In this document: piece after piece, positions 1 through 64,000 of the stretch | How positions within the stretch are numbered: position 1 is the stretch's first letter | Layout: each line of letters begins with the position of its first letter | Source: an uncultured Porphyromonadaceae bacterium | Lineage (GTDB): Bacteria > Bacteroidota > Bacteroidia > Bacteroidales > Muribaculaceae | Assembly (NCBI GenBank): GCA_947174995.1 | Contig: CAMWLC010000003.1 | Coordinates: 1-64,000, forward strand | Length of the DNA stretch: 64,000 nucleotides | Direction of reading: 5' to 3' | Notes under the pieces: generated by a model | Told to the model about the DNA's origin: nothing | Databases searched by the model: none | The model's input: the letters and a program-made list of their open reading frames with translations, nothing else | Made by a program: the position numbers and the translations under genes

Positions 1-48
1 GATTGCCACTCTCACAGCCCTTGCCATTTCCTCTGCCTGTACTGTCAT
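1..48 (-). CDS. Start of a further phage gene, cut by the window edge
   Basis: Only the first 16 codons are visible: an ATG at 48 followed by an open frame reading MTVQAEEMARAVRVAI to the edge. The ATG lies four bases after the stop codon of the preceding gene on the same strand, the tight spacing used elsewhere in this capsid operon. This suggests a real head-completion or connector gene running leftwards out of the window. Function cannot be assigned from 16 residues. Confidence 0.5.
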   Translation of the reverse strand, partial: MTVQAEEMARAVRVAI

Positions 49-52
49 GGCG

Positions 53-688
53 TTACACGAAATTGAAGGTTATGCCGTATTTGGCTGCGCACTCCTGAAT
101 GTCGGCGATTCTGCGGAGAGGTGCAGGTTTCTCGCCGAAATGCTCCTGAAGATATTGCTTCGCAACGTCGCTGCAGCTCACTTCGACAACTTCCAGATTG
201 CTCTCCCCGGCCTCTTCCTTTTCGGTCTTTGCCTCGCCGGTCGATTCTTCTTCGGCTGTCTCGGTAGTCGATTCAGGATCGGGCTCCGGTTTTTCTTCGG
301 GTATGTCGATAGGTGCCTCTTCCTGAATCGGTGGAGGCGTTGGTGATGCAGCCTCTCTTATAAGCTCTGCTTTGGCCATTCCGGGATTAGGTGCCGGTGC
401 TTCCTCCGCTTCCTCTTTCTTAGATTCAGTAGGATTCTTGCCGATTTTCACTTCTCCCTGCATGGGGTATTTAGCCAGAAGGGTTATTGCCCCCTTCGCG
501 AAGTCGTTGCTTCTCTCGATGGCAAGCTGCACTATCGGGTCGGCGGTCGTGAACGTGGCCGGGGTGACTCCGTTTTTCGTCGTCTGTCCTCCGGTGAAGG
601 AGACATGCACCTTTGTCTTTCCCAGATGGAAAGTCGTGTGCTTCTCCGCCAGAGTGTGGTAGGCGTAGGTCTTTTTATATTTCTTCAT
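53..688 (-). CDS. Phage head-operon protein of unknown function (211 aa)
   Basis: I do not recognise this protein. It follows the major capsid gene on the same strand and is followed after four bases by another gene, so it belongs to the head operon. Three parts are visible: a basic, probably beta-rich N-terminal domain of about 85 residues (starting MKKYKKTYAYHTLAEKH), a long Glu/Pro/Thr-rich acidic linker of about 70 residues, and a short C-terminal segment of about 40 residues (VAKQYLQEHFG to the end) that looks helical. Two small domains joined by an acidic linker would fit a head decoration or completion protein, but that rests on position only. A strong hairpin separates it from the capsid gene. 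Confidence 0.75.
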   Translation of the reverse strand: MKKYKKTYAYHTLAEKHTTFHLGKTKVHVSFTGGQTTKNGVTPATFTTADPIVQLAIERSNDFAKGAITLLAKYPMQGEVKIGKNPTESKKEEAEEAPAPNPGMAKAELIREAASPTPPPIQEEAPIDIPEEKPEPDPESTTETAEEESTGEAKTEKEEAGESNLEVVEVSCSDVAKQYLQEHFGEKPAPLRRIADIQECAAKYGITFNFV

Positions 689-706
689 TGCTCTAAAGAT
701 TTATAT

Positions 707-748
707 GGGAGTGGAGAGCCTATCCGCGTCCGGTAGGTCTCCACTCCC
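707..748 (-). terminator. Long hairpin between capsid gene and next gene
   Basis: An 11-bp perfect stem (GGGAGTGGAGA at 707..717, TCTCCACTCCC at 738..748) continues inward through CCTA/TAGG and CCG/CGG to a four-base loop, with single-base bulges. It lies 24 bases after the capsid stop. On the minus strand it is followed by ATATAAATC, not by a T-run, so it may be a partial terminator, a processing site or a 3' stabiliser that lets capsid mRNA outnumber downstream mRNA. Confidence 0.6.
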
Positions 749-772
749 GGACTCATAAAAAGGGGTTTCAGA

Positions 773-2299
773 TTAGTTGGCCTTGATTTCGCCGACGTAT
801 TCGGTCCACTTCTTATCCTTGTAGAGCCAGCTCTGACCGGTCATTGCTCCTGCGTCTATGCCCGGACAGTCAACCATGAGGACGTAGACCTTGCCGTCGG
901 TGGGATTCTTGGGAGCGGTGGAGTCTCCCCAAAGCTCGAAGGTGGTCTGACCCTCGACTGAGCAGTTGCCCTCGCCGTCGATCCAGATATGGGCGTTCCC
1001 TTTAAGTCCGAGAGCGTCCCACACAACCGTGCTTTCCCTCTTGGCCTCTTCCCCCTCGATGTCCTCGCTGCTCTTGTGCTCGGCTGAGTAGACGTAATGC
1101 ACAAGGCCGTTGTGGTAGTTGATTACTGCGGCTGAGTTGCTCCAGCCCAGACGGTCAAGGCAGGGTTCAAGCTTGAACTCAAGGTCGCCGAAGATGGTGT
1201 GAATTGCGGTGACCTCCCAACCGATCTTGTTGGTCTTGACGTTGATCTGCACCTCCGGATGCTTGGAGAAGTCGATTGTCTGGATGTTCTCGACGAAGTT
1301 CTTGCCGCAAAGGATGATTACCGACTTGGGTACGTCGTCGCCGGTGAAAATCATCTTGGCAAGTGCGATGAACTCTTCATAAGTCCACTTCCCGGCTTTG
1401 TCGAGGTGGCGGCGTATCTGCCAGCGAACGCCTTCGGTGGTGTAGATGAACTGGTCGCCCAGCTTAGTGCTGACGGTGAATTTCGACGAGCGGCTTGCCC
1501 ACAGCGTGCGGTTGCCGTCCGTCTTGAACTTCTTGATCTGCATCTGCGCGATGAGTGCCTTACCGAAGGGGATGTGCTTGCGCTGAGCCTCGAAGTAGTC
1601 GCTCACCACACTGGAGAAGCCTCTCTTCTGGCAGTATATCATGCTCGGCGAGGGGACGATGATGTTGGGTGCTACGTCCTTCTGCGTCTCGTAGAGGGCG
1701 TTGGCGAGTCCTACGAGGGTTGTGCCGGCCGGTATTTCAGGCACGGTGCCGATTGCGTCGGTCTCGTTGGCCTTCTTGCCGTTCACGGCCATTACGATAG
1801 GCTCTTTGTCTACATCCGTGAAGCCGGTGACGAAAAGCATAAGCTCCTGTCCGGGTGTCACGTTCTTGCCCTTCTTGTCGTAACCGTCCACTCCCTTCAC
1901 GAGAATGGTTGTGTAGGGCTGGAAAAGGCCTCGGTCGGCCTTGTTGAGTTTGAGCACTACGTTCTCGTCTGTACCGTCGCCAACCTTAGCGATGGTTACA
2001 GCCTGACAGCGTGGCTCGTCGAGTGCGAAATGCTCCACTTCGGGAGAGGTCACCGAGACGCGCTTTGCCTGAAGCATAAGCTGCATCAGCGGCGTGTCGT
2101 CGCTGTTGAATTCATAGATGTTGCGGTCTATGTCACTCTCGATGAAGTGACCGGGGCCGATGTCTCCTGTGGCGTTGGCTGCCGTGCTGACGGTTGCGGC
2201 CTGACCCTGAACCTGTGTGTTCAGTCCCCCTGTGCCGGGAGCGGTCGTGACCGTGCCGGTTCCGGTTTCTACCGGGCTGTTGGTTAAATCGTCTGCCAT
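773..2299 (-). CDS. Major capsid protein (508 aa)
   Basis: This is the probable shell subunit of the phage head. It lies directly downstream of a scaffold-like gene and has the size of a large HK97-fold capsid protein. The N-terminal 50 residues are Thr/Gly/Ala-rich and flexible-looking. They lead into a segment (IESDIDRNIYEFNSDDTPL at about 53..71) that I associate with the DUF5309/SU10-like capsid family of Bacteroidota phages. Later segments such as KRVSVTSPEVEHFALDE and the middle beta-rich stretch fit that family. The start at 2299 is the only sensible ATG. The gene begins 26 bases after a 54-residue gene whose protein copies its N-terminal arm. Family assignment is from memory of sequence patterns, not a search. 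Confidence 0.78.
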   Translation of the reverse strand: MADDLTNSPVETGTGTVTTAPGTGGLNTQVQGQAATVSTAANATGDIGPGHFIESDIDRNIYEFNSDDTPLMQLMLQAKRVSVTSPEVEHFALDEPRCQAVTIAKVGDGTDENVVLKLNKADRGLFQPYTTILVKGVDGYDKKGKNVTPGQELMLFVTGFTDVDKEPIVMAVNGKKANETDAIGTVPEIPAGTTLVGLANALYETQKDVAPNIIVPSPSMIYCQKRGFSSVVSDYFEAQRKHIPFGKALIAQMQIKKFKTDGNRTLWASRSSKFTVSTKLGDQFIYTTEGVRWQIRRHLDKAGKWTYEEFIALAKMIFTGDDVPKSVIILCGKNFVENIQTIDFSKHPEVQINVKTNKIGWEVTAIHTIFGDLEFKLEPCLDRLGWSNSAAVINYHNGLVHYVYSAEHKSSEDIEGEEAKRESTVVWDALGLKGNAHIWIDGEGNCSVEGQTTFELWGDSTAPKNPTDGKVYVLMVDCPGIDAGAMTGQSWLYKDKKWTEYVGEIKAN

Positions 2300-2325
2300 G
2301 TTAAGAAATTATTAATTGGTTTATA

Positions 2326-2490
2326 CTATTTTCGGTCGGTCTCGATCAGGCCTCCCGGTCTTATTCCTCCGGTAGTGGATGCAATCGCGCTTATGGTGGC
2401 CGCATATCCCGGCATCTGGCATTTCAGCCCTCCAGTCCCTGTCTGAGCCTCCTGCTGTGGAGTTTTTACTATCTTTACTACCTGTGGCAT
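2326..2490 (-). CDS. 54-aa paralogue of the capsid N-terminal arm
   Basis: A short gene starts with ATG at 2490, five bases after the scaffold stop codon, and ends with TAG at 2326..2328, 26 bases before the capsid start. Residues 18..52 align without gaps to capsid residues 22..56 with 20 identities in 35 positions. Shared are GTGGL, AAT-S, TG-I-PG and IE-D. The codons differ widely between the two copies, so protein sequence rather than DNA has been conserved. The body of the capsid fold is absent. The protein could bind where the capsid arm normally binds (scaffold or neighbouring subunits), or be a minor head component. A decayed capsid duplication is the alternative, but the clean frame and tight spacing on both sides argue for a working gene. 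Confidence 0.75.
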   Translation of the reverse strand: MPQVVKIVKTPQQEAQTGTGGLKCQMPGYAATISAIASTTGGIRPGGLIETDRK

Positions 2491-2495
2491 AGTCC

Positions 2496-3239
2496 TTAGT
2501 CAGCTTCGCGCGCAAGGTCGAAGACGCTCTGCTTCTTGTTGGCCTTCTGGCTCGGTGTGCCGTTGCGTCCGTTGAGGTTGGTGATTCCGTCTCCCTTCTT
2601 GGAGTTGCGCATCTTCTCCACAATCTTGGCGTTGCGTCCGGCCACTTCTCCCTCTTCCTGAGCGTTGGCTACGTCCGCGTCATGGTTCAGGGCGTTCGCT
2701 ATCAGGGTTATGGTCTCAGGCGAGAGTATGCCCATGATTCCCTCGCGGATTATCTGCACCCATGCCGCGCCGATAGCGTCTATCTGCTCGTCGCTGAGGC
2801 CGTTCTGCTGCTGATATTCCGGAAGGGTCTTGTTCAGGGTGGTGTCCATGTTGCGCTCATACTCTTCGTCGAGCTGCTTGCTCTTGGCGAGTCGGTCAAG
2901 ATATTCCTTGTTGGCTGCCTCGATTTTATCCTGCATGGCCGGATCGTCCATTACGTCCTTGACCTGTATTCCTAAGCGTCTGACGAGACTCGTCACAGGG
3001 TCTTTCCCCTCGCGCATGTCGTTGAGGATAAAGGCGGCCTGTGGGTTCTCCCTGAACATATTGCTCAGTGATTTCTCCCTCTCCTTCATCGCGCCGTTCT
3101 CTGCCTCAAAAGCGTCGTAATCGTCTGAAATCTGTCCGAAGATTTCTTCGTCGTCCTCGAATTTCTTTTCAGGATATTTGGTGCGCAGTCGTTCCAGATG
3201 TTGGTCGCGTCTGCTTCTAACCGGGTTATTCTCAGCCAT
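2496..3239 (-). CDS. Scaffold-like phage head assembly protein (247 aa)
   Basis: A highly charged, mostly helical protein with strong coiled-coil character, directly upstream of the capsid gene as scaffolding proteins usually are. It begins MAENNPVRSRRDQHLERL, has an acidic helical section (KFEDDEEIFGQISDDYDAFE), a long helical middle with Asp/Glu/Lys runs, and a basic C-terminus (ANKKQSVFDLAREAD) of the kind that contacts capsid subunits. I place the start at the ATG at 3239; an in-frame TTG two codons earlier is a less likely start. It heads the operon scaffold, capsid-arm paralogue, capsid, 211-aa gene. Assignment rests on composition and gene order, as scaffold sequences are poorly conserved. 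Confidence 0.7.
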   Translation of the reverse strand: MAENNPVRSRRDQHLERLRTKYPEKKFEDDEEIFGQISDDYDAFEAENGAMKEREKSLSNMFRENPQAAFILNDMREGKDPVTSLVRRLGIQVKDVMDDPAMQDKIEAANKEYLDRLAKSKQLDEEYERNMDTTLNKTLPEYQQQNGLSDEQIDAIGAAWVQIIREGIMGILSPETITLIANALNHDADVANAQEEGEVAGRNAKIVEKMRNSKKGDGITNLNGRNGTPSQKANKKQSVFDLAREAD

Positions 3240-3276
3240 ATTCAAAAAGTTGTGTTGATGCGTATGTTACTGGCCG

Positions 3277-3284
3277 CAAAAATA
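3277..3284 (-). promoter_or_regulatory. Promoter -7 box for the capsid operon
   Basis: The minus strand reads TATTTTTG, a perfect match to the Bacteroidota TAnnTTTG -7 element, about 38 bases upstream of the scaffold ATG. No clear -33 TTG is seen at the usual distance. It forms a divergent pair with the box at 3332..3339. Confidence 0.5.
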
Positions 3285-3331
3285 ACTCATTATAACCTAT
3301 CTCATTTTTAAGTGTTGTCGCGTGAATTGAT

Positions 3332-3339
3332 TAATTTTG
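3332..3339 (+). promoter_or_regulatory. Promoter -7 box for the terminase unit
   Basis: TAATTTTG on the plus strand matches TAnnTTTG exactly and ends 15 bases before the ATG at 3355, implying a very short leader. The -33 element is not obvious. Confidence 0.5.
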
Positions 3340-3354
3340 CATTGAGGCAGTATC

Positions 3355-3828
3355 ATGAAGTATTTCGGTTCCACAGTCACTTTCACGCGCGAACGCAATG
3401 CGGACATCATGCGTGTGTTTCGGCAAAAGCTTGTCGAGGCAGACTTCATACGCATGGACGATATTTGCCGTCAGGTGGCAGAGTCTCCCTCTTCCCGGTT
3501 CTGGGTGAGTGCGGAGCGTGCCGCTGTTGTCATTTCCTCGATGGAGGCCGGACGCGCCGTCCCCTGTCTGACGGAAATGAAGCGTGAGATGTTCGACGAG
3601 ATTTTCCGTAGGTATAAGGAGATGCGGATTCTTCGTCCGGAAGAGTCCCTGTTGGATTTGGTTGCGGTCATTGTCAATCAGCCCGCGCCTAAATTCTATT
3701 TCACTCCCCGGACGGTCAAGGAGTTTGTGCGCCGCATTCGCAGTGGCTGGTATGACCGGAAGCAGTGTAGCTTAGAGGAAGATGGATTTAGCGAAGGAAA
3801 TAAAGGAGAGGTTCGACCTGATTATTGA
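3355..3828 (+). CDS. Probable small terminase subunit or packaging partner (157 aa)
   Basis: A small, basic, mainly helical protein whose end overlaps the start of the large terminase gene by 47 bases in another frame. This is the classical position of the small terminase subunit, which recognises phage DNA for packaging. I see no named motif. The N-terminal half is rich in Arg and has helix-turn-helix-like spacing (MDDICRQVAE, WVSAERAAVVISSM). It ends with a basic stretch (RTVKEFVRRIRSGWYDRKQ). The start at 3355 is supported by a perfect -7 promoter box just upstream. A second candidate for the small subunit exists at 30546..30974. Confidence 0.65.
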   Translation: MKYFGSTVTFTRERNADIMRVFRQKLVEADFIRMDDICRQVAESPSSRFWVSAERAAVVISSMEAGRAVPCLTEMKREMFDEIFRRYKEMRILRPEESLLDLVAVIVNQPAPKFYFTPRTVKEFVRRIRSGWYDRKQCSLEEDGFSEGNKGEVRPDY

Positions 3829-5923
3829 CCTCCTGAAGGAGAATGACAGGCGCAACGAGATCATCTACGCGAAGTTCGACCCGATTACCGGGGAAGGCTC
3901 CGTAGGTGAGCGTGTCCGTGTCGAGATTCCTGATTTCGTTATTCCCGTTCAGTGGCTTCCTGAAAGCATGATGAAGGTTGAGTTTGTCCGCAGGTTGGTC
4001 GAGGCCGGTTCCATCAAGCTGTTTCTTTCCGGCTTCCTCGGTGTGGAGCCTAACCCCTCCGACGCTTCAAAGGTGGCCACTCAGTTGATGCGTCTCCGCT
4101 ATCGGCATGACTTCCCTTTCTGGTGCGCCACTCTTGTGAAAGTGAAGAAAAAGGGCGGTGGTGATGATGTCCTGTTCCGGCTCTGGTATCCTCAGCGTCG
4201 CCTCGTAGAGATGTTTGAAAAAAGCCGGTTGGCCGGTGAGCCGATACGCATTGTCATGCTGAAGGCTCGCCAGTGGGGAGGCTCCACCACTACGCAGCTC
4301 TATATGGCATGGCTCCAGTTCCTCCATAAGAAAGGCCTCAACTCCCTCATCATCGCCCATCAGGGTTCTGCCTCCGACGAGATCAAGGATATGTTCGACC
4401 GTATGATTGCCGATTATCCTGTTGAGATGCTGCATCCCCTCGGCGATTCATGGTCTGACACTGAGGTTAAGATGGTGGGTGTTGGTAAGTCGGGCTCTAT
4501 TCACCGTGTGCCTCAACGCAACTGCAAGATAAAGATAGGTACTGCCGAGCGTCCGGATTCTTGCCGTGGTGGTGATTACAACCTTGTGCATCTTTCAGAG
4601 GTCGGACTGTGGAAGAAAACCGAAAACAAGACCCCGGAGGATATTGTGCGCTCCGCTTGCTCCGGTATTCTCTTCCGGCCATACACCATGATTGTCTATG
4701 AGTCTACGGCCAACGGAACCGGCAATTTCTTCCACTCCGAATATCATGCGGCCGCATACCCTGACCCTGACGCTAAGGTTCACTCCCAGTTCTCGCCCCT
4801 CTTTATTCCCTGGTATGAGATTGAGCAGTATTCCCTTCTCTTCAAGTCTTTCAGCGATAAGGTGATATTCGCCTTTCAGCTCTGGAGCAACCGGGAGTCT
4901 CGCACGGCCATGTCCGCGCGTGAGGAGTCTGGCCGCTATCTGTGGTGGCTTTGGGAGAAGGGTGCCACGCTGGAGGCTATCAACTGGTATGTCCATGAGC
5001 GTGCCGGAAAGAACTCCCATGACGTCATGGCCTCCGAATATCCCTCTGACGATGTGGAGGCGTTCGTGCATTCAGGCTCTATGGTGTTCGACAAATATCT
5101 GGTGAAGGAGTTTGAGGGTGCATGTTCCATTCCACGGTTCATAGGGGAGATCAACGGTGATGCCAACGAAGGCCGTCAGTGCATGAAGAATATCCGCTTC
5201 CGTGAGGACGGTCAGGCTAATTTCTGGATCTGGGCTATGCCGGAGATTGACCCGGAGGTAAAGGTTACAAACCGCTACCTCGTCGTTGTCGATATTGGAG
5301 GCCGGTCCAACAAGGCCGACTGGTCCGTGATAGCGGTGTTCGACCGTATCAACATGATAGACGGAGGCCGTCAGGCGATTGTTGCCCAGTGGAGAGGTCA
5401 CTGCGACATCGACCGCCTCGCTTGGCGTGCCGCTCAGATTGCCGCATGGTACGACAATGCCCTTCTCGTCATAGAGTCAAACACATTGGAGACACACGAC
5501 CGGGAGCGGCAGATCGAAGGCGGCGACCAGTCGCAGTATATCCTCAATCAGATTTCCGACGTATATCCCAACCTCTACGCTCGCCGTCAGTCCGAGGACG
5601 AGATTCGTCAGGGTATTCCCCGGAAATATGGCTTTCACACCAATGCCGCCACAAAGCCTATGATAATAACCACGCTCATAAAGTGCGTCCGCGATCATCT
5701 TTACACTGAGCGAGACCGTGAGGTTCTCAACGAGTTCCTGACCTATGAGCGGAAGCAGAACGGCGCATACGGCGCAATCGTCGGCAAGCATGACGACCTT
5801 CTTATGACCCGCGCCATCGGCCTTCACATTTCCCTTTATGAAATGGATATGCCTCAGATTATCAAAGTGTCTGAAATGAGGCATAAAAAAAGAAGAGGCC
5901 ACGTTTCCGAAGCCTCTATCTGA
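3782..5923 (+). CDS. terL: Phage terminase large subunit
   Basis: This is the motor that pumps DNA into the prohead and cuts it. The N-terminal ATPase has a Walker A-like motif KARQWGGST at 161..169, a Walker B region DYNLVHLSE ending in the catalytic Glu at 273, and a coupling motif YESTANG further on. The C-terminal RNase H-like nuclease shows its acidic residues at Asp504 (VVVDIGGRS), Glu565 (LVIESN) and Asp671/Asp672 (KHDDLL). Its 713 residues are within the range of large terminases, with about 100 extra N-terminal residues. It is the only late structural-module gene here on the plus strand, together with its small upstream partner, and converges on the portal gene with a 13-base gap. 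Confidence 0.93.
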   Translation: MDLAKEIKERFDLIIDLLKENDRRNEIIYAKFDPITGEGSVGERVRVEIPDFVIPVQWLPESMMKVEFVRRLVEAGSIKLFLSGFLGVEPNPSDASKVATQLMRLRYRHDFPFWCATLVKVKKKGGGDDVLFRLWYPQRRLVEMFEKSRLAGEPIRIVMLKARQWGGSTTTQLYMAWLQFLHKKGLNSLIIAHQGSASDEIKDMFDRMIADYPVEMLHPLGDSWSDTEVKMVGVGKSGSIHRVPQRNCKIKIGTAERPDSCRGGDYNLVHLSEVGLWKKTENKTPEDIVRSACSGILFRPYTMIVYESTANGTGNFFHSEYHAAAYPDPDAKVHSQFSPLFIPWYEIEQYSLLFKSFSDKVIFAFQLWSNRESRTAMSAREESGRYLWWLWEKGATLEAINWYVHERAGKNSHDVMASEYPSDDVEAFVHSGSMVFDKYLVKEFEGACSIPRFIGEINGDANEGRQCMKNIRFREDGQANFWIWAMPEIDPEVKVTNRYLVVVDIGGRSNKADWSVIAVFDRINMIDGGRQAIVAQWRGHCDIDRLAWRAAQIAAWYDNALLVIESNTLETHDRERQIEGGDQSQYILNQISDVYPNLYARRQSEDEIRQGIPRKYGFHTNAATKPMIITTLIKCVRDHLYTERDREVLNEFLTYERKQNGAYGAIVGKHDDLLMTRAIGLHISLYEMDMPQIIKVSEMRHKKRRGHVSEASI
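5894..5917 (-). terminator. Terminator for the portal gene, inside the end of terL
   Basis: A 6-bp stem (AGAGGC at 5894..5899, GCCTCT at 5912..5917) is followed on the minus strand by TCTTCTTTTTTTATG. It would stop transcription coming from the portal side. It lies within the last codons of the oppositely oriented terminase gene. Confidence 0.55.
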
Positions 5924-5936
5924 TTGTTGCCTGTTG

Positions 5937-7883
5937 TCATGCGGCGTTGAACATCGCCTGTGCCTGTCTCACTGCGTTCATGTCCGCTCCGGCCTGCGCC
6001 TGTCTCAGAAGTTCCGGAGATATATTGTCCGGTGTCTCTCCGCGCTCCAGTTGCTCCTGCTGGCTCTTCACGCTCTGCAGAAGGCCGTCCGCGAATGGGA
6101 AGTCGCCGTGTTCCAGAAGCTGTTGCAGCGTGATCTGTCCCATCTCGAATATCTTCATCAGGAAATCGTTCTGCATGGCCCTGTATGTAGGTGTCGCCGT
6201 GCTTTCAGTTATGCTCAGGTCAAATTCTATGTCGCTCAGCTTCGACGGGTCGTATATGGCCTCCTTCCCGGCTATGTTGCATGTCCTCTTGTCGTCATAA
6301 TACTGTTGGATATTCTTCACGTCCTTGTAGGCTCCCTCCTTCACGAAGTCCGAGAAGGTCTCTAAGAGGTCAAGCAGCGACGTCGTCGCGTTCTGCGTCT
6401 GCTGGCTGTAGAGGCTCGCGCTCATCCCCGAGAATCCCGGCTTCCCCTGGATCGCTCCGTTCACTCCTGATATGTCCTCAAAGAATTTAAGCTGCATGTT
6501 CAGAAGCTCCGATATTCCTATCTGGGTGCAGTTGTTGGCTATCTGCTTCGGTATCGTCGCGCTCTTGTTGGGCTTGAACACTATGATGCCGTCGGCTCTT
6601 GCCCATTCGTCTGCTATGTCGTCCATGCTCATGTGGTCCGGAAGTGCGTCCTCCGGGAAGAGAAGCACACCCTTCGCGCTCGTCTTCATGATGAAGTCGT
6701 AGAGCATTATCAGGCGGTTCACGTAGCGCTGCTGGTCTATCACGTCGGCGACGAACGAGTGTATCTCCCCGTCGATAAAGGGATAGGCCGCGAAGACATA
6801 AGGATGTTCCTTATGCTCGTATGGCGTCTCCCCCTCGTCGAGCACATCCCCGAAAGGAGTCAGGAAATAGTAATACCAGTATGAATCTATAAACCATTCA
6901 GCCTTGATCAGCGGTATCTCTTCCTCCGGTATTCCTAAAGCCGCTCCCTCTCTCCGGCGTTCCTCGTTCACTTTCACTACCTCTTCCTGATAGTCCTCCA
7001 GCTCTATCTTGAAAATATCGCCGCTGTTCGGGTCATGGCACCGGTAGCGTGCCTTGCTCTCCTTCCTCCATACCTCTATCACCCGGCAGAGGCTCGTATC
7101 TTCAGGCACGAGGAAGTCATACCGGTTGTTGAGCGGAAAGCCGAATCGCTGATAGGCTATCCCCACGACGTTGCGGTTCGATGCGTGGTTGTATATCTCC
7201 CTCAGTCGCCGCTCCTCCTCCGGGCTGTGGGCATACTTGCTTATCAGCTCACCATAGGTTATGTCGTGGATCTCGCCCAGGCAGCTCACGTCCCATCCCC
7301 GGAAATCCCTCATGTTCGGATCAATGAAGAAATTGTTGGGCTGCACATAGTCCGTCCAGCAGTCGAGGGTGTTGTTGCGCCATCCGTGCCATTTCCGGTG
7401 TACGACAAAGCCGGAGATAAGAAATTCCTCCATGCTCCGTGCGTTCACCTTCCTCATCCTGTTGCGTGCCATGTTGTATTGGAGCACCGTGCTCATCGTC
7501 TCGCCGAATTTCTGCTCGTCCCGGTCTCTGGCCGTGCAGGTCGGCTCCTTGTCCTGACTCTCATACACGCCTAAGACGCTCCTGATCATTCTCCGGATAA
7601 GGTTGTTCTTCAGCGGCAGGTTCCCCTGCTTCTTGATAAGCTCTGACTCCTTCATGCGTCGCCCGTCCACGCACACCATATCGTCCCACTGCTTGCCGTA
7701 GGTGTAGTTCTTGTTTCTCTCGCGGTCGCGCCTGAATTTGTCCATCAGCATCCAGTAGTGCTGTGCCTCCATCAGTACGTCAAATGCCTTCTTCTCTCCC
7801 CGGCGTGCCTTCTGCTCTGCCACGGAGTCATACTTGGCCTTCGGCAATACCTTGCTAAGCCTATGAAGTTTCTTCTTTGCCAT
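5937..7883 (-). CDS. Phage portal protein (648 aa)
   Basis: The portal forms the ring at one head vertex through which DNA enters and leaves. The length, the position beside the terminase, and the sequence pattern support this. Visible features are an N-terminal basic helix, the segment GKQWDD, the region LKNNLIRRMIRSVLGVYESQ at about 90..110, a conserved-looking GWDVSCLGEI and a long helical C-terminus rich in Gln. The C-terminal helices (from ISESTATPTYRAMQ on) fit the crown or barrel region of podovirus portals. It has its own promoter box just upstream, so it can be expressed separately from the giant gene before it. Family name not assigned. Confidence 0.85.
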   Translation of the reverse strand: MAKKKLHRLSKVLPKAKYDSVAEQKARRGEKKAFDVLMEAQHYWMLMDKFRRDRERNKNYTYGKQWDDMVCVDGRRMKESELIKKQGNLPLKNNLIRRMIRSVLGVYESQDKEPTCTARDRDEQKFGETMSTVLQYNMARNRMRKVNARSMEEFLISGFVVHRKWHGWRNNTLDCWTDYVQPNNFFIDPNMRDFRGWDVSCLGEIHDITYGELISKYAHSPEEERRLREIYNHASNRNVVGIAYQRFGFPLNNRYDFLVPEDTSLCRVIEVWRKESKARYRCHDPNSGDIFKIELEDYQEEVVKVNEERRREGAALGIPEEEIPLIKAEWFIDSYWYYYFLTPFGDVLDEGETPYEHKEHPYVFAAYPFIDGEIHSFVADVIDQQRYVNRLIMLYDFIMKTSAKGVLLFPEDALPDHMSMDDIADEWARADGIIVFKPNKSATIPKQIANNCTQIGISELLNMQLKFFEDISGVNGAIQGKPGFSGMSASLYSQQTQNATTSLLDLLETFSDFVKEGAYKDVKNIQQYYDDKRTCNIAGKEAIYDPSKLSDIEFDLSITESTATPTYRAMQNDFLMKIFEMGQITLQQLLEHGDFPFADGLLQSVKSQQEQLERGETPDNISPELLRQAQAGADMNAVRQAQAMFNAA

Positions 7884-7914
7884 GTCTGTTCTGTTATGTA
7901 TTGGAGCTGAGACG

Positions 7915-7922
7915 CAAAGATA
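7915..7922 (-). promoter_or_regulatory. Promoter -7 box for the portal gene
   Basis: The minus strand reads TATCTTTG, a perfect TAnnTTTG box, 31 bases upstream of the portal ATG and just after the stop codon of the giant gene. Confidence 0.55.
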
Positions 7923-7950
7923 ATAAATCCTTGCGCCCCGGCTCGTTTAA

Positions 7951-10626
7951 CTATTGCGCCTTAATACTGTCGGTCTCCATAAGCAGTCTGTCTCTTGCCT
8001 GAACCATAAGTTTGACTATTGAGTCGGCCTCCTGAGGAGTCTTGGCGTTCTGGAAGTCTTTATACAGGTCCTTGAAGTCATTGTTGTATTCCCTGACTGC
8101 CTCGTATCTCTCGTAAGCGGGAGAATCCTCCAATTCGTCCATCAATTCATCATACCTGTCCTCGTCGCGGTCTTTGAGTCTCCTGATTTTCTTCAGTTGC
8201 GCTGCTGTCTCTTCTGCCTCTTTCAGAAGTTCTTTGGTGCGCTCAGTGTCAAGATGAGAAGAGACACGCTTTTTGATAGCCTTCCTTGCCTTTGTACGCT
8301 GCTTTTCCAATGCCTGTTCCTTATCTTCTTCGGTTCTGACAAAGCCGGTCAACGGTGCGTTTCGTTTTACCTTATACCGGGCAAGCCTTTCAGCAATCAC
8401 TTCCGGCAACTTATCTTTCGGTATAGAAGATATTTCTTCGCCAGACATGCCGATCTCGTCAAAATAAAGTTTGTCTAACTGGCTTTGAGGACAGTTGAGT
8501 ATTCGCATCATACATAGACTTATCTCCCTCGCCGTCCACATGTCGCCTTCGCTCCAGTCCATGATTGCTACGACAGCATCGGTGAGTGTCTGAGGATTGA
8601 ATCCTAATCCAGATTGCACACATAGGTTGATAACGTCGTTCATCGCTTCCGTGTTGTCCCTCCCGAATTTGTCGTATATAGCTTCGAGGTCACTCACCGC
8701 CGGCATTTCTTTAGCCACTCCGCGCAGGCTCATTTCCCCTTTGTGTATCTGGTTCAGGGCTGCGCTGATAGCGTCACCTCCGGTAAGTCCCTCGATGCTT
8801 CCGAACATAGTATGACTCCACACGTCATCCCAGAACTCTTCTTTGGTCTGATCATCTTTGCCGAAGATGAAATAGGGGATATATCCAAACATGTTCCATA
8901 CAAACTGCATCGCCCAGCCGAATATGCCTACCCTTGCAATGTCCCGGTAGATGCCGCGCCGGTATTCCCTTTTTGCATTCTCGGTTGCTTTGTCTGGATC
9001 TATGCCGTCGCGGACCATCTGCTTAGTCATAAATTCAACAGAAAGGTCTTTATATCCCTTCTTGAATCCTACACGCGACAGGTTGCGCATTGCGTCGTAG
9101 AGCTGCCTGGTGTACGACATGGAAGAGTTACGGAATACAGTGAAGAGTACGCTAAGCCATGACCTGTCTACCTGCATCGTGGATAGGAAAGCCCCCTCGC
9201 TCGACTGCTGCGTCTGATTAAAGAGAACTGTCGCGTCCTGCAAAGCTCGTTTTCTCGCTATTTCAGGTGGGTATCCCAATTTCTTATATCTTGCCAGTTT
9301 GCTCTGATACATGGAGCGTGCGCCGATCGCTACCGTCAGAGCGTCCACAAATGCGTTGGGCGACATGCCGACGCGCCCGGCTATCTCAACGATACGATTT
9401 CTCCACATCTTCCAGTCCATTTCTGATTTCATCAGTCGCGGGTCTCCAGACATGCGGCTTTTCCATCGCTTTTCAAACAGAGGCAGGTTTTCCATGCTCC
9501 ACTTCCACGCATTGAAAGGATTGAGAATGTTCTTTGCAAGCTTCAGTATGCTTGTGTCTGAAAGATAGGCCGGCATGGATGCAAACTGTTTCAGTGCCGT
9601 AAACAATCGCAAGCTGACCTTTGCCGCTGTCGCACCCTTTGCCACGTTCACTGCCGCCTTGTCAAGCGGTGCGATAGGTGGCCGGTATGCTCCGGCGGCC
9701 ATTGAAGCCACATTCCGGAAGTTGGTCCAGAGGGTTTTTCCGGCTCCGTATGCGCTTGTCATGTTCATTACCTGATTCCTGAATCGCTTATACGATAACA
9801 GGGTGTTGAGGTCCCGGTTATACTCCGCGAAGGCAGCCCAACGCTCCATCTGCTGTATATGATCCAGAATCACGCTGAAAGCGTCCGCGCCGGTCACGTC
9901 GAGGGCAAGATTGTTCCTCTTGCGCTTGATGATACTCCCAGTTGATGTGGCTGGCAATCCGATTTCTCCGGTGTCATCGGCTACATCCACGTTCTCCACT
10001 CTCGCGTTGGCGAGTATCTTCAGGGGGAAATAGTTCTCAATGGCTGCCATCGACGTGCCGAACATTCGCTTATGCACCTCATTGTAACCGTTCCTCTTCT
10101 CTGTAAGGTATTCCTCCTGCATCCAGTCGGCAAGCTGTATGAATCGCGGATCGACGAAATCCTTTATGCGCTCCACATCGTCCTCCGTGATTCCCATGCG
10201 GCGGAGCTTCATGCGTCCGTCCGTCATTTTGTCTGTCATGTAGATGTAGAGAAGGTTTCCCTGCGTCAGCTCATGGTCACGCATTTCCCCTCCGTCCCAG
10301 AATCTCACGGACGCTTTTGGCATTCGCCGCTCCATGGCGAAGAGGTCGCCCCATTTCATATCCTTGCCGAATACCTCGCTGACCTTTTTGTCGAGGGTTT
10401 TGAGTGCCTCCTGATAGCCGGTGTATTCCTTCTCGGTGCAGTCCACCCATCCGCGCATGTAGCGGTTCCACAGGTAGCCCTCGCCACGGACGTTCTTGCT
10501 TCCGAACATACGCAGCATCTGGTCGAAGGTTCCCAATGGTGCGAGAAAGAAACGTAAGATACCGTTGTTGACAAACTTCTGGAGACGATCGGCCTTGTGG
10601 TGTTCATTAGTTGGCCTTCCTTCCAT
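7951..10626 (-). other. C-terminal region of the giant protein
   Basis: Residues about 6103..6993. This region has the look of the large polyvalent-protein-associated domain LPD38 (helical, with NSSMSYTRQLYDA after a hydrophobic stretch), a membrane-like segment around 6665..6690 (IFGWAMQFVWNMFGYIPYFIF), and a charged coiled coil from about 6890 to the end. The domain name is tentative. Confidence 0.5.
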
Positions 10627-13600
10627 ATCGGAGTTTGCATTATGATGTATCTCTTCCACGCGCTGTTTCTCGGCCTCCCTCCATTGCTTGGCACGCTCCA
10701 CGCTCTCGCCCAATACGCCTCCAAGCTGCTCAGACAGGCTCCGGTACGCCTCCGCACGCTCTATCTTGTTCTGGCGTATGGCGTCGTTGGTCGCCTCGGC
10801 ATACTGCTTGAACGCTGCCCAGCGCGCCCGCTCTTCTTCCTCGATGTCATGGACGAGAAGGTTGAAGTCATGTTCGGTCATGTGTCCTGCATCCTTATGC
10901 GCACGCGCCTCTTCGATGCTCTTCTTCGACTCTTCGGCCTCGGCATTTCTCTCGGCCTTGTAGTCGTCGATGCTCTTGCGGAGTTCCTTTTCTTCGTTCT
11001 TGCTCTCCCGGATTTCCTCTACATACTGGCGTGCTATCTGTAGCCCGGCATATTCAAGTGCGGACTCGTCTGCCACTGCCTGATCCGTGCTGCTCATGCG
11101 GTTTATGGCCTCGGCCATCATGTTGTCAATATCGTCAAGTGTCCGGGTGGTGGCCTTCTTTACTACCTGAGCAATCTTCTGGCCGTCCGGGTCAAGCTCG
11201 CCCTGAACCTCGATGCCTCTTGCATCTATGCGGCTTCCCTTCACGCTCAGGAGCTTACCGAAATAGTTTGCTCCCATGCGTAGCTGATTGTCAACCATGA
11301 TGTCCATAAGGCGTTGCACCTGCTTTGAGGTGTCCTCCCTTCCCACAGCATCCTTTATCGCCGTAAGTATGCGCTTGGTCTCATACTTGCTCAGGTCGTC
11401 GAGAAGTCCTGCGTCCAGAAGGATTTTTGATAGGTCGGTCATTGACTTCACGGTTGTGATGTCATATTCCCTCTGCCGTGCCATTGCCTGGCGTAGCTTG
11501 CTCAGGTTGCCGCCTATCGCTCTCATAGCGTCCTGCTTCGCCTTGAAGTCCGCGCCGTTGGCTGCCGCTGCGTCGGCCTTCATCTTCGTGATAGCCTCTT
11601 CAAGTCCTAAGTCGCCGTCGCGGAAGAGGCGGCTCTCGCTCGCTCCGAAATTGCTCTTCTCGCGCCTTACGATGTCCTCTGCCTCTGTGAAGAAAGACCG
11701 GCGGTTTCCTTCCCGGAGGTTGCGCCATGACTTCCACAGCACATAGCTCCACTCCTTATCGGTCCACGCTCTCATCTTCGGAAGTTTCAGGCCGGCAAGA
11801 AGACGGTCGAGTGCCTTCTGGAGCATCCCTTTCAGTTTCCCCCAGAAGGTCTGTTCCTCTGCGTCCATGCGCTCAAATCCCTCTTCTCCTATCTTCATGC
11901 CGAGGTCGGCCGCATATTCCTCCGTAGCGTCGCGCCTGATCTGCTCTCGCTGCTTCTCTGCCTCAATGCGAGCCTTCGCCATGTCGGAATAGTATTCCTC
12001 TTCCGGATTCTCGCCACGTTCTTCATGCTCCTTCCTCATTCGCTCCCTGATGCGGTCAACCTCATCGTCCATCATCTTCTCAGTACGTCGGTCGATCTCA
12101 GCCTTAATCCTGTCATTGCTGATGTTGTAGGCTTCATCGAGGAAGTTATTGAGCTTTTCTTCGGTGCCGAAAAGTTGACGCAAACCATAATGGCCGACGG
12201 CCTCATGCACTGCAGTGTCGGCAATGTCGCCCACGTTGCGGTGATTGTCGGCCACAACGGTAATCTGCCCGGTCTCGCGGCCATACCAGCCTTTCTTACG
12301 GCGGTAGCCCTCTACCTCGGCTTCCTTTCGGCTGATAACCCTGATAGGAGTATTCAGTTTGTCGCTGAGAAGGGTAACAGCACCCTCCATAGTGTCAGGG
12401 TCGGTGGAGGACAGACGGTCTATCCGTTGGTTGTACTTCGCGATATCGGAGTCTGACAATCCTCCTTCCACTCCGAAATCATGATTACCGGCGGCAAGCT
12501 CACTCTCAACTTCTTTAAGATGCGCCCTCTGATCTTTGCTGACAGAACCTGAAATGCCATGAAACTTTGCGCCTCTCTTCGATAACTCTGCACGCAAGCG
12601 GGGAGGCACTACGTTGAGGGGGAAAGTAACATCTTCCCCGTCGATATGGTCCATAATACGCTCTGCAACCTCGCTCCACGGAACAATGCGCCGAGGTTTG
12701 AAATATCGGGAGAGAACGGTCTGCACCTTCTTGCCGGGCGACAACTGGCCGTTGACACTTCCGGCGTGCCAGTCTGTCAGGCCGACGGCATTCTTCGCTC
12801 CCTCGGCACGATAGCCTGATGTAAGCTCGCTCTCAGGATATTCCCCCTCTACAACAACAAGCTCCGGACGGTCATACGCTGCGCTGAACTGGTCGTTGAG
12901 GGGATGCACGCGAATATGGAAATATGGATTGTAGGCTACATTGCCGGTGGTGCGTCCATTGCCCTGAACGAGATCGGCCTTGCCGTTATCCTTTCGCATA
13001 CCTTCCACACTCTGCTCCCATTCGTTGAAGACCATAGGGGCACGCCAATCCTGCGTTTCGCTGTCAATGGCGGTCATAGGAGGACGCACACCCTCGCGCA
13101 CATAGCCGGTGCCATACTTAGTGAGGCCTCCGGGTACGAACTGGGCATAGCGGTATGCTGACCGGTGTCCCTGAGCGTCGAGGAAATCAAGGCTGTTGCC
13201 TTCGGTAACAAGGCGGCTAAGCTCACGGCCTTTCTGTTTCTTAGTTTCTTCTTCCTCTTCCTCATCGTCCTCATATGTGAAAGTAATGTCGTCGAGGTCG
13301 GCAACTTCTTTATCCATCTCGGCATACTTCTTCTCCTTCGCTGCGAGATCTTCCTGAAGCTTTAGTGTATATTCTTCAAGTAGCTGTCGTAGTTCTGCGA
13401 TGCGTGCTGTATGCTCAAAAGGTTTGCCACGGTCTTTGCTCAGTATCTCGATATTTCTATGATATGCGGCCAGATCATTGGCTTCCCTTTCCCTTACACG
13501 TCTGAATCTGTCAGGGTTTATAAGTTCGAGTATCTCATTTATGTTCGCCTTTAGCCATCTTGATTTGAGAGGGCGGTGGGTTGTGATTCCGGGTATGGTG

Positions 13601-16600
13601 ACGTAAGTGTCAACTGTCACGCCCATGTCTCCCCGGAGGCTCACCATTTGTTGGCTTACCGTACGCTCGATCTCGCCGGGCATTTTCCCTTCTATTGTGA
13701 ATCTGACTACATGCTTGCTTTCGGTTCCGAGATTTTCGGCTCGTTCAATCAATTCTCCAAGAGTCTTGTTATCGTCCTTGAAGAGCTGTTCCATTGAGGC
13801 GGTGCCTTTATTCTTCTTGCCATTTATGGAAATAGTCTTTTCCTTCGGCAATGCCTCTAACATGGCGATTGTTTCGTCGAGTGCTTCAATACGTGCCTCG
13901 GTTTCCTCAATCTTTCTTTTGTATTCAGGTATCTTATAGTAGATATACGTCTGGTGCTGACGGTGATTTTCTTCCTTAGCGATAAGTTTACGCAATTCTT
14001 TCTCGGTCTGATTCTGGAGTATAGCATATTCCGAACCCGAAAGCTCTGCGGTTATCTGACCAAACTCGTCTCCCTCTTCCTCTAACACTCGGTTTTCAAG
14101 GTTGTTTGATAGAAGGGCTTTTGAGTTCATTACAGCGTCAGCAATCGCGCCTTTTGTTTTCAGACGCTGATATGCGGTCACGTCAAGAGAATCCTCTACG
14201 CCGAAGCGAAGGACACGAACAGGTATATCCATTTCCTTATGCAGGTTGCCCTGACGCAAGAGACGACCCATGCGCTGCCAATAGTCCATAGGACGGTTGG
14301 GAGCGTCGAGGTGCATGAGGGTGTGTAGACGCTCCTGTATGTTCACGCCTACACCGAGAAGGGGAGTAGTACCCATTATCACGCGAATTTCTCCGCTGTT
14401 GACACGGGCGAAAATATCCTCCTTCTTCTTTGCGGACATGCCTGAGTTCATTATCCAAATCTGGCTTTCAGGCACGCCGCTCTTGATGAGCTTCTTCTTA
14501 ATATCCTCGAACAGATTAAACTCAACCTTTTTAGTCTCCTTATTCTTCCGCTGATAGTTGTCGGCAAATATAGCGACGGTGCCGTTGTATTTCTCTGTAT
14601 CTTTGAGGGAGCGCAATGTCTGGCGTACTGCTTCATTGGTCTTTGAGTGTGGATCGTCAGGAGCGGACGCACTGACTAATCGCGCGTCAACGGCTGCGGC
14701 TTTCGCTATGCCGTACATGACGAGCGGAATATGAGAGTTCTCTTTCTTCTCCTGTCCGGTCATTTCCTCAAATTCCTTTAGACGCTGACGCACGTATTTG
14801 AGGACGGAACGGAGTGCAGAAGTCTGGGGAAGATGAATGTCGGTAGGCTGGCCGCCTTCAAGAGCCGGAATATGCTTCTTGACTTCTCCTGCCTCATCGG
14901 TCTTGACGGTATCTGCGATTCCTGCCCACAGTCGGGCCATTTCAGGGAGGTTGTTGTACCCGGCGAAACGGTTCACTTCCTTATATGTGCCACTTGTGCC
15001 ATATTCAAGCATCTGCTGTATGCTCCCGAAGTTTCTTACAAAATCATCGAAATACCAAATATTGTACGCCTCCATTTCCTCTTTCGGCATGAGATAGCGC
15101 ATGAACGTCCAAATCTCTGCTGCGGTGTTGGATATAGGCGTACCTGTGGCAAAGACAACATTACGGCCTCCTGACCTTTCCTGAATGGCTTTGACCTTCA
15201 GGAAGAGTCCCTGACATTTTTTAGAGAAGGAATTATCAACACCTTTAACGCCTCGTTGCATGGCTGTGGCGAAACCGAGGTGCTTGTATTCATGAGCCTC
15301 ATCCACAAGTATTGCATCAATGCCGAGATCGTCGAAGTTAAGATTATCGTCGGTTTCGCGCTCCAGCATTTCCTGTGCCTTGATTTTGGCATTGGCCTTT
15401 TTTATGGCCTCCTTCTTTTCATCCTTCTTCTTCTTTTTCTCTTCTTTGGCATGGAGTTCTGCGAGGTCGTCGCGAAGTTTCTCAACCTCTTTCTTCATGT
15501 TGGCAACCATACGGCCATTCTCCCTGTCTTCCGAAAGCTGACTAATGACATCAAGCTTCTCAGCGATAGTGTCCTCAATGAATTTGCGCTTGCGGTCCGG
15601 ATGATCGTCAATCTTTTCAAGCACGGATTGAGGAATGACAACCATGTCCCAGTCATTGTAGCGTATCTTGGCGTAGAAGTCCTTACGGCCTTGTGCGTTG
15701 CGGTCTTTGTCTTCCAGACTGAGTATGCGTGCGTCAGGATAGAGTGCCTTAGCACTCGCCACAAATTGACCGAGTGTAGAGTTTTGCACCACAATCATAG
15801 GCTTCTTTGCTGTGCCGAGTCGCCTCATCTCCATTGCTGTGGTAATGAGGGTGTATGTCTTACCTGTGCCTACCTCATGTGCAAGCATGAGGCTTTGCAT
15901 GGTGCCTCTCACAACTGCCTTTGATTGATGAGGACGCAATTTGAGTGGTTTGCCGTTTACTACCGTGGCCGCTCCTTCAAACCTTTCAGGGACATACTCA
16001 TTTGGTATCTCTATCGGTGCAGAGTTGTTGAACGTGTCGTTGTATTTTTCTTCGATTTCGGTAGCAAGCTTTTCATCCTGCTGCATACGACTGCGAAGCC
16101 ATGAACGGAAATCATCGCGTATCTCATCAACCTTACTTGCACATACCTGAGTAGCGGCGGGGTCAAAGATGGTCTTATCATCTTTTTGAGTTTTCGATAC
16201 CCTTATAGTCTTATTCGTCATGGCTGCAAGTATCAGCTCATGGCCGGGTATGATTTTATCGCACAGGTCACTCTGCACGCCGAATGATTTATCCTTTTCA
16301 GGGATGGAGTCGCCATCAATCTGCATAGTCCATGTTCCGGCGGCATAGGTCATTGAGACATTCAGGTCTGTGCGCTCCTTGATATATTCGTTGAATAGCT
16401 GAGGATTCAGCCATGAGGAACCGATACTAAACTCTATCATGTGGCTTGGTACGGTAGGAGGCACGATGCGACGGAGGGCTGATATGTTTGCATCATACCG
16501 TCCATTCTCGTTATTGGCCTCTGCAAGTCTTAGCTTCTCTCGCACATTACCTGACAGATAAAGGTGAGCCGGTTCCATGATATGAGTTGTGGGATTCTCA

Positions 16601-19600
16601 TAACCCAGACCCTGCTTGATAATATCTTTCTTGACCTCATCAACGGGTTTTCCTAACGCCTCTGCGATATAGTCAATGTTGAGGTCTCCTGTCTGCCGAA
16701 TACTGAGTATCACACCGTCCTTGATGCTCTGTGGCTTTGGTGTTTCCATTCTTGCCATGACGCGCCCACGGAATATGTCGGCCTTACCGAATACAGGAGT
16801 ATGGTCTATGCCTTCCTCCCTGTATGTTTCAAGAGCAAGCACAGAAGGAAAATCAACGTCGTTTTTCAGCAATGATATAGAAGGATTCCGGTGCAGGTGT
16901 CCGTAATATCCGACAAACCTGTCGTAAGCACTGTTTAAGTTGTCTATATACTTCTGTAGTCCTTCGTCGCTCTCGTTATTCTTCTGGTAATCGAGAAGTT
17001 CATTGAGAGCCTTCTTGATCTCGTTGTAGTCGGCAATCACTTGTGGACGGGTGCGTCCCTTGACCTTGTTCTTATTGAACTGCGCTATGCGCTCTTCCTC
17101 GCTCTTAGGTTTTTTCTTGTCGAAATCAGACATGAGGGGCCGGAGTACGCCGTCATAGTTGACGCATATCCTACCTTTGGAGTCAACCTGCATAGAGCCT
17201 GTCTTAACTTCCACTCCAGCGTTGTCATAGGTAGGCACATATTCCTCCCTGTGATTCGTCGGCTCGGTGACGGCCTCCGGCTCTTCAAAGGTCTTTTTGC
17301 TCATTTCCTTTACCCATGCCTTCAACATCCTTGCCTGATCCTTCCCCTTGACAGGATGAAGGGCTACGGAGGTGGGGCGGTAGGTGTTGCCGGTCTCAAA
17401 GCCGAATTTCATTTCTCCGGCCATGTGTTCAGGGTGTTCCACGAAATAGCGGTTGTAGCTGAGTGACCGGGTTACGGTTTTCTTTCCGTCGTCATAGTCG
17501 GCTGTCCTGACTCCTGTCGTCGCTGATGCGTCTATGGCATGTTCTGACTTCTGGCCGTTGACCCTCTTCCGCACTACGATGATGTCGCTCGTCGCGTCTG
17601 TGCCTCCGAAGGTCTCGTTATGCAGACGGAAGAGGCCGACAATATCGGCGTTTCCTTCGTTGGTAAGCCAGTTGTATAGCCCTCCTGCGCTGTCGAGCGT
17701 TCCCTTAGTGGTGATGAAGATGCCTATGCCTCCGTCCCGGAGTTTCCGGACGTTCTTGGCTATGCAGAAATTGTGAATGTCCTTGAAGCGTTTGCTTAGG
17801 TCATGGTCTCCTGTGGTGTCCTTTACACGGAGGCCGGGGACAAACGGCACATTGGTGATGGCAAGGTCGATGCTGCCGTTCTGGATCTTGGTCTCTTCAA
17901 AGCCTTGTACGTCCACTTTTGCGTCAGGATAAAGGAGGCTGAGCATGGAGCCGGTGGTGGTGTCCTTCTCTACGGCCTGAATCGCGCTGCGGTCGCTGAG
18001 TTCCGGAGGCATGAGGCCGATTATATTGCCTACGCCTGCAGAGCCTTCAAGCACGTTGCCGCCACGGAAACTGAGGCCTTTCGCTACGTCCCACATTGCA
18101 TCTACTACATAGCCCGGCGTGAAGTAGGCCGAGTTGCGGCTCATCTGTGCGTCCTCTGCAAATGCTTCCTCTCCCAGAAGCTGACGGAGGCGGCGTGAAA
18201 GATGATAATCGCTAAAGGCTTTGCCAAGACCTCCCCAACCGCTGAAGGCTCGCATTTTCGCCATGTCCTCCGCTGTCGCGTCCGCTCCGGAAGAGGTAAG
18301 ACGCTTCATCGTTTCTATGGCTTCTATGTTTGCTCTGATGCGTGCGTCAACGCTCGCCGGGGCTATCTCGCTCCCTCGCTTTATCACATGGTTGTTGCGG
18401 TTCCTGCGCTGCTTCTGCGGAAGGCGTGTAAGTGGCTCGTCGCGCTTCTCAGGGCTTACGGCATGTTCTGAAGATATTGGAGATACTGCACTGCCTCGTC
18501 CGGAGTCAGACCCAGTATCGCCTCCGTTACGTCCAGCCATTCCTCCTCCGTCAGTTCCTCCATCTTCATTCCGTTGGCTCGTTCCCACCGGTTCATCCTG
18601 TCGAGGTTCGTGTCCCTCTGCTCGCTCTCCAGTGCCGGGGCGAGTTTGTAACTCAGTTTCCTTTTCATTCTTTGCAGGTTCATCAAACAGGCCGCCGAAT
18701 AGATCACCGACAACCTGCTTAGGTTTTACTTCCGTTTTTTTGACCGGCCTCTTCTTCCCGGTCAGTGTCTCTATTGCTTTCTCGGTAGCGGATTCAGGAG
18801 TCTCGGCAGGGGTTTCCTGCTTAGGCTCTTTCCCTTCTACCGGCTTGATGCGCCCCCAGTCGGCTACCTCTGTTATCCAGTTCTGGCCGAAGCTGTCAAG
18901 TATGGGTCGCCCGGCTTCGTCGAAGTCGGTAATTGTCTGCTTCTCCCACTGGCCGTTGCCGTAGCGGTCCCACAATACCTCGTCGCCTCGCTTATAGCCG
19001 TTGACGGTCTCGTTCTCTCGGTCTTTTTTAGCCTCCTTTGCAAGAGCGTCCTCGATGCGTCCGGCTATCGTGCTGAGGATTATTCCCTGCTGGTCATAGT
19101 CATACCATGCCTTGACGGTCGCCGGGTGCAGTTCCATCATGTCCTCAATGCGGTCGGCCAACCATCTTTCTACGAAATCCGAAAGGTCAGCCTCCTTGAT
19201 GGAGTCGTCGTTGGTCGCCTTGAATGTGTTGCGAAGGTCGGTATCTGCCTTAGCGTCCTTTGTGATTGCATCCACGCCTTCCCAGATGGCTGCGGAGTTA
19301 TCAGACAGCCAGTCGCTCACGGCCTCCTTATCCTTCGGGTCAGGATATTGAGGTTTCTCCGGCTCTTTCTTACCGGGAGCGGCTTTAGCCACTTCCTCCT
19401 TGCGCCTAACCTGTTCCTGTGTGGCATTGACATAGAGGACAGGAGCAAGTCCTGTGTCAAGTTTCAGGCTGCCGTCATGGTTTACCTCCACAACCTTGCC
19501 GTCAGTCCATGACTTCCCTCCGTTGGATGAATACTGAATTGAGTCGCCTGACCTGTATTCCCCTCCCTCCGCACTGCGATCCGGAAGGTATCTGTATGTC

Positions 19601-22600
19601 TCGCGCTGTATCATGTGGAGAAGCTCGGAATATGTTCCGTCCACTGATGCCCATGAGTTGCTTCCGTATCTATCATGGCCTGTTCCGTTCGGAGTCTCGA
19701 CACGATACATGATTCCTGACACCTGAAGGTTGTCGCCGCTGAATGTCGGGTCTCCCGGTTTGGTTGTCGGGTCGAGGTAGATGTTGATTGAAAGCTCGCG
19801 CCCTTCGTTGAGAGGAAGGCGTATTGATATGTCTCCACCTGCAGGGGCTATGTTGGCCGTGACCGCCGTCCGCTTCTTGCTTTTCTTCGCTGTGGTCGAG
19901 CTGGTAACTTTGTCGATCTCGATGCCGAGGTCTTTTACAAGCTGCTTGGCAAGCTTCACAGCGTCGGCAAGTGCCTTCTTTTCGGCATTGCGCATGTAGC
20001 CGTATGCCTCGTTGAAGTCCTTGTCTACATGCTCGGCCTCATAATAGCCTAAAATGGCAAGCTGTTCGTTTACCTTTTCAAGTGCTTCATCTATTTTTTC
20101 GGAGGCTTCTGCGATTGATTGCTCATCGACTGCGCTTTCTGCTGTAGCTTCCGCTTCGCTTGCAGTAGCCTCTGCTTGCTTTGCAATAGCTTCTGTATCT
20201 GCTGTTGTCTGTTCATCACGTTCCTTGCGTTTCTGGTTTCTCTGTTCGGTTATCTCTTTCTTTGCCTCAGCCACTGCGGCCTCGGCTCTCGATTCTGCCA
20301 CAATCCCCTGAGCTGTCCGCATGGGGTCGGTACCCTTCTCCTTCTCATTCCTGTCGAAGTTCATCACGTCGAAAGCCCTGACCTCATCAGCCGGGGTAAA
20401 TGGCAAATGGTCATAGCCGGGTATGTCGCGTGCGCCTCCATAGAAGGCTTTAAGCCAAGGACGTATCTTTTCACCCATGCGCCTTACCATTCTGTCTGCG
20501 AAATCAGGAAATGATACAATGCCCTGATCGAAATATTTGAGGGCGTATGTTATCCCTAATGAGGTTATCTGCATACGCTCTTTGTTGGTGAAGTCCTCCG
20601 GGTTCTTGAAGAGGTCGCCTCTGTCTCCTTCGCTGTCTTCAATTCCTAAGAGGCGGCGCAATTCATCCTCCATGCCGCGCATTTCATCATCGACTACCAA
20701 ACGTCCGGGTTCAGGCTTCGCCGGTGCGCTCTCAGGCTTGACAGGTGTCGAATGGCCGGAAAGCTTAGTCTCCCCTTTGGTGTTAAGGCCATTGAAGAGT
20801 CCTTCCACGTCCACACGGTTCATTGGTGACCCTGGCGCGGAGTCTTTCTTCTTGCCTCCTGTTTCAGACGGTTTCTTATCCCCTTTCTCAGGAGTAGAAG
20901 AAGTTATGGCATCTTTATAGTCCTCACGGCTCAACGGCTGTGCATCCGCGACTGCTTCCTCGTTCCCCGGCATCTCCGCAAGTCTCTTGGCGGCTTCCTC
21001 GCTTCTCATATAGAAATGTCCTGATTCTTTATCAAGCCATCCGCGAGAAGTCTTTTTGCCTTCTGCCAGAGGTTCTTCCATATAGGCTACCAAGGCTCTT
21101 TTCTCTTCATAGCTCAGGTCGCGGTCAAATTTGACAACCCATACCGGCGTTTTCTTCTTCTTACCATGATACTCTGTCGGTGTGATAGTGTAGCCGGCAT
21201 AACTTTCCGCTCCTTTCCCTTGTTTTTCTGATTGCAAAGCATTATCTTTGCCGTCAGAATTGGAACTGAGATTGTCCGGAGTCGCTAAGGGCGTGATGGG
21301 AGCGGTTGTTTCAACAGCAAACCCGTCGGAACCATCAGTTCCTTTTTTCTTTTTATACATGGTGTGAAAAGCAAGTGATTTTCTATTGTCACGCTTCTCT
21401 TCCAAGTAATAAATGTACCCGTCTCCAAACTCCTTCTCGTAAATGATAACCTCATTTTCAGTCCCCTTTGTTTTGTTCGGAGATTTTGAAACCTTATCGT
21501 ATTCCTCCAGAATTTCGGGAATCCTCGCATAATCATCAGCAATAATGGCTATCTGCCCTCTGGCTGCCTCAGCCTTTTCACTGCCATGATGCTTCTGATT
21601 ATGTGCCACTGCTGATGACTCAAATGAGTGTACCCAAGTCTCATCCACATCTATACCATTCTCGGCAAAGTCCCTTGCCTGCCGTTTGGTTATACCGCCA
21701 ATCACAGCTCGCTCTACACGATTCTTAACCCTCTTGGCAAAGTCAATTATGCGTGTAATCGCCTTACGTTGTGCTTCCGGCGTTGCAGGTACCGTCCGGT
21801 CGTATGTGGTCCTATCAGTGACAGGCGGGTTGTGTCTTACATCAACGCTCTTATAGTCGGCAAACGCTTTGGTCTTGCGCTTGGAGGATCCAATCCACTT
21901 CTCGAAGTCCTCAAGGTTCACCTCCGTGCAGTCGAGCCGTCGCCCTTTATCCCAGTCCTTCTCATAATTGGATAGGTAAGCGGAATAAGCCTCGTCGCGG
22001 TCGTTGAAGCCAAGCATCACCTTATGCTCGTCGAAAGTGCCGTCCGGATTGTATTGGTCAACGACAAACACTTTCCTACCGTCCCAATCGTCTATATCGG
22101 AAGAGAGATATACGTCGATGTGGTCGCCGTCCACTCCCTTTGTTCCCTTGATATAGCCGTAGGTATGGGTCATGGTCGTTTCCCACGGTGTGCCGTCAGC
22201 GTCTGTGCCGCTCCGCTTTGATCCTTTCGGGTTCTCTATGGTTACGTCGAATGTCCCTACCTGAACATGCCCTTTGCGGTAGTTTCCTGCCTCCTTCTGC
22301 GCTTCGGTCGGCTCGGTGTCCACTGTGGCCTTGGCCTCGGCAATACGCTCCCCCAGAGAAGGAGCGGACACTGCGGCCTCCCTCTGCTTCTCTTCGTCGT
22401 ATGACCGGGATTTCTTCATGTAGTCGGATAGGGTGCCGGTTTCTTCCGCGCGTATGGGGTTCACGTCCACCTGTATGCCCTCGATCTCGATAGGTGTTTC
22501 GTTTATGACGTTAAACATGGCATACTCCTTCATGTCCCCCTTGTATTCAAGCACAATGTCAAGGTCGGAGTCCGGGCGTGCGTCGCCTCGGTTCCGGCTG

Positions 22601-25600
22601 CCGTGTATCTCCACGCCGACGATCTCAGCGTCGATGTCCGCGTCGCTGAATATCTGTTCCACCTCGCGACTGACAATATCCTTCACCTCCTTATGGGTGT
22701 AGCCTTCAAGTCCGGAGATTGGCTTCTCTTTGGTCGCCTCAGCCTTCTTAGGCTCTTCTACGGTGGTGGGGTGGCTGTCAATGTAAGCGGCCACTTCGCC
22801 TAGATAACTGAATGTCTTGTCGTCATACTCAAAGACCGGTCCGGTGTAGTCTCCCTTCCTGTTGGGAGCGTCCACCTGTGTCACGCTGTGCTTGCCGTCG
22901 ATGATGATCTCGCGCTTATAGGTCGGGGTCTTGCTGTCTCCTTCCTCCCAGTCGTTTTCAGTGACCTCCACACGAGCCATAAGGGCTTCCTCATCCGGTG
23001 TCACGTCTTTTTCAGGCTCTGCCGGTGCTTCTGGTTCTACTGCGGCTGGTTCAGGCTCTCCACCGCGTTCAACAGGAGGTTGAGCTTCATCGCCTGTTTC
23101 GCTTCGTCCGGCTTGCTCTGCTGCTGCCTCTTCCGCATCTCGCTTTCTTTGCTCAATGGCAGCGTCCACGAGTGCTTGCTGTTCTTTTGGGGTTGCATTT
23201 CTGAAATGGTTATTTACTAATGTTAATACTTCATTCTTCGACATCGGAGGCATCATCTCTCCATCCTTCGATATGTAATATTGCCCTGACGCGGCTTTCT
23301 GAGCGTTGAAGTTGTAGACTGCAAGCACCTTCCGCACGTCGCTCGGCTTCGCGCTGTTAAGTATGTCTGCGAGTAGGAGGGTAGCTGCGTCGGTTACCCT
23401 GGTATCTTCGAATAGTCCCTGCATCCTGCCGAAGGGAGACACTGGCATCCCCTCCTTGTATATTTTAGGCTGTGTAGTCTTGGCGCGATACACGAGGTCT
23501 ACGGCATTGGCGAGTTCTTTGCTGAGGTCATAGCCTTTCTTTGCAAGTGTACGGTTGCTTGCGATTTCACTCAGCCCCATCACGATTGACTCTCGGAGGG
23601 TTGGCATGGAGATTATCTGACGCACTGCCTCTGGTGCGGAATCGAATGTCTTACCTATTAGTGTGTTCTCGATAAGTTCTTTTCCTGCGGCCGATAGTGA
23701 CGTGCCTGTCCTTAGTTCCGGCATCTGCTTATCGTTGATCACGCCTGCTTGCATCAGTGCGCCCAGAGCGTTTGCAGCAGCAGCCTCGTCGCGGTAATAG
23801 TCTGTAAGCCGGTCATACTTCGCTATGCCTCCGACAATCTCTGCAAATACTTCGTCGGGGACGGTCTTACCAAGTTTCACTGCCGCCTCCTGCTTGCTCT
23901 GTGATTTCATCTCCTGAGCGTTGAAGCGTGAGAAGGTGTTGGCGTCGTATGGCAAATCCTCGTCAGGCACGAAAACGACACGAGGGTGTTTCATTCCTGC
24001 CGCCTGTTCAGGCGTGAATCCATATTTACGGCCATACTTGCTGAGGTATTCCAGATATGCGCCGTCCGTGCCTTGTGTGGCTGCAATGTCTCCGCTCATG
24101 GTGCGGTTGTTGCCGGAAAGTACGATGCCGTCCTTGCTGACGATTACAGGGGTCTGCATTGCCCGGCTGTCGTATGCGTCGGCCATGCTCTGCACCATGC
24201 GCTGTGCGTCATGGTCTCGTTTGTAGTCGCGGTCGTTCACGCTCTGGCCGTGTTTGTCGATCGGGAAACCCTCGGTCGGCTCGAAGGCATTGTTAACGTC
24301 ATGGCTCGCTGAGGCGGCTCCTGCCTCGGTCATGACGTAGTGGCCGGTCAGCGTGCTGCCGTCCGGAAGGGTGATTACGTCAGGGTGGCCGTCTACCTTC
24401 GGGGATGCGTCCCATTTCTCTTTTATCTTCGGATTGACTGCATGGGTGCCTATGCGCTCCTGCTCGGCCTGTTTCTCTGCCTTGATGCGCTGCTCTTCCT
24501 CAAAGCGTGCGACGGCCTCGTCATGGAGCTGTGCGTTTCGTGCTGCCGTCTCTGCCGCTCTTGCTGCGGCTTCCTCGGCCTTGCGACGCTTCTGTGCCTC
24601 TTCTATGGCTTGCCACTTGGCAAGTGTGTTCTTTGCGGCCTCCACTTTGGCTCGTGCTTTTTTGAGATCTTCACGGTATTTACCCATGCCTCCTGTCGGC
24701 TTCACTTTGCCGACGGCCTTTTCTGCGGTCGTGATGGCGGTCTTGGCATTGCCTATCTCGGCCTGAACATAGGCAAGTGCGTCCTCCGGTGTGCCGAAGA
24801 ACTCCGTCGCGGCCTCCCATGCCGTATCTGCATCGACGCTCTCATGTGTCAGGATAGGGTCGCCGGTCTGCTCGTCCACCGGGATTCTCTCCAGAGCCGA
24901 CGGTGCTTTCTCTTCCTCCGGGGCATTGTCAGGACCCGTCAGATGTCCAACCGAAGGGGAGGAAATATTCTCACCGGCATTGATGCCCTCTTCCGGAATA
25001 TTCTCAGGAGCGGCCTGTGATCCTTCCGTTGCCCTGCGCTGCTGTTCATATTCGTATGCCTCCAACCGTCCGCGCCATTCGTCGCTGAGGAAGTCGCGGC
25101 TTCGGAGATCGTCGATGGCACTGTTGAGGATATTGTCGTCAAGCGTAGTCGCAATCTGTGTCCCTTCCTCATAACCTCGGTCATATTCCTGCACGTTGGG
25201 AACGCTTTCAGGTGTTTCCTCTGCCGTATCAGTGGCTAATCCATCGTTTTCTCCGGAATTGAGAACGATTCCGTCACTTTCGGGAACACCCTCGGTTGCT
25301 GCGCTGATGAGTGCTTCCTGCTCCCGGTCTATGGCCTCGTATGCGGTTTGCAGTTCCGTCTGGGGGTCGATGGTCTCACCGACGGTCAATATCTGGTCCG
25401 GTGATGTAAACTTATACTCGCCGGATTCGTCGAGTATGATTACAGAGTCGGAAGAGCTGCGCACGTCCACGCCGCTGCCGTCCGGAAACATGGCAACGTC
25501 CCCCTTGATGATGTAGACCGGCCTGTCGTCGGCCTTCATCGTGGCCGGGACGATAACGCCCCGCTCCTTATGTGTCCGGTGGGCAACCTCACCCTGCACC

Positions 25601-28600
25601 TTCTGACGCTTGTCTGCTGCGGCCTCGTTCGATGCGTCAAGCACTCCGTCAAGAGAGGCTTTGGCGTTGATGTAGTAAAGCACTGCGTCCTTCTGGTCCG
25701 GTGTAAGCTCCGGATCGTTGAGTGTTCCCCACGGATTTTCTTTGATTTGCCACATGTACGCCTCGGCCTCGTCGCCGAAAGCGTCCTCGCAAAGCTGGTG
25801 TGCCTCGGTCATGCGAAGCGATATAGCGTCGATCTCGGCCTGCGCCTCCGGGTCTCCCTGCTCAAAGCGGCCATAAAGAAGGCGGCTGTCCTCATAGATG
25901 CGGTCGGCCTCTGCCTCTTCAGGTGTAGGCTCGTATGTCTCAGGCTCCGGAAACAGCTCGCGGACGTAGCGGTTTACTGCGTCCTTCTCGGCCTCTGTGC
26001 GCTTGCCCGGCTCCTTGCGTATGGCTTTATCTATGTCAACGCCTGTTTCCTGAGATATGCGCTCCCTGATTCCTACCGGGCTTACCTCCGCTCCTGCATC
26101 TGTGTTGCGCTCTATCGCCTCATCTATCATGTCGGCCATAATCCGCTGGTCCTCGGTTACGTCCTTATCACCGCGCCTTACGGCCTCATAGATGTTATAG
26201 ACGGTCTGGGCGTCAGCTCCGGGCGATACTTCATTGATTGCGGCCGCCATGACGCGCTGCTGTGCCTCTGCATTTCGGCATTGCTCGCCTATGTCGATGG
26301 TATTGAGTTCTGATTGGCGGTTGATGCGCTCAATCTCTCTGTCTGCCGCTTCCTTGTTTGAGAATTTACGGGAGGTTACGATTCCTCCCTGTTGGTTGAT
26401 GGAAGAGACGTATATGGTTCCGTCCTCGCCCTTATCCATTGACCAGCCGGCGACGGTTGACATGGGGAGCATACGGCCAGTCAGGATATAATATGCTTTG
26501 GCTCTTGTAGCCTCGCTCACACTCTCGTTCTCCATTAGACGCTCCATTGCTGAATAACCGTCGAATGTAGGGTTTCCGGTCTCGTCAAGTGTCGGCTCGT
26601 AGTCCGCAGCCCTTGAAAAGCCGGTGATGCCTGTGTAGTCTCCTTCTAACTTCTGCGCTGCTGCGGTCTTTCTTGACTTGTGTTCGGGGTCGTAAGTGAA
26701 GAGATTAGAGAGGTCACCGTAGCCTTTTCTCTTCAATTCCTCGCGCTCTTCCTTACTCATGGCAATGTCGGAAGGCGACTGGTCCAGACGCTCACGGAGA
26801 AGTTCTACAAAGCTCTTGTTGTTGTGTATGCGCTCTTCACGCGACAATGGACGGTCGCCTGTCGGCTGTATGGGGCGAAGGCTGCGTATCATGGCCGGGG
26901 CGGTCTTGATTGCATGAGACGCGCCGAAACCCATCATCATCGCCATACTCTCGCTCCATGCGTCTCCCGACATGTCGTTTCTGGCTTCGTTTCTGGCTTC
27001 GGTTTTTTTCTTCTCATCCTCAATCGTGTCATAACCGTACTTCTTGGCATATAGCTTATCAAATTGCTCATCGGGCATAGTCTGAATTGCGTATACGTCG
27101 GGAGCTGCAAAAATAGTACCCTCAAACAGCTTTGAAACTGCCGTCTCTCCTGCGCGTAATGCTATCTTTCCGCCTGTGGAAGTTGCTGCCTTTACCCATT
27201 TGTCCGCTACATTGCCGATAAGGGGAGAGACAACGCCTGTGGCCGCTCCCATGCCTATGCCATGCACACCGCTGTTAAGGACTGAGCCGAAAGAGAAACC
27301 TTCCATTTCTCTTGTCTCCGGATTCAGGTAGCCTCCCTGATACAACTGGCGTTCCGCGTCCTTCACGGCCTCGAATGTGCCGAAGTTGGCACCTCCGGCG
27401 GCCATGCCTCCTATGATGCGTCCTGCAAGGGTTGTGGCGGCATATCGTCCGGCCACGTCTCCCAGTGCCTTTTTCGCCATCATCTTACCTGCGGCTCTTG
27501 TGGCGTTCTTGAAGGCGATGTTTCCTGCCCAGCCTCCCAGATAGGTGGTAGGATCTATCGCCATACCTGCTATCATACCTGCAATATCGAGGCCTCTATG
27601 CTCCGCGCCGTACCTCTCCATTGCGTCAAGCTCTGCGTATGCCTGACCGTATGGGTTAATCGTGCCTGACAAAGCGACGGATGCCGGGTTAAGCTCCAGC
27701 ATCTTACGGACGAAAAATTCATTCTTGCTCTGCGGTCCGTTGCGCTTGACGTATTCCTCATGCACCTGTCCGTACACAACGGATTTAGCTGCGTCCTTCG
27801 CGGCCTGTTCAATGGTTTTGCCGTTTGTGTCCTCCGGGTGTTTGGTGAAATAGTCTGTATATGAGGCTATGAGGTCGCGCCTGTATGCCGGGGGAAGGGA
27901 ATTGTAGGCGTTCTCGGCGATAAGGTTGAGGTCACCGATTCCTGCCTGTTTCCGTGCGGCGGCATGGCCGAGTGCGGCATTGACACCTCCAACCATGTTG
28001 AGGGGGTTGCTCATGTAGGCTTCCTGCTCCTTGTCGCTCAGCTCGTCGTCTGCCTGTACTGCGGCGGCTACTGCCTTGCGTATCGGTGCCTCATAATCGA
28101 GCTGCGCCTGACGCTGCACATCCTCCTGCTTCGACGGATCGAGGCCGTTTTCTTTCATTCGGCTCACAAACTGATTCATGAGCCGGACACGACGTGCGCC
28201 GTATTCGGCTTTATCTGCCTCCATTAAGTCAGTGGTAAGACTGCCGTCGGGCAGGAGCCACTGGGTTTTACGCTGTCCGTCCACCTCAACGACACCATAA
28301 GGCACTGGACCCTGACCGGAAAGAAGAGGTTTCGCCTGTTCGCCGGTCTCTCCCTGACTATTGCCGGAAGGAGAGGCCGACACATCAGGGGTCAATCCCA
28401 TTACCTGTGTGGGTGTACCGGCGAGTTGTGCCTGAAACTTGGCCGCTTTGAGTTTCCTTCGGCCTTCAGGTGTGTTGCGCTCTGCCATGCGTCGGGTCTG
28501 CTCAATCCTCGACCTCGATCTCGCGTTAAAATCGGACAACATGGAGTTGAGGTTATATGCCATCCTGATTTTCTCCTGTTCCGTCGGTTGCCATGTCGGC

Positions 28601-28932
28601 TCTGGAGACGGTGTAGGAATGGAGACAGGAGGCTGTGCCGTCTGCTGAGGTGCTACGGTCTCTGTGGTCGGTTCCTGTGGCTGTGGTGCTGACTGAGGCT
28701 GCACAGGCTTTTCCTGCTTAGGTTGTGGGGCAGGAGCGACAGGAGCATACAGGGCGTTGAAATCGTCCTTGCTACCTACGTCCAATCCCATGCCGACGGC
28801 CTTGTCATAATACCAATCCCTGTCAGCTTGGTTAGCGAGTGAAGAGGTAAACTCCTGTTGGCTGCCAATGTCGTAGCCTTTAGCCCTTAGTTTGTCGTAC
28901 AGCCATTTAATATCTTCGGTGTTGTTAGCCAT
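7951..28932 (-). CDS. 6,993-residue polyvalent phage protein
   Basis: A single open frame of 20,982 bp encodes a protein of roughly 780 kDa. Recognisable modules in order are: paired repeats (8..60), Pro-rich linker (63..117), Gly/Ala-rich hydrophobic segments (about 445..580), coiled coil (1405..1492), DdrB/ParB-like (1493..1925), nucleotidyltransferase (2074..2168), pyrophosphatase-like (2216..2366), nuclease-toxin-like (2385..2535), coiled coil (2870..2960), adenine methyltransferase (3523..3800), SNF2-type helicase (4325..4945), zinc peptidase (5530..5690) and a C-terminal region with a membrane-like segment (about 6665..6690). This mixture is the hallmark of phage and conjugative-element polyvalent proteins, thought to be delivered into the new host with the DNA. 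The start lies two bases after the stop of the 326-aa gene, so translation is probably coupled. The helicase-methyltransferase core recalls DarB of phage P1. Delivery and roles are inferred. Confidence 0.92.
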   Translation of the reverse strand: MANNTEDIKWLYDKLRAKGYDIGSQQEFTSSLANQADRDWYYDKAVGMGLDVGSKDDFNALYAPVAPAPQPKQEKPVQPQSAPQPQEPTTETVAPQQTAQPPVSIPTPSPEPTWQPTEQEKIRMAYNLNSMLSDFNARSRSRIEQTRRMAERNTPEGRRKLKAAKFQAQLAGTPTQVMGLTPDVSASPSGNSQGETGEQAKPLLSGQGPVPYGVVEVDGQRKTQWLLPDGSLTTDLMEADKAEYGARRVRLMNQFVSRMKENGLDPSKQEDVQRQAQLDYEAPIRKAVAAAVQADDELSDKEQEAYMSNPLNMVGGVNAALGHAAARKQAGIGDLNLIAENAYNSLPPAYRRDLIASYTDYFTKHPEDTNGKTIEQAAKDAAKSVVYGQVHEEYVKRNGPQSKNEFFVRKMLELNPASVALSGTINPYGQAYAELDAMERYGAEHRGLDIAGMIAGMAIDPTTYLGGWAGNIAFKNATRAAGKMMAKKALGDVAGRYAATTLAGRIIGGMAAGGANFGTFEAVKDAERQLYQGGYLNPETREMEGFSFGSVLNSGVHGIGMGAATGVVSPLIGNVADKWVKAATSTGGKIALRAGETAVSKLFEGTIFAAPDVYAIQTMPDEQFDKLYAKKYGYDTIEDEKKKTEARNEARNDMSGDAWSESMAMMMGFGASHAIKTAPAMIRSLRPIQPTGDRPLSREERIHNNKSFVELLRERLDQSPSDIAMSKEEREELKRKGYGDLSNLFTYDPEHKSRKTAAAQKLEGDYTGITGFSRAADYEPTLDETGNPTFDGYSAMERLMENESVSEATRAKAYYILTGRMLPMSTVAGWSMDKGEDGTIYVSSINQQGGIVTSRKFSNKEAADREIERINRQSELNTIDIGEQCRNAEAQQRVMAAAINEVSPGADAQTVYNIYEAVRRGDKDVTEDQRIMADMIDEAIERNTDAGAEVSPVGIRERISQETGVDIDKAIRKEPGKRTEAEKDAVNRYVRELFPEPETYEPTPEEAEADRIYEDSRLLYGRFEQGDPEAQAEIDAISLRMTEAHQLCEDAFGDEAEAYMWQIKENPWGTLNDPELTPDQKDAVLYYINAKASLDGVLDASNEAAADKRQKVQGEVAHRTHKERGVIVPATMKADDRPVYIIKGDVAMFPDGSGVDVRSSSDSVIILDESGEYKFTSPDQILTVGETIDPQTELQTAYEAIDREQEALISAATEGVPESDGIVLNSGENDGLATDTAEETPESVPNVQEYDRGYEEGTQIATTLDDNILNSAIDDLRSRDFLSDEWRGRLEAYEYEQQRRATEGSQAAPENIPEEGINAGENISSPSVGHLTGPDNAPEEEKAPSALERIPVDEQTGDPILTHESVDADTAWEAATEFFGTPEDALAYVQAEIGNAKTAITTAEKAVGKVKPTGGMGKYREDLKKARAKVEAAKNTLAKWQAIEEAQKRRKAEEAAARAAETAARNAQLHDEAVARFEEEQRIKAEKQAEQERIGTHAVNPKIKEKWDASPKVDGHPDVITLPDGSTLTGHYVMTEAGAASASHDVNNAFEPTEGFPIDKHGQSVNDRDYKRDHDAQRMVQSMADAYDSRAMQTPVIVSKDGIVLSGNNRTMSGDIAATQGTDGAYLEYLSKYGRKYGFTPEQAAGMKHPRVVFVPDEDLPYDANTFSRFNAQEMKSQSKQEAAVKLGKTVPDEVFAEIVGGIAKYDRLTDYYRDEAAAANALGALMQAGVINDKQMPELRTGTSLSAAGKELIENTLIGKTFDSAPEAVRQIISMPTLRESIVMGLSEIASNRTLAKKGYDLSKELANAVDLVYRAKTTQPKIYKEGMPVSPFGRMQGLFEDTRVTDAATLLLADILNSAKPSDVRKVLAVYNFNAQKAASGQYYISKDGEMMPPMSKNEVLTLVNNHFRNATPKEQQALVDAAIEQRKRDAEEAAAEQAGRSETGDEAQPPVERGGEPEPAAVEPEAPAEPEKDVTPDEEALMARVEVTENDWEEGDSKTPTYKREIIIDGKHSVTQVDAPNRKGDYTGPVFEYDDKTFSYLGEVAAYIDSHPTTVEEPKKAEATKEKPISGLEGYTHKEVKDIVSREVEQIFSDADIDAEIVGVEIHGSRNRGDARPDSDLDIVLEYKGDMKEYAMFNVINETPIEIEGIQVDVNPIRAEETGTLSDYMKKSRSYDEEKQREAAVSAPSLGERIAEAKATVDTEPTEAQKEAGNYRKGHVQVGTFDVTIENPKGSKRSGTDADGTPWETTMTHTYGYIKGTKGVDGDHIDVYLSSDIDDWDGRKVFVVDQYNPDGTFDEHKVMLGFNDRDEAYSAYLSNYEKDWDKGRRLDCTEVNLEDFEKWIGSSKRKTKAFADYKSVDVRHNPPVTDRTTYDRTVPATPEAQRKAITRIIDFAKRVKNRVERAVIGGITKRQARDFAENGIDVDETWVHSFESSAVAHNQKHHGSEKAEAARGQIAIIADDYARIPEILEEYDKVSKSPNKTKGTENEVIIYEKEFGDGYIYYLEEKRDNRKSLAFHTMYKKKKGTDGSDGFAVETTAPITPLATPDNLSSNSDGKDNALQSEKQGKGAESYAGYTITPTEYHGKKKKTPVWVVKFDRDLSYEEKRALVAYMEEPLAEGKKTSRGWLDKESGHFYMRSEEAAKRLAEMPGNEEAVADAQPLSREDYKDAITSSTPEKGDKKPSETGGKKKDSAPGSPMNRVDVEGLFNGLNTKGETKLSGHSTPVKPESAPAKPEPGRLVVDDEMRGMEDELRRLLGIEDSEGDRGDLFKNPEDFTNKERMQITSLGITYALKYFDQGIVSFPDFADRMVRRMGEKIRPWLKAFYGGARDIPGYDHLPFTPADEVRAFDVMNFDRNEKEKGTDPMRTAQGIVAESRAEAAVAEAKKEITEQRNQKRKERDEQTTADTEAIAKQAEATASEAEATAESAVDEQSIAEASEKIDEALEKVNEQLAILGYYEAEHVDKDFNEAYGYMRNAEKKALADAVKLAKQLVKDLGIEIDKVTSSTTAKKSKKRTAVTANIAPAGGDISIRLPLNEGRELSINIYLDPTTKPGDPTFSGDNLQVSGIMYRVETPNGTGHDRYGSNSWASVDGTYSELLHMIQRETYRYLPDRSAEGGEYRSGDSIQYSSNGGKSWTDGKVVEVNHDGSLKLDTGLAPVLYVNATQEQVRRKEEVAKAAPGKKEPEKPQYPDPKDKEAVSDWLSDNSAAIWEGVDAITKDAKADTDLRNTFKATNDDSIKEADLSDFVERWLADRIEDMMELHPATVKAWYDYDQQGIILSTIAGRIEDALAKEAKKDRENETVNGYKRGDEVLWDRYGNGQWEKQTITDFDEAGRPILDSFGQNWITEVADWGRIKPVEGKEPKQETPAETPESATEKAIETLTGKKRPVKKTEVKPKQVVGDLFGGLFDEPAKNEKETELQTRPGTGERAEGHEPRQDEPVGTSQRNEDGGTDGGGMAGRNGGDTGSDSGRGSAVSPISSEHAVSPEKRDEPLTRLPQKQRRNRNNHVIKRGSEIAPASVDARIRANIEAIETMKRLTSSGADATAEDMAKMRAFSGWGGLGKAFSDYHLSRRLRQLLGEEAFAEDAQMSRNSAYFTPGYVVDAMWDVAKGLSFRGGNVLEGSAGVGNIIGLMPPELSDRSAIQAVEKDTTTGSMLSLLYPDAKVDVQGFEETKIQNGSIDLAITNVPFVPGLRVKDTTGDHDLSKRFKDIHNFCIAKNVRKLRDGGIGIFITTKGTLDSAGGLYNWLTNEGNADIVGLFRLHNETFGGTDATSDIIVVRKRVNGQKSEHAIDASATTGVRTADYDDGKKTVTRSLSYNRYFVEHPEHMAGEMKFGFETGNTYRPTSVALHPVKGKDQARMLKAWVKEMSKKTFEEPEAVTEPTNHREEYVPTYDNAGVEVKTGSMQVDSKGRICVNYDGVLRPLMSDFDKKKPKSEEERIAQFNKNKVKGRTRPQVIADYNEIKKALNELLDYQKNNESDEGLQKYIDNLNSAYDRFVGYYGHLHRNPSISLLKNDVDFPSVLALETYREEGIDHTPVFGKADIFRGRVMARMETPKPQSIKDGVILSIRQTGDLNIDYIAEALGKPVDEVKKDIIKQGLGYENPTTHIMEPAHLYLSGNVREKLRLAEANNENGRYDANISALRRIVPPTVPSHMIEFSIGSSWLNPQLFNEYIKERTDLNVSMTYAAGTWTMQIDGDSIPEKDKSFGVQSDLCDKIIPGHELILAAMTNKTIRVSKTQKDDKTIFDPAATQVCASKVDEIRDDFRSWLRSRMQQDEKLATEIEEKYNDTFNNSAPIEIPNEYVPERFEGAATVVNGKPLKLRPHQSKAVVRGTMQSLMLAHEVGTGKTYTLITTAMEMRRLGTAKKPMIVVQNSTLGQFVASAKALYPDARILSLEDKDRNAQGRKDFYAKIRYNDWDMVVIPQSVLEKIDDHPDRKRKFIEDTIAEKLDVISQLSEDRENGRMVANMKKEVEKLRDDLAELHAKEEKKKKKDEKKEAIKKANAKIKAQEMLERETDDNLNFDDLGIDAILVDEAHEYKHLGFATAMQRGVKGVDNSFSKKCQGLFLKVKAIQERSGGRNVVFATGTPISNTAAEIWTFMRYLMPKEEMEAYNIWYFDDFVRNFGSIQQMLEYGTSGTYKEVNRFAGYNNLPEMARLWAGIADTVKTDEAGEVKKHIPALEGGQPTDIHLPQTSALRSVLKYVRQRLKEFEEMTGQEKKENSHIPLVMYGIAKAAAVDARLVSASAPDDPHSKTNEAVRQTLRSLKDTEKYNGTVAIFADNYQRKNKETKKVEFNLFEDIKKKLIKSGVPESQIWIMNSGMSAKKKEDIFARVNSGEIRVIMGTTPLLGVGVNIQERLHTLMHLDAPNRPMDYWQRMGRLLRQGNLHKEMDIPVRVLRFGVEDSLDVTAYQRLKTKGAIADAVMNSKALLSNNLENRVLEEEGDEFGQITAELSGSEYAILQNQTEKELRKLIAKEENHRQHQTYIYYKIPEYKRKIEETEARIEALDETIAMLEALPKEKTISINGKKNKGTASMEQLFKDDNKTLGELIERAENLGTESKHVVRFTIEGKMPGEIERTVSQQMVSLRGDMGVTVDTYVTIPGITTHRPLKSRWLKANINEILELINPDRFRRVREREANDLAAYHRNIEILSKDRGKPFEHTARIAELRQLLEEYTLKLQEDLAAKEKKYAEMDKEVADLDDITFTYEDDEEEEEETKKQKGRELSRLVTEGNSLDFLDAQGHRSAYRYAQFVPGGLTKYGTGYVREGVRPPMTAIDSETQDWRAPMVFNEWEQSVEGMRKDNGKADLVQGNGRTTGNVAYNPYFHIRVHPLNDQFSAAYDRPELVVVEGEYPESELTSGYRAEGAKNAVGLTDWHAGSVNGQLSPGKKVQTVLSRYFKPRRIVPWSEVAERIMDHIDGEDVTFPLNVVPPRLRAELSKRGAKFHGISGSVSKDQRAHLKEVESELAAGNHDFGVEGGLSDSDIAKYNQRIDRLSSTDPDTMEGAVTLLSDKLNTPIRVISRKEAEVEGYRRKKGWYGRETGQITVVADNHRNVGDIADTAVHEAVGHYGLRQLFGTEEKLNNFLDEAYNISNDRIKAEIDRRTEKMMDDEVDRIRERMRKEHEERGENPEEEYYSDMAKARIEAEKQREQIRRDATEEYAADLGMKIGEEGFERMDAEEQTFWGKLKGMLQKALDRLLAGLKLPKMRAWTDKEWSYVLWKSWRNLREGNRRSFFTEAEDIVRREKSNFGASESRLFRDGDLGLEEAITKMKADAAAANGADFKAKQDAMRAIGGNLSKLRQAMARQREYDITTVKSMTDLSKILLDAGLLDDLSKYETKRILTAIKDAVGREDTSKQVQRLMDIMVDNQLRMGANYFGKLLSVKGSRIDARGIEVQGELDPDGQKIAQVVKKATTRTLDDIDNMMAEAINRMSSTDQAVADESALEYAGLQIARQYVEEIRESKNEEKELRKSIDDYKAERNAEAEESKKSIEEARAHKDAGHMTEHDFNLLVHDIEEEERARWAAFKQYAEATNDAIRQNKIERAEAYRSLSEQLGGVLGESVERAKQWREAEKQRVEEIHHNANSDMEGRPTNEHHKADRLQKFVNNGILRFFLAPLGTFDQMLRMFGSKNVRGEGYLWNRYMRGWVDCTEKEYTGYQEALKTLDKKVSEVFGKDMKWGDLFAMERRMPKASVRFWDGGEMRDHELTQGNLLYIYMTDKMTDGRMKLRRMGITEDDVERIKDFVDPRFIQLADWMQEEYLTEKRNGYNEVHKRMFGTSMAAIENYFPLKILANARVENVDVADDTGEIGLPATSTGSIIKRKRNNLALDVTGADAFSVILDHIQQMERWAAFAEYNRDLNTLLSYKRFRNQVMNMTSAYGAGKTLWTNFRNVASMAAGAYRPPIAPLDKAAVNVAKGATAAKVSLRLFTALKQFASMPAYLSDTSILKLAKNILNPFNAWKWSMENLPLFEKRWKSRMSGDPRLMKSEMDWKMWRNRIVEIAGRVGMSPNAFVDALTVAIGARSMYQSKLARYKKLGYPPEIARKRALQDATVLFNQTQQSSEGAFLSTMQVDRSWLSVLFTVFRNSSMSYTRQLYDAMRNLSRVGFKKGYKDLSVEFMTKQMVRDGIDPDKATENAKREYRRGIYRDIARVGIFGWAMQFVWNMFGYIPYFIFGKDDQTKEEFWDDVWSHTMFGSIEGLTGGDAISAALNQIHKGEMSLRGVAKEMPAVSDLEAIYDKFGRDNTEAMNDVINLCVQSGLGFNPQTLTDAVVAIMDWSEGDMWTAREISLCMMRILNCPQSQLDKLYFDEIGMSGEEISSIPKDKLPEVIAERLARYKVKRNAPLTGFVRTEEDKEQALEKQRTKARKAIKKRVSSHLDTERTKELLKEAEETAAQLKKIRRLKDRDEDRYDELMDELEDSPAYERYEAVREYNNDFKDLYKDFQNAKTPQEADSIVKLMVQARDRLLMETDSIKAQ
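11863..12345 (-). other. Zinc metallopeptidase domain of the giant protein
   Basis: Residues about 5530..5690. HEAVGH at 5576..5581 supplies two zinc-binding His and the catalytic Glu. Glu5671 or Glu5672 in TEEYAAD is the likely third ligand, giving a gluzincin layout. It could cut host proteins or release modules of the giant protein itself. Confidence 0.85.
14098..15960 (-). other. SNF2-type helicase domain of the giant protein
   Basis: Residues about 4325..4945. Walker A GTGKT starts at 4355, the DEAH box is 4544..4547, motif III appears as ATGTPISN near 4600, and motif VI as QRMGRLLRQ from 4886. A lysine-rich coiled insertion sits between motifs Ia and II. It is a complete superfamily 2 ATPase, probably a DNA translocase. 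Confidence 0.92.
17533..18366 (-). other. N6-adenine methyltransferase domain of the giant protein
   Basis: Residues about 3523..3800. FSGWGGLG begins at 3563. The SAM-binding motif VLEGSAGVG begins at 3627. The catalytic motif reads NVPF at 3694..3697 in place of the usual NPPY/F. The layout followed by an SNF2-type helicase is typical of large phage and mobile-element methyltransferase-helicases. It could mark incoming DNA against restriction. Confidence 0.85.
21328..21780 (-). other. Nuclease-toxin-like domain of the giant protein
   Basis: Residues about 2385..2535. The pattern HSF-HNQKHH, then GQIAIIADDYARIPEIL, IIYEKEFGDGYIYYLEE and SLAFHTMYKKK resembles the phage Barnase/EndoU/colicin/RelE-like nuclease group (PBECR-type). 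An RNase activity against host RNA is possible. Assignment is by pattern and moderately sure. Confidence 0.6.
21835..22287 (-). other. Inorganic-pyrophosphatase-like domain of the giant protein
   Basis: Residues about 2216..2366. The stretch GYIKGTKGVDGDHIDVYL carries the acidic residues Asp2268, Asp2270 and Asp2273 expected of the InPase domain of polyvalent proteins. It may pull forward the nucleotidyltransferase reaction of the preceding domain; that link is inference. Confidence 0.75.
22429..22713 (-). other. MNT-type nucleotidyltransferase domain of the giant protein
   Basis: Residues about 2074..2168. The motif GSRNRGDARPDSDLD starts at Gly2111 and carries the metal-binding acidic pair (Asp2123, Asp2125). 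A third acidic residue is in IQVDVNPI. Such domains transfer nucleotides to proteins or RNA; the target here is unknown. Confidence 0.85.
23158..24456 (-). other. DdrB/ParB-like domain of the giant protein
   Basis: Residues about 1493..1925. The signature SGNNRTM at 1606..1612, preceded by TPVIVSKDGIVL, and the later FNAQEMKSQSKQEAAVKLG fit the DdrB-type ParB domains common in polyvalent proteins. A DNA- or nucleotide-binding role is likely from family knowledge. Confidence 0.75.
27193..28932 (-). other. Giant protein N-terminus: repeats, linker and hydrophobic segments
   Basis: Two copies of a motif (WLYDKLRAKGYDIGSQQEF at 10..28 and WYYDKAVGMGLDVGSKDDF at 40..58) repeat at exactly 30 residues. 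A Pro/Gln-rich linker follows to about 117. Segments rich in Gly, Ala and large hydrophobics at about 445..580 (for example GMIAGMAIDPTTYLGGWAG and GRIIGGMAAGGANFG) resemble membrane-inserting parts of phage ejection proteins. Their function here is inferred. Confidence 0.6.
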
Positions 28933-28934
28933 GA

Positions 28935-29915
28935 TTATTTTCTTCTGCTGGGTGGTACATTATCATCGTTGCCTCGTCTGCTTGGTGGGGTATTGTCTTT
29001 TGGCTTAGGTCTTGCCGGTTGCCCTCCCTTCTTGGTCGTTGTGGCCGTCTGGGAAGAGTGTCCGTTGGTTTCATCGTCGCGGTCGGTTGTTGTCGATGAT
29101 GTTATATCCTCTTCTTGCCATGTGCCGTGCTGCTTGGCAAAGCGGTCAGCGGCCTCCTTAGTCCGGAAGGAATGAGGGTTGCCGTTTTCGTCCCATGCCG
29201 TATATTCCTTAGCCTCGCTTCGATCATGCGCTCGTGCTGAGGCCATTGAGTTTGCTGCGGATGCACGGTAAGAACCTGCCCTTGCCGATTCCGTGGCATT
29301 CTTTAATTGTAGCTCCTGCGGCTTATTCTCAGCCTCGTATTGTGCCGCTATTGCATCCTGTTCCGCTTTATCGGCCTTTCCTTTCTGTTCTCGCTGTTTG
29401 TCGGGTTGTAAGAGTGCTTGCCAACTGTGTGCCTCTGCATCACGCTCGGCCTTCTCCCTTGCAAGCTTCTGCGCCTCATGCTGCGCCCTCATGTCGCGGA
29501 TCGTCTTGGCCTTTGCGTTCTGTGCGTCACCCAGACGTAGCATATAATTGTTGTAGCGGTCAGCGTCGGCCTGTCTCTCGGCCTTTAGAGCCTCGATGCG
29601 CTCGTTGACCTTCCCCAGATGGGAGGATTGGGGATTGTAGGCATTGGGGGCGTATTGGGTCGTAAAGAAGAGATTGGAGAGGGCTGACAGGCCATCGACG
29701 GTTGCGGCGATTACCTTCTTGGACTTCTCCATTCTCTCACGCTTTTTCTTCTGCTCCGGGGTCTCCTGATTCACGGCGGCGGCTGCCGCTTTGAGGGCGG
29801 CAATCTGCTCGTCGTAGCCCATTACGGCCTCCTGTTCCGACATGGGGGAGGTGGTGGGCTCCTGAGACGTTGCAGGTGCTTCCGGGGTCTGCTCGTTGAT
29901 CTCGTCGTTTGTCAT
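28935..29915 (-). CDS. Probable internal virion protein (326 aa)
   Basis: I do not recognise a named family. The protein is Ala/Gln/Glu/Lys-rich and almost entirely helical. It has an acidic disordered N-terminus, a hydrophobic patch (VIAATVDGLSALSNLFF at about 68..84), long coiled coil from about 95 to 235, and a disordered C-terminus rich in Thr, Pro and Lys ending PPSRRGNDDNVPPSRRK. It lies between the 165-aa protein (18-base gap) and the giant protein (2-base gap), so the three form one transcription unit. By gene order it would be the counterpart of T7 gp15, part of the DNA ejection apparatus. That role is inferred from context. Confidence 0.75.
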   Translation of the reverse strand: MTNDEINEQTPEAPATSQEPTTSPMSEQEAVMGYDEQIAALKAAAAAVNQETPEQKKKRERMEKSKKVIAATVDGLSALSNLFFTTQYAPNAYNPQSSHLGKVNERIEALKAERQADADRYNNYMLRLGDAQNAKAKTIRDMRAQHEAQKLAREKAERDAEAHSWQALLQPDKQREQKGKADKAEQDAIAAQYEAENKPQELQLKNATESARAGSYRASAANSMASARAHDRSEAKEYTAWDENGNPHSFRTKEAADRFAKQHGTWQEEDITSSTTTDRDDETNGHSSQTATTTKKGGQPARPKPKDNTPPSRRGNDDNVPPSRRK

Positions 29916-29933
29916 AAGCGTTATGGTATGGCG

Positions 29934-30431
29934 TTAGAATGCACCGGCGATATTCCCGGCGGCTGAGGCTACACCCTGTACGGCCTGAGAAATAGCCTGT
30001 GCCTTGTTTACCTCCATGTTGTTCAGTGCCTCGTTGAGTTGTGCGTCGCGCTGCTGATACTGCTGCTCGATTGAGTCCTTCCTACGCTCGGCATTGACGG
30101 CGATGTTAGAGGTTGCCTCGGCCTGTGCCTGTGCGTTGGCCGCTTTGGTGGCGGCGACACTCTCTTCTGTGCCTCCCATCACTGCGGCGGCTCCTGACGC
30201 TGCTCGGTTGCGTGACTTTATGGCCTCCTCGGTCTTGGCGAGTATGGCCTGTGCGTCGGCTCGCTGTGTAGCGTCCTCATTATATCTCTGGTCGTACCAG
30301 TCCTGATTGGTGCGCTTCTGGTCTTGCAGGTTATTCTTGACCTTCTTCATTGCCTTCGACGCGCTTATGCCGCCAAAGATACTACCGGCGATACCTGCTG
30401 CGCCTCCTATTATGCCTCCGATGAGTCCCAT
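29934..30431 (-). CDS. Probable internal virion / DNA ejection protein (165 aa)
   Basis: The N-terminus is a hydrophobic Gly-rich segment (LIGGIIGGAAGIAGSIFGG) able to enter a membrane. It is followed by a long Ala/Gln-rich coiled coil, and the protein ends with another small-residue hydrophobic stretch (VASAAGNIAGAF). This layout resembles T7 gp14 and the DNA pilot proteins of Bacteroidota microviruses, which form a tube across the cell envelope. It heads the three-gene unit that ends with the giant protein. Function is inferred from composition and order. The upstream promoter is not clear; the plus-strand neighbour diverges from the same 114-bp gap. Confidence 0.75.
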   Translation of the reverse strand: MGLIGGIIGGAAGIAGSIFGGISASKAMKKVKNNLQDQKRTNQDWYDQRYNEDATQRADAQAILAKTEEAIKSRNRAASGAAAVMGGTEESVAATKAANAQAQAEATSNIAVNAERRKDSIEQQYQQRDAQLNEALNNMEVNKAQAISQAVQGVASAAGNIAGAF

Positions 30432-30487
30432 ATGTGCGTTGATTTTAGATATTGCAATACTTAAAATTCGCGCGCTAAATTAATGCC

Positions 30488-30495
30488 TATCTTTG
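30488..30495 (+). promoter_or_regulatory. Promoter -7 box for the small terminase-like gene
   Basis: TATCTTTG matches TAnnTTTG perfectly, 50 bases before the ATG at 30546. No TTG is seen at the normal -33 distance. Confidence 0.5.
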
Positions 30496-30545
30496 TATGT
30501 CAGTTTTAACCGTTGCGTCACGCGCACAAAATATATTTCAGGCTT

Positions 30546-30974
30546 ATGGCAAAAGGATATAAGACAGGTGGGCGGCAGAAAGGCACACCGAACAAAAACA
30601 ACCCGACAAAAGGAGCGTTGCTCAATCATACGAGCGAATATCTTACACCGCGCCAACAGGTGGATGAGGAAGGGAAACCGAAGGTAATACAGAGAATCAA
30701 GTGGGCGAATGGTGATGACGGTCCGTATCGCACAGTAGTGGAGATTCCTGCGGTCGATGCGGACGGCAATCCGCTCGTCATGTCGGATTTTGAATTTGAC
30801 ATGAAGTTCCTGTCTCCGGCTGATCGCGTCGCGGCTGAACTTAAAATTATGGAGTTTCACACTCCGCGCATGAAGTCTCAGGATATAAACATGGAGATAA
30901 ATATGGGTCCGCGCACAATAGAGGACACGTTGAAGGCTCTGTGTGGAGGTGAAGAAGAGGACGAGGAAGAATAA
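30546..30974 (+). CDS. Small terminase-like DNA-binding protein (142 aa)
   Basis: The protein opens MAKGYKTGGRQKGTPNKNN. A GGRxKGTPNK start is common in small terminase-like proteins (DUF5681-type) and looks like an AT-hook or arm that touches DNA. The centre is beta-rich (VVEIPAVDADGNPLV), then comes a helical section (SPADRVAAELKIMEF) and a very acidic tail (GGEEEDEEE). I start it at the ATG at 30546; an in-frame ATG 33 bases earlier would add a poor N-terminus. It stands alone on the plus strand, far from terL, next to an 11-bp repeat array. It may bind that array as a packaging site, or be a regulator. Another small terminase candidate precedes terL. Confidence 0.7.
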   Translation: MAKGYKTGGRQKGTPNKNNPTKGALLNHTSEYLTPRQQVDEEGKPKVIQRIKWANGDDGPYRTVVEIPAVDADGNPLVMSDFEFDMKFLSPADRVAAELKIMEFHTPRMKSQDINMEINMGPRTIEDTLKALCGGEEEDEEE

Positions 30975-31069
30975 CCGGTTCGTCTATTTTATCTACTTTA
31001 GAACCCTGCAAGCTGATTTTATTGCTGTAATATCTGATGATAGGTGGGTGGCCGTCTGTGAGGATAGTC

Positions 31070-31190
31070 ACCCAAACTTTAACCTTAATCAAACCTAACA
31101 AAAACCAAACGGAAACCAAAACGTAACCAAAAATAAACCTAACTTAAACCGACAACAACAAAAATAATAACCAATCATCTACCAAACATA
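31070..31190 (+). repeat. 11-bp phased AACC tandem array
   Basis: AACC occurs at 31081, 31092, 31103, 31114, 31125, 31136, 31147 and 31169, exactly 11 bases apart with one degenerate unit at 31158. TACC at 31180 and ACCC at 31070 keep the same register. The consensus unit is AACCWAAMNNA. The strand is almost only A and C. With the second array this fills most of the 453-bp gap 30975..31427 between two convergent genes. A weak hairpin (TGGGTG 31045..31050, CACCCA 31069..31074) precedes it. No gene is seen in the gap. Confidence 0.85.
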
Positions 31191-31213
31191 AAGCTTCGCG
31201 CACGCGCGTGTTA

Positions 31214-31281
31214 GATGTAGATTAGGATAAGGATTAGGATTAAAGATGTAGATAAGGATTATGATTGTAGATGTAGAATTA
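31214..31281 (+). repeat. Degenerate GATNAG hexamer array
   Basis: GAT occurs at 31214, 31220, 31226, 31232, 31238, then 31245, 31251, 31257, 31263, then 31270: runs at six bases with a seventh base inserted twice. Blocks starting GATGTA begin at 31214, 31245 and 31270. The strand has no C here, the opposite bias to the 11-bp array. A GC palindrome-like stretch (CGCGCACGCGCGTG at 31197..31210) lies between them. Confidence 0.75.
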
Positions 31282-31357
31282 AGGCAACGACGTTGACGTG
31301 AAAAACACCGTGAAGGGAATTATCTTTGAATTTTAGAATCTCATAGGGGAAAATGGG

Positions 31358-31393
31358 AAAAGAAAAGCCGACTTCGGGAAATTCCAAAGCCGG
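31358..31393 (-). terminator. Terminator of the integrase gene
   Basis: On the minus strand CCGGCTT (31393..31387) pairs with AAGTCGG (31374..31368), including one G-U pair, across a 12-base loop. CTTTTCTTTTCC follows. It lies 35 bases after the integrase stop. Confidence 0.5.
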
Positions 31394-31427
31394 TTCAGGA
31401 AATTTTTGTCTGGATCTCGTAAATAAT

Positions 31428-32579
31428 TCAGAAAATTTTGGGAATGTTGTCAACGGCCTCCTGCTTCTTTGCATCGACAATCTTTGCATAGATTTGGGTC
31501 GTCTTCAGTTCGCGGTGGCCGAGAAGCTTGCTTACGGTGTAGATGTCGGTCCCTAACGTGAGCATTAAAACCGCAAAGGTATGCCGTCCCACATGAAAGG
31601 TTACGTTCTTGTCTATTTTGGCTCTCAGCGCCCAAATACGGAGGCTGTCGTTGGTCTCACCGGGGTAACGTATATCTCCAAACACTTTGTCAGTAGATTT
31701 GGCCTTTCCTCGCTCTCCAATCAGCTCAGCGGCCTGTGGGGTTATGTCGAGATACTCCTGACCTCCGGTTTTCTTCTGTCGGAATATAAGCCGGGTGCGT
31801 CCGTTAAGCTCTGTTACCTCTCCCCACGTCAGTTTAACGATGTCAGACCGACGTAAACCGGTCAGGCATGAAAAGAGGAACGCTCGCTTGATCTCCGGGA
31901 AATCGCAGTCAGCCGCCGCCATGGCCTTGACCTCTTCGAGCGTGAGATAATCTCTTGTGCCTTCCTGTGACGGAAATCCCAGAATGCCTCTCATTGGATT
32001 CGTGCGAATGATTCCGTCCTCGTATGCCTGACGGAGACAGGCACGGAGTTTATTGAAGTACGACTGTCTTGAATTTTGCGACAACGGTTTTTTATTCTGG
32101 CGTTCTCTTCGGTCACAGCCGAAGGCCTCTGCCTTGTTCTCCAGATAATCCCTGAATCCTTCTACCCACTTTGGCGTGATGTCGGCAAAGGTAAGATTCT
32201 TTCGTGGGTCATACTTCATCAGGTGACGGAGACACGATGCCCAGTTGCTGAAATTGCCCTTGCTCTCTTTCTTCTTGCGTTTTTCAGTCAGGGCATTGTA
32301 GTATTCGTAGAACAACGTCTGTTCCTTGAAATCTCCCTTGAAGCCATGCGCGCCGTTCTGAATGTCAACGATGCGCTGTGCCTTGATAGAGTTGGCGAGT
32401 GCCATTGTCTGCTTGTTACGCTCTTTATCGGCCTTCGTTTTCTCCGGAATGAGGTAGAGCTTCAGAAATTCATACTCCCTGTGTCCGTTGATGTAGATTG
32501 CCAGATAAAGGGAGATGTTTCCGTTGGCGAGTGTCTTGCGCCTGATCCTAACAGGCTCTTTGATTGATGCTGCTGCCAT
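31428..32579 (-). CDS. int: Phage tyrosine integrase (383 aa)
   Basis: This enzyme inserts and excises the phage by site-specific recombination. The N-terminal 90 residues look like an arm-type DNA-binding domain (IRRKTLANGNISLYLAIYI). A core-binding helical domain follows to about 210, then the catalytic domain. The catalytic set is complete: Arg243 (TGLRRSD), Lys269 or Lys270 (QKKTGG), His329 and Arg332 (HVGRH), His355 (LGHRELK) and the nucleophile Tyr364. It is the last phage gene before the host mnmE gene. A canonical promoter and a dyad lie directly upstream. No excisionase is seen in the window. Confidence 0.95.
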   Translation of the reverse strand: MAAASIKEPVRIRRKTLANGNISLYLAIYINGHREYEFLKLYLIPEKTKADKERNKQTMALANSIKAQRIVDIQNGAHGFKGDFKEQTLFYEYYNALTEKRKKKESKGNFSNWASCLRHLMKYDPRKNLTFADITPKWVEGFRDYLENKAEAFGCDRRERQNKKPLSQNSRQSYFNKLRACLRQAYEDGIIRTNPMRGILGFPSQEGTRDYLTLEEVKAMAAADCDFPEIKRAFLFSCLTGLRRSDIVKLTWGEVTELNGRTRLIFRQKKTGGQEYLDITPQAAELIGERGKAKSTDKVFGDIRYPGETNDSLRIWALRAKIDKNVTFHVGRHTFAVLMLTLGTDIYTVSKLLGHRELKTTQIYAKIVDAKKQEAVDNIPKIF

Positions 32580-32599
32580 AATCTGTGATGTTTAGATTT

Positions 32600-32642
32600 G
32601 GTACTTTTGGTACTTGATTTTTACGAGTACCAAAATAGTACC
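32600..32642 (-). promoter_or_regulatory. GGTACT dyad in the integrase leader
   Basis: TTTTGGTACT (32605..32614) and AGTACCAAAA (32626..32635) form a perfect 10-bp inverted repeat with an 11-base spacer. Outer half-copies (GGTACT at 32600, AGTACC ending 32642) extend it. It lies just downstream of the predicted transcription start, the right place for a repressor, an integrase autoregulatory site or an RNA hairpin. Confidence 0.6.
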
Positions 32643-32643
32643 A

Positions 32644-32674
32644 CAAATATAACATATCCTTAGCATATACACAA
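32644..32674 (-). promoter_or_regulatory. Canonical Bacteroidota promoter of int
   Basis: On the minus strand a -33 TTG (32674..32672) is followed after 20 bases by TATATTTG (32651..32644), a perfect TAnnTTTG -7 box. The start of transcription would be near 32637, leaving a leader of about 58 bases before the ATG at 32579. Confidence 0.75.
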
Positions 32675-32792
32675 CATACTATTCAAGATTACGCCATATT
32701 TACCGCAGGTGGTAATCCATTGGCTAAATGTGCGTTTATGTGTCGTAGATATGCCATGAGTATGTTGTAATAAAAAATCTTGAAAATATGGC
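32671..32792. repeat. Paired inverted repeats at the phage-mnmE junction, candidate attachment region
   Basis: Three inverted pairs span the junction: ACAACATACT (32671) with AGTATGTTGT (32759), CAAGATT (32684) with AATCTTG (32776), and GCCATATT (32693) with AATATGGC (32785, ending directly at the mnmE stop codon). The attachment core should lie in or near this stretch or in the last codons of mnmE. The matching far end is outside the window, so the core cannot be fixed. Confidence 0.45.
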
Positions 32793-34148
32793 TTACTTTC
32801 CGATGCAGAAATGGGAGAAGATGTTTTGGAGGAGGTCGTCGGGGGTGATGGCGCCGGTGAGGAGGCCGAGGTGGTGGATTGCCCGGCGGATGTGCTGCGA
32901 GACGAGGTCGGCGCTTTCCTGCGCTTTCAGGGCGCCGGAGGCGTCCGTCAATGCGGCGGATACCTGCCTGAGGGCGGCGTGGTGACGGGCGTTGGTGATT
33001 ATGAGGGTCTGCGCCGGGTCATGGTCACGCAGGACGCTCTCCTTGAGGCGCCGCTTCAGTTGCTGCAGGGTGGCGGGGTCTTTGGATGAGAGGGCGAGCC
33101 ATCCTTCCGGTGTCTCGCGGCCCGGGTGCAGGTCGGATTTGGTGAGTATCCGTATGAGGGTCTGATCTCCGTTGATTTCGGGGATGTCTTCGGGTTGCGT
33201 GTCCGTGGCCGGGTCGCGGAGCCAGAGGATTATGCGGGCTTTGACAAGGGCCGCACGGGCGCGGTCGATGCCTATGCTTTCGATGGGGTCGTCGGTGTTG
33301 CCGCGCAGTCCGGCGGTGTCGATGAAGCGGTAGAGGATACCGTCGATTTCGGCGGTGTCTTCTATGATGTCGCGGGTGGTGCCGGGGATGTCGCTGACTA
33401 TTGCTTTGTCGTCGCCGACGAGGTAGTTCAGGAGGGTGGATTTGCCGGCGTTGGGGTGTCCGGCTATGACGACGGGGACACCCTCCTTGAGGACGCGTCC
33501 CGTAGCGTATGAGCCGGCCAGGGCGTCTATTTCGCGGATGGTGTCGTCACAGAGTCGGATGAGGGCTCCCCGGTCGGCAAACTCTACTTCTTCTTCGGAG
33601 AAATCGAGTTCGAGCTCGAGCATGGAGGCGAGGTGGATGAGGTCGTCGCGCAGGAGGGTGAAGCGGCGGGCGAAGTCGCCGCGTGTCTGTGAGATGGCGA
33701 GGGTGTGGGCGGCGCGTGATGAGGAGGCGATGAGGTCGGCTATTCCTTCGGCGCGGGTGAGGTCCATGCGTCCGTTGAGGAAGGAGCGCTGGGTAAACTC
33801 CCCGGGGAGGGCCACTCTTGCTCCGGCCTCCGTGAGGGCCTGCATTACGGCTGAGGCTATCCAGGGGGAGCCGTGGATGGTAAACTCCACGGAGTCCTGC
33901 CCGGTGAAGGAGCGGGGGGCACGATATGCGGTGGCCACGGCCTCGTCAAGGTCGCGGCCCTGTCCGTCATGTATCCAGCCGTGACAGGCGGTGTTGGGGC
34001 GCGTCTGATGAAGCGGCTTGCGTCCGCGCCACACTTTGTCGGCGATGGCGAGAGCGTCGGGGCCGGAGAGGCGTATGATGCTCAGGGCGCCTCCCGCGGG
34101 GGTGGCCGGAGCGGCTATGGTGTCGGAGAGGTCTATCGTCTGTTCCAT
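32793..34148 (-). CDS. mnmE: tRNA modification GTPase MnmE
   Basis: MnmE, with MnmG, modifies U34 of certain tRNAs to carboxymethylaminomethyl-uridine. The N-terminal folate-binding domain (about 1..120), helical domain and inserted G domain are all present: P-loop GHPNAGKST at 230..238, then DTAG and TKSD motifs. The C-terminus is the canonical FCIGK with its catalytic Cys. The gene is therefore intact up to its last codon even though a phage is integrated next to it. Its start overlaps the end of the secreted nuclease gene by 16 bases. The 3' end of mnmE (trmE) is a known target of other integrating elements, such as SGI1. Confidence 0.97.
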   Translation of the reverse strand: MEQTIDLSDTIAAPATPAGGALSIIRLSGPDALAIADKVWRGRKPLHQTRPNTACHGWIHDGQGRDLDEAVATAYRAPRSFTGQDSVEFTIHGSPWIASAVMQALTEAGARVALPGEFTQRSFLNGRMDLTRAEGIADLIASSSRAAHTLAISQTRGDFARRFTLLRDDLIHLASMLELELDFSEEEVEFADRGALIRLCDDTIREIDALAGSYATGRVLKEGVPVVIAGHPNAGKSTLLNYLVGDDKAIVSDIPGTTRDIIEDTAEIDGILYRFIDTAGLRGNTDDPIESIGIDRARAALVKARIILWLRDPATDTQPEDIPEINGDQTLIRILTKSDLHPGRETPEGWLALSSKDPATLQQLKRRLKESVLRDHDPAQTLIITNARHHAALRQVSAALTDASGALKAQESADLVSQHIRRAIHHLGLLTGAITPDDLLQNIFSHFCIGK

Positions 34149-34975
34149 GTCTTGAAAGAGTAATTGGCCTCGACTTCGTTTTCGATGTCGTCAGGGAGCG
34201 CGGAAAAGAAATCGAAGCCGGTGATGCGCTCCACCTCGTCCACGCTCATGGCGTAGTCGGCCATATTGCCGGGAGCCTGCATGTTGGGGTAGATGAATCC
34301 TATGGCGCGGGGAGAGTCGAGATACGGAGCGAGTATCACCTTGAAGAAGGAGGAGGGGACGCGCACCCGGGCCTCCCCGATACGCTTCCTGTCGGAGTCG
34401 GTGTATATTGGGCCGCCGATGATGATGAGCGCCGAATCGCGTCTGGCCCACAGCCGCTCCTTCTCTTCGAGCGTGGCCCATGCTCCGGCGTTGAGCGCGT
34501 GGTCCTGGGGGGTGATGTTGGCCATGGAGAAGCAGTCGCGCATGGCGTCGGAGTGCCATTTCTGGTCGGCGGCGGGGATGATGTGTCCGCGGTCGTAGCC
34601 GGAATTGGTGTAGTCCTTAGTGGTGGGACACCCCGGTAAGTCGGTATCCTGCCAGAACTTCTGCCCGTCGCGGCTGTGGTTTCCGTATGTCTCGGATGCA
34701 AGGAGTTCCCAGGCCACGTAGTTGGGCGTGCGGTTGTCGGGATTGAAGGAGAGCGAGAAGCCGTTGTAGTCTTTGGTTACGGAGGAGAGAGAGGGGGGAA
34801 GGGTGACGTTAAGCAGATCCGTGGCGTCCCCGGTGATCTGCGCCGAGGGGGATTCCCCGCGTTGCTCCGGAGTGCCGGATGAGCGGGAATGTGAGCGGGC
34901 TATGCACACGGCCGCAATGGCCGCCGCTGCGACTATCAGGATTACGAGTATCGGAGAGGTGGATTTCTTTCTCAT
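34133..34975 (-). CDS. DNA/RNA non-specific endonuclease, membrane-anchored or secreted (280 aa)
   Basis: A NUC1-type beta-beta-alpha-metal nuclease. The N-terminus is a signal or anchor helix (ILVILIVAAAAIAAVCIA, about 9..26), then a low-complexity linker. The catalytic motif DRGHIIPAAD starts at Asp128 with the general-base His131, and the metal-binding Asn is in ANITPQDHALN downstream. It probably degrades nucleic acid outside the cytoplasm. It is cotranscribed with mnmE, whose start it overlaps. The gap upstream holds the terminator of the preceding lipoprotein gene and a near-match -7 box. Confidence 0.9.
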   Translation of the reverse strand: MRKKSTSPILVILIVAAAAIAAVCIARSHSRSSGTPEQRGESPSAQITGDATDLLNVTLPPSLSSVTKDYNGFSLSFNPDNRTPNYVAWELLASETYGNHSRDGQKFWQDTDLPGCPTTKDYTNSGYDRGHIIPAADQKWHSDAMRDCFSMANITPQDHALNAGAWATLEEKERLWARRDSALIIIGGPIYTDSDRKRIGEARVRVPSSFFKVILAPYLDSPRAIGFIYPNMQAPGNMADYAMSVDEVERITGFDFFSALPDDIENEVEANYSFKTWNRR

Positions 34976-35005
34976 GGGCGCGGTCGGGTGATAGGGGAAA
35001 AGTTA

Positions 35006-35036
35006 ATACGGCAGGAGGGGCTGCCTCCTGCCGTAT
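35006..35036 (-). terminator. Terminator after the OB-fold lipoprotein gene
   Basis: A perfect 13-bp stem (ATACGGCAGGAGG at 35006..35018 with its complement at 35024..35036) and five-base loop. On the minus strand it is followed by TAACTTTTCCCC. Confidence 0.85.
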
Positions 35037-35061
35037 CAACGTATCGGAAAGGGTTTATATT

Positions 35062-37113
35062 TTATTCAGCCGCATCCTTGGGAGGGAAGAGGGTGGAGTT
35101 GATGCGCTCATACTTGCCCGGGGCGAGCACGCGGTATACCACCTGCTGCTCGGCGCGGCCTCCGTCATACGTGCCGTAGTTGACGGTCAGCGTCACGTCG
35201 ATGCCGTCGATCGGGCCGAAGTCGGGATAGTATTTGGCCAGTACGTAGGGGAGGGTGTGGTCATGGAAGTTGGTGATGATGAACTCCTGCACCTCCTCGT
35301 CGGTCATCCCCTCGAATCCGGCGGCATACTGTGCGCGTGCCGCTGCGGGACGGATGTCAACGTTGGTCTGGTAGGCCGATGTGCCTGACCAGTACTCGTT
35401 GTTGCCGTAGGAAGTCACCCAATACTTTCCGCTCTTGATGTTGTCGTCGCCCAGTGGCACGCACTGCGTTTCGAACACGTAGTCCACGCAGGCCTGGTAG
35501 AACTCCACGCAGAAGGCGCTCTTGTCAGAGGGGAGGTTGAGCACGATTGAGGGATTGTACTGCCACTGTCCGTTGGTGCGCGAGAACTGTTCCGTCACCT
35601 CGCCGGCATTACGCGTCCACTCGCCTCCGACGAAGTCGAAGAGCATGGCCTGATAGCTGTTGGTCTTTGAAGCGGAGTCGTAGTAGTTGTAGCATACTGT
35701 CTTGCTGTCATCCTCGGCTGCGAAGGGGAACTGCATCGACAGATAGCGGGGGAGGAGGTCCTGCGGGCCGGTGCCGGAGAGGTTGGCGTAGCGCTGACCC
35801 ATGGCGGTGTAGTCGGAGGGCTGGAGCATCCAGACGTCGGAGGCGGCCTGCCATGCGGAGCCGTTGTAGCGGTAGAGGGCCACTTTCTGCGATGTCACGG
35901 GAGTGGCGGCCGGAGCGCGCCGGGTGCGCGTGGGGGAGGAAACCTCGGTAATCACCAGATTGCAGTGGGTGGAGCCGGACTTGCCGATCACATACCCCTT
36001 GAGGTGCATCTTCTCGCCATCCTCCATTATGTCCTTGAAGAAATCGAGGGCGTAGTAGGCGGAGATGTCATACCCCTCGAGACCATCGACGTAGAGGTTG
36101 TAGTAATTACCCGAAATTGAGAGCGTAGCGTCCGCCTCGGCGTAGAAAGCGGTCTCGTCGGCTGTGCGTCCGCACACGGAAGTTATGAGCTCCGGCGTCA
36201 GCTTGACGGGAGCGGGATAAGTGTACTCGCCGGCGCCTGCCACCTCAATATTGGCCGAGGAGAGGGCGATTTGGAACGCCGTGCCGTAGCTCGAGACAGT
36301 GCCGCGCACGTTCACGTAGTCATACATCGCCACGGAGTTCTCGTCGAAATCCGAACCGTAGACGAGAATCGAGCCCCCCTTGTCGGTGAGGATGAAGCCG
36401 CGTGTGCACATGGCCGTCACCACGCCCTGCACATTCACCTCCTGGTCGAGTGTCACGGCGCCCAGCACATTGCTGAGCTTGAAGCCTTGGTCGCCGCCGG
36501 AAGTGGTGCCGAACACGGGATTCTGCTCCGACCAGTTGTAAGTGACAGCCGCGTAGGTGCCCGTCTCGGCCTCCGGGAAAGCCTCCTTGAGGTATCCGGG
36601 CAGGTAAGCCGCCGCGGGAGTGACGGGAGCGAAAGCGGAGATGAAATTGTCGTCGCTCTCCCAGGCGGCCTTGTAGTCGGCCTCCGTCACCTCGTAGGCG
36701 AGCGTGCCGTCATTGATGGCCTGCACGGTGGAATTGACATCGGCGGAGGCGTTGAAAGTCACCTTCACCGAAGAGCCGTCATTAAGCGCGTAGTAGGGGA
36801 AAGAGGTCGAGCCCAGGAACGCGGGGAGATACTTGCGGGCCTGGAGATTGTCGGTGAAAGACTTTGCCGTCCCTATGGCCTTGAGCGCGTCGGCCTCTCC
36901 GTCGGCCTCGGCCAGGGCCTTGTTTGTCGCGTTAGAGGCGATGGCGGAGTAATCGGTATCCGTGAGGGTGTAGACGGTAGCCTCCGAAGAACCGATGGTC
37001 GGGTCCTTGAAGCCGTTGAGGCCGTTGTTCCAGGAATCCTCGCTGCAGGCGGTCAGCATCAGACCCGCGCCCAGGGCGCAGGCGAGAAATCCGTTAGATA
37101 ATATCTTGTTCAT
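35062..37113 (-). CDS. Surface lipoprotein with OB-fold-like domain (683 aa)
   Basis: A signal peptide with a lipobox (LMLTACSED, lipidated Cys at about 23) shows a lipoprotein, probably exposed on the outer membrane. Residues about 215..300 (VLGAVTLDQEVNVQGVVTAM, then KGGSILVYG and YVNVRGTVSSYGT) fit an OB-fold of the DUF5689/YhcR type, often found in Bacteroidota lipoproteins. A motif of the form DYxAxx followed by a YLP-type segment and an acidic, Tyr-rich stretch appears twice, near 155..205 and near 430..480, suggesting a duplicated domain. It follows a TonB receptor gene by 19 bases and is its likely partner, perhaps in binding a nutrient. Substrate unknown. Confidence 0.8.
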   Translation of the reverse strand: MNKILSNGFLACALGAGLMLTACSEDSWNNGLNGFKDPTIGSSEATVYTLTDTDYSAIASNATNKALAEADGEADALKAIGTAKSFTDNLQARKYLPAFLGSTSFPYYALNDGSSVKVTFNASADVNSTVQAINDGTLAYEVTEADYKAAWESDDNFISAFAPVTPAAAYLPGYLKEAFPEAETGTYAAVTYNWSEQNPVFGTTSGGDQGFKLSNVLGAVTLDQEVNVQGVVTAMCTRGFILTDKGGSILVYGSDFDENSVAMYDYVNVRGTVSSYGTAFQIALSSANIEVAGAGEYTYPAPVKLTPELITSVCGRTADETAFYAEADATLSISGNYYNLYVDGLEGYDISAYYALDFFKDIMEDGEKMHLKGYVIGKSGSTHCNLVITEVSSPTRTRRAPAATPVTSQKVALYRYNGSAWQAASDVWMLQPSDYTAMGQRYANLSGTGPQDLLPRYLSMQFPFAAEDDSKTVCYNYYDSASKTNSYQAMLFDFVGGEWTRNAGEVTEQFSRTNGQWQYNPSIVLNLPSDKSAFCVEFYQACVDYVFETQCVPLGDDNIKSGKYWVTSYGNNEYWSGTSAYQTNVDIRPAAARAQYAAGFEGMTDEEVQEFIITNFHDHTLPYVLAKYYPDFGPIDGIDVTLTVNYGTYDGGRAEQQVVYRVLAPGKYERINSTLFPPKDAAE

Positions 37114-37132
37114 GTCTTGAAATCATTATAGG

Positions 37133-39838
37133 TTAGAACTGCAGCTTGAGGCGGAGCGAGAAAGTGCGTCCGAAGTTGTAGAACACGCGGTAGGCATTCT
37201 GCCATGTGCCGTCCTGGCCGGAATTGGTGAAGGCGTCCACCACATAGTTGTAGTTGCAGACATTGTTGACATTGCCGAACACCGTGGCGTTGAGGCCTCC
37301 GATCTTGAAGCTGTAGCTTGCGCTCAGGTCGAGCTGGTTGCCCCAGGGTATTCTCCAGGGATCGGCCACCTTGATGTCGGCATTGGGGATGATGTCGTTG
37401 CTCGAGATCTGGTAATCGGAATAGTTGCGGGCCGAGAAAGTCCAGTCAGCGCCGATGCGCCAGCCCTTGAGGGGCTTGATGTTGACGCCGAGCGCTCCGG
37501 TGGTCTGTGCCGAGCCGCCCACCTTGCGTCCTTTCTGGTTGAGGGTAGCCTTCAGGTGGTCGGGAGCCATGATGCCGGAAGCTATCTCGCCGGTCTTGAT
37601 GTCGGCCAGGGGCTGTCCCTGACGGTTGTAGAAATAGCCTGTGGCATTGGAATCCCACACCCAGTCTCCCAGCGAGATCATGCCGCTGAACTCTATCCAG
37701 CGCGTGGGCTTGAACACCATGGCCAGCTCCACGCCCATGTGGCGTGCGTCCACGCCCTGCATGTTGAAGGCGTAGAAATCGCCGTTGTCCATATAGTTGC
37801 CCTTGGTCGTGGTCTTATCCATCCACTTCGTGTAGTATCCGTTGAGCTGCGCGGTGAAGATGGGGGAGTGAAACTCGTAGCCGATCTCGAAAGAGCCGCA
37901 CTTCTCGTTGACGGCGTCGGGATTGGTCGCGTTGCTCGTAGTGGACTGCAGGAAGGCACCGCCTGAAAAGAAGGGAGCACGAGTGAGGTATCCGCCGTTG
38001 ATAAAGACATTGTTATGGCGGTCGATGTTGTAGTTCACACCACCCTTGATGTTACCGGCCCAGAAGTTCACGGTCTCCGACTTGGCGTGCTCCTTGTCAT
38101 AATAGAAGCGGTCGTAGCGCCATTCCGCGGTATTGTTGACCGACCCTGCCACGAAAGCCGTCAGGGCGTCGTCCAGACCGGTGTACTCGAGCTGGCCGTA
38201 GATACCCTCCTGGGCGATGTGGCCCGTGTAGTCGCGATACACCACGTCGCCTACGGTCAGCTTCTCGTAGGCCCAGTTGGGATCGGCGGCCGCGATATTG
38301 TTGGCCGCGCTCACCTTGGAGCGGGAATCGGAGTCGATGAAGTAAGCGCCGTCATAGAGATCGGAGATCACCGTCTTGTGGATACCGGCGTAGTATCTCG
38401 CGTCGAGACCCACGAGGAGGTTGAGGCCCTGCATCAGCTCGTTCTTGTAGGTGGAGACCAGACCTACCCAGTTGTGATTGTTGACCGAATGAGCCATCAC
38501 CATCTCGGAGCCGGTGAGGGATGCCTCGTTGAGCTCCTGGATCGCGCCGTAATCGAAAGTGCCGTCCGCATTGCGGAAATCCATGTTGAGCACGCCGCTC
38601 GAAGCGCCATACCACTTGTTGCGCCATGAGGATGTGCGTCCCTGGCCCGAAGAGCCGTAGCCGTTGGCTATCGAGAGATAGACGGCTGTGGAGAGAGACG
38701 ACTTGTGGTTGATCTGCCAGATGTGGTTGAGTGAGATCTGGGGCTTGTGATATACGTTGAAATTGGAATTGCGCACCTGTCCGTAGCGGTCATAACCGTA
38801 GGTGGGGTTGTAGCGGTAGTTGGAATTGCCGCCGGTCATGTATTTCCCCACTTCCTGCCATCCCTCGATGGTGAGACCGTTGTTCTTGTCGCGCTTCCAG
38901 TGGTTCTGTGGGGAGCCGAAAGCCGTCAGCGAGATCTGGTGGGCGTCATTGATGCGCTTGGAGATGTTGATAAACCATGTGTAGGCATCGAACTTCGTGC
39001 CCTGCACATATCCGTCACCCCATTTACGGGAGCCGAGCAACGTCACGGCCCAACCGTTCTCCATCAGGCCGGTGGAAGCGGAGAAGCCGATATGGTTCAT
39101 GCCGTCATTGCCCATGCCGTAATAGATATTGCCTCCGCGCTTGGCGTCGATGGTGCGGGTCGTGATGTTGATAGTACCTCCGACGGAGGGTGAGGAGAGG
39201 ATCGCCGCACCCAGACCGCGCTGGGTCTGCATCGAGGAAGTCACGTCAGAGAGTCCGGCCCAGTTAGACCAATAGAGGCCGCCCCATTCCATATCGTTGA
39301 CGGGGATACCGTTCACGAGGGCTGCGAGGTTCTCGGTCTTGAAGCCTCGGATATTGATCTTGGCGTCGCCGTATCCGCCGCCGTCCTTGGTGGCCCATAC
39401 GCCCGGAGTGGTCTTGAGCACCTCGGGAAACTCCTGGTTGGAGAGCTTCGCCTCGATTGTAGGGGCATCGATGGTGGACACCGCCACGGGAGTCTTGCGG
39501 GTGCGTGCGATAGACTGCGTCACCACCACGTCCTGGAGCATCTGCTCCGAGATGTCGAGCACCACGCGCAGGTCCATGTTGCCTTTGGCCACTCGCACCG
39601 TGCGGGGCTCGTAGCCCACGTAGTCGATGCGTATTTCCTTGGTTCGGTCGGGGACATTGAGGGTGAACTCGCCGTCAAGTCCGGCGGCAGCCGCGATCGA
39701 AGTGTCGGGCACTCTGACCGTAGCGCCGATCAGGGGTTCGCCCTGGGCGTCGACCACCACGCCCTTCACCTGGTAGTCGGCCAGGGCCGACACCGTGGTC
39801 ACGGAAGCGAGGAGAGCCGGAAGAACAAGTCTCTTCAT
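37133..39838 (-). CDS. TonB-dependent outer-membrane receptor (901 aa)
   Basis: A 22-residue signal peptide is followed by a carboxypeptidase-regulatory-like domain (about 23..105: VKGVVVDAQGEPLIGATV). A plug domain (about 110..235: INIRGFKTENLAALVNGIPVN, GGTINITTR) and a 22-strand-type beta-barrel ending in LRLKLQF complete it. Such receptors import large or scarce nutrients across the outer membrane using TonB energy. It lacks the long SusC-type features and its partner is an OB-fold lipoprotein rather than a clear SusD. Upstream is a YitT-family gene only 13 bases away, so the three probably form one operon. Substrate unknown. Confidence 0.93.
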   Translation of the reverse strand: MKRLVLPALLASVTTVSALADYQVKGVVVDAQGEPLIGATVRVPDTSIAAAAGLDGEFTLNVPDRTKEIRIDYVGYEPRTVRVAKGNMDLRVVLDISEQMLQDVVVTQSIARTRKTPVAVSTIDAPTIEAKLSNQEFPEVLKTTPGVWATKDGGGYGDAKINIRGFKTENLAALVNGIPVNDMEWGGLYWSNWAGLSDVTSSMQTQRGLGAAILSSPSVGGTINITTRTIDAKRGGNIYYGMGNDGMNHIGFSASTGLMENGWAVTLLGSRKWGDGYVQGTKFDAYTWFINISKRINDAHQISLTAFGSPQNHWKRDKNNGLTIEGWQEVGKYMTGGNSNYRYNPTYGYDRYGQVRNSNFNVYHKPQISLNHIWQINHKSSLSTAVYLSIANGYGSSGQGRTSSWRNKWYGASSGVLNMDFRNADGTFDYGAIQELNEASLTGSEMVMAHSVNNHNWVGLVSTYKNELMQGLNLLVGLDARYYAGIHKTVISDLYDGAYFIDSDSRSKVSAANNIAAADPNWAYEKLTVGDVVYRDYTGHIAQEGIYGQLEYTGLDDALTAFVAGSVNNTAEWRYDRFYYDKEHAKSETVNFWAGNIKGGVNYNIDRHNNVFINGGYLTRAPFFSGGAFLQSTTSNATNPDAVNEKCGSFEIGYEFHSPIFTAQLNGYYTKWMDKTTTKGNYMDNGDFYAFNMQGVDARHMGVELAMVFKPTRWIEFSGMISLGDWVWDSNATGYFYNRQGQPLADIKTGEIASGIMAPDHLKATLNQKGRKVGGSAQTTGALGVNIKPLKGWRIGADWTFSARNYSDYQISSNDIIPNADIKVADPWRIPWGNQLDLSASYSFKIGGLNATVFGNVNNVCNYNYVVDAFTNSGQDGTWQNAYRVFYNFGRTFSLRLKLQF

Positions 39839-39851
39839 AAGATTGGATATG

Positions 39852-40826
39852 TTAGTTAGTGGAATTGTCAGTGGAATTGTCGGAAGCGCTCGCGGCCGGC
39901 TTCTTCTTCATCTTGACGCGCATAGTATCGAAGCCCTTGCCGAAGACGCCGTTGACCGCCCCCTGCGTGATGAAGGCATTGTCGTCGATGGCCTTCACGA
40001 TTCGGAAGATGGTCACCGACTCCATGCGGCGACACCACACCATGAGGATCTTCATCTCCTTCTTGGAATACCATCCCATGCCGTCAAGCACCGTCACGCC
40101 CCTGTGGGCCTCGGAATTGATGACGTCCGCTATCTCGCGCCATTTCGTGGAGAAGATCATGAACTGCGTGGCCTGGCGGTTGGTGTTGATCACCAGGTCG
40201 GTGCAGAAGGCGATCACGTAAGTCACCACCAGACCGTAGACGATGATGGGCACCCTGGCCTCGAGTCTTTCGGCCACCGTGCCGTCGAAGGGGAGGAAAA
40301 TCGAACTCGCCACGATGGTCATGTCCACGAAGACCATCGTGCGCCCTATGCTGACGTTGCTCACCTTCGACACCATGGCCGCTATGATGTCCGTGCCCCC
40401 CGAGGAGCCGTTGTGGATGAAGATGGTGCCCACGCCTATGCCGGAGAGCACCGCTCCGAGGATTGCCGACATCGTTATGTCGGCTATGAGGGGATGGCCG
40501 AGATTCATGAAGAAATTCTCGAAGAAACCGATACTCAGCGCCACGACCGTGGTGCCGAAGATGGTGCGCATCACGAACTGCTTGCCGACCACGCGGAAGG
40601 CGATCGCCAGCAGCAGGAGATTGCCCACATAGAGCGTCACCGCCACGGGAATGGCCTTGTTTGTAGCGAAATAGATGAGCGTACCGAAACCGGTCATGCC
40701 CCCCATTACTATCTCGTGAGGGAGGATGAAAGCTGAGAAACCCACGGCATACAGCAGGATGCCGAATACTATCATGATGTAGTCCTTGATGGACGTAAGC
40801 GAAGATAATTTCAAGTGTCGGGTCAT
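39852..40826 (-). CDS. YitT-family (DUF161/DUF2179) membrane protein (324 aa)
   Basis: Five or so membrane segments in the first 200 residues (for example YIMIVFGILLYAVGFSAFIL and MSAILGAVLSGIGVGTIF) are followed by a soluble C-terminal DUF2179 domain (about 225..300: KEMKILMVWCRRMESVTIFRIVKAID). This is the standard YitT layout, a family of unclear transport function. The C-terminus is Lys- then Ser/Asn-rich. The start is placed at the ATG at 40826 because a complete promoter ends just upstream; an in-frame ATG at 40859 would lie in that promoter. Confidence 0.88.
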   Translation of the reverse strand: MTRHLKLSSLTSIKDYIMIVFGILLYAVGFSAFILPHEIVMGGMTGFGTLIYFATNKAIPVAVTLYVGNLLLLAIAFRVVGKQFVMRTIFGTTVVALSIGFFENFFMNLGHPLIADITMSAILGAVLSGIGVGTIFIHNGSSGGTDIIAAMVSKVSNVSIGRTMVFVDMTIVASSIFLPFDGTVAERLEARVPIIVYGLVVTYVIAFCTDLVINTNRQATQFMIFSTKWREIADVINSEAHRGVTVLDGMGWYSKKEMKILMVWCRRMESVTIFRIVKAIDDNAFITQGAVNGVFGKGFDTMRVKMKKKPAASASDNSTDNSTN

Positions 40827-40858
40827 AGACTTTGGTTGAATGGTTGGGAAATCCGCCA

Positions 40859-40888
40859 CAAAATTACTGAATAAATTTCAAATCACAA
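40859..40888 (-). promoter_or_regulatory. Promoter of the YitT-family gene
   Basis: Minus-strand TTG (40888..40886), 19 bases, then TAATTTTG (40866..40859). A perfect -7 box at proper spacing, and the reason for choosing the 40826 start. Confidence 0.7.
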
Positions 40889-40898
40889 TTATTTTGGC

Positions 40899-40906
40899 TA
40901 AATTTG
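40899..40906 (+). promoter_or_regulatory. Promoter -7 box of the outer-membrane barrel gene
   Basis: TAAATTTG on the plus strand, 31 bases before the ATG at 40938. It is arranged back to back with the YitT promoter. Confidence 0.5.
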
Positions 40907-40937
40907 CCTCATCAAACCCATATCTTTAACTCCCTGT

Positions 40938-41639
40938 ATGAAAATCAATGCAAAGGGCCTTGTCTGCGCAGCGGCGTCGGTTTCCGTCGCCGCGCTTCCC
41001 GCGGGCGCCTCGGCCCAGGACTTCTTTTCCACCGACGCCCCGGAGAAGATGCTCACCATAGGTGTGCGTGCCGGACTCAACAACAGCAACGTCACCATCA
41101 ACAAGAACACCTTCGATCTCTGGAACGTCAATTCCTGGGGCCTGGGCACGAATTTCGGCGCCGAAGTCGGGATTCATTTCCGCGACTACCTGTCGATTCG
41201 CCCCTCCTTCTGGTTTGAGTCGCGCTCCGGCAGCTACGCATACGCCTCCCTCGTTGCCGACGCGGCCAATCCCGAGACCCTCGGCGAGCTGGTGCAGCTC
41301 GGCCATTACCGCACGTATCACTTCACCATCCCCGTTATGGCCGTGGTCAGCTTCAACATCACGGAGAATCTCCGCTGGAACGTCATGGCCGGCCCCTACA
41401 TCTCCTGGCGTCTCGGCACGACGGGCAACGGCATCGTGGAGATACCCCGCGGCGAGGACACCTATACCGCCGACCGCAAGAGCTTCGACGCCGGACTGCG
41501 CATCGGCACCGGTCTGGAGCTGCGGCGCCACTGGGTGCTGGAGGCAGCCTACGAGGCCGGAGGATGTCACGCCTGGAAGGATGGCAGCCTCGGGGGGCGC
41601 AACAAGGCCTGGCTGTTCTCCGTCGGCTATAACTTCTAA
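40938..41639 (+). CDS. Outer-membrane beta-barrel protein (233 aa)
   Basis: A clear signal peptide (cleavage after GASA at about 26) leads into alternating aromatic and polar strands typical of a small eight-strand barrel of the PorT/OmpW-like type: TIGVRAGLNNSNVTIN, FGAEVGIHFRDYLSIRPSFWF, NVMAGPYISWRLG. The last residues, SVGYNF, are the usual barrel-closing end. Its job is unknown; it may be a small channel or adhesin. It converges on miaA with stop codons overlapping by four bases. Confidence 0.85.
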   Translation: MKINAKGLVCAAASVSVAALPAGASAQDFFSTDAPEKMLTIGVRAGLNNSNVTINKNTFDLWNVNSWGLGTNFGAEVGIHFRDYLSIRPSFWFESRSGSYAYASLVADAANPETLGELVQLGHYRTYHFTIPVMAVVSFNITENLRWNVMAGPYISWRLGTTGNGIVEIPRGEDTYTADRKSFDAGLRIGTGLELRRHWVLEAAYEAGGCHAWKDGSLGGRNKAWLFSVGYNF

Positions 41640-42541
41640 CCCTTCCCGGCTATAGCTTTCAATTTCGCGAGGGCCTCCCCGAGGGAGAGGCGCAGGATGT
41701 CGGGGTCGCGCTTGAGCCATGTCAGCTGTTTCTTGGCGTAGACGCGCGTGTTTTTGGCTATACGGGCCACGGCCTCATCCCTGCTCATCGTGCCGTCAAA
41801 CCATGCGAACATCTCCCGCAGACCCACGGTGTCGAGCGAGTTGAGTCCGCGCAACGGATAGAGGCGCCGCGCCTCCTCCTCGAGTCCGGCCTCCATCATG
41901 CGCTCCACGCGCCCGTTGATGCGCCTGAAGAGCTGCTCCCTGGGATGATCGATCATCATTCGTGTGACCGCGAAATCCCGGGGAGCCGTGCGTTTGCCCG
42001 AGAGGAGCGAAGAGTAGGGTCTCCCGGAGAGGAGCGAGATCTCCACGGCGTGAAACACCCTGCGGAGGTTCGCGCGGTCCACGCGTGCATGATACTCAGG
42101 GTCGAGCATCCGCAGCCTCTCCAGCAGCCATGCGTCTCCCTTCTCCCCCCATTCCCCCTTCAGCTCCTCGCGAAACGCGGGGGGCACATCGGGAAGATTG
42201 TCAAGGCCGAAGCAGAGGGCATCTACATATAGCATCGAGCCTCCGCACACCACCACTTGCCCGTGGCCCTCATCCCCGAGCCGTCCGATTATCTCCCTCG
42301 CCTCCGAGGCGAAACGGGCCGCACTGTATTCCTCCGTGAGGTCGAGACACTCCATGAGGTGATGCCTCACTCCGCCGCGCTCCTCCTCGCCTGGCACGGC
42401 CGTGACTATGGGCATCCCGCGGTAGATCTGGCGCGAATCGGCCGAAATGATTTCCGTGTCGAGCAGCCGCGCCGCCTCCACAGCAAGGGCCGACTTCCCG
42501 GAGGCAGTCGGCCCTGTGATGACGATCACGTGAGGTATCAT
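41636..42541 (-). CDS. miaA: tRNA dimethylallyltransferase MiaA
   Basis: MiaA adds a dimethylallyl group to A37 of tRNAs that read codons starting with U. The P-loop GPTASGKS is at 10..17. [31 protein letters not shown] and the C-terminal [15 protein letters not shown] are all family signatures. The length of 301 is normal. It overlaps pepT by ATGA, so its translation is coupled to pepT. Confidence 0.97.
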
Positions 42542-43758
42542 CTTTCGGCTACGAGGCGGCAGATGTTGACGATGACGTCGGTGGCCTTCTCCATCGACTG
42601 TATGGCCACGAACTCATACCTGCCGTGGAAATTCTCTCCGCCGGCGAAGATGTTGGGGCAGGGGAGACCCTTGAAGGAGAGCTGGGCGCCGTCCGTGCCG
42701 CCGCGGATGGGCTGCACGCGGGGCGTCACGCCGCTGTTGCGCATGGCCTGTTCGGCTATCTCGATGATGTGCATCACCGGCTCGATTTTCTCGCGCATAT
42801 TGTAATACTGGTCGTTCAGCTCCACGGTGCAGCATCCGGGATACTCTTCGTTGATCTTGCGGCCCAGATGTTCCATCTCGCGCTTGCGGCTCTCGAAGCG
42901 GGCGCGGTCATGATCGCGTATGATGTAGGAGAGGGTGGTCTCCTCCACGGTGCCGTTGATGCCCACGAGGTGGTAGAAACCCTCATACCCTTCGGTGTGT
43001 TCGGGGGTCTCCCAGCTGGGGAGCATGGAGATGAAGCGGTTTGCCACGCGGATGGAATTGACCATCTTGTGTTTCGCCGTGCCGGGATGCACATTGCGTC
43101 CCTTGATGACCACGCGGCAGCCGGCCGCATTGAAATTCTCATATTCGAGTTCGCCCACGGCTCCGCCGTCCATCGTGTAGGCCCAGTCGGCGGCGAAGAG
43201 CTCCACATCAAACTTGTGCGCCCCCTTGCCGATCTCCTCGTCGGGATTGAAGGCTATGCGCACCTTGCCGTGCTTGATCTCGGGATGAGCCTGGAGATAG
43301 GCCACGGCGGAGAGGATCTCGGCGATGCCGGCCTTGTCGTCGGCCCCGAGGAGGGTCGTCCCGTCGGTAACGATGAGATCCTGGCCCACATAATTCAGGA
43401 GTTCGGGAAACTCCGAGGGGCTGAGCACTATACCCTGCTCGGCGTTGAGGGTGATGTCCTTGCCGTCATAATTTCTCACGATGCGGGGATTCACGTGGCG
43501 GCCTGACATATCGGGAGCCGTGTCCATATGGGCTATGAAGCCTACCGTGGGAACCATCTCGTCCGTATTGGATGGGAGAGTGGCCATCAGATAGCCGTTG
43601 TCGTCAAGGGTAATTTCTTCGAGGCCCATCTTCTCCACCACATCGCGGAGATAACGGGCGAACTCCATCTGGCCCGGAGTGGAGGGGGTGAGGTTGGTCT
43701 CATCGTCGCTCTGCGTGTCGAAGCGCACGAAATCGAGGAAGCGCTCTGTAACTGTCAT
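42538..43758 (-). CDS. pepT: Peptidase T (tripeptide aminopeptidase)
   Basis: A cytoplasmic M20-family di-zinc exopeptidase removing the N-terminal residue of tripeptides. HMDTAPD at 77..83 carries the first zinc ligand. The bridging Asp is in [11 protein letters not shown], the catalytic Glu pair in NPDEEIGKG, and the last ligand region in [12 protein letters not shown]. The length of 406 is typical. First gene of a two-gene unit with miaA; a full promoter lies upstream. Confidence 0.97.
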
Positions 43759-43811
43759 GGTATATACAGGTGTTTATAGACGGTTTTATTATTGTTGTCG
43801 GAATCGCGTTG

Positions 43812-43842
43812 CAAACTTAATAAAATTTTTTCAGACCTGCAA
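43812..43842 (-). promoter_or_regulatory. Promoter of pepT-miaA
   Basis: Minus-strand TTG (43842..43840), 20 bases, then TAAGTTTG (43819..43812). Both elements match the Bacteroidota consensus. Confidence 0.7.
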
Positions 43843-43886
43843 GCGCAGGGCCTTAACAAACGGCGTTGCCCCGGCGTTATATCAAC

Positions 43887-44645
43887 ATGGAAAAGAAAGG
43901 AACGTTTTACAACGTCTGGCGCGGGTCGCTCGTGGTGCTCGCGCTGACGCTTCCTGCCATCGCGGTGGAGTTGGGCGATATGAAGGCGGATGACGCCGGA
44001 ATCCCCGTGGCCGCTGCCGCCCCCGTGTCTGCACGCACACCGGAGGTGGAGAAGCACGCCGTGAAAAAGGTGCTTCTTATCGGCGACAGCATGACCGGAT
44101 GGATGGGGGAGCGTCTCGAGGCATACGGCCGTGAGAACGGTTTTGAGGTCGCCACCGTGGTGTGGGACGGAAGCACCATCCGCAAGTGGGGCGACTCGGC
44201 GTCGCGCATCAGTGATTTCGTGGCTAAGGAGCATCCCGACGCCGTGATGGTGTCGTTGGGGCTCAACGAGCTGCTGGAAAAGAATCCCTCGGCCCGTTAC
44301 GCCTCGAGCATGGCGGCCATCAAAGGGGCCGTGGGCAATCTTCCGATGCTTTGGGTCGGGCCTCCGAGCTGGCCCGGCAAACCCGGTGGCGAAGCCCTCA
44401 ACGCATGGCTTGAGGAGGAGATGGGAGAGGGGAACTTCTTCCGCAGTTCCTCGCTCACCTTAGGACGCCAGAGCAAGACCAATCCCCACCCCACGCGCGA
44501 GGGTATGAGCAAATGGGTGGACGCCATAGTGGAATGGCTTCCCGAGCATGGCAATCTCTCCTTCCCGGGGCTGCGCAAGCCCTCGGGACAGCAGATGGTG
44601 AGGGGAAAAAGTTTCACCTACCGCAAGATGAAGGAGCGGCTTTGA
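43887..44645 (+). CDS. SGNH/GDSL-like hydrolase, exported (252 aa)
   Basis: A hydrophobic N-terminal helix (SLVVLALTLPAIAVEL) acts as signal or anchor. The SGNH blocks are visible: IGDSM with the nucleophile Ser68, an Asn block SLGLNEL (Asn127) and the catalytic His201 in NPHPTREG. The acidic residue normally three places before that His is a Thr here. Such enzymes often move or remove acetyl groups on surface sugars; the DUF459-type relatives have the same layout. I use the ATG at 43887; an upstream in-frame TTG is less likely. It ends before a shared bidirectional terminator. Confidence 0.8.
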   Translation: MEKKGTFYNVWRGSLVVLALTLPAIAVELGDMKADDAGIPVAAAAPVSARTPEVEKHAVKKVLLIGDSMTGWMGERLEAYGRENGFEVATVVWDGSTIRKWGDSASRISDFVAKEHPDAVMVSLGLNELLEKNPSARYASSMAAIKGAVGNLPMLWVGPPSWPGKPGGEALNAWLEEEMGEGNFFRSSSLTLGRQSKTNPHPTREGMSKWVDAIVEWLPEHGNLSFPGLRKPSGQQMVRGKSFTYRKMKERL

Positions 44646-44686
44646 CCGGGAACTCCCCGAGAGATGTAATCGTGTAATGTACAAAT

Positions 44687-44723
44687 AAAATGGGCGAAGC
44701 TCGATTCGAGCTTCGCCCATTTT
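44687..44723. terminator. Bidirectional terminator
   Basis: A perfect 17-bp stem (44687..44703 with 44707..44723), a three-base loop, an A-tract on one side and a T-tract on the other. It separates the convergent SGNH hydrolase and Ig-repeat genes and works in both directions. Confidence 0.92.
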
Positions 44724-44740
44724 GCTTATATTCGGGATAG

Positions 44741-47599
44741 TTACTTCACGATCACCTTGGAGGTCTTTCCATTGATGACGCGGATGTAGAGGCCCTGTGC
44801 GGGCTTGTCGGCGATGCGGCGGCCGTTGAGGTCGTAGTAAACGGCTACGCCGTTTTCGCTTTCGATCGCTTCCACGCCTACCATGATGTCAAGGTTGGCG
44901 GTCTTGATGTCTGAACGCTCGCCGGTGGTCTTATTTTCAGCGTAGTATGTGAGGTCGCCGAGAGTGTCGAGTTCGAGCGGATCGGTGTAGAGCTGGTAGC
45001 CCTCGAGTGGTTCGGCGTCGGCGGCACGCATCACGCGTGCACCCTCGGGTTCGGAGGTGGGGTAGGGAGCCCATTTGTAGTAGAAAGCGATACCCTCCAC
45101 TTCGGGGAATGTTATCACGCCCACATTGTAGGTGCCACGGTTCTCGGTTGTCACCTCAGGCTCCGGGAGCGTGCTCCAGTCGTAAGTGGCCATCTTGGAG
45201 ATGGAGATTACGATTTCGTTGAAGCGGCTCTGGTCGGGATTGGTGAATGTAACGCTGTTGATGCCTCTTTGGCCATCGGATGTCCATACACCCTGAGTGC
45301 TGGAATTCGTATTGTAAGTTCCTACCGAAGGCTCGGAGCTAAACTGACGGCTGGAAGTAAAATCAAAGTCAATCTGATCCAGTTGATAACCGGCGGGAAC
45401 GGAGATGGTCATTATATCACTTTGATACAGTCTCAGCTGACCTTGTGTGACCTGAGATTCGTTGCTGTTATGCTTCTCAAATGAGAGAGTGGCAAGACCT
45501 TCGGTGAGGTCACCGTCGGAAATCTTCCAACCGTCGTGTTCACCATTTTTGAAGTCTAATGTTACAGCACTGGGGTTGAACACGGTGACGGTGAAGGAAG
45601 CGGTGGCGGCTGCATAGTCGTCATTGCCGGCGAATACAGCGGAGATGGTGGCCACGCCCAGACCGATTATTGTAACGGCGCCGGTCTCGTCAACGGTAGC
45701 GACGTTCTCATCGGAGGTGGTGTAGGTCACGGGGAGGTCGTGGGGGTTGTGGAGGGTGGGAGCGGTGAAGTTTTCAGCTTTGCCGTCAACAAATTCCACG
45801 TTGATATTCTCGATGCCTGTGCCGTCGTATGCCAAGTCGGGAGAGGGGAGAGTCACGGTCAGTGTGTACTCTGCTGTTCCGGCAGCATAATCTCCGGTCT
45901 CCTCGCTGGAGGCGGAGATGATTGTTGTGCCGAAGCCGAGAAGGGTGACCTTACCCTCGGCGTCCACGGTTGCTACAGCGGTGTTGGAAGAGGTGTAGGT
46001 AACGGTCAGGTTGTGGGGATTGTCAAGCTTGGGGAAGGTGTTCTCCTCACCCTTGACCACGCTAACCTCGGATGCTACGATGTCATCAGCATCGACAAAG
46101 GAGAGCTCTGCGTTTGCAAGAACCGAGGAAGGCTTGAAGAAGATCATTAAGCTTATTATACGTAGCTGAGTGCTGTCTTCATTTGTGATTACAAGGGATG
46201 TAACCGGATGCTGGCCGCAGGGAGTCCAGATGTTTCCGGTAAGCGTGCCATGATCGTCTTTATCCGATTCGGAAGCGTCGAAGTAATTGCCTTTTGCTGT
46301 ATAACTACCTTCGGTATTGAGTTCCATATAATCGATTTCCCAACCAGCTTCCATCGTTATGGTAGCGGTGTTATGTATATACATACGGATGTCGTTAGAG
46401 GAATCATAATATGCGGGGGCAGTTTGACCGGAACCTTTTGCAAACTCCACCGTCGCGATTTTGACACCTTTGGTATTAATGAGGTCGTAAGTGCCGACAA
46501 CGGATTGTCCATTCGTGAATCCCATTTTGGTTGAATCGAAAGTTACCGAATTGGGGTTATTGACCAAGATGTTGTACTTGGCTTGGCCGGCCTCGTATTC
46601 GTCGGTTGCTTCGGTGGCGGCGGTGATGGTGGCGGTGCCGTAGCCGACGATGGTCACGTTGCCTTCGCCGTCGACGGTTGCCACAGCGTCATTGCTGGAG
46701 CTCCAGGTGACAGCGAGGTTATTGGGGTTGGAAAGTTCGGGAGCGGTGAAGGTCTCACCGAGTTCCGCCGAGTAGTCCACGACGCCCTCACCCGGGAAAG
46801 CGATTCCGGCAGGCTTGAGGATGACGGTAAGGGTGTATTCCGCCTTGCCGGCAGCAAATTCGTCTGTCTCGGCGCTCTCTGCCGTGATTACTGTTTCTCC
46901 GGCACCCACGATGGTGACAGTGCCCTCATCATTTACCGTGGCTACATTCTCGTTGGAAGAGGAGTAGGTCACTTCGAGATTGTTGTCGTTAGTGAGAGTG
47001 GGAGCTGTGAAGGACTCGCCCATCTGAACCGTGTACTCCTGCTCTCCCTCGAATATGAGACCGGCGGGCTTTAGACCCGGAGTAGACGAACTGTAGTTTT
47101 CCCATGTCAGGTTCCAGATGGATACACGGTCCTTATTGCTTGTGTAATGTGACGGGGAAAGGTTGGTGATTTCTATTACAAAGTCTCCTGTGACATTGAA
47201 CTCCTCGGAAGTGAAGGAATATACCTGCTTTTGGGTTACGCTTGTCTCCGTCAGTGTCTGTGACTTTACTACGGCACCATTCTGCAGAATGTCTATTTGG
47301 AGACTTACACCTTTGGTTTCACTGAAAGTGTTGGCATAGTTGAAAGAGAGGGTCGATATACCCCCTGTGAGTGTCGGTGAGGTGATTGAACCAACTGCAG
47401 TTGTTTTGCCGTTGAGCGTGGGAGCATTGACGCCATCGATAGATACGAAAGCAGCATTTTTAATCACCCATCCATCCGCAGTAGTGGTGCTGGTATAGCT
47501 GGAGTTAGAGCCTGCGGCTTCAATGTCAGCCTTGTTTTCTGCCCACAAGGTTACACCTGCTACCAGCAATACCGCGAGAGAAAGTAAAAACTTTTTCAT
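44741..47599 (-). CDS. Secreted Ig-repeat protein with C-terminal sorting-like domain (952 aa)
   Basis: A signal peptide (KKFLLSLAVLLVAGVTLWA) is followed by a probable jelly-roll domain (about 25..165). Next come two bacterial Ig-like repeats (about 175..345, with SSSNENVATVNDEGTVTIVG and a near copy), a second jelly-roll domain, two more Ig-like repeats, and a third jelly-roll domain. Near the C-terminus is a chitobiase C-terminal-like segment, and the end (VAVYYDLNGRRIADKP, GLYIRVINGKTSKVIVK) resembles type IX secretion sorting domains. It is probably a secreted or surface adhesin or glycan-binding protein; no enzyme motif is seen. Confidence 0.82.
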   Translation of the reverse strand: MKKFLLSLAVLLVAGVTLWAENKADIEAAGSNSSYTSTTTADGWVIKNAAFVSIDGVNAPTLNGKTTAVGSITSPTLTGGISTLSFNYANTFSETKGVSLQIDILQNGAVVKSQTLTETSVTQKQVYSFTSEEFNVTGDFVIEITNLSPSHYTSNKDRVSIWNLTWENYSSSTPGLKPAGLIFEGEQEYTVQMGESFTAPTLTNDNNLEVTYSSSNENVATVNDEGTVTIVGAGETVITAESAETDEFAAGKAEYTLTVILKPAGIAFPGEGVVDYSAELGETFTAPELSNPNNLAVTWSSSNDAVATVDGEGNVTIVGYGTATITAATEATDEYEAGQAKYNILVNNPNSVTFDSTKMGFTNGQSVVGTYDLINTKGVKIATVEFAKGSGQTAPAYYDSSNDIRMYIHNTATITMEAGWEIDYMELNTEGSYTAKGNYFDASESDKDDHGTLTGNIWTPCGQHPVTSLVITNEDSTQLRIISLMIFFKPSSVLANAELSFVDADDIVASEVSVVKGEENTFPKLDNPHNLTVTYTSSNTAVATVDAEGKVTLLGFGTTIISASSEETGDYAAGTAEYTLTVTLPSPDLAYDGTGIENINVEFVDGKAENFTAPTLHNPHDLPVTYTTSDENVATVDETGAVTIIGLGVATISAVFAGNDDYAAATASFTVTVFNPSAVTLDFKNGEHDGWKISDGDLTEGLATLSFEKHNSNESQVTQGQLRLYQSDIMTISVPAGYQLDQIDFDFTSSRQFSSEPSVGTYNTNSSTQGVWTSDGQRGINSVTFTNPDQSRFNEIVISISKMATYDWSTLPEPEVTTENRGTYNVGVITFPEVEGIAFYYKWAPYPTSEPEGARVMRAADAEPLEGYQLYTDPLELDTLGDLTYYAENKTTGERSDIKTANLDIMVGVEAIESENGVAVYYDLNGRRIADKPAQGLYIRVINGKTSKVIVK

Positions 47600-47678
47600 G
47601 CTTTGGTAATTAATTGAAAAGAAGTTAGTTAGTAAGGTAGGATCAAGTTTATGCTTCTTCCTTCCCTTATTTTGGGTG

Positions 47679-47686
47679 CAAAGTTA
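47679..47686 (-). promoter_or_regulatory. Promoter -7 box of the Ig-repeat gene
   Basis: Minus-strand TAACTTTG, a perfect TAnnTTTG box, giving a leader of about 70 bases. No convincing -33 TTG. Confidence 0.5.
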
Positions 47687-47737
47687 TATATAATTTTCCG
47701 AAAAGAGCATGATAATCAGGTGATTTTTTGGCCATGG

Positions 47738-47785
47738 CCCTAAAAATTAGGGTTTAGGGTTTGTAGGGACGTGGCGTGCCACGTC
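47738..47785. repeat. Telomere-like run and REP-like hairpin in a 306-bp gap
   Basis: In the gap 47600..47905 there is a small hairpin (CCCTAA 47738..47743, TTAGGG 47747..47752), then TTTAGGG-type units running to GTAGGG. A second hairpin follows (GACGTGGC 47768..47775, GCCACGTC 47778..47785). The twelve bases GTAGGGACGTGG recur, inverted, upstream of valS at about 56638..56655. The remainder of the gap holds the promoter box and the terminator listed separately. Confidence 0.6.
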
Positions 47786-47865
47786 TGCTTTGAACAAAGA
47801 TTATAGCCCACCGCTATTTCGGATTTTTTGCTTTTAATGCGGAGATGGCATTGGTTGATGTGGTT

Positions 47866-47899
47866 ATAATGCGGACATCGCACGCGATGTCCGCATTAT
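47866..47899 (-). terminator. Terminator of the trpS operon
   Basis: A 16-bp perfect stem (47866..47881 with 47884..47899) seven bases after the stop of the nucleoside-gate gene. No long T-run follows, so it may also be a REP-type hairpin. Confidence 0.65.
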
Positions 47900-47905
47900 A
47901 TTTGA

Positions 47906-49141
47906 TTACGGGTCAACGAAGAAGAGGTAGGCGAAGAGGATGGCGGCGATGGCGCCGGTGATGTCGGCGAGCAGGGCGTAGCCGGCGGCGTAGCGCGTTT
48001 TGCTGACCCCCACGGAGCCGAAATAGACGGCCAGTATATAGAAGGTGGTGTCGGTGCTCCCCCTCACCACACCTGCCAGCCGGCTCACAAACGCGTCAGG
48101 GCCCTCCGCTTTCATCACGTCAAGCATCATGGCGCAGCTCCCGCTCCCGCTCAACGGTTTCATGAGCATCGTCGGCAACGCGCCAACCCACTGCGTATCC
48201 ACCCCCGCTTTTGCCACGAGCCATGCTACTCCGTCCGTCAGCGCGTCAAGCGCCCCTGATGCCCTGAACATACCGATGGCTACGAGGATAGCCACCAGAT
48301 AGGGTATTATCATCACAGCCGTCTTAAACCCCTCCTTCGCCCCCTCAATAAACACGTCATACACCCTGAGCCTCTTCCTCATCCCCATAGTGATAAAGGT
48401 GATTATCACCGAGAAGAGGATGAAATTCGCCGCGAAAGCCGAATATTCCTGTACCCTGTCAGCGGGAAGGGTCGAGAAAAACCAGGCGATTCCGCCGACA
48501 ACAGCGGCTATCCCCCCGAGCCAGCTCCAGAGCACGGCGTCCATGCGTATGCGCTGCCGCAGGCAAAGCGCGATCAGCCCCACGAGAGTGGCCACAGCCG
48601 TGGCAAGCAGGATTGGGAGAAAGACATCGGTGGGGTTGGAGGCTCCCCCCTGGGCGCGATACATCATTATGCTCACGGGTATCAGACACAGCCCCGAACT
48701 GTTGAGCACAAGAAACATTATCATCGCGTCGGTGGCCGTGTCCTTGCGGTCGTTGAGGGTCTGCATCTCCTGCATGGCACGAAGTCCCATCGGCGTGGCC
48801 GCATTGTCGAGGCCCAGCATATTGGCCGACACATTCATGAAAATGGCCCCCATCGCCGGGTGGCCTTTCGGTATGCCGGGAAAGAGACGCGAGAAGAGAG
48901 GAGACACCAGCCTCCCCATAGCCTCTATCACTCCGGCCCGCTCTCCTATTTTCATCAGCCCCATCCAGAGGGAGAGCACTCCCGTGAGGCCGAGGGAAAT
49001 CTCGAAGGCGAAAGCGGCCTGGGAGAAGGAGGCGTTCATGATGTCAGACCAGATGGCGGTGCCCCCCCCGGTGAGAGAGACGCCGGCGGCCATCAGAAAG
49101 GAGATTACGAAAAAGGCAATCCAGATATAGTTGAGAATCAT
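47906..49141 (-). CDS. SpmA-SpmB-type nucleoside-recognition membrane protein (411 aa)
   Basis: A multi-pass membrane protein made of two Gate (nucleoside-recognition) domains, equal to the SpmA and SpmB proteins joined in one chain. The first half has GAIFMNVSANMLGLDNAATP (about 97..116), the second KPLSGSGSCAMMLDVM and VRGSTDTTFYILAVYF. In sporulating bacteria these act in spore-core maturation. In non-sporulating Bacteroidota the role is unknown, probably small-molecule transport. It follows znuC by 10 bases, in the trpS operon. Confidence 0.88.
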   Translation of the reverse strand: MILNYIWIAFFVISFLMAAGVSLTGGGTAIWSDIMNASFSQAAFAFEISLGLTGVLSLWMGLMKIGERAGVIEAMGRLVSPLFSRLFPGIPKGHPAMGAIFMNVSANMLGLDNAATPMGLRAMQEMQTLNDRKDTATDAMIMFLVLNSSGLCLIPVSIMMYRAQGGASNPTDVFLPILLATAVATLVGLIALCLRQRIRMDAVLWSWLGGIAAVVGGIAWFFSTLPADRVQEYSAFAANFILFSVIITFITMGMRKRLRVYDVFIEGAKEGFKTAVMIIPYLVAILVAIGMFRASGALDALTDGVAWLVAKAGVDTQWVGALPTMLMKPLSGSGSCAMMLDVMKAEGPDAFVSRLAGVVRGSTDTTFYILAVYFGSVGVSKTRYAAGYALLADITGAIAAILFAYLFFVDP

Positions 49142-49151
49142 GCTGAGTGCG

Positions 49152-49802
49152 TTACGTGAAAATCCGGACCTTGCGGTCGACTTGCAGACGGAGAGTGGCC
49201 AGGCGGTCGAACGCGGTCATTTCATGGGAGATGAGTATGACGGTGGTGTGGCGCGACACCAGCTCCATCAGGGAGTAAATGCGGTGTTCAAACTCCTTGT
49301 CCACATAGCTCAGGGGTTCGTCAAGCGCCAGCAGTTCGGGACGGCAGACGAGGGCGCGGGCCAGCAGGGTGCGCTGTAACTGGCCGCCGCTGAGCGCCCC
49401 GACAGGATGGTCGAGATAGGAGCCGATGCCCGTCATCTCCACCACCTCCTCAAACCTCTCGCGGGCATCCGAGGGGAGGCGTCCGAATATGCCGGTCATC
49501 ATGCCGGAGCGTACCGCCTCGGCAGCCGTGATAGGAAACCGCGTGTCGATGCCCGACTTCTGCGGAAGATAGCCGGTCAGGAGGCGGCGAACCCGCTCAC
49601 CGTCGGCGGAGAAGTATTCCACTTTTCCCGAGATGGGCCTCAGGAGCCCGAGCATGACGCGCATCAGGGTGGTCTTTCCGCCTCCGTTGGGTCCGGTGAC
49701 GGTGACGAAAGCACCACGCTCTATGGTCAGATCGGTGTGTCTCAGTATCGGGTGGCGCTCGTATCCCGCCGTGACGTCGGATAACTTGAGGATCGGTGGC
49801 AT
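49152..49802 (-). CDS. znuC: Zinc/manganese-type ABC transporter ATPase (216 aa)
   Basis: A complete ABC ATPase: Walker A GPNGGGKT at 37..44, Q-loop in YLPQKSG, signature LSGGQLQ, Walker B LLALDEP and the switch His in LISHE. It is most like ATPases of metal-uptake systems. It overlaps the end of the metal-binding lipoprotein gene by 61 bases. No permease gene (ZnuB) is adjacent, so the membrane partner must be encoded elsewhere. Metal specificity is inferred from the neighbour. Confidence 0.87.
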   Translation of the reverse strand: MPPILKLSDVTAGYERHPILRHTDLTIERGAFVTVTGPNGGGKTTLMRVMLGLLRPISGKVEYFSADGERVRRLLTGYLPQKSGIDTRFPITAAEAVRSGMMTGIFGRLPSDARERFEEVVEMTGIGSYLDHPVGALSGGQLQRTLLARALVCRPELLALDEPLSYVDKEFEHRIYSLMELVSRHTTVILISHEMTAFDRLATLRLQVDRKVRIFT

Positions 49803-50698
49803 TGGTTGATGAAAGATGATATTTGCAAAAGGGCGTCCTGCCAGTGCTCGGAGTTGAGTGGAACGGTCACGAGGGGCACGCCGAGGGTGCGTGCCGTCTC
49901 GCGTGCCCGCATCGGATCCTGCGAGGTCTCGGCCACCATGACGGCGGCTCCACGGGCCTCGCCGACCCTTCGGGCATATTCGGCGGGCGACTCCTCGGCC
50001 CCCTTGCGGCCAAGGGTGAGCTGACGCAACCCGTAGCGGCGTGCGAAATAGCTCAGCGAGGGGTGCATCATCACGAAAGCCCTCCCCCGCGAGGGGGCCA
50101 ACTCGCGCATGAGCCGCGCGTCGAGCGAATCGAGGTGCTCGAGCACGGAGTCGGCGCGGTGGCGATAGAGCGCCGCGTTGGCCGGGTCTATCTCCGCCAT
50201 TGCCCTCCCGATGTTGGCGACCGCTATCCGCATATTGAAAGGCGTCGTGGCCAGGTGGGGATCATAATCGTCGTGATCATGATTTCCATGCTCATCCTCT
50301 GCGTCGTGGCCATGGTGATGGTCATGATGATGCGTGTCCTCAAGGCGCGGAATCCCCTCGCCCACATTCACCAGCCGGAGCGAGGCGAAATTATGGCCGG
50401 CGGTTTCGGAGAGGTTCTCCTCGAAGCCGGGGGTGTCAAACGTGAAGAGGGCGCGGGAGGAGGCGAGGTCGCGCATTGTGGCCAGGGTCGGCTCATACGT
50501 CTCGGGATCGGCCCCGTCGGGGAGCATGGTCACCACCTCCCAACCCGGTCCGGCCACAGCCTTTGCCGCCCAGCTCAAGGGGGGCGACGTGGTCGCGAGC
50601 ACCCTCCCTCCTTCACCCTCCCCGCTATTCCCGCAGGAGAGAAGGGTAAGGAGGGAGAGGGAGAGAAGGGGCGCTGTCAGGGCGCGAGTGAAAATCAT
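49742..50698 (-). CDS. znuA: Zinc-type metal-binding lipoprotein of an ABC uptake system (318 aa)
   Basis: A cluster A-I periplasmic metal receptor. The lipobox LLSCGNS gives a lipidated Cys22. A His/Asp-rich loop at 123..143 (three HHH-type clusters) is the mark of zinc-binding ZnuA proteins. Further likely ligands are His in VMMHPSLSYFARRYGL and the Glu/Asp in MVAETSQDP. Start codon overlaps the trpS stop as ATGA. The C-terminus, which is encoded by the overlap with the ATPase gene, is Ser/Arg-rich and probably not structural. Confidence 0.9.
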   Translation of the reverse strand: MIFTRALTAPLLSLSLLTLLSCGNSGEGEGGRVLATTSPPLSWAAKAVAGPGWEVVTMLPDGADPETYEPTLATMRDLASSRALFTFDTPGFEENLSETAGHNFASLRLVNVGEGIPRLEDTHHHDHHHGHDAEDEHGNHDHDDYDPHLATTPFNMRIAVANIGRAMAEIDPANAALYRHRADSVLEHLDSLDARLMRELAPSRGRAFVMMHPSLSYFARRYGLRQLTLGRKGAEESPAEYARRVGEARGAAVMVAETSQDPMRARETARTLGVPLVTVPLNSEHWQDALLQISSFINQCHRSSSYPTSRRDTSATRY

Positions 50699-51756
50699 AT
50701 CTTTCGGATGCCCATGATCTCGCGGACATCGCGCAAGGTGTCGGCTGCATACGCGCGGGCTCTTTCGGCACCCTGCGCCACAACCTTCGAGAGATACTCG
50801 TCATTGTCGCGGATGTCGAGTATGCGCTGACGGATGGGCGCCACGATGGTCTCCAGGTCGGCGGCGAGCTGCTTCTTCATATCGCCGTATCTGATGGAGC
50901 AGTCGGCGTAAGCATCGCGGTAGTGGGCCACGACCTCGGGCTTGCTTGCCAGTTCCATGAGGGTGAAGAGATTCTCCACAGGTTGCGACACGGGCTGGTT
51001 GGGTTCCTTGGGTCCCTCGTCGGTCACGGCTCTCATCACCTTCTTGCGCAGCGTCTTCTCGTCATCGGCCAGATAGAGGCAATTGCCCTCGCTCTTGCCC
51101 ATCTTGCCGGAGCCGTCGAGTCCGGGCACCTTGATGGCCGCGGAGCCGAAATTGAAATTGACCGGTTCGCCGAAATAGTCCACGCCGTAGAAAGAATTGA
51201 AGCGGCGTGCGAAGCGGCGTGTCAGCTCGAGGTGCTGCTCCTGGTCCTTGCCCACGGGTACGAAATCGGCCTTGTGGATGAGAATATCCACGGCCATGAG
51301 GGTAGGATAGGTGAGCAGGCCCGCATTGACGCGGCCGTTGTTGGAGGAATTGCCGATGATATCCTTCTCTATCTCCTCGCCGTCGCCGGAGAGGCCGAGG
51401 GCCTTGCGTGCCTTGTCCTTGAAGGAGGCGGTGCGCATCAGTTCGCCGATGCCCACGTGCATATTGAGCAGCAGATACATCTCGGAGATCTCGGGCACGT
51501 CGCTCTGCACGTAGATGGTGTTCTTCTCCGGGTCGAGACCGGCGGCGATATACTCCGCAAGCACTGCCTTCACGCTCTCGTGGAGGGCCTTGGGATCGGG
51601 ATTTGTGGTCAGCGCGTGAAGGTCGGCGATGAAATATCGGGTGTCGTAGTCATCCTGCATCCTCACGAAGTTGCGTAGCGCTCCGAAATAATTACCGAGG
51701 TGGAGGTTGCCGGTGGAGCGAATGCCGGAGACCACTATCTTTTTCTTTTCTTCCAT
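50695..51756 (-). CDS. trpS: Tryptophanyl-tRNA synthetase
   Basis: A class I synthetase charging tRNA-Trp. The HIGH-like motif NLHLGN is at 17..22 (after SGIRSTG) and the KMSKS-like motif KMGKSEGN at 218..225. The length of 353 is normal. It leads an operon with znuA (ATGA overlap), znuC and the SpmA-SpmB-type gene. Confidence 0.97.
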   Translation of the reverse strand: MEEKKKIVVSGIRSTGNLHLGNYFGALRNFVRMQDDYDTRYFIADLHALTTNPDPKALHESVKAVLAEYIAAGLDPEKNTIYVQSDVPEISEMYLLLNMHVGIGELMRTASFKDKARKALGLSGDGEEIEKDIIGNSSNNGRVNAGLLTYPTLMAVDILIHKADFVPVGKDQEQHLELTRRFARRFNSFYGVDYFGEPVNFNFGSAAIKVPGLDGSGKMGKSEGNCLYLADDEKTLRKKVMRAVTDEGPKEPNQPVSQPVENLFTLMELASKPEVVAHYRDAYADCSIRYGDMKKQLAADLETIVAPIRQRILDIRDNDEYLSKVVAQGAERARAYAADTLRDVREIMGIRKI

Positions 51757-51769
51757 ATCTTTAAGTATT

Positions 51770-51777
51770 CAAATTTA
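51770..51777 (-). promoter_or_regulatory. Promoter -7 box of trpS operon
   Basis: Minus-strand TAAATTTG, a perfect TAnnTTTG box, 14 bases upstream of the trpS ATG. Confidence 0.5.
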
Positions 51778-51836
51778 AGCTATACTATCAAAAGTTTGAA
51801 TTTTCTTTGAGGTAATTGAGGCCGGGCGCAATGCGG

Positions 51837-52346
51837 TCACCATCGGTAGGGGTAGAGCGCGGCCGCATGATCCCGCGCCCGGGAGAGGCGGAGCGCCAGG
51901 CCCTCCCCCTCAGGGTCGGGGGTGCCGTCGGGATTGTCCGGAAACGCCTGTTCGAGATAGAGCGCGGCGGTGTCGATATGCTTATGCAGCGAGGTGCGGT
52001 AGGAGAGGCGGCGCCATCGCGTGTCGAGCCAATCGGCCTGTGTCTCGGCCACATGGATGAGGAGATCCGCCACGGGGACGCGGTCAAACACCATGGTCGT
52101 GAAATCCTTGACAATCTTGTTGAGATCCGTGAGGGAGGGGCGTCGGCGCGGGCGGTCGGGGGAGGTGAAAAACACCTTCTCAACCCCCTTGCGGGCCTTC
52201 TCCAGCGCCTTTTGTGCATCCGGCTCCTGCCAGAACTCGAGATACTCGCGGGCATCCTTGCGGGCGTCATACAGCTCGAGCACCATCTCGGCCATCTGTT
52301 CCGCCGGCATCTCCGCCAGAATCTTCTTCAACCGCGCCCTGCTCAT
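51837..52346 (-). CDS. Small DUF6155-like protein (169 aa)
   Basis: I do not know a function. The N-terminal 80 residues are helical and charged (MSRARLKKILAEMPAEQMAEMVLELYD, shortened here at the Tyr-Asp; then EYLEFWQEPDAQKALEKA), resembling DUF6155 proteins as I remember them. The rest is also helical and ends DHAAALYPYRW. I start it at the ATG at 52346, which overlaps the stop codon of the GHL10 gene as ATGA; longer in-frame starts would lie within that gene and are Arg/Gly-rich nonsense. Confidence 0.75.
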   Translation of the reverse strand: MSRARLKKILAEMPAEQMAEMVLELYDARKDAREYLEFWQEPDAQKALEKARKGVEKVFFTSPDRPRRRPSLTDLNKIVKDFTTMVFDRVPVADLLIHVAETQADWLDTRWRRLSYRTSLHKHIDTAALYLEQAFPDNPDGTPDPEGEGLALRLSRARDHAAALYPYRW

Positions 52347-53902
52347 TTGTGGATGGATATTGTCGCGGGCGCGGACTCGCGGTTCATGCGGTCGAGGGCC
52401 GTCACAGCAAAGCGCAGACGAGTCGCCTCCTCCGCGCTGTCGGCCACCTTCACCCGCGAGTGGGGAGTGAGGAGGGTGAGGGTGCCGGGGGTGTCGATGT
52501 CTGCCTCCTCGTCGGGGAAGAAGATATAGATGCCATATCTCACCACATCCTCCCCCTTGGCCGGCACGCTGACCTTCGCCCCGGGCTTCACACCGGCGGG
52601 GAGCGCCCCGGGCTGACCGGGGACGGTGCGTGCCGGAGACCAGGAGAGCCACACTCCGTCGGATGTGGTCTCGAGCTTAAGGCCGGAGGGGGCGGCGGGG
52701 CGGCGCGAGGCGTCTCCCCATGCCGGGGGAAGGGCAGGATCGGCCTGATAGTTTACCGCGAGGGAATCGAGCACACCCTTGTAATTGTCCGTCACCCAGT
52801 ATCCGTGCCACCACACGTTACCCTTCACATTGGGCAGCGAGCGCGACAGCCCGATCTTAGTGCCGAGTTCATTGGGGCGCTTCGCCTTGGGGTCGGGTGT
52901 GTCCATGGTGCGCTTGGTGTCCTGGCCAATGTAGAGCTGCACCTTGGGATTCACGTGGTCGTTCCACCAGTGTGCCAGATGGCGGCTCGGGGCTGCCTTC
53001 ATGTCGAGGGTCCAGTAGAGCTGCGGGGCGAGATAATCCACCCATCCCTTGTCTGCCCAGAGGAGCACGTCGGCGTAAAGGTCGTCGTAATTCTGAAGGC
53101 CGCTGGAATTGGAGCCCCTCGGATCGGAGGCCTTGTTGCGCCAGATGCCGAATGGCGAGACTCCAAAACGCACCCAGGGCTTCGTGGCGCGTATCGTCTT
53201 GTGGAGCTGCTCGATGAGAAGATCCACATTGTGGCGGCGCCAGTCGTTGCGGGGCATAGTGCCTCCGAAGCGGTCGTAGCTCATCTTGTCGTTCTGAAAC
53301 TTCTGTCCGTTGGCGGGGTAGGGGTAGAAATAATCGTCGATATGGATGGCATCCACGTCATAACGGCGCGTGATGTCGGCCACGACGTCGCAGATGTAGT
53401 CGCGATTTTCGGGATATGCGGGGTCGAAAAAGGTCTGCCCGTTGAATTTCACGAATCTCTCGGGGTGGCGGTGAGATATATGGTCGATGGGGAGCACCTC
53501 CTTGGGATTGGATGTCACGCGGTAGGGATTGAGCCATGCATGAAACTCCATGCCCCTCTCGTGGGCCTCGCGGATGGTGAACTCCATGGGGTCCCAGGGA
53601 GTGGCGGGAGCCTTGCCGCGCCGTCCGGCCAGCCATGCGGTCCAGGGTTCGATGTCCGACTCATACATGGCATCGGCCGTGGGGCGCACCTGGAATATAA
53701 CCGCATTGCATCCGGCCTCCTTGAGCCTGTCGAGCTGCCGGCGGATATACTCCTTGTTCTGCTCGGTGTTCTTACCCTGGTATTGCGACTGCCCGATGAT
53801 ATGGAGCCATGCGCCCCGGAACTCCCTTTTAGGGGAGTCCGAGGCGAATGAGGAGACTATCGCTCCGGCTATGAGGGAGATGATGATGAGAAGTCTTTTC
53901 AT
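52343..53902 (-). CDS. GHL10-type glycoside-hydrolase-like protein, exported (519 aa)
   Basis: A signal peptide (LLIIISLIAGAIVSSFA) precedes a TIM-barrel of the GHL10/DUF187 (YngK-like) family: REFRGAWLHIIGQS (about 26..39), NAVIFQVRPTADAMY, GMEFHAWLNPYR and DAIHIDDYFYPYP, which carries the likely catalytic acids. A fibronectin-like domain follows near 430..519. Relatives act on peptidoglycan or surface glycans, but the substrate of this one cannot be told. It follows valS by 10 bases. Confidence 0.88.
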   Translation of the reverse strand: MKRLLIIISLIAGAIVSSFASDSPKREFRGAWLHIIGQSQYQGKNTEQNKEYIRRQLDRLKEAGCNAVIFQVRPTADAMYESDIEPWTAWLAGRRGKAPATPWDPMEFTIREAHERGMEFHAWLNPYRVTSNPKEVLPIDHISHRHPERFVKFNGQTFFDPAYPENRDYICDVVADITRRYDVDAIHIDDYFYPYPANGQKFQNDKMSYDRFGGTMPRNDWRRHNVDLLIEQLHKTIRATKPWVRFGVSPFGIWRNKASDPRGSNSSGLQNYDDLYADVLLWADKGWVDYLAPQLYWTLDMKAAPSRHLAHWWNDHVNPKVQLYIGQDTKRTMDTPDPKAKRPNELGTKIGLSRSLPNVKGNVWWHGYWVTDNYKGVLDSLAVNYQADPALPPAWGDASRRPAAPSGLKLETTSDGVWLSWSPARTVPGQPGALPAGVKPGAKVSVPAKGEDVVRYGIYIFFPDEEADIDTPGTLTLLTPHSRVKVADSAEEATRLRFAVTALDRMNRESAPATISIHK

Positions 53903-53912
53903 TCAGTGTCCA

Positions 53913-56612
53913 TTACTTGGAAGAGGGGGACTTCAAGGCCTTCAGCGCGGACTCGATGGCCGCGATTTTCTCCTTGGCGTCAGACTGTTTCTTTCGCTCG
54001 AGAGCCACTACGGCCTCGGGGGCGTTGGCCACGAAGCGCTCGTTGGAGAGCTTCTTCTCCACGCCGGCGAGGAATCCGGTGTAGCGCTTCAGGTCGGCCT
54101 CGAGTTTTGCGATCTCGGCCTCGACATCGATGTTGCCCTCCAGGGGGATGGAGTATTCCACGGCTCCGGCGATAAACGCGGCGGCAGTCGGCGACTTCTC
54201 CTCCACGGCGCGGATCACGTCGATATTTCCCATCTTGCTGATCACGGCGTCGAGAGTGGCGTCATGCGCCCCCTTGACGTTGAGTTCGAGTGTGTCCTTG
54301 TTGGGAATCTGACGCTGTTTGCGGATGGTGCGTATGCCGGCCACCACCTCCTTGAGGTGCTCGAAGCGGGAGAGCACGGCGGGGTCGAAACTGCCCGGTT
54401 CGGGGAGACGCGCGTACATGATGCTCTCACCCTCGCGGCGCTCGTAGAGATGCTGCCAGAGCTCTTCGGTGATGAAGGGCATGAAGGGGTGGAGCATCTT
54501 GAGGAGGGTGTCGAAGAAGGAGAGCGTCGCGTCATACGTGGCGCGGTCCATCGGGGAGCCGAATGCGGGCTTCACGACCTCGAGATACCACGACGAGAAC
54601 TCGTCCCAGAAGAGGCGGTAGAGGGCCATCAGGGCTTCGGATATGCGGTATTTCCCCATGAGGTCCTCCATCTCGGCGAGGGTGTCGGAGAGGCGGGCCT
54701 CAAACCACTCCACAGCGAGGCGCGAGGCCTCGGGGGCCGGGGTGTCGGCCACCTCCCAACCCTTTACGAGGCGGAAAGCGTTCCAGATCTTGTTGCAGAA
54801 ATTGCGTCCCTGCTCCACGAGGGCGTCGTCATACATGATATCGTGTCCGGCGGGGGCGGCGAGCATCAGGCCCATGCGCACGCCGTCGGCGCCGAAGCGC
54901 TCGATGAGGTCAAGGGGATCAGGGGAGTTACCGAGCGACTTTGACATCTTGCGGCCTATCTTGTCGCGCACGATGCCGGTGAAATACACGTTGTCGAAGG
55001 GCTGCTTGCCGACATACTCGTATCCGGCCATGATCATGCGGGCCACCCAGAAGAAGATGATGTCCGGGCCGGTGACGAGCGTGGCGGTCGGGTAATAATA
55101 GTCAATCTCGGGATTGCCGGGATTGTTGATGCCGTCGAAGAGGGTGATGGGCCAGAGCCAGGAGGAGAACCAGGTGTCGAGCGCTCCGGGGTCCTGGGTC
55201 AGATCCTCCATTTTCATGTCGGGATTTCCCGTGGCCTCGCGGGCCTTTTCGAGAGCTTCCTCGGGAGTGGGAGCCACGACGAAGGCCTCCTCATCCGTGC
55301 CGTTGTCGTAGAAGTAGGCCGGGATGCGGTGTCCCCACCAGAGCTGACGGCTGATACACCAGTCCTTGATGTTCTCGAGCCACACGCGATATGTGTTCTT
55401 GTATTTCTCCGGCACGAAGCGGATGATGTCGTCCATGACGGGAGCAAGGGAGATTTTTGCGAAGTGCTCCATTTTGACGAACCACTGCAGCGAGAGTCTC
55501 GGCTCGATAGGCACCTTGGTGCGCTCCGAGAGGCCCACGTTGTTGACGTAATCCTCCACCTTCTCGAGCAGGCCGGCCTTCGCGAGGTCTTCGGATATTG
55601 CCTTGCGGCAGTCAAAACGGTCCATGCCGACATATAGGCCGGCCGCTTCCGCTATGGTGCCGTCCTCGTTGAGCATGTCGATAGTGTCGAGGTTGTGGGT
55701 CTTGCCCAGCTCGTAGTCGTTTTTGTCATGTGCGGGAGTCACCTTGAGGCATCCGGTGCCGAAGTCGATCTCCACATACCGGTCTTCGATGACAGGAATT
55801 TCGCGCCCCACGAGAGGCACGATGACGCGGCGTCCCTTGAGCCATGCGTTCTTGGGATCCTTGGGGTTGATGCACATGGCGGTGTCGCCCATGATGGTCT
55901 CGGGGCGCGTGGTGGCCACCACGGCATAGTGGCGCCCCTCGGCGTCGGTGTGGACCACGCTCCCCACCGGCGCGTCGAGAGTGTCAGGCTCCTGCGCGAG
56001 ATAATACTTTAGATAGTAGAGTTTGGACTGCTCCTCCTCGAAGAAGACCTCGTCGTCGGAGAGGGCGGTGCGGTTCTGGGGATCCCAGTTCACCATTCTC
56101 AGTCCGCGGTAGATGAGTCCCTTGTCATAGAGGTCGCAGAACACCTTCGTCACGGCCTCGCTCCGGGAGGGGTCCATGGTGAAGGCTGTGCGCTCCCAGT
56201 CGCAGGAGGCACCGAGTTTGCGGAGCTGCTGAAGGATTATCCCCCCATGCTTTTCCGTCCACTCCCAGGCGTGCTTGAGAAACTCCTCGCGCGTGAGGTC
56301 AGTCTTCTTGATACCCTCGGAGGCGAGTTTGGCTATCACCTTCGTTTCGGTGGAGATTGAGGCGTGGTCGGTGCCGGGCACCCAGAGGGCGTTTTTGCCC
56401 TGCATGCGGGCGCGTCTGACGAGGATGTCCTGGATGGTGTTGTTGAGCATGTGGCCCATGTGGAGCACACCGGTCACGTTCGGTGGCGGGATGACGATGC
56501 AGTAGGGTTCGCGGCCGTCCGGCTCGGAATGGAAGAGCTTGTGTTCCATCCAGTAGGAATACCATTTGTCCTCCACCTCGGAGGGGTTGTATTTGGGGGC
56601 TAAATCTAACAT
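53913..56612 (-). CDS. valS: Valyl-tRNA synthetase
   Basis: A class I synthetase charging tRNA-Val. HIGH-type motif HMGH at 51..54 in [13 protein letters not shown], editing domain in the middle, KMSKS at 555..559 and the C-terminal coiled-coil arm (last 70 residues) are present. The length of 899 is normal. A REP-like hairpin lies just upstream. It leads the unit valS, GHL10, DUF6155-like. Confidence 0.98.
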
Positions 56613-56630
56613 ACTGTTTATTTTCTTTGT

Positions 56631-56650
56631 GGACGTGGCGATCCACGTCC
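56631..56650. repeat. REP-like hairpin upstream of valS
   Basis: GGACGTGG (56631..56638) and CCACGTCC (56643..56650) around a CGAT loop. Read on the minus strand it shares GTAGGGACGTGG with the element near 47763. Confidence 0.6.
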
Positions 56651-56665
56651 CTACGTTATTGTCGA

Positions 56666-57433
56666 TTATTTTGTTTTTTCGATGCCGAGGCCGAAGAGGG
56701 CGTAGTCGTAAAAGACCGGGTCATCGGGGCGGAATTTCCTCAGGGCATCGGTGATGATTTCCGTGGAGCGACGGTCGGCTGCCTTGCGGTCGAGTAGGCC
56801 GAGTTCGCGCGCGGTGTTGCCGACATGGACGTCGAGGGGGATGTAGAGTCTGCTTTTCGGTATGGATTTCCACACCCCCATGTCCACTATACCGTCATCC
56901 CTGACGAGCCATCGGAGCGCCATGTTGACGCGTTTCAGGGCGGTGGTCTTCATGTTGCCCGGGAGGGTGCGCGTGCAGGAGATGCCGCCGTTGGCGTCGG
57001 CGCAGAGGGCGTTGAGCCTCTCCACGAGGAGCCAGGCCGGGGCCTTGGAGTCGCCGCATCCCATGGCGGCGGCGAAGGCGTCGAGCGAGCCGTAGCGTGT
57101 GTAGACCTCCCTGAGTCCGCGCAACAGATGACGCAGATGCTGCGAGAAGAGGGTGCGGTGGATGTTCAGTCCGTCGGGGAGATCCTCGTAGCCCCGGTCG
57201 AGCACGTAGTCGAGGGGCCGGTTGTCCATCAGGGAGAGGAGACGGTCGGCGTCACGGCATATCATCTTGCGGTTGCCCCAGGCTATGATGGCCGAAAGGA
57301 GAGCCGCTATCTCGATGTCGGGCAACGACTCGAAGCGGCGGGGAAACTGCACCGGGTCATCGGCTATGAAGGCCGGAGAATTGATGCGCGTCGCCTCGCT
57401 GTCAAGAAGATCTTTCAGGTCGTTCTGCGTCAT
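56666..57433 (-). CDS. TIGR02757-family protein (255 aa)
   Basis: A conserved Bacteroidota family of unknown role that looks related to the helix-hairpin-helix DNA glycosylases. Signature stretches are present: [10 protein letters not shown] (about 25..34), [22 protein letters not shown] and [16 protein letters not shown], with [13 protein letters not shown] near the end. It is probably a DNA repair or nucleic-acid-binding enzyme, but this is not shown. The start at 57433 is the last of three near-copies of ATGACGCAG. Confidence 0.88.
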
Positions 57434-57461
57434 ATATCCTGCGTTATATATCCTGCGTCAT
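57432..57461 (-). repeat. 14-bp tandem duplication at a start codon with a 5-codon mini-frame
   Basis: On the minus strand ATGACGCAG (57461), ATAACGCAG and ATGACGCAG (57433) follow each other 14 bases apart with GATAT between. The first ATG overlaps the lipoprotein stop codon as ATGA, and reads MTQDI then TAA. The second complete copy is the start of the TIGR02757 gene. Confidence 0.7.
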
Positions 57462-57796
57462 TTCGAGTCCCCGGCTTCGGTTTTGCGGCGTTTCAGCACC
57501 GTCCTGACGGTGCTGTCGAAAGCGGCGTCGTAGGTCTTGGAGAGCTCGGGATGTCCCCGGGCAGCGAATATCGCCTCGGCGGAATCCTTGAGGACCCCGG
57601 CCGCTTCGGCCAAGGAGAGGGTGTCAGGCCATTCGCGGTTGATTATCGCCCTTGCATCGTTACGCGCACTCATCCTCGCCCTCTCCTCAGGGGAGGTTTC
57701 CTCTCCAGCCCCCGTGCAGGAGCAGAGGGGGAGGAGAGCAAGGAGGAGAGTAAGGAGAGGGAGATGGGTGAAGATGCGTGCGTGATTGAGTTTCAT
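57458..57796 (-). CDS. Small lipoprotein of unknown function (112 aa)
   Basis: The start is at the ATG at 57796, two bases after the peptidase stop; it gives a good lipoprotein signal (THLPLLTLLLALLPLCSC, lipidated Cys27). The mature part is a charged helical domain (ERARMSARNDARAIINREW, SLAEAAGVLKDSAEAIFAA) ending in a basic tail. I do not recognise the family. Its place between an S9 peptidase and a TIGR02757 gene does not suggest a role. Confidence 0.75.
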   Translation of the reverse strand: MKLNHARIFTHLPLLTLLLALLPLCSCTGAGEETSPEERARMSARNDARAIINREWPDTLSLAEAAGVLKDSAEAIFAARGHPELSKTYDAAFDSTVRTVLKRRKTEAGDSK

Positions 57797-57798
57797 TT

Positions 57799-60354
57799 TC
57801 AGTACATTTCGTTCCACCAGCGGGGATCGTCCTGGAGATATTTGGCAAACCAGGCCATGATGGTGGCCTGCCACAACTTGCGCTTGTCATATTCCGTCAC
57901 CACATGGTTGGCGCCCTCCACGGTGACAAGTTCTACATCGCGCCCCAGAATCCTCAGGGCATTGAAAATCTGTATGCTCTCGCCGATGGGTACGTTGGTA
58001 TCCACCGTGCCATGCAGCAGCAGGAGCGGGGTGTGGATCTTGTCGGCGTTGAAGAGTGAGCCGTGCTTGGTGAAGAGCTCAGGGTCGGTCCAGGGATATG
58101 ACTCGGCGGCGGCCACGGCATTGTAGCTGTAACCCCAGAAGCCTTCGCCCCAGTAGGATGTCACGTCGGAGATTCCGGCGTGGGAGACTGCTGCGGCGAA
58201 GAGGTCGGTCTTCGTCTGGAGAAGCTGTGTCATGAATCCGCCGTAGGAGGCACCCAGACACCCTATCTTCTTGCTGTCCACGAAGGGATGGGCCTCGCAG
58301 AACTTCTTCACGCCCTCGATGATGTCGTCGGCCGTGTAGTCGCCCCAGGCGTTAACGTGACGAGCGGAGAACTCCTGGCCGTAGCCGGTGGTGCCGGAGG
58401 GGTTGATGGTGTACACCACATAGTCGCGCGATGCGAACATCTGCGGCGTGTATGGATGATACATGCTTGCTTCCGATGGGGAAGTGCCGCCGTAGTAGTA
58501 TACGATCAGCGGATATTTTTTTGAGCTGTCGAAGTCCGGGGGGAGAGTGATGACGCCATCTATTTCCGAGCCGTCGCGTGCGGTGAATCTCCAATGCTCC
58601 CATGCGCCGAAATCCAGGTCGGAGGTGAGTTCCTCGATGGGATCGTCAATGGTCTGCGCCTTGCCGCTCTTAAGGTCGAGGAGCGACACGCGCCCGGCAT
58701 ATTTATAGCTCTGGCCCGTGGCAGATAGCCAGCGCGATTCGTCCCGTCCGATGGAGAAGTTGCGCACATTGTCCACCGTGAGGTTCAGACGGGTGATCCT
58801 GTCCGATTTCGGGTCGAGGGCGAACACCTTGTTGTAGAATCCCTCCTCGCCGATGAAGTAGATGCGATTGTCGGCGGCGTTCCAGACGGGAGTGCCCTTG
58901 ATCGAGGGGTCGAAATCGAGAGTCGCGGGGCGCGGGGCGCGCGTGGCGATGTCGAAGAGGTATCCCTGGATGTCGTAGTCGTTGGCTATGGGGTGGTCGC
59001 CGCAGTTCTTGCCAAGGTTGTCGAAGCAGGAGGGGCCTCCGGTGATGAAGAGGGTCTTGCCGTCGGGAGAATAGACGGCGTCAGCTAAGGCGGTGATGTC
59101 TCGCGCGAGGGTGTCCGTGCGCAGGGTGTTGACGTCCATCTCCATCAGGTCGCTTAAATAGAAGGGATAGAGCGAGGGAGTGTGGCGCGTGGAGGAGTAG
59201 AGTATGCGGCGGGAGTCGGGGGAAATATCCCGGATGATGGTGGACGCTCCGCCGTAGGTGAGGGGACGGGCTACACCCTCCTTCAGATCATACTTCGTTA
59301 TATAATACCTATCGCGGTTGCCGGGCTGACGGTCATCGGGATTGTCGACACGGCGCATGATGCCGTCGGGCTTCTCACCCCCGACCTCCTTGTAGTATAG
59401 CACATACTTTCCGTCCGGGGAGATCATCACTTCGCTCTCGGGGAGACGGCGGGCCATGACGGTGCGCCGCAGGGTCTGCGGATCGAGCTGCCAGAGGGTG
59501 AAGGTGTCGTCGGTCTTCTCCGTGAAGATCACCTTCGCCCCTTTCTGCATCCATTGCGCGGAGGAGGGGAGGTCTGCCACGAGGAGTTTCTGTGTGGCGG
59601 TCTCGCGGAGCTCGGACCATGAGCGGCGCTGTTCGCTGTCATACATTTCCGTAAACGACACGATGATGTATTTCCCGTCGGGAGAGATGGCAGAGGAGGA
59701 GGCGCGGGTGCCGAGAGACACTGTCTCGACCCTCATGCGGTCGAGAAGCGTGGGGCCTTCCCAGAGCAAGACGTCGTGGCTGCCGTCATCCGTCACGAAA
59801 CTGAGGCGGATTTTCGGAGCCTCCTTGTCTTCGGCAAGGGAGAGGATGTTGACCTGGATGTCGGCTGTCTGCTCGGGCTTGAGGGAGAGGGAGGCCTCGG
59901 AGGGTGACATCACGGAGTCGGAGGTCTCATGGGTGATGATCTCCTTGCCGTCGAGGAGCACGTTGGCGCGGGCGTTTGATTCGAGCTTGAACTTACCCTT
60001 GGCGAAGCGCTCGGGCCTCATGCGGGTGAAGAGGGTGTGTAGCCTGGCCCCCTGCTCGGGGCGGGTGAGGGTGAGGGTGCTGTCCGCGGAGGGGAGGATG
60101 GTGGTCCAGTCCTGCGACAGGGCCTCCGTGCGGCGAGCCGCGCGGCGCGCGCCGAGGAGGTCGGTGATTTTAAATTCATTGGCGGGGCCGACGGCTGAAT
60201 CAGCCGTAGCCGGGATGGGAAAATCTGCTTTCGGGGCGGCCTTCCAGGCGCTGAAGCCGAGCACCTGCGGAGTGTCGGCCTGACCGGCTGTCATCGCAGC
60301 CGTACCGGCCAGCGAGGTTGCCGTGAGAATCGTAAAAATGGCGGAGGTTTTCAT
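57799..60354 (-). CDS. S9-family (dipeptidyl-peptidase-type) serine peptidase, exported (851 aa)
   Basis: A signal peptide (to about residue 26), a long beta-propeller-like domain (about 150..600; units such as ISPDGKYIIVSF and YSPDGKTLFITG), and a C-terminal alpha/beta hydrolase. The catalytic triad is Ser703 in GASYGG, Asp785 in GTVDTNV and His817 in EGANHVV. Such periplasmic or surface enzymes cleave small peptides, often after Pro or Ala. Start follows the FKBP gene stop by 9 bases. Confidence 0.93.
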   Translation of the reverse strand: MKTSAIFTILTATSLAGTAAMTAGQADTPQVLGFSAWKAAPKADFPIPATADSAVGPANEFKITDLLGARRAARRTEALSQDWTTILPSADSTLTLTRPEQGARLHTLFTRMRPERFAKGKFKLESNARANVLLDGKEIITHETSDSVMSPSEASLSLKPEQTADIQVNILSLAEDKEAPKIRLSFVTDDGSHDVLLWEGPTLLDRMRVETVSLGTRASSSAISPDGKYIIVSFTEMYDSEQRRSWSELRETATQKLLVADLPSSAQWMQKGAKVIFTEKTDDTFTLWQLDPQTLRRTVMARRLPESEVMISPDGKYVLYYKEVGGEKPDGIMRRVDNPDDRQPGNRDRYYITKYDLKEGVARPLTYGGASTIIRDISPDSRRILYSSTRHTPSLYPFYLSDLMEMDVNTLRTDTLARDITALADAVYSPDGKTLFITGGPSCFDNLGKNCGDHPIANDYDIQGYLFDIATRAPRPATLDFDPSIKGTPVWNAADNRIYFIGEEGFYNKVFALDPKSDRITRLNLTVDNVRNFSIGRDESRWLSATGQSYKYAGRVSLLDLKSGKAQTIDDPIEELTSDLDFGAWEHWRFTARDGSEIDGVITLPPDFDSSKKYPLIVYYYGGTSPSEASMYHPYTPQMFASRDYVVYTINPSGTTGYGQEFSARHVNAWGDYTADDIIEGVKKFCEAHPFVDSKKIGCLGASYGGFMTQLLQTKTDLFAAAVSHAGISDVTSYWGEGFWGYSYNAVAAAESYPWTDPELFTKHGSLFNADKIHTPLLLLHGTVDTNVPIGESIQIFNALRILGRDVELVTVEGANHVVTEYDKRKLWQATIMAWFAKYLQDDPRWWNEMY

Positions 60355-60363
60355 GGGCCGTGG

Positions 60364-60903
60364 TCAATATGGGGTCTCGAAGCCCTCGATGGCTTTGAGG
60401 CGGATGTCAAATACGAGTGTGGTGTATGGGGAAATCGAGCCTGATCCGAAGGCGCCGTAGCCTGCGGTCCAGGGTACTACGGCGGTCACATGGTCGCCAA
60501 CGTGCATCTCCGTGAGCGCGCGCCAGAAGCCCACTACGTTGTTACAGGGGCGGCAGCGGTAGATGCTGTCCCGGCGGGCCCATGATGAATCAATAAGGGT
60601 GCCGTTGATATTGCGCAGGGAATAGATGACGTCTACAGTGGAGTTGTCGCGGGGGGAGAGAGCGGATGCCGTCAGGGCACGGTCGTTGTGCCATTTCATC
60701 ATGATCCACGCCGTAGGGGCCCAGTCGGGTGTGACCTTCGTATAGAGGGGTGTGCCTTGGGGTGACACGGAGTCCTGCACGGTGGTTACGTAAGCCTCGT
60801 TGGTCTTGCGCCACTCTGTGTAGTCGGTGGAGTCGTTCTTTCCCAGGCATCCGGAGAGGGCGAGGATGGTCAGGAGCGATGCTGCTGCGTATTGCGGTTT
60901 CAT
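60364..60903 (-). CDS. FKBP-type peptidyl-prolyl isomerase lipoprotein (179 aa)
   Basis: The start at 60903 gives a lipobox LALSGCLGK (Cys19). The FKBP fold is seen in GTLIDSSWAR, VVGFWRALTEMHVGDHVTAVVPW, YGAFGSGSISPYTTLVFDI. It should catalyse prolyl isomerisation in the periplasm. The insertion CRPCNN in the middle is unusual. An earlier in-frame start would add a Ser/Arg-rich leader and is rejected. Confidence 0.88.
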   Translation of the reverse strand: MKPQYAAASLLTILALSGCLGKNDSTDYTEWRKTNEAYVTTVQDSVSPQGTPLYTKVTPDWAPTAWIMMKWHNDRALTASALSPRDNSTVDVIYSLRNINGTLIDSSWARRDSIYRCRPCNNVVGFWRALTEMHVGDHVTAVVPWTAGYGAFGSGSISPYTTLVFDIRLKAIEGFETPY

Positions 60904-60925
60904 TATGCGTAATGGAGTCAGGGAG

Positions 60926-61513
60926 TCAGAATTCCACTTTCGGGGCTTTCTCAGCGCCGGCCTCGGCCTTGAACTGCTGCTTCTCCGAGAACCCGAACCA
61001 TCCGGCATAGATGTTGGTGGGGAATTTCTTGATGGCCGTGTTGTAGGACTGCACGGCCTCGGTGTATCTGCGGCGTTCCGTGGCGATACGGTTCTCGGTG
61101 CCCTCGAGCTGGGTCTGGAGGTTCATGAAGTTGGTGTTGGCCTTGAGGTCGGGGTAGGCCTCGCGCACGGCGTTGACATAGATGTCAAGCGCCCCCTTGA
61201 GCTTCTGCTGGGCGTCGAGATACTGCTGCACGTTTGCGGCGGGATCCTCCACGGCGTTAGCCTCGTTGTAGGCTTTGCTCAGGCCGGCGCGTGCGTTGGT
61301 GACGGCCTCGAGAGTGGAGCTCTCGTGGGCCGCATACCCCTTGACCGTATTGACGAGGTTGGGGATGAGGTCGGCGCGACGCTGATATTGGTTTTCCACC
61401 TGCGCCCAGGCCTGTTCCACTCCCTGTTGCTTCTCCACCAGGGAGTTGTAGTTGCAGCTTGTCATGGAGCAGAGCATCATCAGGGCGGCGATGAATGTGA
61501 GAATCTTATTCAT
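60926..61513 (-). CDS. LemA-family lipoprotein (195 aa)
   Basis: A signal with lipobox MTSCNYN (Cys20), then a LemA helical bundle: YQRRADLIPNLVNTVKGYA (about 43..61), a Glu/Ala-rich helix, and FPTNIYAGWFGF near the end. The role of LemA proteins is not established; they are membrane-attached scaffolds. It follows glyS by 12 bases. Confidence 0.93.
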   Translation of the reverse strand: MNKILTFIAALMMLCSMTSCNYNSLVEKQQGVEQAWAQVENQYQRRADLIPNLVNTVKGYAAHESSTLEAVTNARAGLSKAYNEANAVEDPAANVQQYLDAQQKLKGALDIYVNAVREAYPDLKANTNFMNLQTQLEGTENRIATERRRYTEAVQSYNTAIKKFPTNIYAGWFGFSEKQQFKAEAGAEKAPKVEF

Positions 61514-61525
61514 ATCAATTTCTTA

Positions 61526-63070
61526 TCAAAGCAGTTTTTTAAGGAGGGAATTGAGCGATACCTTCTCGGCGAGAATCTTCTCGAGGTCGTCTACGGCCAC
61601 GCGCTCCTGCTCCATGGTGTCGCGATGGCGGAGCGTGACGGTATTGTCCTCGAGGGTCTGATGGTCTATCGTGATGCAGTAGGGGGTACCGATGGCATCC
61701 TGGCGGCGGTAACGCTTGCCGATGGAGTCCTTCTCGTCTACCTGGCAGGTGAAATCGAAGCGCAGACGGTGCTGTATCTCGCGAGCCTTTTCGGGGAGAC
61801 CATCCTTTTTGACCAGGGGAAGCACGGCGCACTTCACCGGAGCGAGGGGTGCGGGGAAGTGGAGCACGACGCGGCGGTCGCCGTTGCCGAGGTCCTGGTC
61901 CTCATAGCAGGAGCAGAAGACGCTCAAGAACATGCGGTCCACGCCGATGGAGGTCTCGATGACGTAGGGGACATAGCTCTCGTTTAGCTCGGGGTCGAAA
62001 TACTGTATCTTCTTTCCGGAGAACTTCTCATGCTGGGAGAGGTCGAAGTTGGTGCGGGAATGGATACCCTCCACCTCCTTGAAGCCGAAGGGCATGAGAA
62101 ACTCGATGTCAGTGGCGGCGTTGGCGTAGTGGGCGAGCTTCTCGTGGTCATGGAAGCGGTATTTCTGATCTCCGAGGCCGAGGTTCCTGTGCCAGCGCAG
62201 ACGGGTCTGGCGCCAGAATTCAAACCATTTCAGTTCTTCACCGGGGCGCACGAAAAACTGCATCTCCATCTGCTCGAACTCGCGCATACGGAAGATGAAC
62301 TGACGGGCCACGATCTCGTTGCGGAAGGCCTTACCTATCTGGGCGATGCCGAAGGGGAGGCGCATACGTCCGGTCTTCTGAACGTTGAGATAGTTGACGA
62401 AGATGCCCTGCGCCGTCTCGGGGCGGAGATAGACGTCCATGGCACCGTCGGCCGTGGAGCCCATTTCGGTCTTGAACATGAGGTTGAACTGGCGCACATC
62501 GGTCCAGTTGCGCGTGCCGCTTATGGGGTCTGCGATTTCATAATCGAGGATGATCTGCTTGAGCTCGGCAAGGTCGTTGGCGTTCATTGCCTCGGAGAAG
62601 CGGGTGTGCAGTGCGTCGCGCTTGGCCTGGTGTTCGAGCACGCGAGCGTTGGTGGAGCGGAACTGCGCCTCGTCGAAGGCCTCGCCGAAACGCTTGGCGG
62701 CTTTGGCCACCTCCTTGTTGATTTTTTCATCAAACTTGGCGATCTCATCCTCGATGAGTACATCGGCGCGGTAGCGCTTCTTGGAATCGCGGTTGTCGAT
62801 AAGGGGGTCGTTAAATGCGTCCACATGGCCGGATGCCTTCCAGATGGTGGGGTGCATGAAGATTGCGGAATCTATGCCCACGATGTTGTCATGAAGCATG
62901 GTCATCGCCTCCCACCAGTAGCGCTTGATGTTGTTCTTGAGTTCCACGCCGTTCTGGCCGTAGTCGTAGACGGCTGAGAGGCCGTCGTAGATTTCGCTTG
63001 ACTGGAACACGAATCCATACTCCTTGGCATGGGCTATTATGGTCTTGAAGACATCTTCTTGTTTTGCCAT
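61526..63070 (-). CDS. glyS: Glycyl-tRNA synthetase (dimeric type)
   Basis: A class II synthetase charging tRNA-Gly as an alpha-2 dimer. The N-terminal catalytic core starts FVFQSSEIYDGLSAVYDYG (about 20..38). Motif 2 is in FRNEIVARQFIFRMREFEQME and motif 3 in ETSIGVDRM. The C-terminal anticodon-binding domain is complete. The length of 514 is typical. It heads a six-gene run: glyS, lemA, FKBP, S9 peptidase, lipoprotein, TIGR02757. Confidence 0.97.
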   Translation of the reverse strand: MAKQEDVFKTIIAHAKEYGFVFQSSEIYDGLSAVYDYGQNGVELKNNIKRYWWEAMTMLHDNIVGIDSAIFMHPTIWKASGHVDAFNDPLIDNRDSKKRYRADVLIEDEIAKFDEKINKEVAKAAKRFGEAFDEAQFRSTNARVLEHQAKRDALHTRFSEAMNANDLAELKQIILDYEIADPISGTRNWTDVRQFNLMFKTEMGSTADGAMDVYLRPETAQGIFVNYLNVQKTGRMRLPFGIAQIGKAFRNEIVARQFIFRMREFEQMEMQFFVRPGEELKWFEFWRQTRLRWHRNLGLGDQKYRFHDHEKLAHYANAATDIEFLMPFGFKEVEGIHSRTNFDLSQHEKFSGKKIQYFDPELNESYVPYVIETSIGVDRMFLSVFCSCYEDQDLGNGDRRVVLHFPAPLAPVKCAVLPLVKKDGLPEKAREIQHRLRFDFTCQVDEKDSIGKRYRRQDAIGTPYCITIDHQTLEDNTVTLRHRDTMEQERVAVDDLEKILAEKVSLNSLLKKLL

Positions 63071-63104
63071 TGTAGTCGATTTTGCTGATTTTTTCTTTAA
63101 TCTG

Positions 63105-63112
63105 CAAATTTA
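63105..63112 (-). promoter_or_regulatory. Promoter -7 box of glyS
   Basis: Minus-strand TAAATTTG, perfect TAnnTTTG, 34 bases upstream of the glyS ATG and right after the mdh terminator. Confidence 0.55.
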
Positions 63113-63114
63113 TA

Positions 63115-63153
63115 AAAAAATCCTCAGATAAAGGGAGTATCTGAGGATTTTTT
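63115..63153 (-). terminator. Terminator of mdh
   Basis: A 16-bp perfect stem (63115..63130 with 63138..63153), seven-base loop, ending in a T-run on the minus strand. Confidence 0.92.
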
Positions 63154-63210
63154 GCTTCAACGGTAAGTAAGTGTTCAAATTTGAAGGCTTTCTTATGATT
63201 TCGATAATGT

Positions 63211-64000
63211 TCAGCAGGCGTCGGGGGCCGTAGGCTGCATGAGGTTGGGGTTCAGTTCGCCCCACTGGTCCACGGGGGGCATGACTCCCATGGCTATGAC
63301 CTCGTCACGCAGCTCGCATAGGTGGCGGTAGCTCTTGTCAAGCTCGGCCTCTTCCTCGGGGGTGCCGGAGAAGGGTTGCACGGTCACGCCGTTCTTGTCG
63401 ACGGTGGTCTCCATGGCCATCATGATGTGCCGGAAGCGGGAATTGTTGACGTAAGTGCCGACAGGCCAGCGGAACATCCTGCCTCCCATAGTTGCCGCGA
63501 TCATCTCTATGGAGAGATAGGCAGGGCTCTGGAAGGAGCTGCGGCCGCGCAGGTCGATGATGGCCTTGCCACCCTGCACCACACGCTGACGGAGCTTGTC
63601 CCACTCGTCGGCGGGAAGTTCTTCTGTTCCGATGAAGTCCACAAGGGGGCGTCCGTTGACCTTCGTGGTGGAGGAGAACACGGCCATCTGCTCGCCGTGG
63701 CCGCCATAGGTGCGGCAATTGACGATATTGTCGGCGGGTTGCTTGAACCACTTGGCCAGTTCGTTGCGCAGACGCGTGCTGTCAAGCGCGGCGAGAGTGG
63801 ACACCTGCGAGGGCTTCAAGCCGGAGTAGAGCAGGGTGATGAGGCCCGTGATGTCGGCGGGGTTAAATATCACCACGATGTGCTTCACGTCGGGGCAGTA
63901 CTGACGCACGTTCTTGCCGAACTCCTCGGCAATGGCGGCGTTACCCTTGAGAAGGTCCTCACGCGTCATGCCGGCCTTACGGGCCGCGCCTCCGGAGTTG
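63211..64000 (-). CDS. mdh: Malate dehydrogenase, N-terminus beyond the window
   Basis: About 263 codons of the C-terminal side are present; the Rossmann N-terminus lies to the right. The visible frame starts NSGGAARKAGMTREDLLKGN, which is nearly invariant in Bacteroidales malate dehydrogenases. The substrate Arg is in MTREDLL region and the NAD-binding NPADIT loop is present. The catalytic His lies in TYGGHGEQM. The enzyme interconverts malate and oxaloacetate with NAD. A strong terminator follows the gene. Confidence 0.93.
   Translation of the reverse strand, partial: NSGGAARKAGMTREDLLKGNAAIAEEFGKNVRQYCPDVKHIVVIFNPADITGLITLLYSGLKPSQVSTLAALDSTRLRNELAKWFKQPADNIVNCRTYGGHGEQMAVFSSTTKVNGRPLVDFIGTEELPADEWDKLRQRVVQGGKAIIDLRGRSSFQSPAYLSIEMIAATMGGRMFRWPVGTYVNNSRFRHIMMAMETTVDKNGVTVQPFSGTPEEEAELDKSYRHLCELRDEVIAMGVMPPVDQWGELNPNLMQPTAPDAC

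Follow-up and report, generated by a model that had tools for sequence, protein, structure and literature searches.

A 6,993-residue polyvalent protein encoded beside the portal gene of a temperate Muribaculaceae phage, a likely ejection protein

The window analysed here, a stretch of 64,000 nucleotides from an uncultured Muribaculaceae bacterium, opens with a prophage in which one intact gene encodes a protein of 6,993 residues. This giant is likely an ejection protein of a temperate Muribaculaceae phage with a P22-type portal, although its packaging, injection, unfolding and domain activities are inferred. We regard a polyvalent protein delivered together with the DNA as the best, and a likely, explanation. 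Delivery is supported indirectly, because an ejection cassette lies beside the portal gene, cysteines are depleted as in ejection proteins, and the core of the chain is DarB-like. The literature searched yielded no virion proteomics, either of this phage or of a Bacteroidales relative. What is shown is the intact reading frame, the selection acting on it, the gene order, the domain matches, the conserved motifs and the cysteine depletion.

The theme of polyvalent proteins entering with DNA is known (Iyer 2017; PMC5512222), as are very large ejection proteins (PMC8402733) and the 5,553- and 5,391-aa members of the isolated Bacteroides phages BKO1-TP3 and BS-TP4. As far as this analysis shows, four things are new: giants in the size range of 6,000-7,400 aa, an N-terminal module that marks them, a constant cassette with two partners, and cysteine depletion as their signature. 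The lineage forms a testable class of Bacteroidales phages whose injected chains are predicted to be 4.4-7.4 thousand residues long, reaching beyond the 5,007-aa phage record quoted in 2021. The cysteine signature offers a simple way to test from sequence whether a protein is injected, and the cassette hints at how protein cargo gets addressed into virions. Virion proteomics and infection assays are within reach, because the isolate genome of Muribaculaceae Isolate-037 contains a near-identical copy.

A giant frame kept whole in a truncated prophage

The giant is encoded by a single uninterrupted frame on the minus strand (Table 1), whose ATG start sits right behind the stop of the upstream gene. 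Its predicted mass is 783.5 kDa and its pI 5.3. The first-pass annotation, made without database searches, had claimed one 20,982-bp frame, 6,993 residues and nearly 780 kDa, and all three held. It had also warned that an assembly artefact fusing separate genes would refute it. This rival, a chimeric fusion of several phage genes created by assembly or annotation, draws on that caution and on the origin of the window in an assembly of 82 contigs (2.45 Mb). We looked for such a fusion through relatives and dN/dS, and it was not borne out. The core of a 6,922-aa gene in the Isolate-037 genome (contig coverage 97x according to its title) is 88% identical to that of the window giant. Compared with this relative, dN/dS was 0.16 overall (6,707 codons compared) and below 0.35 in every 250-aa window with estimable dS, a pattern that fits one long protein kept whole along its full length. 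Together with 21 other complete relatives of 4.4-7.4 thousand aa from independent assemblies and data sets, this all but excludes an artefact.

When 200 related genomes were searched at the protein level, 44 proved to contain the core, several of them inside equally long frames; relatives' frames measured there were 6,922, 6,534, 6,806, 6,001, 7,285 and 7,358 aa long, and complete relatives in public viral contigs span 4.4 to 7.0 thousand aa. The median of the 22 complete giants, window member included, is about 6,490 aa, and the window giant is the third longest. The earlier description of it as extremely long therefore needed correction, since within its own lineage it is not exceptional. 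A record length was likewise rejected within the lineage, since the 7,285- and 7,358-aa relatives exist, and a plasmid polyvalent protein of 12,242 aa has already been reported. Two related records deserve mention. In IMGVR_UViG_2893967813_000002, two frames of about 2,420 and 2,114 aa stand in place of a single giant, through either a true split or a sequencing frameshift. Assigned to a Clostridia MAG, the contig JAAUYS010000012.1 shares 82% identity with the core of this Bacteroidales phage and is probably misbinned.

The window is the start of contig 3, window base 1 being contig base 1. The prophage occupies bases 1 to about 32.7 kb, truncated by the contig end on one side and abutting the 3' end of mnmE on the other; this mnmE junction was found once in the source genome. 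The giant was previously said to take up two thirds of the visible phage. It does fill about 64% of it, but this figure merely reflects the truncation of the prophage by the contig end, and the gene's true share is about one third. In the near-identical complete prophage of Isolate-037, the giant accounts for about 20.8 of roughly 59 kb. That prophage lies within a 445-kb contig (~251 to 310 kb, with ends set by gene content) and shares 83-91% DNA identity with most of window 1-31 kb. A search for the rest of the prophage in the source genome with one tail protein of the related prophage gave no match.

Several observations concern the surroundings. The integrase and its site have been swapped between the two prophages (window 31428-34148 versus G102:C14 308442-312878, G102 being the Isolate-037 genome): the window phage sits at mnmE and its sister beside a pyruvate phosphate dikinase-like gene, with different integrases. 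Contigs 79, 74 and 80 of the source genome carry pieces up to 50-53% identical to BKO1-TP3 gp44 (2,638 aa), which adjoins a reverse transcriptase in BKO1-TP3; these are likely a further phage. In BKO1-TP3 and BS-TP4, genes labelled "tail spike protein" occupy the position of the window's terminase, on the strand opposite the portal, and are probably mislabelled terminases.

Table 1. Positions in the window of the giant, its domains and the neighbouring prophage genes
Feature	Position	Strand	Basis or remark
Giant polyvalent ORF, 6,993 aa, 784 kDa	7951..28932	-	ORF call, purifying selection
N-terminal module, aa 1-65, two ~32-aa repeats	28738..28932	-	marks giant ORFs
Linker, aa 66-330, Pro/Gln/Ser/Thr-rich then charged	27943..28737	-	sequence
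Gly/Ala-rich amphipathic region, aa 331-690	26863..27942	-	kept among relatives
ddrB-ParB domain, aa 1563-1650	23983..24246	-	in 15/17 aligned members
Pol-beta/MNT-type nucleotidyltransferase, aa ~2091-2161, GSRNRGDARPDSDLD motif	22450..22662	-	domain match, motif
InPase domain, aa 2210-2347	21892..22305	-	E 2e-54; in 15/17 aligned members
PBECR3 RNase-like domain, aa ~2420-2532	21337..21672	-	E 1e-19
LPD36-like (GWGG) and adenine methylase, aa 3520-3830	17443..18375	-	NVPF at aa 3694, YFTP upstream
SNF2-type ATPase, aa 4327-4895	14248..15954	-	GTGKT; DEAH at aa 4544
Zincin-like peptidase, aa 5500-5700	11833..12435	-	HEXXXH at aa 5576-5581
C-terminal region, aa 5801-6993 (~1,190 residues)	7954..11532	-	no family-library match
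Major capsid protein (SU10-type)	773..2299	-	
Terminase large subunit	3782..5923	+	
P22-like portal protein	5937..7883	-	directly downstream of giant
326-aa partner gene adjoining giant (gp15 position)	28935..29915	-	sister-prophage counterpart without cysteine
165-aa T7 gp14-like internal virion protein	29934..30431	-	sister-prophage counterpart without cysteine
Integrase	31428..32579	-	mnmE at 32793-34148

Domain anatomy and its variation

The giant carries several domains of unrelated biochemistry on one chain and so meets the criterion for a polyvalent protein. The consensus of its N-terminal repeats is LYDxLxxxGYxxGSxxEFxxxL. The DarB-like LPD36-methylase-SNF2 stretch covers aa ~3380-5265 (SNF2/Helicase_C E 2e-9/1e-10), and PHROG 10089, "DarB-like antirestriction", matches most of it. 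As the criterion for a DarB-like dyad we used an LPD36 GXG(G/A/S) motif, then a methylase with TP and NPP(Y/F), then an SNF2 ATPase; the giant meets it in the order GWGG, YFTP, NVPF (a variant of NPPF), GTGKT and DEAH.

The first-pass domain list held for the ParB-like, nucleotidyltransferase, pyrophosphatase (InPase), nuclease-like (PBECR3), methylase and SNF2 parts. The claimed zinc peptidase region has no Pfam match, but the claim held on its HEXXXH motif: H5576, E5577 and H5581, together with the downstream glutamate E5672, are invariant across 17 aligned sequences. The "hydrophobic parts" were corrected to Gly/Ala-rich amphipathic stretches, as no canonical transmembrane helices were found in the giant. 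No Pfam family for a single-subunit RNA polymerase domain like that of N4 vRNAP matched the giant. It also shows no sign of a transglycosylase domain, and database searches linked it to neither T7 gp16 nor P22 gp16. Searches of Pfam, NCBIfam and PDB with its N- and C-terminal parts returned no ejection protein, and a PDB profile search with the C-terminal part produced nothing of use. That the giant works like T7 gp16 or P22 gp16 without being filed as one is thus an inference without sequence homology behind it.

Mapping 32 relatives onto the window giant revealed three layers. The methylase-SNF2 core is present in 31 of them and the peptidase region in 28; InPase and ParB are widespread; the N- and C-termini exist as alternative types. 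The C-termini fall into at least two types, alike in their last ~110 aa, and LPD38 occurs in eight other members. The swapped cargo includes LPD14, PBECR1, PBECR2, PBECR3, NTase, MutS-I, ART, RadC, LPD38 and MuF-C, and among the 17 aligned members the window giant alone has PBECR3 in its N-terminal part. Pol-beta NTases were listed by Iyer et al. as confined to conjugative-type polyvalent proteins; the window giant and two other phage giants extend that list beyond the conjugative type.

Two further giants illustrate such variation. The near-identical giants of the window and G102:C14 differ wholly in their first ~100 residues (window 28.6-29.4 kb), a clean N-terminal swap with the repeat module in the former and a "YSITTSDGKTH" module in the latter. 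The source genome itself holds a second prophage-type giant on contig 20 (34829 onward), with a related N-terminal module. It runs for 4,053 aa up to the contig end, has 10 cysteines and the same two partner genes upstream, and carries different cargo and another helicase type.

Ejection cassette and cysteine depletion

Gene order was read only in relatives with flanks available. There, a gp14-like protein of ~160-190 aa, a protein of ~290-410 aa, the giant and a portal of ~650 aa follow each other. A search with the N-terminal module alone served as an independent test of this cassette. The module was found in 25 of 198 family genomes, mostly at the start of very long frames, and at all 13 loci examined (13/13), including giants without the methylase-SNF2 core, the gp14-like gene and the second partner lay directly upstream. 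The Pfam family T7_gp14 matched seven of nine gp14-like homologues (best 2.8e-6); the window protein scored 24.1 bits, below the cut-off of 27, and a PDB profile search with the gp14-like family gave nothing useful.

Being encoded among virion genes, the giant also meets the criterion for a phage-type polyvalent protein. In Vibrio phage VvAW1, a P22-like late operon continues with a "DNA transfer protein" and ends in a 3,640-aa relative of the giant, in the region where P22 has its ejection genes 7, 20 and 16; the relative itself takes the place of gene 16. In the database entries of 8P and BcepMigl, the giant or genes next to it are annotated as structural or virion-associated.

A separate argument for virion location from the InPase domain was weakened. 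The domain matches the solved portal of Pa193 (9b41, E 8e-28), but the modelled portal comprises residues 94-528 and the InPase-like part, residues 637-762, lies outside it. The Pa193 observation stands on its own: gp19 of this long-tailed Pseudomonas phage ends in an InPase-type domain not covered by the model, and phage portals can carry an InPase cargo domain too.

The virion gene cluster, the large size and the Gly/Ala-rich amphipathic regions could also suit a structural tail or tape-measure-like protein with the enzyme domains as passengers, and two gp14-like homologues weakly match a tape-measure PHROG. We consider this very unlikely: the portal is P22-type, no long-tail genes were recognised in the visible part of the phage, and the active-site motifs of the methylase, ATPase and NTase are intact.

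Among its 6,993 residues the giant has 12 cysteines, where the sister prophage's other genes would predict 98 (P 2e-28) and host genes in the window 52. DNA composition is not the cause, because TGT and TGC together occur 12 times in frame versus 169 and 241 times in the other two frames, and tryptophan (TGG) is normal at 1.1%. Nor is size the reason, because another large BKO1-TP3 protein has 31 cysteines in the 2,271 residues read. In both the sister prophage and BKO1-TP3, the two partner genes have no cysteine and the portal is normal.

The same signature recurs in established ejection proteins. T7 gp15 (747 aa) and gp16 (1,318), P22 gp7, gp20 and gp16, and N4 vRNAP (3,500), gp51 and gp52 have no cysteine, versus 0.7-1.2% in other genes of these phages. 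The giants of BcepMigl (4,658), SopranoGao (4,369), VvAW1 (3,640), Microcystis phage Mwe-JY07 (4,985) and Pavtok (5,007) also have none, that of Atu_ph08 one and that of 8P two. As negative controls, non-giant SNF2-methylase homologues contain 0.76% cysteine and plasmid-type ones 0.40%; the giant lies below the latter only about twofold (P 6e-4). The marker is not clean. Of the small T7 proteins, the internal protein gp13 has three cysteines and gp6.7 one in 88 aa; P1 DarB shows only partial depletion; and cysteine is missing from the N4 major capsid protein as well, so absence is not exclusive to ejected proteins. The giant itself meets the marker as strong depletion, not as absolute absence. 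Cysteine absence as an ejection marker is proposed in this analysis and is not an established criterion. In the papers searched for it, the word cysteine does not occur; the search was limited, and we do not claim absence from the literature. We infer that the loss reflects selection on chains that cross a narrow channel unfolded and then an oxidising periplasm; Casjens and colleagues have argued that giants of the Pavtok type have to be unfolded, at least in part, for their passage (PMC8402733).

Two further rivals can be weighed against these results. In the first, which remains possible, the giant is a polyprotein-like precursor that its HEXXXH peptidase cleaves ahead of packaging; just a subset of the pieces is then packaged and no 784-kDa chain is threaded. 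The invariance of the motif and the retention of the peptidase region among relatives favour it, as does P1 DdrB, which is packaged after processing to a 76-kDa form (PMC5512222). Against it, N4 vRNAP contains such a domain too and yet is packaged without processing (PMC5512222), and the cysteine depletion extends over the giant from end to end, confined to no single part. In the second, the protein is not packaged but made from the prophage or after infection and acts in the producing cell, to exclude superinfecting phages or to take over the host. That polyvalent proteins may be captured and turned against rivals is allowed for by Iyer and colleagues, and the enzymatic domains would function in either setting. 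This reading is unlikely in view of the position and strand of the gene among late virion genes beside the portal in the relatives checked, and because the giant and both partners, unlike the portal, show cysteine loss of the ejection type.

Proposed delivery and comparison with known systems

In the preferred reading, delivery of the whole chain with the DNA, the giant would be made late in infection and loaded at the portal during head assembly together with its two small partners (T7-gp14-like, ~165 aa; ~326 aa), probably through its N-terminal module. On infection, the partners would form, or help form, a conduit, and the giant, in a few copies at most, would be threaded out via the portal largely unfolded, with or ahead of the DNA. 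Cysteine loss may be an adaptation to this threading, leaving no disulphide traps in the virion or periplasm. After refolding in the cytoplasm, the DarB-like methylase and SNF2 translocase would act on the incoming DNA and protect it from restriction; protection in cis against type I restriction is inferred for this dyad by analogy with P1. The ParB-like, PBECR3, nucleotidyltransferase and pyrophosphatase domains may act on host nucleic acids and nucleotides, with the HEXXXH peptidase possibly cleaving the chain into functional units.

The first-pass annotation had pictured a portable kit entering with the DNA, an idea that the cassette position, the cysteine depletion and the DarB-like core support, and had asked how so large a protein could be packed. 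That puzzle is milder than stated. P22 injects 12 gp7, 12 gp16 and 30 gp20 (PMC8402733), by arithmetic ~24,000 residues or ~3.5 copies of the window giant, so a comparable load is not prohibitive. A bolder reading, which we hold only tentatively and would not yet favour, takes the ~65-residue module and the two cysteine-free partners as a general address and conduit system of Bacteroidales phages for swappable payloads of 4,000-7,400 residues, with cysteine loss as a readable signature of injection.

Known systems resemble the giant to different degrees. N4 gp50/gp51/gp52, T7 gp14-gp15-gp16 and P22 gp7-gp20-gp16 each comprise a large protein encoded in a cluster with smaller partners; these sets are injected, and their large members are cysteine-free, as the giant nearly is. 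However, no homology to the giant was detected, and their enzymatic content is different. P1 DarB (2,255 aa), a virion head protein with antirestriction activity (PMC5512222), has the same LPD36-methylase-SNF2 order, and P1 DdrB has a ddrB-ParB domain and a peptidase (PMC5512222). In P1, however, the functions are split over several proteins of a long-tailed phage, and DarB retains 9 cysteines.

Closer are the giants of Pavtok, SopranoGao/LASTA, BcepMigl and Atu_ph08, which share the DarB-like methylase-SNF2 core at 27-30% identity, lie at the end of the virion gene cluster and have zero or one cysteine. Erwinia phage Pavtok gp27 (5,007 aa), which carries a transglycosylase annotation, was described in 2021 as the longest phage protein known (PMC8402733). 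Giants of this type are ~2,000 residues shorter and show little or no detectable similarity to the window giant outside the core. The closest systems are those of the Bacteroides phages BKO1-TP3 (gp55, XPO94969, 5,553 aa) and BS-TP4 (gp3, 5,391 aa). Both proteins are shorter than the window giant, and BKO1-TP3 gp55 has no match to window residues 2903-3380 and most of the C-terminal 1,200. Nevertheless, both phages have the cassette as in the window, and gp55 shares a core 50% identical over 1,900 residues, an InPase region 69% identical and a related N-terminal module.
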